Assembly (NCBI GenBank): GCA_028554795.2
Contig: JAPYKE020000537.1
Span: forward strand, 124,001 to 188,000
Direction: 5' to 3'
DNA from: Sinohyriopsis cumingii
Lineage: Eukaryota; Mollusca; Bivalvia; Unionida; Unionidae
DNA length: 64,000 bases
Shown here: positions 1-64,000 of the stretch, one piece after another
Layout: each line of letters opens with the position of its first letter
Position numbering within the stretch: the stretch's first letter is position 1
Notes under the pieces: model-generated
Told to the model about the DNA's origin: nothing
Seen by the model: only the letters and a program-made list of their open reading frames with translations
Database searches by the model: none
Made by a program: the position numbers and the translations under genes

Positions 1-1837
1 ACATTTGCGTGTTTTTTATAGCCGGAAATCCCTATGACGCCCCTTAATTTCCTGTTTCGTCTGCAGGAAATTCGTCAGGACTTTCTTCGTAGGTGGACTC
101 TATCTCCTAGAGATAAAATATCCATGGTGGACTCATGTGAAGACTTATAAAGAGGAGACTAATGACTCACATGTATATAATCTTACGGCATGTGATCTGC
201 TCGACTTCCTTTACTTAGTCGCATGTTTCTCGAAATCGGCTCGACGAATTTTCTTTAAATTTTTTCTGCTGTTAGAAAGGGGTCTTATTTCAAAACGATA
301 TAAGGGGCATCGAAATGAAAGTCCTCTAAGTAAGGTTTCCATTAGTACAAACTATTAATACCGTTTGTTAACATTTTCGTGTTTTTCATAGCCGGTAAGC
401 CCTCTGGCGCCCCTTATTTTGCTTTTTCGTCTGCAGGAAATTCGTCCGGACTTTCTTCCTAGGTGGACTCTATCTAATAGAGATAATATATCCATGGTGG
501 ACTCATGTGAAGACTTATAAAGAGGGGACTAATGACTCACATGTATATAATCATACGGCATGTGATCTACTCGACTTCCTTTATTTAGTCGCACGTTGCT
601 CGAAATCGGCTGGACGAATTTTCTTCAAATTTTTCCTGCTGTTAGAAAAGGATCTTATTTCAGAACGATATTAGAGATATCGAAATCAAAGTCCTCTAAG
701 TAAGGTTTCCATGAGTACAAACTATTAATAACGTTTGTTAACATTTTCGTGTTTTTCATAGCCTGTAAGCCCTGTGGAGCCCCTTAATTTCCTGTTTCGT
801 CTGCAGGAAATTCGTCAGGACTATCTTCCTAGGTGGACTCTATCTCCTAGAGATAAAATATCCATGGTGGACTCATGTGAAGACTTATATAGTGGGGACT
901 AATGGCTCACTTGTATATATTCTTACGGTATGTGATCTGCTCGACTTCCTTTATTTAGTCGTGCGTGTCTCGAAATCGGCTGGACAAATTTTCTTTAAAT
1001 TTGTTCTGCTGTTAGAAAATTGTTTTATTTTAAAACGATATAAGCGGCATCGAAATCAAAGTCCTCTAAGTAAGGTTTCCATGAGTACAAACTATTAATT
1101 CCGTTTTTTAACATTTGCGTGTTTTACATAGCCGGTAAGCCCTATGGCGCCCCTTATTTTGCTGTTTTGTCTGCACGAAATTCGTCAGGACTTTCTTCCT
1201 AGGTGGACTCTATCTCCTAGAGATAAAATATCCATGGTGGACTCATGTGAAGACTTATAAAGAGGGGACTAATGACTCACATGTATATAATCTTACGGCA
1301 TGTGATCTGCTCGACTTCCTTTATTTAGTCGCACGTTTCTCGAAATCGCCTGGACGAAATTTGTTCAAATTTTTCCTGCTGTTAGAAAAGGGTCTGATTT
1401 CAGACCGATATAAGCGACATCGAAATCAAAATCCTGTAAGTAAGGTTTCCATGAGTACAAACTATTAATACCGTTTGTTAACATTTGCGTGTTTTTCATA
1501 GCCGGTAAGCCCTATGACGCCCCTTATTTTGCTGATTCGTGTGCAGGAAATTCGTCAGGACTTTCTTCCTAGGTGGACTCTATCTAATAGAGATAAAATA
1601 TCCATGGTGGACTCATGTGAAGACTGATAAAGAGGGGACTAATGACTCACATGTATATAAGCTTACGGCATGTGATGTGCTCGACTTCCTTTATTTAGTC
1701 GCACGTTTCTCGAAATCGTCTGGACGAATTTTCTTCAAATTTTTCCTGCTGTTTGAAAAGGGTCTTATTTCAGAAAGATATAAGCGACATCGAAATCAAA
1801 GTCCTGTAAGTAATGATTCCATGAGTACAAACTATTA
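1..1837 (+). repeat. Satellite monomers without SINE (left edge)
   Basis: The window opens at offset 14 of a monomer. Further monomers start at 358, 728, 1098 and 1468. They are ordinary variants: 358 and 1468 have TATCTAATAG in place of TATCTCCTAG. The 1468 copy has TAATGATTCC near its end. It precedes a SINE-bearing monomer and resembles the monomers just before other SINE monomers (5601, 10209, 16934, 19792). Nothing but satellite is seen here. Confidence 0.95.
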
Positions 1838-2479
1838 ATACCGTTTGTTAACATTTGCGTGTTTTTCATAGCCGGTAAGCCCTATGGCGCCCCTTAATTT
1901 GTTGTTTCGTCTGCAGGAAAGTCGTCAGGACTATCTTCCTAGGTGGACTCTATCTCCTAGAGATCAAATATCCATAGTGGACTCATGTGAAGACTTATAA
2001 TGGGGGGACTTATGGCTCACATATATATAATCTTACGGCATGTGATCTGCTCGAATTCCTTTATTTAGTCGCGGGACCCCGAGTGGCCGAGTGGTCTAAA
2101 GCGCTCTTCGTTACGGATCACTGCCGTCTCACCTCTGTCTGCGGCGGTTCGAGTCTAAGATTCAGCCATGGTGGGGATGTGAGAAAGCTTGCCAGTAGCT
2201 TCTCCTGGGTCGGTGGTTCTTTCCGGGGTTTTCCGGGTTCTTCCTCCACCATTAATTCTGGCCGCCATGTATAGCCAATCGTGCTGAAAAATGGCGTTAA
2301 ACCCCACAACAAAAACAACAACAACAACAACAATATTTAGTCGCACGTTTCTCGAAATCGGCTGGACGAATTTTCTTTAAATTTTTTCTGCTGTTAGAAA
2401 AGGGTCTTATTTCAAAACGATATAAGCGGCATCGAAATCAAAATCCTCTAAGTAAGGTTTCCATGAGTACAAACTATTA
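1838..2479 (+). repeat. SINE-bearing satellite monomer (642 bp)
   Basis: A normal monomer is interrupted after offset 235 by 261 bp of foreign DNA, then resumes with a second copy of TATTTAGTCGC. Removing the insert and one duplication restores a 370-bp monomer. It is 3 bp longer than the other SINE monomers because its AAC-rich tail is longer (it includes an AAAAAC interruption). Confidence 0.93.
2073..2333 (+). mobile_element. tRNA-derived SINE, copy 1 (261 bp)
   Basis: The head matches the RNA polymerase III internal promoter: A box TGGCCGAGTGG at 2084-2094 and B box GGTTCGAGTCT at 2146-2156. The 51-nt gap suggests an origin from a class II (long variable arm, Leu/Ser-like) tRNA. A pyrimidine-rich body and the motif ATGGCGTTAAACC follow, ending in a CAA/AAC tail. 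Target-site duplications TATTTAGTCGC lie at 2062-2072 and 2334-2344. It encodes no protein and would have needed a LINE for movement. This copy is the most distinct of the left group (CTGCCGTCTC and CAGCCATGGTGGGGATG variants), so it may be an early-diverged branch. Confidence 0.92.
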
Positions 2480-5070
2480 ATACCGTTTGTTAACATTTGC
2501 GTGTTTTTCATAGCCGGTAAGCCCTTTGACGCCCCTTATCTTGCTGTTTCGTCTGCAGGAAATTCGTCAGGACTTTCTTCCTAGGTGGACTCTATCTCCT
2601 AGAGATAAAATATCCATGGTGGACTCATGTGAAGACTTATAATGAGGGGACTAATGACTCACATGTATATAATCTTACGGCATGTGATCTGCTCGACTTC
2701 CATTACTTAGTCGCACGTTTCTCGAAAGCGGCTGGACGGATTTTCTTTAAATTTTTTCTGCTGTTAGAAAAGGGTTTTATTTCAAAACGTCAAAAAGCGG
2801 CATCGAAATCAAAATCCTCTAAGTAAGGTTTCCATGAGTACAAACTATTAATACCGTTTGTTAACATTTGCGTGTTTTTAATAGCCGGTAAGCCCTATGG
2901 CGCCCCTTATTTTGCTTTTTCGTCTGCAGGAAATTCGTCAGGACTATCTTCCTAGGTGGACTCTATCTCCTAGAGATAAAATATCGATGGTGGACTCATG
3001 TGAAGACTTATAAAGAGGGGACTAATGGCTCACTTGTATAGAATCTTACGGCATGTGATCTTCTCGACTTCCTTTATTTAGTCGTCCGTGTCTCGAAAAC
3101 GGCTGGACGAATTTTCTTTAAACTTTTTCTGCTGTTAGAAAAGGGTATTATTTCAAAACGATAGAAGCGGCATCGAAATGAAAGTCCACTAAGTAAGGTT
3201 TCCATGAGTACAAACTATTAATACCGTTTGTTAACATTTGCGTGTTTTTCATAGCCGGTAAGCCCTATGACGCCCCTTAATTTCCTGTTTCGTCTGCAGG
3301 AAATTCGTCACGACTTTCTTCCTAGGTGGACTCTATCTCCTAGAGATGAAATATCCATGGTGGACCCATGTGAAGACTTATAAAGAGGGGACTTATATCT
3401 CACATGTATATAATCTTACGGAATGTTATCTGCTCGACTTCCTTTATTTGGTCGCACGTTTCTCGAAATCGCCTGGACGAAGTTTCTTCAAATTTTTCCT
3501 GCTGTTAGAAAAGTGTCGTATTTCAGATCGATATAAACGACATCGAAATCGAAGTCCTCTATGTAAGGTTTCCATGAGTACAAACTATTAATACCGTTTG
3601 TTAATATTTGCGTGTTTTTAATAGATGGTAAGCCCTTTGAAGCCCCTTATCTTGCTGTTTCGTCTGCAGGAAATTCGTCAGGACTTTCTTCCTAGGTGGA
3701 CTCTATCTCCTAGAGATAAAATATCCATGGTGGACTCATGTGAAGACTTATAAAGAGGGGACTAATGACTCACATGTATATAATCTTACGGCATGTGATC
3801 TGCTCGACTTCCTTTATTTAGTCGTATGTGTCTCGAAGTCGGCTGGACGAATTTTCCTGAAATTTTTTCTGCTGTTAGAAAAGGGTATTATTTCAAAACG
3901 ATATAAGCGGCATCGAAATGAAAATGCAGTAAGTAAGGTTTCCATGAGTACAAACTATTAATACCGTTTGTTAACATTTGCGTGTTTTTCATAGCCGGTA
4001 AGCCCTATGACGCCCCTTAATTTCCTGTTTCTTCTGCAGGAAATTCGTCCGGACTTTCTTCCTAGGTGGACTCTATCTCCTAGAGATAAAATATCCATGG
4101 TGGACCCATGTGAAGACTTATAAAGAGGGGACTTATATCTTACATGTATATAATCTTACGGGATGTTATCTTCTCGACTTCCTTTATTTAGTCGCACGTT
4201 TCTCGAAATCGCCTGGACGAAGTTTCTTCAAATTTTTCCTGCTGTTAGAAAAGGGTCTTATTTCAGATCAATATAAGCGACATCGAAATCAAAGTCCTGT
4301 AAGTAAGGTTTCCATGAGTACAAACTATTAATACCGTTTGTTAACATTTGGGTGTTTTTCATAGCCGGTAAGCCCTATGGCGCCCCTTAATTTGCTGTTT
4401 CGTCTGAAGGAAATTCGTCAGGACTATCTTCCTAGGTGGACTCTATCTCCTAGAGATCAAATATCCATGGTGGACCCATGTGAAGACTTATAAAGAGGGG
4501 ACTAATATCTCACATGTATATAATCCTACGGCATGTGATCTGCTCGAATTCCTTTGTTTAGTCGCACGTGTCTCGAAATCGGCTGGACGAATTTTCTTCA
4601 AATTTTTTCTGCTGTTAGAAAAGGGTCTTATTTCAAAACGATATAAGCGGCATCGAAATCAAAGTCTTCTAAGTAAGGTTTCCATGAGTACAAACTATTA
4701 ATACCGTTTGTTAATGTTTGCGTGTTTTTCATAGATGGTAAGCCGTTTGAAGCCCCTTATCTTGCTGTTTCGTCTGCAGGAAATTCGTCAGGACTTTCTT
4801 CCTAGGTGGACTCTATCTAATAGAGATAAAATATCCATGGTGGACCCATGTGAAGACTTATAAAGAGGGGACTAATGGGTCACTTGTATATAATCTTACG
4901 GCATGTGATTTACTCGACTTCCTTTATTTAGTCGTACGTGTCTAGAAATCGGCTGAACGAATTTTCTTTAAATTTTTTCTGCTGTTAGAAATGGGTCTTA
5001 TTTCAGATCGATATAAGCGACATCGAAATCAAAATCCTGTAAGTAAGGTTTCCATGAGTACAAACTATTA
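2480..5070 (+). repeat. Satellite monomers 2480-5070
   Basis: Monomers start at 2480, 2851, 3221, 3591, 3961, 4331 and 4701. The first is 371 bp (extra A in the CGTCAAAAAGCGG region). Monomers 3591 and 4701 begin with the TAGATGGTAAGC variant; 3961 has GTTTCTTCTGCAGG and GGACTTATATC. These variants recur in the same relative order near 11588-12697, so this stretch is a diverged relative of the HOR to its right. Confidence 0.9.
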
Positions 5071-5230
5071 ATACCGTTTGTTAACATTTGCGTGTTTTTC
5101 ATAGCCGGTAAGCCCTATGGCGCCCCTTATTTTGCTGTTTCCTCTGAAGGAAATTCGTCAGGACTTTCTTCCTAGGTGGACTCTATTACCTAGAGATAAA
5201 ATATCCGTGGTGGACTCATGTGAAGACTTA
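5071..5230 (+). repeat. Internally deleted satellite monomer (160 bp)
   Basis: The monomer starts normally but jumps from GAAGACTTA (about offset 160) straight to ATACCGTTTG of the next monomer at 5231. That leaves 160 bp instead of 370, a 210-bp deletion. The trinucleotide TTA is present on both sides of the breakpoint in intact monomers, which fits a microhomology-mediated or slippage event. It is the only large deletion I see in the window. Confidence 0.93.
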
Positions 5231-5970
5231 ATACCGTTTGTTAACATTTGCGTGTTTGTCATTGCCGGTAAGCCCTATGGCGCCCCTTATTTTGCTGTTT
5301 CCTCTGAAGGAAATTCGTCAGGACTTTTTTCCTTGGTGGACTCTATCTCCTAGAGATAAAATATCCATGGTGGACTCATTTGAAGACTTATAAAGAGGGG
5401 ACTAATGACTCACATGTATGTAATCTTACGGAATGTGATCTGCTCGACTTCCTTTATTAAGTCGCACGTTTCTCGAAATCGCCTGGACGAATTTTCTTCA
5501 AATTTTTCCTGCTGTTAGAAATGGGTCTTATTTCAGATCGATATAAGCGACATCGAAATCAAAATCCTGTAAGTAAGGTTTCCATGAGTACAAACTATTA
5601 ATACCGTTTGTTAACATTTGCGTGTTTTTCATAGCCGGCAAGCCCTATGACGCCCCTTATTTTGCTGTTTCGTCTGCAGGAAATTCGTCAGGACTTTCTT
5701 CCTAGGTGGACTCTATCTAAAAGAGATAATATATCCATGGTGGACTCATGTGAAGACTTATAAAGAGGGGACTAATGACTCACATGTATATAATCATACG
5801 GCATGTGATCTACTCGACTTCCTTTATTTAGTTGCACGTTTCTCGAAATCGGCTGGACGAATTTTCTTCAAATTTTTCCTGCTGTTTGAAAAGGGTCTTA
5901 TTTCAGAACAATATAAGCGACATCGAAATCAAAGTCCTGTAAGTAAGGATTCCATGAGTACAAACTATTA
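5231..5970 (+). repeat. Two satellite monomers before the 4.6-kb HOR
   Basis: Monomers start at 5231 and 5601. The 5601 copy carries GTAAGGATTCC near its end and CTGTTTGAAAAG. This type nearly always lies directly upstream of a SINE monomer, and closely related copies occur at 9839 and 10209. Confidence 0.9.
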
Positions 5971-6205
5971 ATACCGTTTGTTAACATTTGCGTGTTTTTG
6001 ATAGCCGCTAAGCCCTATGGCTCCCCTTAATTTGCTGTTTCGTCTGAAGGAGAGTCGTCAGGACTATCTTCCTAGGTGGACTCTATCTCCTAGAGATCAA
6101 ATATCCATGGTTGACTCATGTGAAGACTTATAATGAGGGGACTAATGGCTCACATATATATAATCTTACGGCATGTGATCTGCTCGAATTCCTTTATTTA
6201 TTCGC

Positions 6206-6463
6206 GGGACCCCGAGTGGCCGAGTGGTCTAAAGCGCTCTTCGTTACGGATCACTGCCATCTCACCTCTGTCTGCGGCGGTTCGAGTCTAAGATTCAGCC
6301 AAGGTGGGCATGTGAGAAAGCTTGCCAGTAGCTTCTCCTGGGTCGGTGGTTCTTTCCGGGGTTTTCCGGGTTCTTCCTCCACCATTAATTCTGGCCGCCA
6401 TGTATAGCCAATCGTGCTGAAAAATGGCGTGAAACCCCACCACAACAACAACAACAACAACAA
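6206..6463 (+). mobile_element. tRNA-derived SINE, copy 2
   Basis: A box at 6217-6227, B box GGTTCGAGTCT at 6279-6289. The flanking duplications are TATTTATTCGC at 6195-6205 (one G-to-T change) and TATTTAGTCGC at 6464-6474. The end reads GCGTGAAACCCCACC, a change shared with copy 4, which marks them as sister copies produced by duplication of the surrounding satellite block. Confidence 0.92.
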
Positions 6464-8324
6464 TATTTAGTCGCACGTTTTCCGAAATCGGCTGGACGAA
6501 TTTTCTTTAAATTTTTTCTGCTGTTAGGAAAGGGTCTTATTTCAAAACGATATAAGCAGCATCGAAATCAAAATCCTCTAAGTAAGGTTTCCATGAGTAC
6601 AAACTATTAATACCTTTTGTTAACATTTGCGTGTTTTTCATAGCCGGTAAGCCCTATGGCGCACCTTATTTTGCTGTTTCGTCTGCAGGAAATTCGTCAG
6701 GACTTTCTTCCTAGGTGGACTCTATCTGATAGAGATAAAATATCCATGGTGCACCAATGTGAAGACTTATAAGGAGGGGACTAATATCTCACATGTATAT
6801 AATCTTACGGCAAGTGATCTTCTCGACTTCCTTTATTTCGTCGCACGTTTCTCGAAATCGCCTGGTCGAATTTTCTTCAAATTTTTCCTGCTGTTAGAAA
6901 AGTGTCTTATTTCAGAACGATATAAAGGACATCGAAATCGAAGTCCTCTATGTAAGGTTTCCATGAGTACAAACTATTAATACCGTTTGTTAATATTTGC
7001 GTGCTTTTAATAGATGGTAAGCCCTTTGAAGCCCCTTATCTTGCTGTTTCGTCTGCAGGAAATTCGTCAGGACTTTCTTCCTAGGTGGACTCTATCTCCT
7101 AGAGATAAAATATCCATGGTGGACTCATGTGAAGACTTATAAAGAGGGGACTAATGACTCACATGTATATAATCTTACGGCATGTGATCTGCTCGACTTC
7201 CTTTACTTAGTCGTACGTTTCTCGAAAGCGGCTAGACGAATTTTCTTTAAATTTTTTCTGCTGTTAGAAAAGGGTCTTATTTCAAAACGATAAAAGCGGC
7301 ATCGAAATGAAAATCCAGTAAGTAAGATTTCCATGAGTACAAACTATTAATACCGTTTGTTAACATTTGCGTGATTTTCATAGCCGGTAAGCCCTATGAC
7401 GCCCCTTAATTTCCTGTTTCTTCTGCAGGAAATTCGTCAGGACTTTCTTCCTAGGTGGACTCTATCTCCTAGAGATAAAATATCCATGGTGGACCCATGT
7501 AAAGACTTATAAAGAGGGGACTTATTTCTCACATGTATATAATCTTACGGAATGTTATCTGCTCGACTTCCTTTATTTAGTCGCACGTTTCTCGAAATCG
7601 CCTGGACGAATTTTCTTCAAGTTTTTCCTGCTGGTAGAAAAGGGTCTTATTTCAGATCGATATAAGCGACATCGAAATCAAAGTTCTCTATGTAAGGTTT
7701 CCATGAGTACAAACTATTAATACCGTTTGTTAACATTTGCGTGTTTTTCATAGCCGGTAAGCCCTATGACGCCCCTTATTTTGCTGTTTCCTCTGAAGGA
7801 AATTCTTCAGGACTAGCTTCCTAGGTGGACTCTATCTCCTAGAGGTAAAATATCCATGGTGGACTCATGTGAAGAGTTATAAAGAGGGGACTAATGGCTC
7901 ATTTGTATATAATCTTACGGCATGTGATCTGCTCGACTTCCTTTATTTAGTCGTACGTGTGTCGAAATCGGCTGGACGAATTTTCTTCAAATTTTTTCTG
8001 CTGTTAGAAAAGGGTCTTATTTCATAACAATATAAGAGGCATCGAAATCAACGTCCTGTAAGTAAGGATTCCATGAGTACAAACTATTAATACCGTTTGT
8101 TGACATTTGCGTGTTTTTCAAAGCCGGTAAGCCCTATGGCGCCTCTTAATTTGCTGTTTCGTCTGCAGGAAAGTCGTCAGGACTATCTTCCTAGGTGGAC
8201 TCTATCTCCTAGAGATCAAATATCCATGGTGGACTCATGTGAAGACTTATAATGAGGGGACTAATGGCTCACATGTATATAATCTTACGGCATGTGATCT
8301 GCTCGAAGTCCTTTATTTAGTCGC

Positions 8325-8582
8325 GGGACCCCGAGTGGCAGAGTGGTCTAAAGCGCTCTTCGTTACGGATCACTGCCATCTCACCTCTGTCTGCGGCGGT
8401 TCGAGTCTAAGATTCAGCCAAGGTGGGCATGTGAGAAAGCTTGCCAGTAGCTTCTCCTGGGTCGGTGGCTCTTTCCGGGGTTTTCCGGGTTCTTCCTCCA
8501 CCATTAATTCTGGCCGCCATGTATAGCCAATCGTGCTGAAAAATGGCGTAAAACCCCACAACAACAACAACTACAACAACAA
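8325..8582 (+). mobile_element. tRNA-derived SINE, copy 3
   Basis: The A box at 8336-8346 has one change (TGGCAGAGTGG), which keeps the core GAGTGG; B box at 8398-8408. The tail is interrupted by ACTACAAC and the upstream flank reads CGAAGTCC; both are shared only with copy 5. Duplications: TATTTAGTCGC at 8314-8324 and 8583-8593. Confidence 0.92.
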
Positions 8583-10813
8583 TATTTAGTCGCACGTTTC
8601 TCGAAATCGGCTGGACGAATTTTCCTTAAATTTCTTCTGCTGTTAGAAAAGGGTCTTATTTCAAAACGATATAAGCAGCATCGAAATCAAAATCCTCTAA
8701 GTAAGGTTTCCATGAGTACAAACTATTAATACCGTTTGTTAACATTTGCGTGTTTTTCATAGCCGGTAAGCCCTATGGCGCCCCTTATTTTGCTGTTTCG
8801 TCTGCAGGAAATTCGTCAGGACTTTCTTCCTAGGTGGACTCTATGTCCTAGAGATAAAATATCCATGGTGGACCCATGTGAAGACTTATAAAGAGGGGAC
8901 TAATATCTCACATGTATATAATCTTACGGCATGTGATCTGCTTGACTTCCTTTATTTCGTCGCACGTGTCTCGAAATCGGCTGAAGGAATTTTCTTCAAA
9001 TTTTTCCTTCTGTTAGAAAAGGGTCTTATTTCATAACGATATAAGAGGCATCGAAATCAAAATCCTCTATGTAAGGTTTCCATGAGTACAAACTATTAAT
9101 ACCGTTTGTAAACCTTTGCGTGTTTTTCATAGCCGGTAAGCCCTATGACGCCCCTTATTTTGCTGTTTAGTCTGCAGGAAATTCGTCAGGACTTTCTTCC
9201 TAGGTGGACTCTATCTCCTAGAGATAAAATATCCATGGTGGACCCATGTGAAGACTTATAAGGAGGGGACTAATATCTCACATGTATATAATCTTACGGC
9301 ATGTGATCTGCTCGACTTCCTTTATTTCGTCGCACGTGACTCGAGATCGGCTGGACGAATTTTCTTCAAATTTTTCCTGCTGTTAGAAAAGGGTCTTATT
9401 TCAGAACGATATAAGTGACATCGAAATCAATATCCTCCAAGTAAGATTTCCATGAGTACAAACTATTAATACCGTTTGTTAACATTTGCGTGTTTTTCAT
9501 AGCCGGTAAGCCCTATGGGGCCCCTTATTTTGCTGTTTCGTCTGCAGGAAATTCGTCAGGACTTTCTTGGTAGGTGGACTCTATCTCCTAGAGATAAAAT
9601 ATCCATGGTGGACCCATGTGAAGACTTATAAAGAGGGGACTAATATCTCACATGTATATAATCTTACGGAATGTGATCTGCTCGACTTCCTTTATTTAGT
9701 CGCACGTTTCTCGAGATCGCCTGGACGAATTTTCTTCAAATTTTTCCTGCTGTTAGAAAAGGGTCTAATTTCAGATCGATATAAGCGACATCGAAATCAA
9801 AATCCTCTATGTAAGGTTTCCATGAGTACAAACTATTAATACCGTTTGTTAACATTTGCGTGTTTTTCATAGCCGGTAAGCCCTATGACGCCCCTTATTT
9901 TGCTGTTTCGTCTGCAGGAAATTCGTCAGGACTTTCTTCCTAGGTGGACTCTATCTAATAGAGATAAAATATCCATGGTGGACTCATGTGAAGACTTATA
10001 AAGAGGGTACTATTGACTCACATGTATATAATCTTACGGCATGTGATGTGCTCGACTTCCTTTATTTAGTCGCACGTTTCTCGATATCGGCTGGACGAAT
10101 TTTCTTCAAATTTTTCCTGCTGTTTGAAAAGGGTCTTATTTCAGAACAATATAAGCGACATCGAAATCAAAGTCCTGTAAGTAAGGATTCCATGAGTACA
10201 AACTATTAATACCGTTTGTTAACATTTGCGTGTTTTTCATAGCCGGTAAGCCCTATGGCTCCCCTTAATTTGCTGTTTCGTCTGCAGGAAATTCGTCAGG
10301 ACTTTCTTCCTAGGTGGACTCTATCTAATAGAGATAAAATAACCATGGTGGACTCATGTGAAGACTTATAAAGAGGGTAGTATTGACTCACATGTATATA
10401 ATCTTACGGCATGTGATGTGCTCGACTTCCTTTATTTAGTCGCACGTTTCTCGAAATCGGCTGGACGAATTTTCTTCAAATTTTTCCTGCTGTTTGAAAA
10501 GGGTCTTATTTCAGAACAATATAAGCGACATCGAAATCAAAGTCCTGTAAGTAAGGATTCCATGAGTACAAACTATTAATACCGTTTGTTAACATTTGCG
10601 TGTTTTTCATAGCCGCTAAGCCCTATGGCTCCCCTTAATTTGCTGTTTCGTCTGCAGGAAAGTCGTCAGGACTATCTTCCTAGGTGGACTCTATCTCCTA
10701 GAGATCAAATATCCATGGTTGACTCATGTGAAGACTTATAATGAGGGGACTAATGGCTCACATATATATAATCTTACGGCATGTGATCTGCTCGAATTCC
10801 TTTATTTAGTCGC

Positions 10814-11071
10814 GGGACCCCGAGTGGCCGAGTGGTCTAAAGCGGTCTTCGTTACGGATCACTGCCATCTCACCTCTGTCTGCGGCGGTTCGAGTCTAAG
10901 ATTCAGCCAAGGTGGGCATGTGAGAAGGCTTGCCAGTAGCTTCTCCTGGGTCGGTGGCTCTTTCCGGGGTTTTCCGGGTTCTTCCTCCACCATTAATTCT
11001 GGCCGCCATGTATAGCCAATCGTGCTGAAAAATGGCGTGAAACCCCACCACAACAACAACAACAACAACAA
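10814..11071 (+). mobile_element. tRNA-derived SINE, copy 4
   Basis: A box at 10825-10835, B box at 10887-10897. It is the sister of copy 2 (GCGTGAAACCCCACC end; same mutated downstream flank CGTTTTCCGAAATC). A private change gives AAAGCGGTCTTC after the A box. Duplications: TATTTAGTCGC at 10803-10813 and 11072-11082. Confidence 0.92.
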
Positions 11072-13302
11072 TATTTAGTCGCACGTTTTCCGAAATCGGC
11101 TGGACGAATTTTCTTTAAATTTTTTCTGCTGTTAGGAAAGGGTCTTATTTCAAAACGATATAAGCAGCATCGAAATCAAAATCCTCTAAGTAAGGTTTCC
11201 ATGAGTACAAACTATTAATACCTTTTGTTGACATTTGCGTGTTTTTCATAGCCGGTAAGCCCTATGGCGCACCTTATTTTGCTGTTTCGTCTGCAGGAAA
11301 TTCGTCAGGACTTTCTTCCTAGGTGGACTCTATCTGATAGAGATAAAATATCCATGGTGCACCATTGTGAAGACTTATAAGGAGGGGACTAATATCTCAC
11401 ATGTATATAATCTTACGGCAAGTGATCTTCTCGACTTCCTTTATTTCGTCGCACGTTTCTCGAAATCGCCTGGTCGAATTTTCTTCAAATTTTTCCTGCT
11501 GTTAGAAAAGTGTCTTATTTCAGATCGATATAAACGACATCGAAATCGAAGTCCTCTATGTAAGGTTTCCATGAGTACAAACTATTAATACCGTTTGTTA
11601 ATATTTGCGTGTTTTTAATAGATGGTAAGCCCTTTGAAGCCCCTTATCTTGCTGTTTCGTCTGCAGGAAATTCGTCAGGACTTTCTTCCTAGGTGGACTC
11701 TATCTCCTAGAGATAAAATATCTATGGTGGACTCATGTGAAGACTTATAAAGAGGGGACTAATGACTCACATGTATATAATCTTACGGCATGTGATCTGC
11801 TCGACTTCCTTTACTTAGTCGCACGTTTCTCGAAAGCGGCTGGACGAATTTTCTTTAAATTTTTTCTGCTGTTAGAAAAGGGTCTTATTTCAAAACGACA
11901 AAAGCGGCATCGAAATCAAAATCCTGTAAGTAAGATTTCCATGAGTACAAACTATTAATACCGTTTGTTAACATTTGCGTGTTTTTCATAGCCGGTAAGC
12001 CCTATGACGCCCCTTATTTTGCTGTTTCGTCTGCAGGAAATTCGTCAGGACTATCTTCCTAGGTGGACTCTATCTCCTAGAGATAAAATATCCATGGTGG
12101 ACTCATGTGAAGACTTATAAAGAGGGGACTAATGGGTCACTTGTGTATAATCTTACGGCATGTGATCTGCTCGACTTCTTTTATTTAGTCGTATGTGTCT
12201 CGAAATCGGCTGGACGAATTTTCCTTAAATTTTTTCTGCTGTTAGAAAAGGGTATTATTTCAAAACGATATAAGCGGCATCGAAATGAAAATCCAGTAAG
12301 TAAGGTTTCCATGAGTACAAACTATTAATACCGTTTGTTAACATTTGCGTGTTTTTCATAGCCGGTAAGCCCTATGACGCCCCTTAATTTCCTGTTTCTT
12401 CTGCAGGAAATTCGTCAGGACTTTCTTCCTAGGTGGACTCTATCTCCTAGAGATAAAATATCCATGGTGGACCCATGTGAAGACTTATAAAGAGGGGACT
12501 TATATCTCACATGTATATAATCTTACGGAATGTTATCTGCTCGACTTCCTTTATTGAGTCGCACGTTTCTCGAAATCGCCTGGACGAATTTTCTTCAAAT
12601 TTTTCCTGCTGGTTGAAAAGCGTCTTATTTCAGATCGATATAAGCGACATCGAAATCAAAGTTCTCTATGTAAGGTTTCCATGAGTACAAACTATTAATA
12701 CCGTTTGTTTACATTTGCGTGTTTTTCATAGCCGGTAAGCCCTATGACGCCCCTTATTTTGCTGTTTCCTCTGAAGAAAATTCTTCAGGACTTTCTTCCT
12801 AGGTGGACGCTATCTCCTAGAGGTAAAATATCCATGGTGGACTCATATGAAGAGTTATAAAGAGGGGACTAATGGCTCACTTGTATATAATCTTACGGCA
12901 TGTGATCTGCTCGACTTCCTTTATTTAGTCGTACGTGTCTCGAAATCGGCTGGACGAATTTTCTTTAAATTTTTTCTGCTGTTAGAAAAGGTTCTTGTTT
13001 CATAACGATATAAGAGGCATCGAAATCAAAGTCCTGTAAGTAAGGATTCCATGAGTACAAACTATTAATACCGTTTGTTAACATTTGCGTGTTTTTCAAA
13101 GCCGGTAAGCCCTATGGCGCTCCTTAATTTGCTGTTTCGTCTGCAGGAAAGTCGTCAGGACTATCTTCCTAGGTGGACTCTATCTCCTAGAGATCAAATA
13201 TCCATGGTGGACTCATGTGAAGACTTATAATGAGGGGACTAATGGCTCACATGTATATAATCTTACTGCATGTGATCTGCTCGAAGTCCTTTATTTAGTC
13301 GC

Positions 13303-13560
13303 GGGTCCCCGAGTGGCCGAGTGGTCTAAAGCGCTCTTCGTTACGGATCACTGCCATCTCACCTCTGTCTGCGGCGGTTCGAGTCTAAGATTCAGCCAAG
13401 GTGGGCATGTGAGAAAGCTTGCCAGTAGCTTCTCCTGGGTCGGTGGTTCTTTCCGGGGTTTTCCGGGTTCTTCCTCCACCATTAATTCTGGCCGCCATGT
13501 ATAGCCAATCGTGCTGAAAAATGGCGTCAAACCCCACAACAACAACAACTACAACAACAA
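13303..13560 (+). mobile_element. tRNA-derived SINE, copy 5
   Basis: Begins GGGTCCCCGAG rather than GGGACCCCGAG. A box at 13314-13324, B box at 13376-13386. The ACTACAAC interruption in the tail ties it to copy 3. Duplications: TATTTAGTCGC at 13292-13302 and 13561-13571. Confidence 0.92.
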
Positions 13561-14444
13561 TATTTAGTCGCACGTTTCTCGAAATCGGCTGGACGAATTT
13601 TCCTTAAATTTCTTCTGCTGTTAGAAAAGGGTCTTATTTCAAAACGATATAAGCAGCATCGAAATCAAAATCCTCTAAGTAAGGTTTCCATGAGTACAAA
13701 CTATTAATACCGTTTGTTAACATTTGCGTGTTTTTCATAGCCGGTAAGCCCTATGGCGCCCCTTATTTTGCTGTTTCGTCTGCAGGAAATTCGTCAGGAC
13801 TTTCTTCCTAGGTGGACTCTATGTCCTAGAGATAAAATATCCATGGTGGACCCATGTGAAGACTTATAAAGAGGGGACTAATATCTCACATGTATATAAT
13901 TTTACGGCATGTGATCTGCTTGACTTCTTTTATTTCGTCGCACGTGTCTCGAAATCGGCTGAAGCAATTTTCTTCAAATTTTTCCTGCTGTTAGAAAAGG
14001 GTCTTATTTCATAACGATATAAGAGGCATCGAAGTCAAAGTCCTCTAAGTAAGGTTTCCATGAGTACAAACTATTAATACCGTTTGTAAACTTTGCGTGT
14101 TTTTCATAGCCGGTAAGCCCTATGACGCCCCTTATTTTGCTGTTTAGTCTGCAGGAAATTCGTCAGGACTTTCTTCCTAGGTGGACTCTATCTCCTAGAG
14201 ATAAAATATCCATGGTGGACCCATGTGAAGACTTATAAGGAGGGGACTAATATCTCACATGTATATAATCTTACGGCATGTGATCTGCTCGACTTCCTTT
14301 ATTTCGTCGCAAGTGTCTCGAGATCGGCTGGACGAATTGTCTTAAATTTATCCTGCTGTTAGAAAAGGGTCTTATTTCAGAACGATATAAGCGACATCGA
14401 AATGAAAATCCTCCAAGTAAGATTTCCATGAGTACAAACTATTA

Positions 14445-17303
14445 ATACCGTTTGTTAACATTTGCGTGTTTTTCATAGCCGGTAAGCCCTATGACGCCCC
14501 TTATTTTGCTGTTTCGTCTGCAGGAAAGTGGTCAGGACTATCTTCCTAGGTGGACTCTATCTCCTAGAGATCAAATATCCATGGTGGACTCATGTGAAGA
14601 CTTATAATGAGGGGACTAGTGGCTCACATGTATATAATCTTAGGGCATGTGATCTGCTCGAATTCCTTTATTTAGTCGCGGGACCCCGAGTGGCCGAGTG
14701 GTCCAAAGCGCTCTTCGTTACGGATCACTGCCATCTCACCTCTGTCTGCGGCGGTTCGAGTCTAAGATTCAGCCAAGGTGGGCATGTGAGAAAGCTTGCC
14801 AGTAGCTTCTCCTGGGTCGGTGGTTCTCTCCGGGGTTTTCCGGGTTCTTCCTCCACCATTAATTCTGGCCGCCATGTATAGCCAATCGTCCTGAAAAATG
14901 GCGTTAAACCCCACAACAACAACAACAACAACAACAATATTTAGTCGCACGTTTCTCGAAATCGGCTGGACGAATTTTCTTTAAATTTTTTCTGCTGTTA
15001 GGAAAGGGTCTTATTTCAAAACGATATAAGCGGTATCGAAATGAAAATCCTCTAAGTAAGGTTTCCATGAGTACAAACTATTAATACCGTTTGTTAACAT
15101 TTGCGTGTTTTTCATAGCCGGTAAGCCCTATGGCGCCCCTTATTTTGCTGTTTCGTCTGCAGGAAATTCGTCAGGACTTTTTTCCTAGGTGGACTCTATC
15201 TCCTAGAGATAAAATATCCATGGTGCACCCATGTGAAGACTTATAAGGAGGGGACAAATATCTCACATGTATATAATCTTACTGCATGTGATCTGCTCGA
15301 CTTCCTTTATATCGTCGCACGTTTCTCGAAATCACCTGGACGAATTTTCTTCAAATTTTTCCTGCTGGTAGAAAAGGGTCTTATTTCAGAACGATATAAG
15401 CGACATCGAAATCAAAGTTCTCTATGTAAGGTTTCCATGAGTACAAACTATTAATACCGTTTGTTAACATTTGCGTGTTTTTCATAGATGGGAAGCCCTT
15501 TGACGTGCCTTATCTTGCTGTTTCGTCTGCAGGAAATTCGTCAGGACTTTCTTCCTAGGTGGACTCTATCTCCTAGAGATAAAATATCCATGGTGGACTC
15601 ATGTGAAGACTTATAAAGAGGGGACTAATGGGTGACTTGTATATAATCTTACGGCATGTGATCTGCTCGACTTCCTTTATTTAGTCGTATGTATCTCGAA
15701 ATCGGCTGGACGAATTTTCCTTAAATTTTTCCTGCTGTTAGAAAAGGGTATTATTTCAAAACGATATAAGCGGCATCGAAATGAAAATCCAGTAAGTAAG
15801 GTTTCCATGAGTACAAACTATTAATACCGTTTGTTAACATTTGCGTGTTTTTCATAGATGGTAAGCCCTTTGACGTCCATTATCTTGCTGTTTCGTCTGC
15901 AGGAAATTCGTCAGGACTTTCTTCCTAGGTGGACTCTATCTCCTAGAGATAAAATATCCATGGTGGACTCATGTGAAGACTTATGAAGAGGGGACTAAAG
16001 ACTCACATGTATATAATCATACGGCATGTGATCTGCTCGACTTCCTTTACTTAGTCGCATGTTTCTCGAAATCGGCTGGACGAATTATCTTTAAATTTTT
16101 TCTGCTGTTAGAAAAGGGTCTTATTTCAAAACCATATAAGGGGTATCGAAATCAAAGTCCTCTAAGTAAGGTTTCCATGAGTACAAACTATTAATACCGT
16201 TTGTTAACATTTGCGTGTTTTTCATAGCCGGTAAGCCCTATGGCGCCCCTTATTTTGCTTTTTCGTCTGCAGGAAATTCGTCAGGACTTTCTTCCTAGGT
16301 GGACTCTATCTCCTAGAGATAAAATATCCATGGTGGACTCATGTGAAGACTTATATAGAGGGGACTAATGGCTCACTTGTATATAATCTTACGGTATGTG
16401 TTCTGCTCGACTTCCTTTATTTTGTCGTGCGTGTATCGAAATCGGCTGGACAAATTTTCTTTAAATTTTTTTGTGCTGTTAGGAAATTGTCTTATTTCAA
16501 AACGATATAAGCGGCATCGAAATCAAAGTCCTCTAAGTAAGGTTTCCATGAGTACAAACTATTAATACCGTTTGTTAACATTTGCGTGTTTTTCATAGCC
16601 GGTAAGCCCTATGGCGCCCCTTATTTTGCTGTTTCGTCTGCAGGAGATTCGTCAGGACTTTCTTCCTAGGTGGACTCTATCTCCTGGAGATAAAATATCC
16701 ATGGTGGACTCATGTGAAGACTTATAAAGAGGGGACTAATGACTCACATGTATATAATCTTACGGCATGTGATCTGCTAAAATTATTTATTTCGTCGCAC
16801 GTTTCTCGAAATTGCCTGGACGAATTTTCTTCAAATTTTTCCTGCTGTTAGAATAGGGTCTTATTTCAGATCGATATAAGCGACATCGAAATCAAAATCC
16901 TGTAAGTAAGGCTTCCATGAGTACAAACTATTAATACCGTTTGTTAACATTTGCGTGTTTTTCATAGCCGGTAAGCCCTATGACGCCCCTTATTTTGCTG
17001 TTTCGTCTGAAGGAAATTCGTCAGGATTTTCTTCCTAGGTGGACTCTATCTAATAGAGATAAAATATCCATGGTGGACTCATGTGAAGACTTATAAAGAG
17101 GGGACTAATGGCTCACATGTATATAATCTTACGGCATGTGATGTGCTCGACTTCCTTTATTTAGTCGCACGTTTCTCGAAATCGGCTGGACGAATTTTCT
17201 TCAAATTTTTCCTGCTGTTAGAAAAGGGTCTTATTTCAGAACGATATAAGCGACATCGAAATCAAAGTCCGGTAAGTAAGGATTCCATGAGTACAAACTA
17301 TTA
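14445..17303 (+). repeat. Higher-order repeat A, unit 1 (2,859 bp)
   Basis: Seven monomers: 14445 (SINE), 15084, 15454, 15824, 16194, 16565, 16934. The next unit follows 2,859 bp later with the same order of variants: ATGGTGCACC with GGACAAATATC (15084/17943/20801), ATGGGTGACTTG (15454/18313/21172), TTATGAAGAGG with CTAAAGACTC (15824/18683) and GCTAAAATTATTT (16565/19424). The left part of the first SINE monomer (before about 14660) differs from units 2 and 3, so the HOR boundary lies inside that monomer. Confidence 0.9.
14680..14937 (+). mobile_element. tRNA-derived SINE, copy 6
   Basis: A box at 14691-14701 and B box at 14753-14763. It shares GGTTCTCTCCGG and CCAATCGTCCTG with copies 7 and 8, the signature of the HOR A lineage. 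Duplications: TATTTAGTCGC at 14669-14679 and 14938-14948. Confidence 0.92.
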
Positions 17304-20161
17304 ATACCGTTTGTTAACATTTGCGTGTTTTCCATAGCCGGTAAGCCCTATGGCGCCCCTTAATTTCCTGTTTCGTCTGCAGGAAAGTCGTCAGGACCAT
17401 CTTCCTAGGTGGACTCTATCTCCTAGAGATCAAATATCCATGGTGGACTCATGTGAAGACTTATAATGAGGGGACTAATGGCTCACATATATATAATCTT
17501 ACGGCATGTGATCTGCTCGAATTCCTTTATTTAGTCGCGGGACCCCGAGTGGCCGAGTGGTCTAAAGCGCTCTTCGTTACGGATCACTGCCATCTCACCT
17601 CTGTCTGCGGCGGTTCGAGTCTAAGATTCAGCCAAGGTGGGCATGTGAGAAAGCTTGCCAGTAGCTTCTCCTGGGTCGGTGGTTCTCTCCGGGGTTTTCC
17701 GGGTTCTTCCTCCACCATTAATTCTGGCCGCCATGTATAGCCAATCGTCCTGAAAAATGGCGTTAAACCCCACAACAACAACAACAACAACAACAATATT
17801 TAGTCGCACGTTTCTCGAAATCGGCTGGACGAATTTTCTTTAAATTTTTTCTGCTGTTAGGAAAGGGTCTTATTTCAAAACGATATAAGCGGTATCGAAA
17901 TCAAAATCCTGTAAGTAAGGTTTCCATGAGTACAAACTATTAATACCGTTTGTTAACATTTGCGTGTTTTTCATAGCCGGTAAGCCCTATGGCGCCCCTT
18001 ATTTTGCTGTTTAATCTGCAGGAAATTCGTCAGGACTTTCTTCCTAGGTGGACTCTATCTCCTAGAGATAAAATATCCATGGTGCACCCATGTGAAGACT
18101 TATAAGGAGGGGACAAATATCTCACATGTATATAATCTTACTGCATGTGATCTGCTCGACTTCCTTTATATCGTCGCACGTTTCTCGAAATCACCTGGAC
18201 GAATTTTCTTCAAATTTTTCCTGCTGGTAGAAAAGGGTCTTATTTCAGAACGATATAAGCGACATCGAAATCAAAGTTCTCTATGTAAGGTTTCCATGAG
18301 TACAAACTATTAATACCGTTTGTTAACATTTGCGTGTTTTTCATAGATGGGAAGCCCTTTGACGTGCCTTATCTTGCTGTTTCGTCTGCAGGAAATTCGT
18401 CAGGACTTTCTTCCTAGGTGGACTCTATCTCCTAGAGATAAAATATCCATGGTGGACTCATGTGAAGACTTATAAAGAGGGGACTAATGGGTGACTTGTA
18501 TATAATCTTACGGCATGTGATCTGCTCGACTTCCTTTATTTAGTCGTATGTATCTCGAAATCGGCTGGACGAATTTTCCTTAAATTTTTCCTGCTGTTAG
18601 AAAAGGGTATTATTTCAAAACGATATAAGCGGCATCGAAATGAAAATCCAGTAAGTAAGGTTTCCATGAGTACAAACTATTAATACCGTTTGTTAACATT
18701 TGCGTGTTTTTCATAGATGGTAAGCCCTTTGACGTCCCTTATCTTGCTGTTTCGTCTGCAGGAAATTCGTCAGGACTTTCTTCCTAGGTGGACTCTATCT
18801 CCTAGAGATAAAATATCCATGGTGGACTCATGTGAAGACTTATGAAGAGGGGACTAAAGACTCACATGTATATAATCATACGGCATGTGATCTGCTCGAC
18901 TTCCTTTACTTAGTCGCATGTTTCTCGAAATCGGCTGGACGAATTATCTTTAAATTTTTTCTGATGTTAGAAAAGGGTCTTATTTCAAAACCATATAAGG
19001 GGTATCGAAATGAAAGTCCTCTAAGTAAGGTTTCCATGAGTACAAACTATTAATACCGTTTGTTAACATTTGCGTGTTTTTCATAGCCGGTAAGCCCTAT
19101 GGCGCCCCTTATTTTGCTTTTTCGTCTGCAGGAGATTCGTCAGGACTTTCTTCCTAGGTGGACTCTATCTCCTAGAGATAAAATATCCATGGTGGACTCA
19201 TGTGAAGACTTATATAGAGGGGACTAATGGCTCACTTTTATATAATCTTACGGTATGTGTTCTGCTCGACTTCCTTTATTTTGTCGTGCGTGTATCGAAA
19301 TCGGCTGGACAAATTTTCTTTAAATTTTTTTGTGCTGTTAGGAAATTGTCTTATTTCAAAACGATATAAGCGGCATCGAAATCAAAGTCCTCTAAGTAAG
19401 GTTTCCATGAGTACAAACTATTAAAACCGTTTGTTAACATTTGCGTGTTTTTCATAGCCGGTAAGCCCTATGGCGCCCCTTATTTTGTGTTTCGTCTGCA
19501 GGAGATTCGTCAGGACTTTCTTCCTAGGTGGACTCTATCTCCTGGAGATAAAATATCCATGGTGGACTCATGTGAAGACTTATAAAGAGGGGACTAATGA
19601 CTCACATGTATATAATCTTACGGCATGTGATCTGCTAAAATTATTTATTTCGTCGCACGTTTCTCGAAATTGCCTGGACGAATTTTCTTCAAATTTTTCC
19701 TGCTGTTAGAATAGGGTCTTATTTCAGATCGATATAAGCGACATCGAAATCAAAATCCTGTAAGTAAGGCTTCCATGAGTACAAACTATTAATACCGTTT
19801 GTTAACATTTGCGTGTTTTTCATAGCCGGTAAGCCCTATGACGCCCCTTATTTTGCTGTTTCGTCTGAAGGAAATTCGTCAGGATTTTCTTCCTAGGTGG
19901 ACTCTATCTAATAGAGATAAAATATCCATGGTGGACTCATGTGAAGACTTATAAAGAGGGGACTAATGACTCACATATATATAAGCTTACGGCATGTGAT
20001 GTGCTCGACTTCCTTTATTTAGTCGCACGTTTCTCGAAATCGGCTGGACGAATTTTCTTCAAATTTTTCCTGCTGTTAGAAAAGGGTCTTATTTCAGAAC
20101 GATATAAGCGACATCGAAATCAAAGTCCGGTAAGTAAGGATTCCATGAGTACAAACTATTA
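17304..20161 (+). repeat. Higher-order repeat A, unit 2 (2,858 bp)
   Basis: Monomers start at 17304 (SINE), 17943, 18313, 18683, 19053, 19424 and 19792. By eye it differs from unit 1 at only a few dozen positions. Examples are GTTTAATCTGC at about 18011 against GTTTCGTCTGC, and CTGATGTTAG at about 18961 against CTGCTGTTAG. Recent duplication by unequal exchange is the simplest reading. Confidence 0.9.
17539..17796 (+). mobile_element. tRNA-derived SINE, copy 7
   Basis: A box at 17550-17560, B box at 17612-17622. Essentially the same sequence as copy 6. Duplications: TATTTAGTCGC at 17528-17538 and 17797-17807. Confidence 0.92.
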
Positions 20162-21541
20162 ATACCGTTTGTTAACATTTGCGTGTTTTCCATAGCCGGT
20201 AAGCCCTATGGCGCCCCTTAATTTCCTGTTTCGTCTGCAGGAAAGTCGTCAGGACTATCTTCCTAGGTGGACTCTATCTCCTAGAGATCAAATATCCATG
20301 GTGGACTCATGTGAAGACTTATAATGAGGGGACTAATGGCTCACATATATATAATCTTACGGCATGTGATCTGCTCGAATTCCTTTATTTAGTCGCGGGA
20401 CCCCGAGTGGCCGAGTGGTCTAAAGCGCTCTTCGTTACGGATCACTGCCATCTCACCTCTGTCTGCGGCGGTTCGAGTCTAAGATTCAGCCAAGGTGGGC
20501 ATGTGAGAAAGCTTGCCAGTAGCTTCTCCTGGGTCGGTGGTTCTCTCCGGGGTTTTCCGGGTTCTTCCTCCACCATTAATTCTGGCCGGCATGTATAGCC
20601 AATCGTCCTGAAAAATGGCGTTAAACCCCACAACAACAACAACAACAACAATAATATTTAGTCGCACGTTTCTCGAAATCGGCTGGACGAATTTTCTTTA
20701 AATTTTTTCTGCTGTTAGGAAAGGGTCTTATTTCAAAACGATATAAGCGGTATCGAAATGAAAATCCTCTAAGTAAGGTTTCCATGAGTACAAACTATTA
20801 ATACCGTTTGTAAAAAATTGGCGTGTTTTTCATAGCCGGTAAGCCCTATGGCGCCCCTTATTTTGCTGTTTCGTCTGCAGGAAATTCGTCAGGACTTTCT
20901 TCCTAGGTGGACTCTATCTCCTAGAGATAAAATATCCATGGTGCACCCATGTGAAGACTTATAAGGAGGGGACAAATATCTCACATGTATATAATCTTAC
21001 TGCATGTGATCTGCTCGACTTCCTTTATATCGTCGCACGTTTCTCGAAATCACCTGGACGAATTTTCTTCAAATTTTTCCTGCTGGTAGAAAAGGGTCTT
21101 ATTTCAGAACGATATAAGCGACATCGAAATCAAAGTTCTCTATGTAAGGTTTCCATGAGTACAAACTATTAATACCGTTTGTTAACATTTGCGTGTTTTT
21201 CATAGATGGGAAGCCCTTTGACGTGCCTTATCTTGCTGTTTCGTCTGCAGGAAATTCGTCAGGACTTTCTTCCTAGGTGGACTCTATCTCCTAGAGATAA
21301 AATATCCATGGTGGACTCATGTGAAGACTTATGAAGAGGGGACTAATGGGTGACTTGTATATAATCTTACGGCATGTGATCTGCTCGACTTCCTCTATTT
21401 AGTCGTGTGTATCTCGAAATCGGCTGGACGAATTTTCCTTAAATTTTTCCTGCTGTTAGAAAAGGGTATTATTTCAAAACGATATAAGCGGCATCGAAAT
21501 GAAAATCCAGTAAGTAAGGTTTCCATGAGTACAAACTATTA
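20162..21541 (+). repeat. Higher-order repeat A, unit 3 (partial)
   Basis: Only three monomers of the seven are present: 20162 (SINE), 20801 and 21172. At 21542 the series breaks: the expected TAGATGGTAAGC type monomer is replaced by a TAGCCGGTAAGC type. Monomer 20801 has a local change, CGTTTGTAAAAAATTGGCG, at its start. Confidence 0.88.
20397..20654 (+). mobile_element. tRNA-derived SINE, copy 8
   Basis: A box at 20408-20418, B box at 20470-20480. HOR A lineage (GGTTCTCTCCGG). Private changes: GGCCGGCATG, and an ATAATATTTAG end in which the last C of the tail became T. Duplications: TATTTAGTCGC at 20386-20396 and 20655-20665. Confidence 0.92.
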
Positions 21542-24500
21542 ATACCGTTTGTTAACATTTGCGTGTTTTTCATAGCCGGTAAGCCCTATGGCGCCCCTTA
21601 TTTTGCTCTTTCGTCTGCAGGAAATTCGTCAGGACTTTCTTCCTAGGTGGACTCTTTCTAATAGAGATAAAATATCCATGGTGGACTCATGTGAAGACTT
21701 ATAAAGAGCGGACTAATGGCTCACATGTATATAATCTTACGGCATGTGATATGCTCGACTTCCTTGATTTCGTCGCACGTTTCTCGAAATCGGCTGGACG
21801 AATTTTCTTCAAAATTTTCCTGCTGTTAGAAAAGTGTCTTATTTCAGAATTATGTAAGCGAGATCGAAATCAAAATCCTGTAAGTAAGGTTCCCATGAGT
21901 ACAAACTATTAATACCGTTTGTTAACATTTGCGTGTTTTTCATAGCCGGTAAGCCCTATGGCTCCCCTTAATTTGCTGTTTCGTCTGCAGGAAATTCGTC
22001 AGGACTATCTTCCTAGGTGGACTCTATCTCCTAGAGATAAAATATCGATGGTGGACTCATGTGAAGACTTATAAAGAGGGGACTAATTTCTCACTTGTAT
22101 ATAATCTTACGGCATGTGATCTGCTCGACTTCCTTTATTTAGTCGTTCATTTCTCGAAATAGGCTGGACGAATTTTCTTGAAATTTTTTTGTGCTGTTAG
22201 AAAAGGGTCTTATTTCAAAACGGTAGAAGCGGCATCGAAATCAAAGTCCTCTAAGTATGGTTGCCATGAGTACAAACTATTAATACCGTTTGTTAACATT
22301 TGCGTGTTTTTCATAGCCGGTAAGCCCTATGACGCCCCTTATTTTGCTGTTTCGTCTGCAGGAAATTCGTCAGGACTTTCTTCCTAGGTGGACTCTATCT
22401 CCTAGAGATAAAATATCCATGGTGGACTCATGTGAAAACTTATAAAGAGGGGACTAATGATTCACATGTTTATAATCTTACGGCATGTGATCTGCTCGAC
22501 TTCCTTTACTGAGTCGCACGTTTCTCGAAAGCGGCTGGACGAATTTTCTTTAAATTTTTTCTGCTGTTAGAAAATGGTCTTATTTCAAAACGGTATAAGC
22601 GGCATCGAAATGAACGTCCTCTAAGTAAGGTTTCCATGAGTGCAAACTATTAATACCGTTTGTTAACATTTGCGTGTTTTTCATAGCCGGTAAGCCCAAT
22701 GGCGCCCATTATTTTGCTGTTTCGTCTGCAGGAAATTCGTCAGGACTTTCTTCCTATTTGGACTCTATCTCCTAGAGATAAAATATCCATGGTGGACTCA
22801 TGTGAAGACTTATAAAGAGGGGACTAATGGCTCACTTGTATATAATCTTACGGCATGTGATCTGCTCGACTTCCTGTATTTAGTCGTACGTGTCTCGAAA
22901 TCGGGTGGACGAATTTTCTTTAAATTTTTTCTGCTGTTAGAAAAGGGTCTTATTTCAAAACATATAAGAGGCATCGAAATCAAAATCATCTAAGTAAGGT
23001 TTCCATGAGTACAAACTATTAATACCGTTTGTTAACATTTGCGTGTTTTTCATAACCGGTAATCCCTATGACGCCCATTATTTTCTGCTGTTTCGTCTGC
23101 AGGAAATTCGTCAGGACTTTCTTCCTAGGTGGACTCTATCTCCTAGAGATAAAAAATCCATGGTGGACTCATGTGAAGACTTATAAAGAGGGGACTAATG
23201 ACTCACATGTATATAATCTTACGGCATGTGATCTGCTCGACTTCCTTTGCTTAGTCGCACGTTTCTCGAAAGCGGTTGGACGAATTTTTCTTAAATTTTT
23301 CCTGCTGTTAGAAAAGGGTCTTATTTCGAAACGATATAAGCGGCATCGAAATCAAAATCATCTAAGTAAGGTTTCGATGAGTACAAACTATTAATACCGT
23401 TTGTTAACATTTGCGTGTTTTTCATAGCCGGTAAGCCCTATGGCGCCCCTTATTTTGCTGTTTCGTCTGCAGGAAATTCGTCAGGACTTTCTTCCTAGGT
23501 GGACTCTATCTCCTAGAGATAAAATATCCATGGTGGACTCATGTGAAAACTTATAAAGAGGGGACTAATTTCTCACTTGTATATAATCTTACGGCATGTG
23601 ATCTGGTCGACTTCCTTTATTTAGTCGTCCGTGTCTCGAAAACGGCTGGACAAATTTTCTTTAAAATTTTTCTGCTGTTAGAAAAGGGTCTTATTTGAAA
23701 ACGATGTAAGCGGCATCGAAATCAAAATCCTCTAAGTAAGGTTTCCATGAGTACAAACTATTAATACCGTTTGTTAACATTTGCGTGTTTTTCATAGCCG
23801 GTAAGCCCTATGACGCCCCTTAATTTCTTGTTTGTTTCGCAGGAAATTCGTCAGGACTTTCTTCGTAGGTGAACTCTATCTCCTAGAGATAAAATATCCA
23901 TGGTGGACCCATGTGAAGACTTATAAGGAGGGGACAAATATCTCACATGTATATAATCTTACTGCATGTGATCTACTCGACTTCCTTTATATCGTCGCAC
24001 GTTTCTCGAAATCGCCTGGACGTATTTTCTTCAAATTTTTCCTGCTGGTAGAAAAGGGTCTTATTTCAGACCGATATAAGCGACATCGAAATCAAAGTTC
24101 TCTATGTAAGGTTTCCATGAGTACAAACTGTTAATACGGTTTGTTAACATTTGCGTGTTTTTCATAGATTGTAAGCCCTTTGACGTCCCTTATCTTGCTG
24201 TTTCGTCTGCAGGAAATTCGTCAGGACTTTCTTCCTAGGTGGACTCTATCTCCTAGAGATAAAATATCCATGGTGGACTCATGTGAAGACTTATAAAGAG
24301 GGGACTAATGACTCACATGTATATAATCTTACGGCAAGTGATCTGCTCGACTTCCTTTACTTAGTCGCACTTTTCTCGAAATCGGCTGGACCAATTTTCT
24401 TCAAATTTTTTCTGCTGTTTGAAAAAGGTCTCATTTGAAAACGATATAAGGGGCACCGAAATCAATGTCATCTAAGTAAGGTTTCCATGAGTACAAACTA

Positions 24501-27500
24501 TTAATACCGTTCGTTAACATTTGCGTGTTTTTCATAGCCGGTAAGCCCTATGGCGCCCCTTATCTTGCTTTTTCGTCTGCAGGAAATTCGTCAGGACTAT
24601 CTTCCTAGGTGGACTCTATCTCCTAGAGATAAAATATCGATGGTGGACTCATGTGAAGACTTATGAAGAGGGGACTAATGACTCACATGTATATAATCTT
24701 ATGGAATGTGATCTGCTCGACTTCCTTTACTTAGTCGCACTTTTCTCGAAATCGGCTGCACGAATTTTCTTCAAAATGTTCCTGCTGTTAGAAAAGTCTC
24801 TTATTTCAGAACGATGTAAGCGAGATCGAAATCAAAATCCTGTAAGTAAGGTTTCCATGAGTACAAACTATTAATACCGTTTGTTAACATTTGCGTGTTT
24901 TTCATAGACGGTAAGCCCTATGGCGCCCCTTAATTTGCTGTTTCGTCTGCAGGAAATTCGTCAGGACTATCTTCCTAGGTGGACTCTATCTCCTAGAGAT
25001 AAGATATCGATGGTGGACTCATGTGAAGACTTATAAAGAGGGGACTAATTTCTCACTTGTATATAATCTTAAGGCATGTGATCTGCTCGACTTCCTTTAT
25101 TTAGTCGTACATTTCTCGAAATCGGCTGGACGAATTTTCTTGAATTTTTTCTGCTGTTAGAAAAGGGTCTTATTTCAAAACGGTATAAGCGGCATCGAAA
25201 TCAAGGTCCTCTAAGTATGGTTGCCATGAGTACAAACTATTAATACCGTTTGTTAACATTTGCGTGTTTTTCATAGCCGGTAAGCCCTATGGCGCCCATT
25301 ATTTTGCTGTTTCGTCTGAAGGAAATTCGTCAGGACTTTCTTCTTAGGTGGACTCTATCTCCTAGAGATAAAATATCCATGGTGGACCCATGTGAAGACT
25401 TACAAAGAGGGGACTAATGGCTCACTTGTATATAATCTTACGGCATGTGATATGCTCGACTTCCTTTATTTAGTCGTACGTGTCTCGAAATCGGCTGGAC
25501 GAATTTACTTTAAATTTTTACTGCTGTTAGAAAATGGTCTTATTTCAAAACGGTATAAGCGGCATCGAAATCAAGATTCTCTAAGTAAGGTTTCCATGAG
25601 GACAAACTATTAATACCGTTTGTTAACATTTGCGTGTTTTCATAGCCGGTAAGCCCTATGGCGCCCCTTATTTTGCTGTTTCGTCTGCAGGAAATTCGAC
25701 AGGACTTTCTTCCTAGGTGGACTCTATCTCCTAGAGATAAGATATCCATGGTGGACCCATGTGAAGACTTATAAAGAGGGGACTAATATCTCACATGTAT
25801 GTAATCTTACGGAATGTGATCTTCTCGACTTCTTTTATTTAGTCGCACGTTTCTGGAAATCGCCTGGACGAATTTTCTTCAAATTTTTCCTGCTGTTAGA
25901 AAAGGGTCTTATTTCAGATCGATATAAGCGACATCGAAATCAAAATCCTGTAAGTAAGGTGTCCATGAGTACAAAACTATTAATACCGTTTGTTAACATT
26001 TGCGCGTTTTTCATAGCCGGTAAGCCCTATGACGCCCCTTATTTTGCTGTTTCGTCTGCAGGAAATTCGTCAGGACTTTCTTCGTAGGTGGACTCTATCT
26101 CCTAGAGATAAAATATCCATGGTGGACTCATGTGAAGACTTATAAAGAGGGGACTAATGGCTCACTTGTATATAATCTCACGGCATGTGATCTGCTCGAC
26201 TTCCTTTATTTAGTCGTACGTGTCTCGAAATCGGCTGGACGAATTTTCTTTAAATTTTTTCTGCTGTTAGAAAAGGGCCTTATTTCAAAACGATATAAGA
26301 GGCATCGAAATCAAAATCATCTAAGTAAGGTTTCCATGAGTACAAACTATTAATACCGTTTGTTAACATTTGCGTGTTTTTCCTAGCCGGTAAGCCCTAT
26401 GACGCCCCTTATTTTGCTGTTTTGTCTGCAGGAAATTCGTCAGGACTTTCTTCTTAGGTGGACTCTATCTCCTAGAGATAAAATATCCATGGTGGACTCA
26501 TGTGAAAACTTATAAAGAGGGGACTAATTGCTCACTTGTATATAATCTCACGGCATGTGCTCTGCTCGACTTCCTTTATTTAGTCGTCCGTGTCTCGAAA
26601 ACGGCTGGACAAATTTTCTTTAAATTTTTTCTGCTGTGAGAAAAGGGTCTTATTTCAAAACGATATAAGCGGCATCGAAATCAAAATCCTCCAACTAAGG
26701 TTTCCATGAGTACAAACTATTAATACCGTTTGTTAACATTTGCGTGTTTTTCATAGCCGGTAAGCCCTATGATGCCCCTTAATTTCCTGTTTCGTCTGCA
26801 CGAAATTCGTCAGGACTTTCTTCTTAGTGGACTCTATCTCCTAGAGATAACATATCCATGGTGCACCCATGTGAAGACTTATAAGGAGGGGACAAATATC
26901 TCACATGTATATAATCTTACTGCATGTGATCTGCTCGACTTAGTTTATTTCGTCGCACGTTTCTCGAAATCGCCTGGACGAATTTTCTTCAAATTTTTCC
27001 TGCTGGTAATAAAGGGTCTTATTTCAGATCGATATAAGCGACATCGAAATCAAAGTTCTCTATGTAAGGTTTCCATGAGTACAAACTATTAATACCGTTT
27101 GTTAACATTTTTGCGTGTTTTTCATAGATGGTAAGCCCTTTGACGCCCCTTATCTTGCTGTTTGTTTCGCAGGAAATTCGTCAGGACTTTCTTCTTAGTG
27201 GACTCTATCTCCTAGAGATAAAATATCGATGGTGGACCCATGTGAAGACTTATATGGATTGGACAAATATCTCACATGTATATAATCTTACTGCATGTGA
27301 TCTTCTCGACTTCCTTTATTTCGTCGCACGTTTATCGAAATCGCCTGGACGAATTTTCTTCAAATTTTTCCTGCTGGTAATAAAGGGTCTTATTTCAGAT
27401 CGATATAAGCGACATCGAAATCAAAGTTCTCTATGTAAGGTTTCCATGAGTACAAACTATTAATACCGTTTGTTAACATTTTTGCGTGTTTTTCATAGAT

Positions 27501-30500
27501 GGTAAGCCCTTTGACGCCCCTTATCTTGCTGTTTCGTCTGCAGGAAATTCGTCAGGACTTTCTTCCTAGGTGGACTCTATCTCCTAGAGATAAAATATCC
27601 ATGGTGGACTCATGTGAAGACTTATAAAGAGGGGACTAATGACTCACATGTATATAATCTTACGGCATGTGATCTGCTCGACTTCCTTTACTTAGTCGCA
27701 CTTTTCTCGAAATCGGCTGGACGAATTTTCTTCTAATTTTTTCTGCTGTTATAAAAGGGTCTTATTCCAAACGATATAAGGGGCATCGAAATCAAAGTCC
27801 TCTAAGTAATGTTTCCATGAGTACAAACTATTAATACCGTTTGTTAACATTTGCGTGTTTGTCATAGCCGGTAAGCCCTATGGCGCTCCTTATTTTGCTT
27901 TTTCGTCTGCAGGAAATTCGTCAGGACTTTCTTCCTAGGTGGACTCTATCTCCTAGAGATAAAATATCCATGGTGGACTCATGTGAAGACTTATAAAGAG
28001 GGGACTAATGGCTCACATGTATATAATCTTACGGCATGTGATCTGCACGACTTCCTTTATTTAGTCGCACGTTTCTCGAAATCGGCTGGACGAATTTTCT
28101 TCGAAATTTTCCTGCTGTTAGAAAAGTGTCTCATTTCAGAACGATATAAGCGCGATCGAAATCAAAATCCTCTATGTAAGGTTTCCATGAGTACAAACTA
28201 TTAATACCGTTTGTTAACATTTGCGTGTTTTTCATAACCGGTAAGCCCTATTACGCCCCTTGTTTTGCTGTTTCGTCTGCAGGAAATTCGTCAGGACTTT
28301 CTTCCTAGTGGACTCTATCTCCTAGAGATAAAATGTCCATGGTGGACTCATGTGAAAACTTATAAAGAGGGGACTAATTTCTCACTTGTATATAATCTTA
28401 CGGCATGTGATCTGCTCCACTTCCTTTATTTAGTCGTACGTGTCTCGAAATCGGCTGGACGAATTTACTTTAAATTTTTACTGCTGTTAGAAAACGGTCT
28501 TATTTCAAAACGATATAAGCGGCATCGAAATCAAAATCCTCTAAGTAAGGTTTGCATGAGTACAAACTATTAATACCGTTTGTTAACATTTGCGTGTTTT
28601 CATAGCCGGTGAGCCCTATGGCGCCCATTATTTTGCTGTTTCGTCTGCAGGAAATTCGTCAGGACTTTCTTCCCAGGTGGACTCTATCTCCTAGAGATAA
28701 AATATCCATGGTGGACCCATGTGAAGACTTATAAGGAGGGGACAAATATCTCACATGTATATAATCTTACTGCATGTGATCTGCTCGACTTCCTTTATTT
28801 CGTCGCAAGTTTCTCGAATTCGCCTGGACGAATTTTCTTCAAATCTTTCCTGCTGTTAGAAAAGGATCTTATTTCAGATCGGTGTAAGCGACATCGATAT
28901 CAAACTTCTCTATGTAAGGTTTCCATGAGTACAAACTATTAATTCCGTTTGTTGACATTTGCGTGTTTTTCATAGCCGGTAAGCCCTATGGCGCCCATTA
29001 TTTTGCTGTTTCGTCTGCAGGAAATTCGTCAGGACTTTCTTCCTAGGTGGACTCTATCTCCTAGAGATAAAATATCCATGGTGGACCCATGTGAAGACTT
29101 ATAAGGAGGGGACAAATATCTCACTTGTATATAATCTTACGGCATGTGATCTGCTCGACTTCCTTTATTTAGTCGTACGTGTCTCGAGATCGGCTGGACG
29201 AATTTTCTTTAAATTTTTTCTGCTGTTAGAAAAGGGTCTTATTTCAAAACGGTATAAGCGGAATCGAAATCAAAGTCCTCTAAGTATGGTTTCCATGAGT
29301 ACAAACTATTAATACCGTTTGTTAACGTTTGCGTGTTTTTCATAGCCGGTAAGCCCTATGGCGCCCCTTATTTTGCTGTTTCGTCTGCAGGAAATTCGTC
29401 AGGACTTTCTTCCTAGGTGGACTCTATCTCCTAGAGATAAAAGATCCATGGTGGACCCATGTGAAGACTTATAAAGAGGGGACCAATGACTCACATGTAT
29501 ATAATCTTACGGCATGTGATCTGCTCGACTTCCTTTATTTCGTCGCACGTTTCTCGAAATCGGCTGGACGAATTTTCTTCAAATTTTTCCTGCTGTTAGA
29601 AAAGGGTCTTATTTCAGAACGATATAAGCGACATCGAAATCAAAGTTCTCTATGTAAGGTTTCCATGAGTACAATCTATTAATACCGTTTGTTAACATTT
29701 GCGTGTTTTTCATAGATGGTAAGCCCTTTGACGCCTATTTTCTTGCTGTTTCGTCTGCAGGAAATTCGTCAGGACTTTCATCCTAGGTGGACTCTATCTC
29801 CTAGATATAAAATATCCATGGTGGACTCATGTGAAGACTTATAAAGAGGGGACTAATGACTCGCATGTATATAATCTTACGGAATGTGATCTGCCGGACT
29901 TCGTTTACTTAGTCGCACGTTTCTCGAAATAGGCTGGACGAATTTTCTTTATATTTTCTGTGCTGTTAGAAAAGGGTCTTATTTCAAAACGATATAAGGG
30001 GCATCGAAATCAAAGTCATCAGAGTAAGGTTTCCATGAGTACAAACTATTAATACCGTTTGTTAACATTTGCGTGTTTTTCATAGCCTGTAAGCCCTATG
30101 GCGCCCCTATTTTGCTTTTTCGTCTGCACGAAATTCGTCAGAACTTTCTTCGTAGGTGGACTCTTTCTAATAGAGATAAAATATCCATGGTGGACTCATG
30201 TGAAGACTTATAAAGAGGGGACTAATGGCTCACATGTATATAATCTCACGGCATGTGATCTGCTCAACTTCCTTTATTTAGTCGCACGTTTCTCGAAATC
30301 GCCTGGACGAATTTTCTTCAAAATTTTCCTGCTGTTAGAAAAGGGTCTTATTTCAGAACGATATAAGCGGCATCGAAATCAAAATCCTGTAAGTAAATTT
30401 TCCATGAGTACAAACTATTAATACCGTTTGTTAACATTTGCGTGTTTTTCATAGCCGGTAAGCCCTATGGCGCCCCTTAATTTGCTGTTTCGTCTGCAGG

Positions 30501-31898
30501 AAACTCGTCAGGACTATCTTCCTAGGTGGACTCTATCTCCTAGAGATAAAATATCCATGGTCGACTCATGTGAAAACTTATAAAGAGGGGACTAATTCTT
30601 CACTTGTATATAATCCTATGGCATGTGATCTGCTCGACTTCCTTTATTTCGTCGCAGGTTTCTCGAAATAGGCTGGACGAATTTTCTTTAAATTTTTTCT
30701 GCTGTTAGAAAGTGTCTTATTTCACAACGGTATAAGCGGCATCGAAATCAAAGTCCTCTAAGTATGGTTGCCATGAGTACAAACTATTAATACCGTTTGT
30801 TAACATTTGCGTGTTTCTCATAGCCGGTAAGCCCTATGGCGCCCATTATTTTGCTGTCTCGTCTGCAGGAAATTCGTCAGGACTTTCTTCCTAGGTGGAC
30901 TCTTTCTAATAGAGATAAAATATGCATGGTGGACCCATGTGAAGACTTATAAGGAGGGGACTAATGTCTCACATGTATATAATCTTACGGCATGTGATCT
31001 GCTCGACTTCCTTTATTAGTCGCACGTTTCTCGAAATCGCCTGGACGAATTTTCTTCAAATGTTTCCTGCTGTTAGAAAAGGGTCTTATTTCAGATCGAT
31101 ATAAGCGACATCGAAATCAAAATCCTCTATGTAAGGTTTCCATGAGTACAAACTATTAATACCGTTTGTTAACATTTGCGTGTTTTTCATAGCCGGTAAG
31201 CCCTATGGGGCCCCTTATTTTGCTGTTTCGTCTGCAGGCAATTCGTCAGGACTTTCTTCGTAGGTGGACTCTATCTCCTAGAGATAAAATATCCATGGTG
31301 GACTCATGTGAAGACTTATAAAGAGGGGACTAATGACTCACATGTATATAATCTTACGGCATGTGATCTGCTCGACTTCCTTTACTTAATCGCACGTTTC
31401 TCGAAAGCGGCTGGAGGAATTTTCTTTAAATTTTTTCTGCTGTTAGAAAAGAGTCTTATTTCAAAACGATATAAGGGGTATCGAGATCAAAATCCTCTAT
31501 GTAAGGTTTCCATGAGTACAAACTATTAATACCGTTTGTTAACATTTGCGTGTTTTTCATAGCCGGTAAGCCCTATGGCGGCCATTATTTTGATGTTTCG
31601 TCTGCAGGAAATTCGTCAGGACTTTCTTCTTAGGTGGAATCTATCTCCTAGAGATAAAATATCCATGGTGGACCCATGTGAAGACTTACAAAGAGGGGAC
31701 TAATGGCTCACTTGTATATAATCTTACGGCATGTGATCTGCTCGACTTCCTTTATTTAGTCGTACGTGTCTCGAAATCGGCTGGACGAATTTTCTTCAAA
31801 TTTTTCCTGCTGTTAGAAAAGGGTCTTATTTCAAAACGGTATAAGCGGCATCGAAATCAAAATCCTCTAAGTAAGGTTTCGATGAGTACAAACTATTA
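21542..31898 (+). repeat. SINE-free satellite core, left part
   Basis: Twenty-eight monomers: 21542, 21912, 22283, 22653, 23022, 23394, 23764, 24134, 24504, 24874, 25243, 25613, 25983, 26353, 26723, 27092, 27463, 27834, 28204, 28573, 28942, 29312, 29682, 30052, 30421, 30790, 31159, 31529. Weak HOR order is visible: 21542~24504 and 21912~24874 (2,962 bp, eight monomers). The trio 29312-30420 recurs at 37443, 46318 and 53710. Monomers 27092 and 27463 share an ACATTTTTGCG insertion, and 26723 and 27092 share the one-base deletion TTCTTAGTGGACTC, the trace of a local duplication. Confidence 0.88.
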
Positions 31899-34485
31899 AT
31901 ACCGTTTGTTAAGATTTGCGTGTTTTCATAGCCGGTAAGCCCTATGCCGCCCATTATTTTGCTGTTTCGTCTGCAGGAAATTCGTCAGGACTTTCTTCGT
32001 AGGTGGACTCTATCTCCTAGAGATAAAATATCCATGGTGGACCCATGTGAAGACTTATAAGGAGGGGACTAATGTCTCACATGTATATAATCTTACGGCA
32101 TGTCATCTGCTCGACTTCCTTTATTTCGTCGCACGTGTCTCGATATCGGCTGAAGGAATTTTCTTCAAATTTTTCCTGCTGTTAGAAAAGGGGCTTATTT
32201 CAGAATGATATAAGCGACATCGAAATTAAAATCCTCCAAGTAAGATTTCCATGAGTACAAACTATTAATACCGTTTGTTAACATTTGCGTGTTTTTCATA
32301 ACCGGTAAGCCCTATGGCGCCCTTATTTTGCTGTTTCGTCTGCAGGAAATTCGTCAGGACTTTCTTCCTAGGTGGACTCTATCTCCTAGAGATAAAATAT
32401 CCATGGTGGTCCCATGTGAAGACTTATAAAGAGGATACTAATATCTGACATGTATATAATCTTACGGAATGTGATCTGCTCGACTTCCTTTATTTAGTCG
32501 CACATTTCTCGAAATCGCCTGGACGAATTTTCTTCAAATTTTTCCTGCTGTTAGAAAAGGGTCTTTTTTCAGATCGATATAAGCGACATGGAAATCAAAA
32601 TCCTCTATGTAAGGTTTCCATGAGTACAAACTATTAATACCGTTTGTTAACATTTGCGTGTTTTTCATAGCCGGTAAGCCCTATGGCGCCCCTTATTTTG
32701 CTTTTTCGTCTGCAGGAAATTCGTCAGGACTTTCCTCCTAGGTGGACTCCATCTAACAGAGATAAAATATCCATGGTGGACTCATGTGAAGACTTATAAA
32801 GAGGGTTCTGATGACTCACATGTATATAATCTTACGGAATGTGATCTGCTCGACTTTCCTTTATTTAGTCGTACGTGTCTCGAAATCGGCTGACGAATTT
32901 TCTTTAAATTTTTCCTGCTGTTAGAAAAGGGTCTTATTTCAAAACGATATAAGCGGCATCGAAATCAAAGTCCTCTAAGAATGGTTGCCATGAGTACAAA
33001 ATATTAATACCGTTTGTTAACATTTGCGTGTTTTTCATAGCCGGTAAGCCCTATGGCGCCCATTATTTTGCTGTTTCGTCTGAAGGAAATTCGTCAGGAC
33101 TTTCTTCTTAGGTGGACTCTATCTCCTAGAGATAAAATATCCATGGTGGACCCATGTGAAGACTTACAAAGAGGGGACTAATGGCTCACTTGTATATAAT
33201 CTTACGGCATGTGATCTGCTCGACTTCCTTTATTTAGTCGTACGTGTCTCGAAATCGGCTGGACGAATTTTCTTTATATTTTTACTGCTGTTAGAAAAGG
33301 GTCTTATTTCAAAACGGTATAAGCGGCATCGAAATCAAAGTCCTCTAAGTATGGTTGCCATGAGTACAAACTATTAATACCGTTTGTTAACATTTGCGTG
33401 TTTTTCATAGCCGGTAAGCCCTATGACGCCCCTTATTTTGCTGTTTCGTCTGCAGGAAATTCGTCAGGACTTTCTTCCTAGGTGGACTCTATCTCCTAGA
33501 GATAAAATATCCATGGTGGACTCATGTGAAAACTTATAAAGAGGGGACTAATTTCTCACTTGTATATAATCTTACGGCATGTGATCTGCTCGACTTCCTT
33601 GATTTAGTCGTCCGTGTCTCGAAAACGGCTTGACAAATTTTCTTTATATTTTTTCTGCTGTTAGAAAAGGGTCTTATTTCAAAACGATATAAGCGGCATC
33701 GAAATCAAAATCCTCTAAGTAAGGTTCCCATGCGTACAAACTATTAATACCGTTTGTTAACATTTGCGTGTTTTTCATAGCCGGTAATCCCTATGACGCC
33801 CCTTAATTTCCTGTTTCGTCTGCAGGAAATTCGTCAGGACTTTCTTCGTAGGTGGACTCTATCTCCTAGATATCAAATATCCATGGTGGAACCATGTGAA
33901 GACTTATAAGGAGGGACAAATATCTCACATGTATATAATCTTACTGCATGTGATCTGTTCGACTTCCTTTATTTCGTCGCACGTTTCTCGAAATCGCCTG
34001 GACGAATTTTCCTCAAATTTTTCCTGCTGTTAGAAAAGGGTCTTATTTCAGATCGATATAAGCGACATCGAAATCAAAGTTCTCTATGTAAGGTTTCCAT
34101 GAGTACAAACTATTAATACCGTTTGTGAACATTTGCGTGTTTTTCATAGCCGGTAAGCCCTATGGCGCCCCTTATTTTGCTTTTTCGTCTGCAGGAAATT
34201 CGTCAGGACTTTCTTCCTAGGTGGACTCTATCTAACATAGATAAAATATCCATGGTGGACTCATGTGAAGACTTATAAAGAGGGTTCTAATGACTCACAT
34301 GTATATAATCTTACGGCATGTGATCTTCTCGACTTCCTTTATTTAGTCGCACGTTCCTCGAAATCGGCTGGACGAATTTTCTTCAAATTTTTCCTGCTGT
34401 TAGAAAAGGGTCTTATTTCAGAACGATATAAGCGACATCGAAATCAAAATCCTGTAAGTAAGGTTTCCATGAGTACAAACTATTA
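31899..34485 (+). repeat. Seven-monomer higher-order repeat D, unit 1 (2,587 bp)
   Basis: Monomers start at 31899, 32268, 32637, 33007, 33377, 33747 and 34116. Diagnostics shared with the next unit at +2,587 bp: GCGTGTTTTCATAG with ATGCCGCCCATT (31899/34486), GAGGATACTAATATCTGAC (32268/34855), CGAAAACGGCTTGAC (33377/35964), GTGGAACCATG (33747/36334) and TATCTAACATAGATA (34116/36703). No SINE is present. Confidence 0.85.
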
Positions 34486-37072
34486 ATACCGTTTGTTAAC
34501 ATTTGCATGTTTTCATAGCCGGTAAGCCCTATGCCGCCCATTATTTTGCTGTTTCGTCTGCAGGAAATTCGTCAGGACTTTCTTCCTAGGTGGACTCTTT
34601 CTCCTAGAGATAAAATATCCATGGTGGACCCATGTGAAGACTTATAAGGAGGGGACTAATGTCTCACATGTATATAATCTTACGGCATGTCATCTGCTCG
34701 ACTTCCTTTATTTCGTCGCAGGTGTCTCGAAATCGGCTGAAGGAATTTTCTTCAAATTTTTCCTGCTGTTAGAAAAGGGGCTTATTTCAGAATGATATAA
34801 GCGACATCGAAATCAAAATCCTGCAAGTAAGATTTCCATGAGTACAAACTATTAATACCGTTTGTTAAGATTTGCGTGTTTTTCATAGCCGGTAAGCCCT
34901 ATGGCGCCCCTTAATTTGCTGTTTCGTCTGCAGGAAATTCGTCAGGACTTTCTTCCTAGGTGGACTCTATCTCCTAGAGATAAAATATCCATGGTGGTCC
35001 CATGTGAAGACTTATAAAGAGGATACTAATATCTGACATGTATATAATCTTACGGAATGTGATCTGCTCGACTTCCTTTATTTAGTCGCACGTTCCTCGA
35101 AATGGGCTAGACGAATTTTCTTCAAATTTTTCCTGCTGTTAGAAAAGGGTCTTATTTCAGAACGATATAAGCGACATTGAAATCAAAATCCTGTAAGTAA
35201 GGTGTCCATGAGTACAAACTATTAATACCGTTTGTGAACATTTGCGTGTTTTTCATAGCCGGTAAGCCCTATGGCGCCCCTTAATTTGCTGTTTCGTCTG
35301 CAGGAAATTCGTCAGGACTATCTTCCTAGGTGGACTCTATCTCCTAGAGATCAAATATCCATGGTGGACCCATGTGAAGACTTATAAAGAGGGGACTAAT
35401 ATCTCACATGAATATAATCTTACGGAATGTGATCTGCTCGACTTCCTTTATTTAGTCGTACGTGTCTCGAAATCGGCTGACGAATTTTCTTTAAATTTTT
35501 TCAGCTGTTAGAAAAGGGTTTTGTTTCAAAACGAGATAAGCGGCATCGAAATCAAAGTCCTCTAAGTATGGTTTCGATGAGTACAAACTATTAATACCGT
35601 TTGTTAACATTTGCGTGTTTTTCATAGCCGGTAAGCCCTATGGCGCCCATTATTTTGCTGTTTCGTCTGCAGAAAATTCGTCAGGACTTTCTTCGTAGGT
35701 GGACTCTATCTCCTAGGGATAAAATATCCATGGTGGACCCATGTGAAGACTTAAAAGGAGGGGACAAATATCTCACTTGTATATAATCTTACGGCATGTG
35801 ATCTGCTCGACTTCCTTTATTTAGATGTACGTGTCTCGAAATCGGCTGGACGAATTTTCTTTAACTTTTTTCTGCTGTTAGAAAAGGGTCTTATTTCAAA
35901 ACGGTATAAGCGGCATCGAAATCAAAGTCCTCTAAGTATGGTTGCCATGAGTACAAACTATTAATACCGTTTGTTAACATTTGCGTGTTTTTCATAGCCG
36001 GTAAGCCCTATGACGCCCCTTATTTTGCTGTTTCGTCTGCAGGAAATTCGTCAGGACTTTCTTCCTAGGTGGACTCTATCTCCTAGAGATAAAATATCCA
36101 TGGTGGACTCATGTGAAAACTTATAAAGAGGGGACTAATTTCTCACTTGTATATAATCTTACGGCATGTGATCTGCTCGACTTCCTTTATTTAGTCGTCC
36201 GTGTCTCGAAAACGGCTTGACAAATTTTCTTTAAATTTTTTCTGCTGTTAGAAAAGGGTCTTATTTCAAAACGATGTAAGCGGCATCGGAATCAAAATCC
36301 TCTAAGTAAGGTTCCCATGAGTACAAACTATTAATACCGTTTGTTAACATTTGCGTGTTTTTCATAGCCGGTAAGACCTATGACGCCCCTTAATTTCCTG
36401 TTTCGTCTGCAGGAAATTCGTCAGGACTTTCTTCGTAGGTGGACTCTATCTCCTAGAGATCAAATATCCATGGTGGAACCATGTGAAGACTTATAAGGAG
36501 GGAGAAATATCTCACATGTATATAATCTTACGGAATGTGATCTGCTCGACTTCCTTTATTTAGTCGCACGTTTCTCGAAATCGCCTGGACGAATTTTCTT
36601 CAAATTTTTCATGCTGTTAGAAAAGGGTCTTATTTCAGATCGATATAAGCGACATCGAAATCAAAGTTCTCTATGTAAGGTTTCCATGAGTACAAACTAT
36701 TAATACCGTTTGTGAACATTTGCGTGTTTTTCATAGCCGGTAAGCCCTATGGCGCCCCTTATTTTGCTTTTTCGTCTGCAGGAAATTCGTCAGGACTTTC
36801 TTCCTAGGTGGACTCTATCTAACATAGATAAAATATCCATGGTGGACTCATGTGAAGACTTATAAAGAGGGTTCAAATGACTCACATGTATATAATCTTA
36901 CGGCATGTGATCTGCTCGACTTCCTTTATTTAGTCGCACGTTCCTCGAAATGGGCTGGACGAATTTTCTTCAAATTTTTCCTGCCGTTAGAAAAGGGTCT
37001 TATTTCAGAACGATATAAGCGACATCGAAATCAAAATCCTGTAAGTAAGGTTTCCATGAGTACAAACTATTA
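34486..37072 (+). repeat. Seven-monomer higher-order repeat D, unit 2 (2,587 bp)
   Basis: Monomers start at 34486, 34855, 35225, 35594, 35964, 36334 and 36703. The third (35225, with GATCAAATATCC and ACTATCTTCC) is of a different type from its partner at 32637, so at least one monomer has been replaced or converted since the duplication. Confidence 0.85.
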
Positions 37073-40000
37073 ATACCGTTTGTTAACATTTGCGTGTTTT
37101 TAATAGCCGGTAAGCCCTATGGCGCCCCTTAATTTGCTGTTTCGTCTGCCGGAAATTCGTCAGGACTATCTTCCTAGGTGGACTCTATCTCCTAGAGATC
37201 AAATATCCATGGTGGACCCATGTGAAGACTTATAAGGAGGGGACAAATATCTCACTTGTATATAATCTTACGGCAGTTGATCTGCTCGACTTCCTTTATT
37301 TAGTCGAACGTGTCTCGAAATCGGCTGGACGAATTTTCTCTAAATTTTTACTGCTGTTAGAAAAGGGTCTTATTTCAAAACGATATAAGCGGCATCGAAA
37401 TCAAAATCCTGTAAGTAAGGTTTCCATGAGTACAAACTATTAATACCGTTTGTTAACATTTGCGTGTTTTTCATAGCCGGTAATCCCTATGACGCCCCTT
37501 AATTTCCTGTTTCGTCTGCAGGAAATTCGTCAGGACTTTCTTCCTAAGTGGACTCTATCTCCTAGAGATAAAATATCCATGGTGGACTCATGTGAAAAAT
37601 TATAAAGAGGGGACAAAGATCTCACATGTATATAATCTTACTGCATGTGATCTGCTCGACTTCCTTTATTTCGTAGCACTTTTCTCGAAATCGGCTGGAC
37701 GAATTTTCTTTAAATGTTTCCTGCTGTTAGAAAAGGGTCTTATTTCAGAACGATATAAGCGACATCGAAATCAAAGTTGTCTATGTAAGGTTTCCATGAG
37801 TACAATCTATTAATACCGTTTGTTAACATTTGCGTGTTTTTCATAGATGGTAAGCCCTTTGACGCCCCTTATCTTGCTGTTTCGTCTGCAGGAAATTCGT
37901 CAGGACTTTCTTCGTAGGTGGACTCTATCTCCTAGAGATAAAATATCCATGGTCAACTCATGTGAAGACTTATAAAGAGGGGACTAATGGCTCACTTGTA
38001 TATAATCTTACGGAATGTGATCTGCTCGACTTCCTTTACTTAGTCGCACGTTTCTCGAAATAGGATGGACGAATTTTCTTCAAATTTTCTGTGCTGTTAG
38101 AAAAGGGTCTTATTTCAAAACGATATAAGGGGCATCGAAATCAACGTCCTCTATGTAAGGTTTCCATGAGTACAAACTATAAATACCGTTTGTTAACATT
38201 TGCGTGTTTTTCATAGCCTGTAAGCCCTATGGCGCCCCTTATTTTGCTTTTTCGTCTGCAGGAAATTCGTCAGGACTTTCTTCGTAGGTGGACTCTTTCT
38301 AATAGAGATAAAATATCCATGGTGGACTCATGTGAAGACTTATGAAGAGGGTTCTAATGACTCACATGTATATAATCTTACGGCATGTGATCTGCTCGAC
38401 TTCCTTTATTTAGTCGCACGTTCCTCGAAATCGGCTGGACGAATTTTCTTCCAATTTTTCCTGCTGTTAGAAAAGGGTCTTATTTCAGAACGATATAAGC
38501 GACATCGAAATCAAAATTCTGCAAGTAAGGTTTCCATGAGTACAAACTATTAATACCGTTTGTTAACATTTGCGTGTTTTTCATAGCCGGTAAGCCCTAT
38601 GGCGCCCCTTAATTTGCTGTTTCGTCTGCAGGAAATTCGTCAGGATTATCTTCCTAAGTGGACTCTATCTCCTAGAGATAAAATATCCATGGTGGACCCA
38701 TGTGAAGACTTATAAATTGGGGACTAATATCTCACATGTATATAATCTTACGGAATGTGATCTGCTCGACTTCCTTTATTTAGTCGTACGTGTCTCGAAA
38801 TCGGCTGACGAATTTTCTTTAAATTTTTCCTGCTGTGAGAAAAGGGTCTTATTTCAAAACGATATAAGCGGCATCGAAATCAAAGTCCTCTAAGTATGGT
38901 TGCCATGAGTACAAACTATTAATACCGTTTGTTAACATTTGCGTGTTATTCATAGCCGGTAAGCCCTATGGCGCCCATTATTTTGCTGTTTCGTCTGCAG
39001 GAAATTCGTCAGGACTTTCTTCTTAGGTGGACTCCATCTCCTAGAGATAAAATATCCATGGTGGACCCATGTGAAGACTTACAAAGAGGGGACTAATGGC
39101 TCACTTGTATATAATCTTACGGAATGTGATCTTCTCGACTTCCTTTATTTAGTCGTACGTGTCTCGAAATCGGCTGGACGAATTTTCTTTAAATTTTTTC
39201 TGCTGTTAGAAAAGGGTATTGTTTCAAAACGATATAATCGGCATAGAAATCAAAGTCCTCTAAGTATGGTTGCCATGAGTACAAACTATTAATACCGTTT
39301 GTTAACATTTGCGTGTTTTTCATAGCCGGTAAGCCCTATGACGCCCCTTATTTTCCTGTTTCGTCTGCAGGAAATTCGTCAGGACTTTCTTCCTAGGTGG
39401 ACTCTATCTCCTAGAGATAAAATATCCATGGTGGACTCATGTGAAAACTTATAAAGAGGGGACAAATATCTCACATGTATATAATCTTACTGCATGTGAT
39501 CAGCTCGACTTCCTTTATTTCGTAGCACGTTTCTCGAAATCGCCTGGACGAATTTTCTTCAAATTTTTCCTGCTGTTAGAAAAGGGTCCTATTTGAGATC
39601 GATATAAGCGACATCGAAATCAAAATCCTCTATGTAAGGTTTCCATGAGTACAATCTATTAATACCGTTTGTTAACATTTGCGTGTTTTTCATAGATGGT
39701 AAGCCCTTTGACGCCCCTTATCTTGCTGTTTCGTCTGCTGGAAATTCGACAGGACTTTCTTCGTAGGTGGACTCTATCTCCTAGAGATAAAATATCCATG
39801 GTGGACTCATGTGAAGACTTATAAAGAGGGGACTAATGACTCACATGTATATAATCTTACGGAATGTGATCTGCTCGACTTCCTTTACTTAGTCGCACGT
39901 TCCTCGAAATAGGATGGACGAATTTTCTTTAAATTTTTCCTGCTGTTAGAAAAGGGTCTTATTTCAAAACGATATACGCGGCATCGAAATCAAAGTCCTC

Positions 40001-41140
40001 TAAGTATGGTTGCCATGAGTACAAACTATTAATACCGTTTGTTAACATTTGCGTGTTTTTCATAGCCGGTAAGCCCTATGGCGCCCATTATTTTGCTGTT
40101 TCGTCTTCAGGAGATTCGTCAGGACTTTCTTCTTAGGTGGACTCTATCTCGTAGAGATAAAATATCCATGGTGGACCCATGTGAAGACTTACAAAGAGGG
40201 GACTAATGGCTCACTTGTATATAATCTTACGGCATGTGATCTGCTCGACTTCCTTTATTTAGTCGTACGTGTCTCGAAATCGGCTGACGAATTTTCTTTA
40301 AATTTTTACTGCTGTTAGAAAAGGGTCTTATTTCAAAACCATATAAGCGGCATCGAAATCAAAGTCCTCTAAGTATGGTTTCGATGAGTACAAACTATTA
40401 ATACCGTTTGTTAACATTTGCGTGTTTTTCATAGCCGGTAAGCCCTATGGCGCCCCTTATTTTGCTGTTTCGTCTGCAGAAAATTCGTCAGGACTTTCTT
40501 CCTAGGTGGACTCTATCTCCTAGGGATAAAATATCCATGGTGGACCCATGTGAAGACTTATAAGGAGGGGACAAATATCTCACTTGTATATAATCTTACG
40601 GCATGTGATCTGCTCGACTTCCTTTATTTAGATGCACGTGTCTCGAAATCGGCTGGACGAATTTTCTTTACCTTTTTTCTGCTGTTAGAAAATGGTCTTA
40701 TTTCAAAACGGTATAAGCGGCATCGAAATCAAAGTCCTCTAAGTATGGTTGCCATGAGTACAAACTATTAATACCGTTTGTTAACATTTGCGTGTTTTTC
40801 ATAGCCGGTAAGCCCTATGACGCCCCTTATTTTGCTGTTTCGTCTGCAGGAAATTCGTCAGGACTTTCTTCCTAGGTGGACTCTATCTCCTAGAGATAAA
40901 ATGTCCATGGTGGACTCATGTGAAGACTTATAAAGAGGGGACTAATGGCTCACTTGTATATAATCTTACGCCAAGTGATCTGCTCGACTTCCTTTATTTA
41001 GTCGTAAGTGTCTCGAAATCAGCTGGACGAATTTTCTTTAAATTTTTTCTGCTGTTAGAAAAGGCTCTTATTTCAGAACGATAGAAGAGGCATCGAAATC
41101 AAAATCATCTAAGTAAGGTTTCCATGAGTACAAACTATTA
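37073..41140 (+). repeat. SINE-free satellite core, middle part
   Basis: Monomers start at 37073, 37443, 37813, 38183, 38553, 38922, 39292, 39662, 40032, 40401 and 40771. Monomer 37073 looks like a hybrid: its left half (GTCTGCCGGAAATTC, ACTATCTTCC) matches 45579 and its right half (AGTCGAACGTGTC) matches 45948. Monomers 37443-38552 match 46318-47427. Confidence 0.87.
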
Positions 41141-44098
41141 ATACCGTTTGTTAACATTTGCGTGTTTTTCATAGCCGGTAAGCCCTATGGCGCCCCTCAA
41201 TTTGCTGTTTCGTCTGCAGGAAATTCGTCAGGACTTTCTTCCTAGGTGGACTCTATCTCCTAGAGATAAAATATCCATGGTGGACTCATGTGAAAACTTA
41301 TAAAGAGGGGACTAATTTCTCACTTGTATATAATCTTACTGCATGTGATCTGCTCGACTTCCTTTATTTCGTCGTATGTTTCTCGAAATAGGCTGGACGA
41401 ATTTTCTTTAAATTTTTTCTGCTGTTAGAAAACAGTCTTATTTCAAAACGGTATAAGCGGCATCGAAATCAAAATCCCCTAAGTATGGTTGCCATGAGTA
41501 CAAACTATTAATACCGTTTGTTAACATTTGCGTGTTTTTCATAGCCGGTAAGGCCTATGGCGCCCATTATTTTGCTGTTTCGTCTGCAGGAAATTCGTCA
41601 GGACTTTCTTGCTAGGTGGACTCTATCTCCTAGAGATAAAATATCCATGGTGGACCCATGTGAAGACTTACAAAGAGGGGACTAATATCTCACATGTATA
41701 TAATCTTACGGAATGTGATCTGCTCGACTTCCTTTATTTAATCGCACGTTTCTCGAAATGGCCTGGACGAATTTTCTTTAAATTTTTCCTGCTGTTAGAA
41801 AAGGGTCTTATTTCAAAACGATATAAGCGGCATCGAAATCAAGATCCTCTAAGTAAGGTTTCCATGAGTACAAACTATTAATACCGTTTGTTAACATTTG
41901 CGTGTTTTCATAGCCCGTAAGCCCTATGTCGCCCATTATTTTGCTGTTTCGTCTGCAGGAAATTCGTCAGGACTTTCTTCGTAGGTGGACTCTATCTCCT
42001 AGAGATAAAATATCCATGGTGGACCCATGTGAAGACTTATAAGGAGGGGACTAATGTCTCACATGTATATAATCTTACGGCATGATATCTGCTGGACTTC
42101 GTTTATTTCGTCGCACGTGTCTCGAAATCGGCTGAAGGAATTTTCTTCAAATTTTTCCTGCTGTTAGAAAAGGGGCTTATTTCAGAATGATATAAGCGAA
42201 ATCGAAATTAAAATCCTCCAAGTAAGATTTCCATGAGTACAAACTATTAATACCGTTTGTTAACATTTGCGTGTTTTTCATAGCAGGTAAGCCCTATGGC
42301 GCTCCTTATTTTGCTGTCTCGTCTGCAGGAAATTCGTCAGGACTTTCTTCCTAGATGGACTCTATGTCCTAGAGATAAAATATCCATGGTGGTCCCAGGT
42401 GAAGACTTATAAAGAGGATACTAATATCTCAAATGTATATAATCTTACGGAATGTGATCTGCTCGACTTCCTTTATTTAGTCGCACATTTCTCGAAATCG
42501 CCTGGACGAATTTTCCTCAAATTTTTCCTGTTGTTAGAAAAGGGTCTTGTTTCAGATCGATATAAGCGACATGGAAATCAAAATCCTCTATGTAAGGTTT
42601 CCATGAGTACAAACTATTAATACCGTTTGTGAACATTTGCGTGTTTTTCATAGCCGGTAAGCCCTATGGCGCCCCTTATTTTGCTTTTTCGTCTGCAGGA
42701 AATTCGTCAGGACTTTCCTCCTAGGTGGACTCTATCTAACAGAGATAAAATATCCATGGTGGACTCATGTGAAGACTTATAAAGAGGGTTCTAATGACTC
42801 ACATGTATATAATCTTACGGCATGTGATCTGGTCGACTTCCCTTATTTAGTCGCACGTTCCTCGAAATCGGCTGGACGAATTTTCTTCAAATTTTTCCTG
42901 CTGTTAGAAAAGGGTCTTATTTCAGAACGATATAAGCGACATCGAAATCAAAATCCTGTAAGTAAGGTTTCCATGAGTACAAACTATTAATACCGTTTGT
43001 TAACATTTGCGTGTTTTTCATAGCCGGTAACCCCTATGGCGCCCCTTAATTTGCTCTTTCGTCTGCAGGAAATTCGTCAGGACTATCTTCCTAGGTGGAC
43101 TCTATCTCCTAGAGATCAAATATCCATGGTGGACCCATGTGAAGACTTATAAAGAGGGGACTAATATCTCACTTGTATATAATCTTACGGAATGTGATCT
43201 GCTCGACTTCCTTTATTTAGTCGCACGTGTCTCGAAATCGGCTTGACGAATTTTCTTTAAATTTTTTCTGCTGTTAGAAAAGGGTTTTGTTTCAAAACGA
43301 TATAAGCGGCATCGAAATCAAAGTCCTCTAAGTATGGTTGCCATGAGTACAAACTATAAATACCGTTTGTTAACATTTGCGTGTTTTTCATAGCCGGTAA
43401 GCCCTATGACGCCCCTTAATTTCCTGTTTCGTCTGCAGGAAATTCGTCAGGACTTTCTTCGTAGGTGGACTCTATCTCCTAGAGATAAAACATCCATGGT
43501 GGACCCATGTGAAGACTTATAAGGAGGGGACAAATATCTCACTTGTATATAATCTTACGGCATGTGATCTGCTCGACTTCCTTTATTTAGTCGTACGTGT
43601 CTCGAAATCGGCAGGACGAATTTTCTTTAAATTTTTTCTGCTGTTAGAAAAGGGTCTTATTTCAAAACGGTATAAGCGGCATCGAAATCAATGTCCTCTA
43701 AGTATGGTTTCCATGAGTACAAACTATTAATACCGTTTGTTAACATTTGCGTGTTTTTCATAGCCGGTAAGCCCTATGACGCCCCTTATTTTGCTGTTTC
43801 GTCTGCAGGAAATTCGTCAGGACTTTCTTCCTAGTGGACTCTATCTCCTAGAGATAAAATGTCCATGGTGGACTCATGTGAAAACTTATAAAGAGGGGAC
43901 TAATTTCTCACTTGTATATAATCTTACGGCATGTGATCTGCTCGACTTCCTTTATTTAGTCGTCCGTGTCTCGAAAACGGCTTGACAAATTTTCTTTAAA
44001 TTTTTTCTGCTGTTAGAAAAGGGTCTTATTTCAAAACGATATAAGCGGCATCGAAATCAAAATCCTCTAAGTAAGGTTCCCATGAGTACAAACTATTA
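41141..44098 (+). repeat. Duplicated 2.96-kb block, copy 1
   Basis: Eight monomers: 41141, 41511, 41881, 42250, 42620, 42990, 43360, 43730. Every one has a counterpart 6,286-6,287 bp downstream in the same order. Diagnostics: CGCCCCTCAATTTGC (41141/47428), CTTGCTAGGTGG (41511/47798), ATGTCGCCCATT (41881/48168), TATCTCAAATGTAT (42250/48537), GGTAACCCCTATGG (42990/49276) and CTATAAATACC at the start of 43360/49646. Confidence 0.9.
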
Positions 44099-47000
44099 AT
44101 ACCGTTTGTTAACATTTGCGTGTTTTTCATAGCCGGTAAGCCCTATGACGCCCCTTAATTTCCTGTTTCGTCTGCAGGAAATTCGTCAGGACTTTCTTCG
44201 TAGGTGGACTCTATCTCCTAGAGATAAAATATCCATGGTGGACCCATGTGAAGACTTATAAGGAGGGGACAAATATCTCACATGTATATAATCTAACTGC
44301 ATGTGATCTGCTCGACTTCCTTTATTTGGTCGCACTTTTCTCGAAATCGCCTGGACGAATTTTCTTCAAATTTTTCCTGCTGTTAGAAAAGGGTCTTATT
44401 TCAGATCGATATAAGCGACATCGAAATCAAAGTTCTCTATGTAAGGTTTCCATGAGTACAAACTATTAATACCGTTTGTTAACATTTGCGTGTTTTTCAT
44501 AGATGCTAAGCCCTTTGACGCCCCTTATCTTGCTGTTTCGTCTGCAGGAAATTCGTCAGGACTTTCTTCCTAGGTGGACTCTATTTCCTAGAGATAAAAT
44601 GTCCATGGTGGACTCATGTGAAAACTTATAAAGAGGGGACTAATTTCTCACTTGTATATAATCTTACGGCATGTGATCTGCTCGACTTCCTTTATTTAGT
44701 CGTCCGTGTCTCGAAAACGGCTTGACAAATTTTCTTTAAATTTTTTCTGCTGTTAGAAAAGGGTCTTATTTCAAAACGATATAAGCGGCATCGAAATCAA
44801 AATCCTCTAAGTAAGGTTCCCATGAGTACAAACTATTACTTCCGTTTGTTAACATTTGCGTGTTTTTCATAGACGGTAAGACCTATGACGCCGTTTAATT
44901 TCCTGTTTCGTCTGCAGGAAATTCGTCAGGACTTTCTTCGTAGGTGGACTCTATCTCCTAGAGATCAAATATCCATGGTGGAACCATGTGAAGACTTATA
45001 AGGAGGGGACAAATATCTCACATGTATATAATCTTACTGCATGTGATCTGTTCGACTTCCTTTACTTCGTCGCACGTTTCTCGAAATTACCTGGACGAAT
45101 TTTCTTCAAAGTTTTCATCCTGTTAGAAAAGGGTCTTATTTCAGATCGATATAAGCGACATCGAAATCAAAGTTCTCTATGTAAGGTTTCCATGAGTACA
45201 AACTATTAATACCGTTTGTGAACATTTGCGTGTTTTTCATAGCCGGTAAGCCCTATGGCGCCCCTTATTTTGCTTTTTCGTCTGCAGGAAATTCGTCAGG
45301 ACTTTCTTCGTAGGTGGACTCTTTCTAATAGAGATAAAATATCCATGGTGGACTCATGTGAAGACTTATGAAGAGGGTTCTAATGACTCACATGTATATA
45401 ATCTTACGGCATGTGATCTGCTCGACTTCCTTTATTTAGTCGCACGTTCCTCGAAATGGGCTGGACGAATTTTCTTCAAATTTTTCCTGCTGTTAGAAAA
45501 GGGTCTTATTTCAGAACGATATAAGCGACATCGAAATCAAAATCCTGTAAGTAAGGTTTCCATGAGTACAAACTATTAATACCGTTTGTGAACATTTGCG
45601 TGTTTTTCATAGCCGGTAAGCCCTATGGCGCCCCTTAATTTGCTCTTTCGTCTGCCGGAAATTCGTCAGGACTATCTTCCTAGGTGGACTCTATCTCCTA
45701 GAGATCAAATATCCATGGTGGACCCATGTGAAGACTTATAAAGAGGGGACTAATATCTAACATGTATATAATCTTACGGAATGTGATCTGCTCGACTTCC
45801 TTTATTTAGTCGTACGTGTCTCGAAATCGGCTGACGAATTTTCTTTAAATTTTTCCTGCTGTTAGAAAAGGGTCTTATTTCAAAACGATATAAGCGGCAT
45901 CGAAATGAAAGTCCTCTAAGTATGGTTTCGATGAGTACAAACTATTAATACCGTTTGTTAACATTTGCGTGTTTTTCATAGCCGGTAAGCCCTATGGCGC
46001 CCATTATTTTGCTGTTTCGTCTGCAGGAAATTCGTCAGGACTTTCTTCGTAGGTGGACTCTATCTCCTAGGGATAAAATATCCATGGTGGACCCATGTGA
46101 AGACTTATAAGGAGGGGACAAATATCTCACTTGTATATAATCTTACGGCATGTGATCTGCTCGACTTCCTTTATTTAGTCGAACGTGTCTCGAAATCGGC
46201 TGGACGAATTTTCTTTAAATTTTTACTGCTATTAGAAAAGGGTCTTATTTCAAAACGATATAAGCGGCATCGAAATCAAAATCCTCTAAGTAAGGTTTCC
46301 ATGAGTACAAACTATTAATACCGTTTGTTAACATTTGCGTGTTTTTCATAGCCGGTAAGCCCTATGACGCCCATTAATTTCCTGTTTCGTCTGCAGGAAA
46401 TTCGTCAGGACTTTCTTCCTAGGTGGACTCTATCTCCTAGAGATAAAATATCCATGGTGGACTCATGTGAAAACTTATAAAGAGGGGACAAATATCTCAC
46501 ATGTATATAATCTTACTGCATGTGATCTGCTCGACTTCCTTTATTTCGTAGCACGTTTCTCGAAATCGGCTGGACGAATTTTCTTCAAATTTTTCCTGCT
46601 GTTAGAAAAGGGTCTTATTTCAGAACGATATAAGCGACATCGAAATCAAAGTTCTCTATGTGAGGTTTCCATGAGTACAATCTATTAGTACCGTTTGTTA
46701 ACATTTGCGTGTTTTTCATAGATGGTAAGCCCTTTGACGCCCCTTATCTTGCTGTTTCGTCTGCAGGAAATTCGTCAGGACTTTCTTCGTAGGTGGACTC
46801 TATCTCCTAGAGATAAAATATCCATGGTGGACTCATGTGAAGACTTATAAAGAGGGGACTAATGACTCACATGTATATAATCTTACGGAATGTGATCTGC
46901 TCGACTTCCTTTACTTAGTCGCACGTTTCTCGAAATAGGATGGACGAATTTTCTTTAAATTTTCTGTGCTGTTAGAAAAGGGTCGTATTTCAAAACGATA

Positions 47001-47427
47001 TAAGGGGCATCGAAATCAAAGTCCTCTAAGGAAGGTTTCCATGAGTACAAACTATTAATACCGTTTGTTGACATTTGCGTGTTTTTCATAGCCGGTAAGC
47101 CCTATGGCGCCCCTTATTTTGCTTTTTCGTCTGCAGGAAATTCGTCAGGACTTTCTTGGAAGGTGGACTCTTTCTAATAGAGATAAAATATCCATGGTGG
47201 ACTCATGTGAAGTCTTATAAAGAGGGGACTAATGGCTCACATGTATATAATCTTACGGCATGTGATCTGCTCGACTTCCTTTTTTTAGTCGCACGTTTCT
47301 CGAAATCGGCTGGACGAATTTTCGTCAAAATTTTCCTGCTGTTAGAAAAGGGTCTTATTTCAGAACGATAAAAGCGGCATCGAAATCAAAATCCTGTAAG
47401 TAAGGTTTCCATGAGTACAAACTATTA
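44099..47427 (+). repeat. Satellite monomers between the two 2.96-kb blocks
   Basis: Nine monomers: 44099, 44469, 44839, 45209, 45579, 45948, 46318, 46688, 47058. Monomers 44839-47427 run in the same order as 36334-38552, apart from one missing monomer there. 45579-46688 matches 52971-54080 at a 7,392-bp spacing. This stretch therefore belongs to two overlapping duplications. Confidence 0.87.
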
Positions 47428-50384
47428 ATACCGTTTGTTAACATTTGCGTGTTTTTCATAGCCGGTAAGACCTATGGCGCCCCTCAATTTGCTGTTTCGT
47501 CTGCAGGAAATTCGTCAGGACTTTCTTCCTAGGTGGACTCTATCTCCTAGAGATAAAATATCCATGGTGGACTCATGTGAAAACTTATAAAGAGGGGACT
47601 AATTTCTCACTTGTATATAATCTTACGGCATGTGATCTGCTCGACTTCCTTTATTTCGTCGCATGTTTCTCGAAATAGGCTGGACGAATTTTCTTTAAAT
47701 TTTTTCTGCTGTTAGAAAACAGTCTTATTTCAAAACGGTATAAGCGGCATCGAAATCAAAATCCCCTAAGTATGGTTGCCATGAGTACAAACTATTAATA
47801 CCGTTTGTTAACATTTGCGTGTTTTTCATAGCCGGTAAGGCCTATGGCGCCCATTATTTTGCTGTTTCGTCTGCAGGAAATTCGTCAGGACTTTCTTGCT
47901 AGGTGGACTCTATCTCCTAGAGATAAAATATCCATGGTGGACCCATGTGAAGACTTACAAAGAGGGGACTAATATCTCACATGTATATAATCTTACGGAA
48001 TGTGATCTGCTCGACTTCCTTTATTTAATCGCACGTTTCTCGAAATGGCCTGGACGAATTTTCTTTAAATTTTTACTGCTGTTAGAAAAGGGTCTTATTT
48101 CAAAACCATATAAGCGGCATCGAAATCAAAATCCTCTAAGTAAGGTTTCCATGAGTACAAACTATTAATACCGTTTGTTAACATTTGCGTGTTTTCATAG
48201 CCGGTAAGCCCTATGTCGCCCATTATTTTGCTGTTTCGTCTGCAGGAAATTCGTCAGGACTTTCTTCGTAGGTGGACTCTATCTCCTAGAGATAAAATAT
48301 CCATGGTGGACCCATGTGAAGACTTATAAGGAGGGGACTAATGTCTCACATGTATATTATCTTACGGCATGATATCTGCTCGACTTCCTTTATTTCGTCG
48401 CACGTGTCTCGAAATCGGCTGAAGGAATTTTCTTCAAATTTTTCCTGCTGTTAGAAAAGGGGCTTATTTCAGAATGATATAAGCGAAATCGAAATTAAAG
48501 TCCTCCAAGTAAGATTTCCATGAGTACAAACTATTAATACCGTTTGTTAACATTTGCGTGTTTTTCATAACCGGTAAGCCCTATGGCGCCCCTTATTTTG
48601 CTGTTTCGTCTGCAGGAAATTCGTCAGGACTTTCTTCCTAGATGGACTCTATCTCCTAGAGATAAAATATCCATGGTGGTCCCATGTGAAGACTTATAAA
48701 GAGGATACTAATATCTCAAATGTATATAATCTTACGGAATGTGGTCTGCTCGACTTCCTTTATTTAGTCGCACATTTCTCGAAATCGCCTGGACGAATTT
48801 TCTTCAAATTTTTCCTGTTGTTAGAAAAGGGTCTTATTTCAGATCGATATAAGCGACATGGAAATCAAAATCCTCTATGTAAGGTTTCCATGAGTACAGA
48901 CTATTAATACCGTTTTTGACATTTGCGTGTTTTTCATAGCCGGTAAGCCCTATGGCGCCCCTTATTTTGCTTTTTCGTCTGCAGGAAATTCGTCAGGACT
49001 TTCCTCCTAGGTGGACTCTATCTAACAGAGATAAAATATCCATGGTGGACTCATGTGAAGACTTATAAAGAGGGTTCTAATGACTCACATGTATATAATC
49101 TTACGGCATGTGATCTGGTCGACTTCCTTTATTTAGTCGCACGTTCCTCGAAATGGGCTGGACGAATTTTCTTCAAATTTTTCCTGCTGTTAGAAAAGGG
49201 TCTTATTTCAGAACGATATAAGCGACATCGAAATCAAAATCCTGTAAGTAAGGTTTCCATGAGTACAAACTATTAATACCGTTTGTTAACATTTGCGTGT
49301 TTTTCATAGCCGGTAACCCCTATGGCGCCCCTTAATTTGCTCTTTCGTCTGCAGGAAATTCGTCAGGACTATCTTCCTAGGTGGACTCTATCTCCTAGAG
49401 ATCAAATATCCATGGTGGACCCATGTGAAGACTTATAAAGAGGGGACTAATATCTCACTTGTATATAATCTTACGGAATGTGATCTGCTCGACTTCCTTT
49501 ATTTAGTCGCACGTGTCTCGAAATCGGCTTGACGAATTTTCTTTAAATTTTTTCTGCTGTTAGAAAAGGGTTTTGTTTCAAAACGATATAAGCGGCATCG
49601 AAATCAAAGTCCTCTAAGTATGGTTGCCATGAGTACAAACTATAAATACCGTTTGTTAACATTTGCGTGTTTTTCATAGCCGGTAAGCCCTATGACGCCC
49701 CTTAATTTCCTGTTTCGTCTGCAGGAAATTCGTCAGGACTTTCTTCGTAGGTGGACTCTATCTCCTAGAGATAAAAAATCCATGGTGGACCCATGTGAAG
49801 ACTTATAAGGAGGGGACAAATATCTCACTTGTATATAATCTTACGGCATGTGATCTGCTCGACTTCCTTTATTTAGTCGTACGTGTCTCGAAATCGGCTG
49901 GACGAATTTTCTTCAAATTTTTTCTGCTGTTAGAAAAGGGTCTTATTTCAAAACGGTATAAGCGGCATCGAAATCAATGTCCTCTAAGTATGGTTTCCAT
50001 GAGTACAAACTATTAATACCGTTTGTCAACATTTGCGTGTTTTTCATAGCCGGTAAGCCCTATGACGCCCCTTATTTTGCTGTTTCGTCTGCAGGAAATT
50101 CGTCAGGACTTTCTTCCTAGTGGACTCTATCTCCTAGAGATAAAATGTCCATGGTGGACTCATGTGAAAACTTATAAAGAGGGGACTAATTTCTCACTTG
50201 TATATAATCTTACGGCATGTGATCTGCTCGACTTCCTTTATTTAGTCGTCCGTGTCTCGAAAACGGCTTGACAAATTTTCTTTAAATTTTTTCTGCTGTT
50301 AGAAAAGGGTCTTATTTCAAAACGATATAAGCGGCATCGAAATCAAAATCCTCTAAGTAAGGTTCCCATGAGTACAAACTATTA
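47428..50384 (+). repeat. Duplicated 2.96-kb block, copy 2
   Basis: Eight monomers: 47428, 47798, 48168, 48537, 48907, 49276, 49646, 50016. This is the partner of the block at 41141. A private change is the start of monomer 48907, CCGTTTTTGACATTTG, where bases of GTTTGTTAAC are lost; it is 369 bp. Confidence 0.9.
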
Positions 50385-53300
50385 ATACCGTTTGTTAACA
50401 TTTGCGTGTTTTTCATAGCCGGTAAGCCCTATGACGCCCCTTATTTTGCTGTTTCGTCTGCAGGAAATTCGTCAGGACTTTCTTGGTAGGTGGACTCTAT
50501 CTCCTAGAGATAAAATATCCATGGTGGACTCATGTGAAGACTTATAAGGAGGGGACTAATGACTCACATGTATATTATCTTACGGCATGTGATCTGCTCG
50601 ACTTCCTTTACTTAGTCGCACGTTTCTCGAAAGCGGCTGGACGAAATTTCTTTAAATTTTTTCTGCTGTTAGAAAAGGGTCTTATTTCAGAACGATAGAA
50701 GAGGCATCGAAATCAAAATCATCTAAGTAAGGTTTCCATGAGTACAAACTATTAATACCGTTTGTTAACGTTTGCGTGTTTTTCATAGCCGGTAAGCCCT
50801 ATGGCGCCCCTTATTTTGCTGTTTCGTCTGCAGGAAATTCGTCAGGACTTTCTTGGTAGGTGGACTCTATCTCCTAGAGATAAAATATCCATGGTGGACT
50901 CATGTGAAGACTTATAAAGAGGGGACTAATGACTCACATGTATATAATCTTACGGAATGTGATCTGCTCTACTTCCTTTACTTAGTCGCACGTTTCTCGA
51001 AATAGGATGGACGAATTTTCTTTAAATTTTCTGTGCTGTTAGAAAAGGGTCTTATTTCAAAACGATATAAGGGGCATCGAAATCAAAGTCCTCTAAGTAA
51101 GGTTTCCATGAGTACAAACTATTAATACCGTTTGTTAACATTTGCGTGTTTTTCATAACCGTAAGCCCTATGGCGCCCCTTATTTTGCTTTTTCGTCTGC
51201 AGGAAATTCGTCAGGACTTTCTTCGTAGGTGGACTCTTTCTAATAGAGATAAAATATCCATGGTGGACTCATGTGAAGACTTATAAAGAGGGTTCTAATG
51301 ACTCACATGTATATAATCTTACGGCATGTGATCTGCTCGACTTCCTTTAATTAGTCGCACGTTCCTCGAAATCGGCTGGACGAATTTTCTTCAAATTTTT
51401 CCTGCTGTTAGAAAAGGGTCTTATTTCAGAACGATATAAGCGACATCGAAATCAAAATTCTGTAAGTAAGGTTTCCATGAGTGCAAACTATTAATACCGT
51501 TTGTTAACATTTGAGTGTTTTTTATAGCCGGTAAGCCCTATGGCGCCCCTTAATTTGCTGTTTCGTCTGCAGGAAATTCGTCAGGACTATCTTCCTAGGT
51601 GGACCCTATCTCCTAGAGATCAAATATCCATGGTGGACCCATGTGAAGACTTATAAAGACGGGACTAATATCTCACATGTATATAATCTTACGGAATGTG
51701 ATCTGCTCGACTTCCTTTATTTAGTCGTACGTGTCTCGAAATCGGCTGACGAATTTTCTTTAAATTTTTCCTGCTGTTAGAAAAGGGTCTTATTTCAAAA
51801 CGATATAAGCGGCATCGAAATCAAAGTCCACTAAGTATGGTTGCCATGAGTACAAATCATTAATACCGTTTGTTAACATTTGCGTGTTTTTCATAGCCGG
51901 TAAGCCCTATGGCGCCCATTATTTTGCTGTTTCGTCTGCAGGAAATTCGTCAGGACTTTCTTCGTAGGTGGACTCTATCTCCTAGAGATAAAATATCCAT
52001 GGTGGACCCATGTGAAGACTTACAAGGAGGGGACTAATGGCTCACTTGTATATAATCTTACGGCATGTGATCTGCTCGACTTCCTTTATTTAGTCGTACA
52101 TGTCTCGAAATCGGCTGGACGAATTTTCTTTAAATTTTTACTGCTGTTAGAAAAGGGTCTTATTTCAAAACCATATAAGCGTCATCGAAATCAAAATCCT
52201 CTAATTAAGGTTTCGATGAGTACAAACTATTAATACCGTTTGTTAACATTTGCATGTTTTCATAGCCGGTAAGCCCTATGCCGCCCATTATTTTGCTGTT
52301 TCGTCTGCAGGAAATTCGTCAGGACTTTCTTCCTAGGTGGACTCTATCTCCTAGAGATAAAATATCCATGGTGGACCCATGTGAAGACTTATGAGGAGGG
52401 GACTAATGTCTCACATGTATATAATCTTACGGCATGTCATCCGCTCGACTTCCTTTATTTCGTCGCATGTGTCTCGAAATCGGCTGAAGGAATTTTCTTC
52501 AAATTTTTCCTGCTGTTAGAAAAGGGGCTTATTTCAGAATGATATAAGCGACATCGAAATTAAAATCTTCCAAGTAAGATTTCCATGAGTACAAACTATT
52601 AATACCGTTTGTTAACATTTGCGTGTTTTTCATAGCCGGTAAGCCCTGTGGCGCCCTTATTTTGCTGTTTCGTCTGCAGGAAATTCGTCAGGACTTTCTT
52701 CCTAGGTGGACTCTATCTCCTAGAGATAAAATATCCATGGTGGTCCCATGTGAAGACTTATAAAGAGGATACTAATATCTCACATGTATATAATCTTACG
52801 GAATGTGATCTGCTCGACTTCCTTTATTTAGTCGCACGTTCCTCGAAATCGGCTGGACGAATTTTCTTCAAATTTTTCCTGCTGTTAGAAAAGGGTCTTA
52901 TTTCAGAACGATATAAGCGACATCGAAATCAAAATCCTGTAAGTAAGGTTTCCATGAGTACAAACTATTAATACCGTTTGTTAACATTTGCGTGTTTTTA
53001 ATAGCCGGTAAGCCCTATGGCGCCCGTTAATTTGCTGTTTCGTCTGCCGGAAAATCGTCAGGACTATCTTCCTAGGTGGACTCTATCTCCTAGAGATCAA
53101 ATATCCATGGTGGACCCATGTGAAGACTTATAAAGAGGGGACTAATATCTCACATGTATATAATCTTACGGAATGTGATCTGCTCGACTTCCTTTATTTA
53201 GTCGTACGTGTCTCGAAATCGGCTGACGAATTTTCTTTAAATTTTTCCTGCTGTTAGAAAAGGGTCTTATTTCAAAACGATATAAGCGGCATCGAAATCA

Positions 53301-54819
53301 AAGTCCTCTAAGTATGGTTTCGATGAGTACAAACTATTAATACCGTTTGTTAACATTTGCGTGTTTTTCATAGCCGGAAAGCCCTATGGGGCCCATTATT
53401 TTGCTGTTTCGTCTGCAGGAAATTCGTCAGGACTTTCTTCGTAGGTGGACTCTATCTCCTAGAGATAAAATATCCATGGTGGACCCATGTGAAGACTTAT
53501 AAGGAGGGGACAAATATCTCACTTGTATATAATCTTACGGCATGTGATCTGCTCGACTTCCTTTATTTAGTCGAACGTGTCTCGAAATCGGCTGGACGAA
53601 TTTTCTTTAAATTTTTACTGCTGTTAGAAAAGGGTCTTATTTCAAAACGATATAAGCGGCATCGAAATCAAAATCCTCTAAGTAAGGTTTCCATGAGTAC
53701 AAACTATTAATACCGTTTGTTAACATTTGCGTGTTTTTCATAGCCGGTAAGCCCTATGACGCCCATTAATTTCCTGTTTCGTCTGCAGGAAATTCGTCAG
53801 GACTTTCTTCCTAGGTGGACTCTATCTCCTAGAGATAGAATATCCATGGTGGACTCATGTGAAAACTTATAAAGAGGGGACAAATATCTCACATGTATAT
53901 AATCTTACTGCATGTGATCTGCTCGACTTCCTTTATTTCGTAGCACGTTTCTCGAAATCGGCTGGACGAATTTTCTTCAAATTTTTCCTGCTGTTAGAAA
54001 AGGGTCTTATTTCAGAACGATATGAGCGACATCGAAATCAAAGTTCTCCATGTAAGGTTTCCATGAGTACAATCTATTAATACCGTTTGTTAACATTTGC
54101 GTGTTTTTCATAGATGGTAAGCCCTTTGACGCCCCTTATCTTGCTGTTTCGTCTGCAGGAAATTCGTCAGGACTTTCTTCGTAGGTGGACTCTATCTCCT
54201 AGAGATAAAATATCCATGGTGGACTCATGTGAAGACTTATAAAGAGGGGACTAATGACTCACATGTATATAATCTTACGGAATGTGATCTGCTCGACTTC
54301 CTTTACTTAGTCGCACGTTTCTCGAAATAGGATGGACGAATTTTCTTTAAATTTTCTGTGCTGTTAGAAAAGGGTCTTATTTCAGATCGATATAAGCGAC
54401 ATCGAAATCAAAATCCTCTATCTAAGGTTTCCATGAGTACAAACTATTAATACCTTTTGTTAACATTGGCGTGTTTTTCATAGCCGGTAAGCCCTATTGG
54501 GCCCCTTATTTTGCTTTTTCGTCTGCAGGAAATTCGTCAGGACTTTCTTCCTAGGTGGACTCTATCTAACAGAGATAAAATATCCATGGTGGACTCATGT
54601 TAAGACTTATAAAGAGGGTTCTAATGACTCACATATATATAATCTTACGGTATGTGATCTGCTGGACTTCCTTTATTTAGTCGCACGTTTCTCGATATCG
54701 GCTGGACGAATTTTCTTCAAATTTTTCCTGCTGTTAGAAAAGGGTCTTATTTCAGAACGATATAAGCGACATCGAAATCAAAATCCTGTAAGTAAGGTTT
54801 CCATGAGTACAAACCATTA
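50385..54819 (+). repeat. SINE-free satellite core, right part
   Basis: Monomers start at 50385, 50755, 51125, 51494, 51863, 52233, 52602, 52971, 53340, 53710, 54080 and 54450. Monomer 52233 is the ATGCCGCCCATT type and 52602 the GAGGATACTAATATC type, the same pair as at 31899/32268, 34486/34855, 41881/42250 and 48168/48537. This pair marks the beginning of the core HOR phase. Confidence 0.87.
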
Positions 54820-57800
54820 ATACCGTTTGTTAACATTTGCGTGTTTTTCATAGCCGGTGAGCCCTATGGCGCCCCTTAATTTGCTGTTTCGTCTGCAGGA
54901 AATTCGTCAGGACTATCTTCCTAGGTGGACTCTATCTCCTAGAGATCAAATATCCATGGTGGACTCATGTGAAGACTTATAATGAGGGGACTAATGGCTC
55001 ACATGTATATAATCTTACGGCATGTGATCTCCTCGACTTCCTTTATTTAGTCGCGGGACCCCGAGTGGCCGAGTGGTCTAACGCACTCTTCGTTAGGGAT
55101 CACTGCCATCTCACCTCTGTCTGCGGCGATTCGAGTCTCAGATTAAGCCAAGGTGGGCATGTGAGAAAGCTTGCCAGTAGCTTCTCCTGGGTCGGTCTTT
55201 CTTTCCGGGGTATTCCGGGTTCTTCCTCCACCATTAATTCTGGCCGCCATGTATAGCCAATCGTGCTGAAAAATGGCGTTAAACCACACAACAACAACAA
55301 CAACAACAACAATATTTAGTCGCACGTTTCTCGAAATCGGCTGGACGAATTTTCTTCAAATTTTTTCTCCTGTTAGATAAGGGTCTTGTTTCAAAACGAT
55401 ATAAGCGGCATCGATATCAAAATCCTCTAAGTTAGGTTTCCATGAGTACAATCTATTAATACCGTTTGTAAACATTTGCGTGTTTTTCATAGCCGGTAAG
55501 CCCTATGGCGCCCCATATTTTGCTGCTTCGTCTGCAGGAAATTCGTCAGGACTTTCTTCCTAGGTGGACTCTATCTCCTAGAGATAAAATATCCATGGTG
55601 GACCCATGTGAAGACTTATAAAGAGGGGACTAATGGCTCACTTGTATATAATCTTACGGCATGTGATCTTCTCGACTTCCTTTATTTAGTCGTCCGCGTC
55701 TCTAAAACGGCTGGAGGAATTTTCTTTATATTTTTTCTGCTGTTAGAAAAGGGTCTTATTTCAAAACGGTATAAGCGGCATCGAAATCAAAATCTCCTAA
55801 GTAAGGTTTCCATGAGTAGAAACTATTAATACCGTTTGTTAACATTTGCGTGTTTTTCATAGCCGGTAAGCCCTATGACGCCCCTTAATTTCCTGTTTCG
55901 TCTGCAGCAAATTCGTCAGGACTTTCCTCGTAGGTGGACTCTATCTCCTAGAGATAAAATTTCCATGGTGGATCCATGTGAAGACTTATAAGGATGGGAC
56001 AAATATCTCACATGTATATAATCTTACGGCATGTGATCTGCTCGACTTCCTTTATTTCGTCGCACGTTTCTCGAAATCGCCTGGACGAATTTTCTTCACA
56101 TTTTTCCTGCTGTTAGAAAAGGGTCTTATTTCAGATCGATATAAGCGACATCGAAATCAATATCCTCTATGTAAGGTTTCCATGTGTACAAACTATTAAC
56201 ACCGTTTGTTGACATTTGCGTGTTTCTCATAGATGGTAAGCCCTTTGACGCCCCTTATCTTGCTGTTTCGTCAGGAGGAAATTCGTCAGGACTTTCCTCG
56301 TAGGTGGACTCTATCTCCTAGAGATAAAATATCCATGGTGGACTCATGTGAAGACTTATAAAGAGGGGACTAATGACTCACATGTAAATAATCTTACGGC
56401 ATGTGATCACCTCGACTTCCCTTACTTAGTCGCACGTTTCTCGAAAGCGGCTGGACGAATTTTCTTTAAATTTTTTCCGCTGTCAGAAAAGGGTCTTATT
56501 TCAGAACGATATAAGCGACATCGAAATCAAAGTCCTCTAAGTAAGGTTTCCATGAGTACAAACTATTAATACCGTTTGTTAACATTTGCGTGTTTTTCAT
56601 AGCCGGTAAGCCCTATGGCGCCCCTTATTTTGCTTTCTCGTCTGCAGGAAATTCGTCAGGACTTTCTTCCTAGGTGGACTCTATCTCCTAGAGATAAAAT
56701 ATCCATGGTGGACTCATGTGCAGACTTATAAAGAGGGGACTAATGACTCACATGTATATAATCATACGGCATGTGATGGCTCGACTTCCTTTATTTAGTC
56801 GCACGTTTCTCGAAATCGCCTGGACGAATTTTCTTCAAGTTTTTCCTGCTGTTAGAAAAGGGTCTTATTTCAGAACGATATAAGCGACATCGAAATCAAA
56901 ATCCTCTAAGTAAGGTTTGCATGAGTACAAACTATTAATACCCTTTGTTAACATTTGCGTGTTTCTCATAACCGGTAAGACCTATGGCGCCCCTTAATTT
57001 CCTGTTTCGTCTGCAGGAAATTCGTCAGGACTATCTTCCTAGGTGGACTCTATCTCCTAGAGATAAAATATCCATGGTGGACTCATGTGAAGACTTATAA
57101 AGAGGGGACTAATGGCTCACTTGTATATAATCTTACTGCATGTGATCTGCTCGACTTCCTTTATTTAGTCGTCCGTGTCTCGAAATCGGCTGGACAAATT
57201 TTCTTTAAATTTTTTCTGGTGTTAGAAAATTGTCTTATTTCAAAACGATATAAGCGGCATCGAAATCAAAGTCCTCTAAGTAAGGTTTCCATGAGTACAA
57301 ACTATTAATACCGTTTGTTAACATTTGCGTGTTTTTCATAGCCGGTAAGCCCTATGGAGGCCCTTATTTTGCTGTTTCGTCTGCGGGAAATTCCTCAGGA
57401 CTTTCTTCCTAGGTGGACTCTATCTCCTAGAGATAAAATATCCATGGTGGCCCCATGTGAAGACTTATAAAGAGGGGACTAATATCTCACATGTATATAA
57501 TCTTACGGAATGTGATCTGCTCGACTTCCTTTACTTAGTCGCACATTTCTCGAAATCGCCTGGACGAATTTTCTTCAAATTTTTCCTGCTGTTAGAAAAG
57601 GGTCTTATTTCAGATCGATATAAGCGACATCGAAATCAAAATCCTCTATGTAACGTTTCCATGAGCACAAACTATTAATACCGTTTGTTAACATTTGCGT
57701 GTTTTTCATAGCCGGTAAGCCCTATGACGCCCCTTATTTTCCTGTTTCGTCTGAAGGAAATTCGTCAGGACTTTCTTCCTAGGTGGACTCTATCTCCTAG

Positions 57801-58047
57801 AGATAAAATATCCATGGTGGACTCATGTGAAAACTTATAAAGAGGGGACTAATGACTCACATGTATATACTCTTACGGCATGTGATCTGCTCGACTTCCT
57901 TTATTTAGTCGCACGTTTCTCGAAATCGGCTGGACGAATTTTGTTCAAATTTCTCCTGCTGTTAGAAAAGGGTCTTATTTCAGAACGATATAAGCGAGAT
58001 CGAAATCAAAATCCTGTAAGTAAGGTTTCCATGAGTACAAACTATTA
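54820..58047 (+). repeat. Eight-monomer higher-order repeat C, unit 1 (3,228 bp)
   Basis: Monomers start at 54820 (SINE), 55459, 55829, 56199, 56569, 56938, 57308 and 57678. All features recur exactly 3,228 bp later. Rare shared marks: CATATTTTGCTGCTTCG (55459), TAAAATTTCCATGG (55829), TTTCGTCAGGAGG (56199), CATGTGATGGCTCG (56569), and CTGCGGGAAATTCC with ATGGAGGCCC (57308). I see roughly ten differences over the unit, so identity should exceed 99%. The left 120 bp of 54820 differs from 58048, so the true breakpoint is inside that monomer. Confidence 0.93.
55055..55312 (+). mobile_element. tRNA-derived SINE, copy 9 (variant lineage)
   Basis: A box TGGCCGAGTGG at 55066-55076 is intact. The B box at 55128-55138 reads GATTCGAGTCT: the second G, paired with C in the T-arm of tRNAs, is now A, which should weaken TFIIIC binding. 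Other marks of this lineage are CTAACGCACTC, GTTAGGGATC, CAGATTAAGCC, GGGGTATTCCGG and AAACCACACAAC. A private change is GTCGGTCTTTC. Duplications: TATTTAGTCGC at 55044-55054 and 55313-55323. Confidence 0.92.
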
Positions 58048-61000
58048 ATACCGTTTGTTAACATTTGCGTGTTTTTCATAGCCGGTAAGCCCTATGGTGC
58101 CCCTTATTTTGCTGTTTCGTCTGCAGGAAATTCGTCAGGACTTTCTTCCTAGGTGGACTCTATCTCCTAGAAATCAAATATCCATGGTGGACTCATGTGA
58201 AGACTTATAATGAGGGGACTAATGGCTCACATGTATATAATCTTACGGCATGTGATCTCCTCGACTTCCTTTATTTAGTCGCGGGACCCCGAGTGGCCGA
58301 GTGGTCTAACGCACTCTTCGTTAGGGATCACTGCCATCTCACCTCTGTCTGCGGCGATTCGAGTCTCAGATTAAGCCAAGGTGGGCATGTGAGAAAGCTT
58401 GCCAGTAGCTTCTCCTGGGTCGGTGGTTCTTTCCGGGGTATTCCGGGTTCTTCCTCCACCATTAATTCTGGCCGCCATGTATAGCCAATCGTGCTGAAAA
58501 ATGGCGTTAAACCACACAACAACAACAACAACAACAACAATATTTAGTCGCACGTTTCTCGAAATCGGCTGGACGAATTTTCTTCAAATTTTTTCTCCTG
58601 TTAGATAAGGGTCTTGTTTCAAAACGATATAAGCGGCATCGATATCAAAATCCTCTAAGTTAGGTTTCCATGAGTACAATCTATTAATACCGTTTGTAAA
58701 CATTTGCGTGTTTTTCATAGCCGGTAAGCCCTATGGCGCCCCATATTTTGCTGCTTCGTCTGCAGGAAATTCGTCAGGACTTTCTTCCTAGGTGGACTCT
58801 ATCTCCTAGAGATAAAATATCCATGGTGGACCCATGTGAAGACTTATAAAGAGGGGACTAATGGCTCACTTGTATATAATCTTACGGCATGTGATCTGCT
58901 CGACTTCCTTTATTTAGTCGTCCGCGTCTCTAAAACGGCTGGAGGAATTTTCTTTATATTTTTTCTGCTGTTAGAAAAGGGTCTTATTTCAAAACGGTAT
59001 AAGCGGCATCGAAATCAAAATCTCCTAAGTAAGGTTTCCATGAGTAGAAACTATTAATACCGTTTGTTAACATTTGCGTGTTTTTCATAGCCGGTAAGCC
59101 CTATGACGCCCCTTAATTTCCTGTTTCGTCTGCAGCAAATTCGTCAGGACTTTCCTCGTAGGTGGACTCTATCTCCTAGAGATAAAATTTCCATGGTGGA
59201 TCCATGTGAAGACTTATAAGGATGGGACAAATATCTCACATGTATATAATCTTACGGCATGTGATCTGCTCGACTTCCTTTATTTCGTCGCACGTTTCTC
59301 GAAATCGCCTGGACGAATTTTCTTCACATTTTTCCTGCTGTTAGAAAAGGGTCTTATTTCAGATCGATATAAGCGACATCGAAATCAATATCCTCTATGT
59401 AAGGTTTCCATGTGTACAAACTATTAACACCGTTTGTTGACATTTGCGTGTTTCTCATAGATGGTAAGCCCTTTGACGCCCCTTATCTTGCTGTTTCGTC
59501 AGGAGGAAATTCGTCAGGACTTTCCTCGTAGGTGGACTCTATCTCCTAGAGATAAAATATCCATGGTGGACTCATGTGAAGACTTATAAAGAGGGGACTA
59601 ATGACTCACATGTAAATAATCTTACGGCATGTGATCACCTCGACTTCCCTTACTTAGTCGCACGTTTCTCGAAAGCGGCTGGACGAATTTTCTTTAAATT
59701 TTTTCCGCTGTCAGAAAAGGGTCTTATTTCAGAACGATATAAGCGACATCGAAATCAAAGTCCTCTAAGTAAGGTTTCCATGAGTACAAACTATTAATAC
59801 CGTTTGTTAACATTTGCGTGTTTTTCATAGCAGGTAAGCCCTATGGCGCCCCTTATTTTGCTTTCTCGTCTGCAGGAAATTCGTCAGGACTTTCTTCCTA
59901 GGTGGACTCTATCTCCTAGAGATAAAATATCCATGGTGGACTCATGTGCAGACTTATAAAGAGGGGACTAATGACTCACATGTATATAATCATACGGCAT
60001 GTGATGGCTCGACTTCCTTTATTTAGTCGCACGTTTCTCGAAATCGGCTGGACGAATTTTCTTCAAATTTTTCCTGCTGTTAGAAAAGGGTCTTATTTCA
60101 GAACGATATAAGCGACATCGAAATCAAAATCCTCTAAGTAAGGTTTGCATGAGTACAAACTATTAATACCCTTTGTTAACATTTGCGTGTTTTTCATAAC
60201 CGGTAAGACCTATGGCGCCCCTTAATTTCCTGTTTCGTCTGCAGGAAATTCGTCAGGACTATCTTCCTAGGTGGACTCTATCTCCTAGAGATAAAATATC
60301 CATGGTGGACTCATGTGAAGACTTATAAAGAGGGGACTAATGGCTCACTTGTATATAATCTTACTGCATGTGATCTGCTCGACTTCCTTTATTTAGTCGT
60401 CCGTGTCTCGAAATCGGCTGGACAAATTTTCTTTAAATTTTTTCTGGTGTTAGAAAATTGTCTTATTTCAAAACGATATAAGCGGCATCGAAATCAAAGT
60501 CCTCTAAGTAAGGTTTCCATGAGTACAAACTATTAATACCGTTTGTTAACATTTGCGTGTTTTTCATAGCCGGTAAGCCCTATGGAGGCCCTTATTTTGC
60601 TGTTTCGTCTGCGGGAAATTCCTCAGGACTTTCTTCCTAGGTGGACTCTATCTCCTAGAGATAAAATATCCATGGTGGCCCCATGTGAAGACTTATAAAG
60701 AGGGGACTAATATCTCACATGTATATAATCTTACGGAATGTGATCTGCTCGACTTCCTTTACTTAGTCGCACATTTCTCGAAATCGCCTGGACGAATTTT
60801 CTTCAAATTTTTCCTGCTGTTAGAAAAGGGTCTTATTTCAGATCGATATAAGCGACATCGAAATCAAAATCCTCTATGTAACGTTTCCATGAGCACAAAC
60901 TATTAATACCGTTTGTTAACATTTGCGTGTTTTTCATAGCCGGTAAGCCCTATGACGCCCCTTATTTTCCTGTTTCGTCTGAAGGAAATTCGTCAGGACT

Positions 61001-61275
61001 TTCTTCCTAGGTGGACTCTATCTCCTAGAGATAAAATATCCATGGTGGACTCATGTGAAAACTTATAAAGAGGGGACTAATGACTCACATGTATATAATC
61101 TTACGGCATGTGATCTGCTCGACTTCCTTTATTTAGTCGCACGTTTCTCGAAATCGGCTGGACGAATTTTGTTCAAATTTCTCCTGCTGTTAGAAAAGGG
61201 TCTTATTTCAGAACGATATAAGCGAGATCGAAATCAAAATCCTGTAAGTAAGGTTTCCATGAGTACAAACTATTA
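58048..61275 (+). repeat. Eight-monomer higher-order repeat C, unit 2 (3,228 bp)
   Basis: Monomers start at 58048 (SINE), 58687, 59057, 59427, 59797, 60166, 60536 and 60906. Differences from unit 1 that I can see include GATCTGCTCG for GATCTTCTCG (58888), CATAGCAGG for CATAGCCGG (59830), ATCGGCTGG for ATCGCCTGG (60040), GTTTTTCATAACC for GTTTCTCATAACC (60191) and TATATAATC for TATATACTC (61090). Confidence 0.93.
58283..58540 (+). mobile_element. tRNA-derived SINE, copy 10 (variant lineage)
   Basis: Same lineage as copy 9, with the same altered B box (GATTCGAGTCT at 58356-58366) and intact A box at 58294-58304. It keeps GTCGGTGGTTC where copy 9 has GTCGGTCTTTC. Duplications: TATTTAGTCGC at 58272-58282 and 58541-58551. 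Confidence 0.92.
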
Positions 61276-64000
61276 ATACCGTTTGTTAACATTTGCGTGT
61301 TTTTCATAGCCGGTAAGCCCTATGGTGCCCCTTATTTTGCTGTTTCGTCTGCAGGAAATTCGTCAGGACTTTCTTCCTAGGTGGACTCTATCTCCTAGAG
61401 ATAAAATATCCATGGTGGACCCATGTGAAGACTTATAAGGAGGGGACTAATGACTCACATGTATATAATCTTACGGCATGTGATCTGCTCGACTTCCTTT
61501 ATTTAGTCGCACGTTTCTCGAAATCGGCCGGACGAATTTTGTTCAAATTTCTCCTGCTGTTAGAAAAGGGTCTTATTTCAGAACGATATAAGCGAGATCG
61601 AAATCAAAATCCTGTAGGTAAGGTTTCCATGAGTACAAACTATTAATACCGTTTGTTAACATTTGCGTGTTTTTCATAGCCGGTAAGCCCTATGGCGCCC
61701 CTTAATTTTGCTGTTTCGTCTGCAGGAAATTCGTCAGGACTATCTTCCTAGGTGGACTCTTTCTCCTAGAGATAAAATATCGATGGTGGACACATGTGAA
61801 GACTTATAAAGAGGGGACTAATTTCTCACTTGTATATAATCTTACGGCATGTGATCTGCTCGACTTCCTTTATTTAGTCGTGCGTGTCTCGAAATCGGCT
61901 GACGAATTTTCTTTAAGTTTTTTCTGCTGGTAGAAAAGGGTCTTATTTCAAAACGATATAAGCGGCATCGAAATCAAAGTCCTCTAAGTATGGTTTCGAT
62001 GAGTACAAACTATTAATACCGTTTGTTAACATTTGCGTGTTTTTCATAGCCGGTAAGCCCTATGGTGCCCATTATTTTGCTGTTTCGTCTGCAGGAAATT
62101 CGTCAGGACTTTCTTCGTAGGTGGACTCTATCTCCTAGAGATAAAATATCCATGGTGGACCCATGTGAAGACTTATAAGGAGGGGACTAATATCTCACAT
62201 GTATATAATCTTACGGAATGTGATCTGCTCGACTTCCTTTATTTAGTTGCACGTGTCTCGAAATCGCCTAAGGAATTTTCTTCAAATTTTTCCTGCTGTT
62301 AGAAAAGGGTCTTATTTCAGAACGATATAAGTGACATCGAAATTAAAAACCTCCAAGTAAGGTTTCCATGAGTCCAAACTATTAATACCGTTTGTTAACA
62401 TTTGCGTGTTGTTCATAGCCGGTAAGCCCTATGGCGCCCCTTATTTTGCTGTTCGTCAGGAGGGAATTCGTCATGACTTTCCTCCTAGGTGGACTCTATC
62501 TCCTAGAGATAAAATATCCGTGGTGGACTCATGTGAAGACTTACAAAGAGGGGACTAATGGCTCACTTGTATATAATTTTACGGCATGTGATCTGCTCGA
62601 CTTCCTTTATTTAGTCGTGCGTGTCTCGAAATCGGCTGGACAAATTTTCTTTAAATTTTTTCTGCTGTTAGAAAATTGTCTTATTTCAAAACGATATAAG
62701 CGGCATCGAAATCAAAGTCCTCTAAGTAAGGTTTCCATGAGTACAAACTATTAATACCGTTTGTTAACATTTGCGTGTTTTTCTTAGCCGGTAAGCCCTA
62801 TGGCGCCCCTTATTTTGCTGTTTCGTCTGCAGGAAATTCGTCAGGACTTTCTTGGTAGGTGGACTCTATCTCCTAGAGATAAAATATCCATGGTGGACCC
62901 ATGTGAAGACTTATAAAGAGGGGACTAATATCTCACATGTATATAATCTTACGGAATGTGATCTTCTCGACTTCCTTTACTTAGTCGCACGTTTCTCGAA
63001 ATCGCCTGGACGAATTTTCTTCAAATTTTTCCTGCTGTTAGAAAAGGGTCCTATTTGAGATCGATATAAGCGACATCGAAATCAAAATCCTCTATGTAAG
63101 GTTTGCATGAGCACAAACTATTAATACCGTTTGTTAACATTTGCGTGTTTTTCATAGCCGGTAAGCCCTATGACGCCCCTTATTTTGCTGTTTCGTCTGA
63201 ATGAAATTCGTCAGGACTTTCTTCCTAGGTGGACTCTATCTCCTAGAGATAAAATATCCATGGTGGACTCATGTGAAGACTTATAAAGAGGGGACTAATT
63301 ACTCACATGTATAGAATCTTACGGCATGTGATCTGCTCGACTTCCTTTATTCAGTCGCACGTTTCTCGAAATCGGCTTGACGAATTTTCTTCAAATTTCT
63401 CCTGCTGTTAGAAAAGGGTCTTATTTCAGAACGATATAAGCGAGATCGAAATCAATATCCTCTATGTAAGGTTTCCATGAGTACAAACTATTAATACCGT
63501 TTGTTGACATTTGCGTGTTTCTCATAGATGGTAAGCCCTTTGACGCCCCTTATCTTGCTGTTTCGTCAGGAGGAAATTCGTCAGGACTTTCTTCGTAGGT
63601 GGACTCTATCTCCTAGAGATAAAATATCCATGGTGGACTCATGTGAAGACTTATAAAGAGGGGACTAATGACTCACATGTAAATAATCTTAAGGCATGTG
63701 ATCACGTCGACTTCCTTTACTTAGTCGCACGTTTCTCGAAAGCGGCTGGACGAATTTTCTTTAAATTTTTTCCGCTGTTAGAAAAGGGTCTTGTTTCAAA
63801 ACGATATAAGGGGCATCGAAATCAAAAACCTCTAGGTAAGGTTTCCATGAGTACAAACTATTAATACCGTTTGTTAACATTTGAGTGTTTTTCATAGACG
63901 GTAAGCCCTATGGCGGCCCTTATCTTGCTGTTTCGTCTGCAGGAAATTCGTCAGGACTTTCTTCCTAGGAGGACTCTATCTCCTAGAGATAAAATATCCA
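61276..64000 (+). repeat. Rearranged third copy of HOR C, SINE lost
   Basis: Monomers start at 61276, 61646, 62016, 62385, 62754, 63124, 63494 and 63864 (cut by the window end). Monomer 61276 begins like the SINE monomer 58048 (ATGGTGCCCC) but has no SINE, and it ends like 60906 (TTGTTCAAATTTCTCC, GCGAGATCG). Monomers 62385, 62754 and 63124 correspond to 56938, 57308 and 57678. Monomer 63494 corresponds to 56199 (TTTCGTCAGGAGG). HOR C order is therefore present but shuffled. No other kind of sequence is seen. Confidence 0.85.

Follow-up and report, generated by a model that had tools for sequence, protein, structure and literature searches.

How did ten copies of a SINE come to occupy the same base of a satellite monomer, all in the same orientation, within a single stretch of 64,000 bp? 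We addressed this question on contig C537 (459,371 bp), of which a portion of 248,000 bp (C537:1-248000) was read; the whole stretch analysed, hereafter the window, corresponds to C537:124001-188000, and the genome searched amounts to 2.9 Gb. The answer that we favour, with a probability of about 0.93, is that one SINE insertion was copied within the array, the recent steps proceeding by unequal exchange.

The 370-bp satellite extends from the left end of the contig to about position 188,579, beyond which the sequence is of another kind, apart from two weak satellite fragments. Alignment of 434 monomers of 340-380 bp gave a median pairwise difference of 9.2%, and the 370-bp register is well kept, with 432 of 448 monomer spacings falling between 368 and 374 bp. 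SINEs were found in 14 of the 434 aligned monomers, the other 420 being empty; among the 165 full-length monomers of the window, 10 carry a SINE and 155 are empty, in agreement with the estimate of about 155 empty sites given by an earlier sequence-only reading of this DNA. The features of the window, with contig starts in parentheses, are as follows.

Window 1..64000, + strand: 370-bp satellite array, the window lying wholly inside it.
Window 2073..2333 (C537:126073), + strand: SINE copy of 261 bp, with the duplication at 2062-2072 and 2334-2344.
Window 6206..6463 (C537:130206), + strand: SINE copy, 5' duplication with one substitution (TATTTATTCGC).
Window 8325..8582 (C537:132325), + strand: SINE copy.
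Window 10814..11071 (C537:134814), + strand: SINE copy, sister of 6206 by block duplication.
Window 13303..13560 (C537:137303), + strand: SINE copy, sister of 8325 by block duplication.
Window 14680..14937 (C537:138680), + strand: SINE copy, triplicated 7-monomer block, no. 1.
Window 17539..17796 (C537:141539), + strand: SINE copy, triplicated 7-monomer block, no. 2.
Window 20397..20654 (C537:144397), + strand: SINE copy, triplicated 7-monomer block, no. 3.
Window 55055..55312 (C537:179055), + strand: SINE copy, tandem 8-monomer duplication, no. 1.
Window 58283..58540 (C537:182283), + strand: SINE copy, tandem 8-monomer duplication, no. 2.
Window 55055..58282, + strand: SINE-to-SINE unit of the 8-monomer tandem duplication, 3,228 bp.

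Several other irregularities punctuate the array. At window 5068-5390, a 160-bp partial monomer duplicates part of its neighbour, and at C537:34487-53443 a length variant, in which monomer seed starts are spaced by 432 and then 250 bp, occurs five times and marks another duplicated block. A 10-monomer higher-order repeat, present in ~7 copies that are 0.2% apart and devoid of the SINE, occupies C537:1-25600. The satellite is interrupted once, over 19.8 kb, by a Polinton/Maverick-like element of 19,765 bp (C537:58787-78551, outside the window; L022-L024), which represents one insertion in the array part read. This element is bounded by a 6-bp duplication (GACTAA) and by terminal inverted repeats of ~330 bp; its ORFs match DNA_pol_B_2, an integrase with a chromodomain and Pox_A32, a further ORF has a BIR domain, and a match to adenovirus protease (E = 0.0088) stayed under the cut-off.

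The ten SINE copies of the window are 94.6-100% identical to the first of them. Four more were found upstream of the window, at C537:101199, 106271, 116876 and 119256, giving a total of 14 copies (C537:101,199-182,540) in the array part read, all on the + strand and 252-261 bp long. The sequence-only reading, which had described ten SINEs at one base and in one orientation, is correct for the window and short of the total for the contig. All 14 copies share one target site: they lie in the same monomer column, between copies of the 11-bp TATTTAGTCGC, after column 222 when the monomer is cut at ACATTTGCG (the previously given offset of 235 depends on the cut point). The 11-bp duplication, previously held to be the same in every copy, is indeed exact on the 3' side in 10/10 cases in the window and 14/14 on the contig, but on the 5' side it is exact in 9/10 and 11/14, respectively, and one base off in three of the 14. 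Likewise, the SINE-bearing monomer is in general the distinct 639-bp unit (370 + 258 + 11) formerly recognized, with the exception of the first copy of the window and its 261-bp SINE. The copies are spread over 81 kb, the last of them lying 6 kb from the right edge of the array; no SINE was found in the 100 kb of array to their left.

Outside the satellite, where it had been suggested that the SINE be sought, it proved to belong to a dispersed family, with 5003 first-look candidates in the genome search. Of these 5003, 40 were scored, and the 41 matches listed consist of one short fragment, 27 dispersed copies and all array copies but 179055, hence 13 of the 14. For comparison with the array, we assembled a non-array set of 21 sequences (20 of the 27 listed dispersed copies and one flank copy, 88% identical), which is skewed to close relatives of the array copies and hence makes for a strict clade test and a poor sample of ages. 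By eye, 15 of the 21 have their own flanking duplication of another sequence, the situation being unclear in 6; target sites are varied and tails (CAA)n-like. In being dispersed and short, with variable target-site duplications and a simple-repeat tail, the family agrees with what is expected of a tRNA-derived SINE. Two pairs, L042/L043 and L048/L049, are identical in both SINE and flanks and are therefore duplicates of one insertion each. Array copies contain TGGCCGAGTGG (13/14) and GGTTCGAGTCT (12/14), which are pol III A-box-like and B-box-like, respectively. Judged by these motifs, the SINE is probably tRNA-derived, but ARAGORN found no tRNA in the window and Rfam gave no match up to E = 1 over window 2040-2360.

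The array copies have one origin. When 35 sequences were placed in one tree, all 14 from the array grouped in a single clade (99/97; recovered in 98% of 200 bootstrap trees) to the exclusion of the 21 non-array copies, which supports the single retroposition followed by spread through the array that the sequence-only reading had put forward. Three alleles mark the array copies, each in 14/14: G at column 98 (0/21 non-array copies), T at column 186 (1/21) and A at column 206 (3/21). At 8 SINE sites the 179055/182283 pair differs from the other 12 array copies, and at each of these sites 20 or all 21 of the dispersed copies agree with the majority; this could hint at faster evolution of the pair, a reading that we do not put forward. 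The flanks tell of the same ancestry, since the SINE-bearing monomers have in common alleles that are rare among the 420 empty ones: -152 G (12/14 versus 0%), -72 T (11/14 versus 0.7%) and -18 A (12/14 versus 1.7%). These observations bear directly on the notion of a site-specific retroposon inserting repeatedly and independently at a hotspot, which would, as any target-specific element, account for one site and one strand in all copies. A single clade with private alleles leads us to reject this as the main process, and the varied target sites of the dispersed copies and the rare flank alleles common to SINE-bearing monomers also speak against it; we regard it as extremely improbable.

The genome-wide distribution of the junctions points the same way. 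When up to 3 mismatches were allowed, a search of the 2.9 Gb for the 24-bp 5' junction yielded 15 matches (0 for the reversed control), 14 of them at 0-1 mismatch, all on the C537 array, and one at 3 mismatches on contig C9. For the 3' junction, 26 matches were obtained (8 for the reversed control): 14 at 0-1 mismatch, again all on the C537 array, and 12 at 3 mismatches. Over the whole genome, this pattern search found no place outside the C537 array with either junction at 0-1 mismatch. The C9 match was considered as a possible satellite SINE and rejected: the locus (L036) is without a satellite match and the place coincides with the start of a 76% SINE match, which makes it a dispersed SINE. 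The 11-mer TATTTAGTCGC itself has 3510 exact sites in the genome, versus 923 for its reversed control, so that many empty targets exist elsewhere; that the junction occurs in one array despite their number again argues against a hotspot. Five places on contig C1 (C1:8847061-8852126; L001-L005) carry the 11-mer every 1,263-1,265 bp; at E 1e-5 none of them matches the 370-bp monomer, and the region is probably another tandem repeat. SINEs at other target sites within the array, which the sequence-only reading had named as grounds for refutation, were not found in C537:1-248000 in a BLAST search with E up to 1e-3, which returned the 14 junction copies and 7 matches, all 7 past the array end. The non-satellite flank at C537:197864-241840 contains seven family members (70-88%) that are more diverged or incomplete.

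Trees of the monomers themselves give a more mixed picture. On a tree of 434 full monomers the SINE label needs 1 change, on a branch with a support of only 41%; on half-monomer trees it needs 2 changes for the left half (222 columns) and 5 for the right half (148 columns, hence few), while shuffled labels need about 13.7 changes on the monomer trees. Distances between SINEs correlate with those between right flanks (r = 0.70; 8/9999 permutations as high) and between full monomers (r = 0.56; 11/9999), and weakly with those between left flanks (r = 0.26; 671/9999). The SINE tree, which had been expected to agree with that of the flanking satellite, thus follows the right flank and only weakly the left one, a pattern that we read as a single origin, the flanks having undergone exchange afterwards. 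A four-gamete test detected two conflicts, of SINE site 145 with two other sites, which may reflect recurrent change at this site or exchange inside the SINE.

Since all 14 copies are of the same age, the differences between them record later events. Over the first 230 columns, SINEs differ by 0-1.7% within lineages and by 0.9-6.1% between them. Sister copies lie in tandem blocks: 116876/119256 form a 5-monomer pair with a tract of 1,900 bp at 0.1%, and 138680/141539/144397 belong to a triplicated 7-monomer block with a tract of 3,639 bp at 0.8%. For the 179055/182283 pair, the tract measures 2,959 bp at 0.2% with a stricter edge setting and 3,178 bp at 0.4% with a looser one; its edge phases of -111 and -112, which a single crossover would explain, are obtained with the stricter setting only, the looser one placing the left edge in the previous monomer. 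In the other two blocks, the edge phases differ by about 50-60 bp. Looser duplicates connect 101199 with 106271 and (130206, 132325) with (134814, 137303), at offsets of 13 and 11-12 monomers. Pairs within a lineage share up to 10 monomers. The sister SINEs thus sit inside blocks that were duplicated together with them, and at most junctions the 370-bp register is preserved, so recent spread took place by unequal exchange. The several expansions of higher-order repeats invoked by the sequence-only reading are correct in kind, but with irregular block offsets of 5, 7, 8 and 11-13 monomers no one regular higher-order repeat underlies them. A preferred exchange phase within the monomer was also considered, as raw tract edges seemed clustered left of the insertion site, and was rejected: 16 of 25 merged edges fall in -222..-37 versus 53% expected by simulation (p = 0.32).

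The identity of the 116876 and 119256 SINEs, together with their near-perfect tract, is what a false duplication of one SINE-bearing unit during assembly would produce. As an explanation for the array as a whole such an artefact is highly improbable, given 13 distinct SINE sequences among the 14 copies and irregular flanks and spacings; an assembly duplication may concern this pair alone.

Under the explanation by a single origin and array copying, a SINE of the dispersed family would have inserted once into one 370-bp monomer, presumably by LINE-type retroposition and with no effect on fitness, duplicating TATTTAGTCGC. Homologous, in-register unequal exchange between misaligned copies of the array would then have carried the SINE-bearing monomer and its neighbours along, leaving about seven lineages in which erosion has reduced the flanks in common to some one or two monomers. 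The SINE was carried further by subsequent duplications of blocks, including three tandem ones of 5-8 monomers. Some empty monomers may resemble the original target. SINE-bearing monomers are characterized by six alleles, three of which (-176 A, -140 A and -108 C) are found in the empty monomers 110369, 128344, 159238, 161086, 167003, 169592, 173289 and 175507, and also in 176984, which has another base at -152. Copy 178833 combines these three alleles with -72 T, and the other lineages in most cases have -152 G and -18 A in addition; several of the empty monomers also have -18 A, and neither -176 A nor -140 A is present in 182061. This distribution suggests that the insertion hit a monomer of the -176 A/-140 A/-108 C type and that 179055/182283 is the lineage closest to the start.

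The mode of the oldest steps is less firmly established. Between lineages, the flanks resemble each other more than random monomers do only from about -740 to +370 bp, and this shared flank of just one to two monomers, versus up to 10 within lineages, together with irregular spacings between lineages, could be taken to indicate that gene conversion dominated the early spread, with short tracts copied into empty monomers and unequal exchange limited to the recent blocks. This alternative departs from the explanation given above in the oldest steps only. The shared side, however, varies by lineage, monomer -1 being at 2-4% in one subset and monomer +1 at about 5-6% in another, as expected if longer segments had been cut back by later crossovers. 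We consider early conversion rather unlikely, exchange being favoured for these steps by about two to one. The sequence-only reading had left the choice between unequal exchange and conversion open; exchange can now be named for the recent blocks, while either may apply to the oldest steps.

From the larger differences between its monomers, we infer that the zone with SINEs is older than the left end of the array. A tentative reading of the confinement of the copies is that, since the insertion, copying has been confined to ~80 kb next to the edge of the array; it is just as speculative that the remaining sequenced array, 100 kb on the left with the 10-monomer higher-order repeat of ~7 copies at 0.2%, turned over separately. 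If exchange is bounded in this way, a SINE private to one locus would measure how far and how fast exchange proceeds within a satellite. More generally, studies of array turnover usually have to rely on monomers that are nearly identical and offer few traces to follow, and an insertion that is recognizable by its junction, with dispersed copies to root it, provides lineages with a known start. The 24-base 5' junction, which at 0-1 mismatch is specific to one array in the 2.9-Gb assembly, could moreover be typed in populations.

A literature search gave no title or abstract describing this SINE-satellite unit, a negative result of little weight. Related processes are known from other systems. 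In the centromere satellites of Arabidopsis, ATHILA elements were duplicated after integration, together with the surrounding satellite. ATHILA is an LTR element of a plant centromere and the element described here is a SINE; the likeness is that of a retroelement duplicated with its satellite.

According to a study of human alpha-satellite, most mobile-element insertions of the chromosome 2 array are duplications of the same element and typically peripheral (PMC12350169; preprint PMC11451754). The D2Z1 array, as described there, carries polymorphic L1 and Alu insertions, with about three L1HS per array on average. The human alpha-satellite higher-order repeat arrays resemble our array in that one insertion was copied and in a zone near one array edge; the difference lies in polymorphic L1 and Alu insertions on the one hand and, on the other, 14 SINE copies that are 0-6% apart and rooted by dispersed copies. 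According to PMC12350169, Alu insertions were also used to follow turnover of the DYZ1/DYZ2 arrays of Yq12, another satellite in another host, with individuals being compared there and copies within one assembly here. For Xenopus Satellite 1 and Hydromantes Hy/Pol III, a table in PMC9659126 gives a SINE-like element as the source of the satellite. As here, tRNA-SINE-like sequence is found inside a tandem repeat; in those cases it is listed as the source of the satellite, whereas here the SINE occupies just 14 of 434 monomers. The process that we describe is thus of the same kind as that already known from human alpha-satellite and Yq12, here in another satellite and another host.
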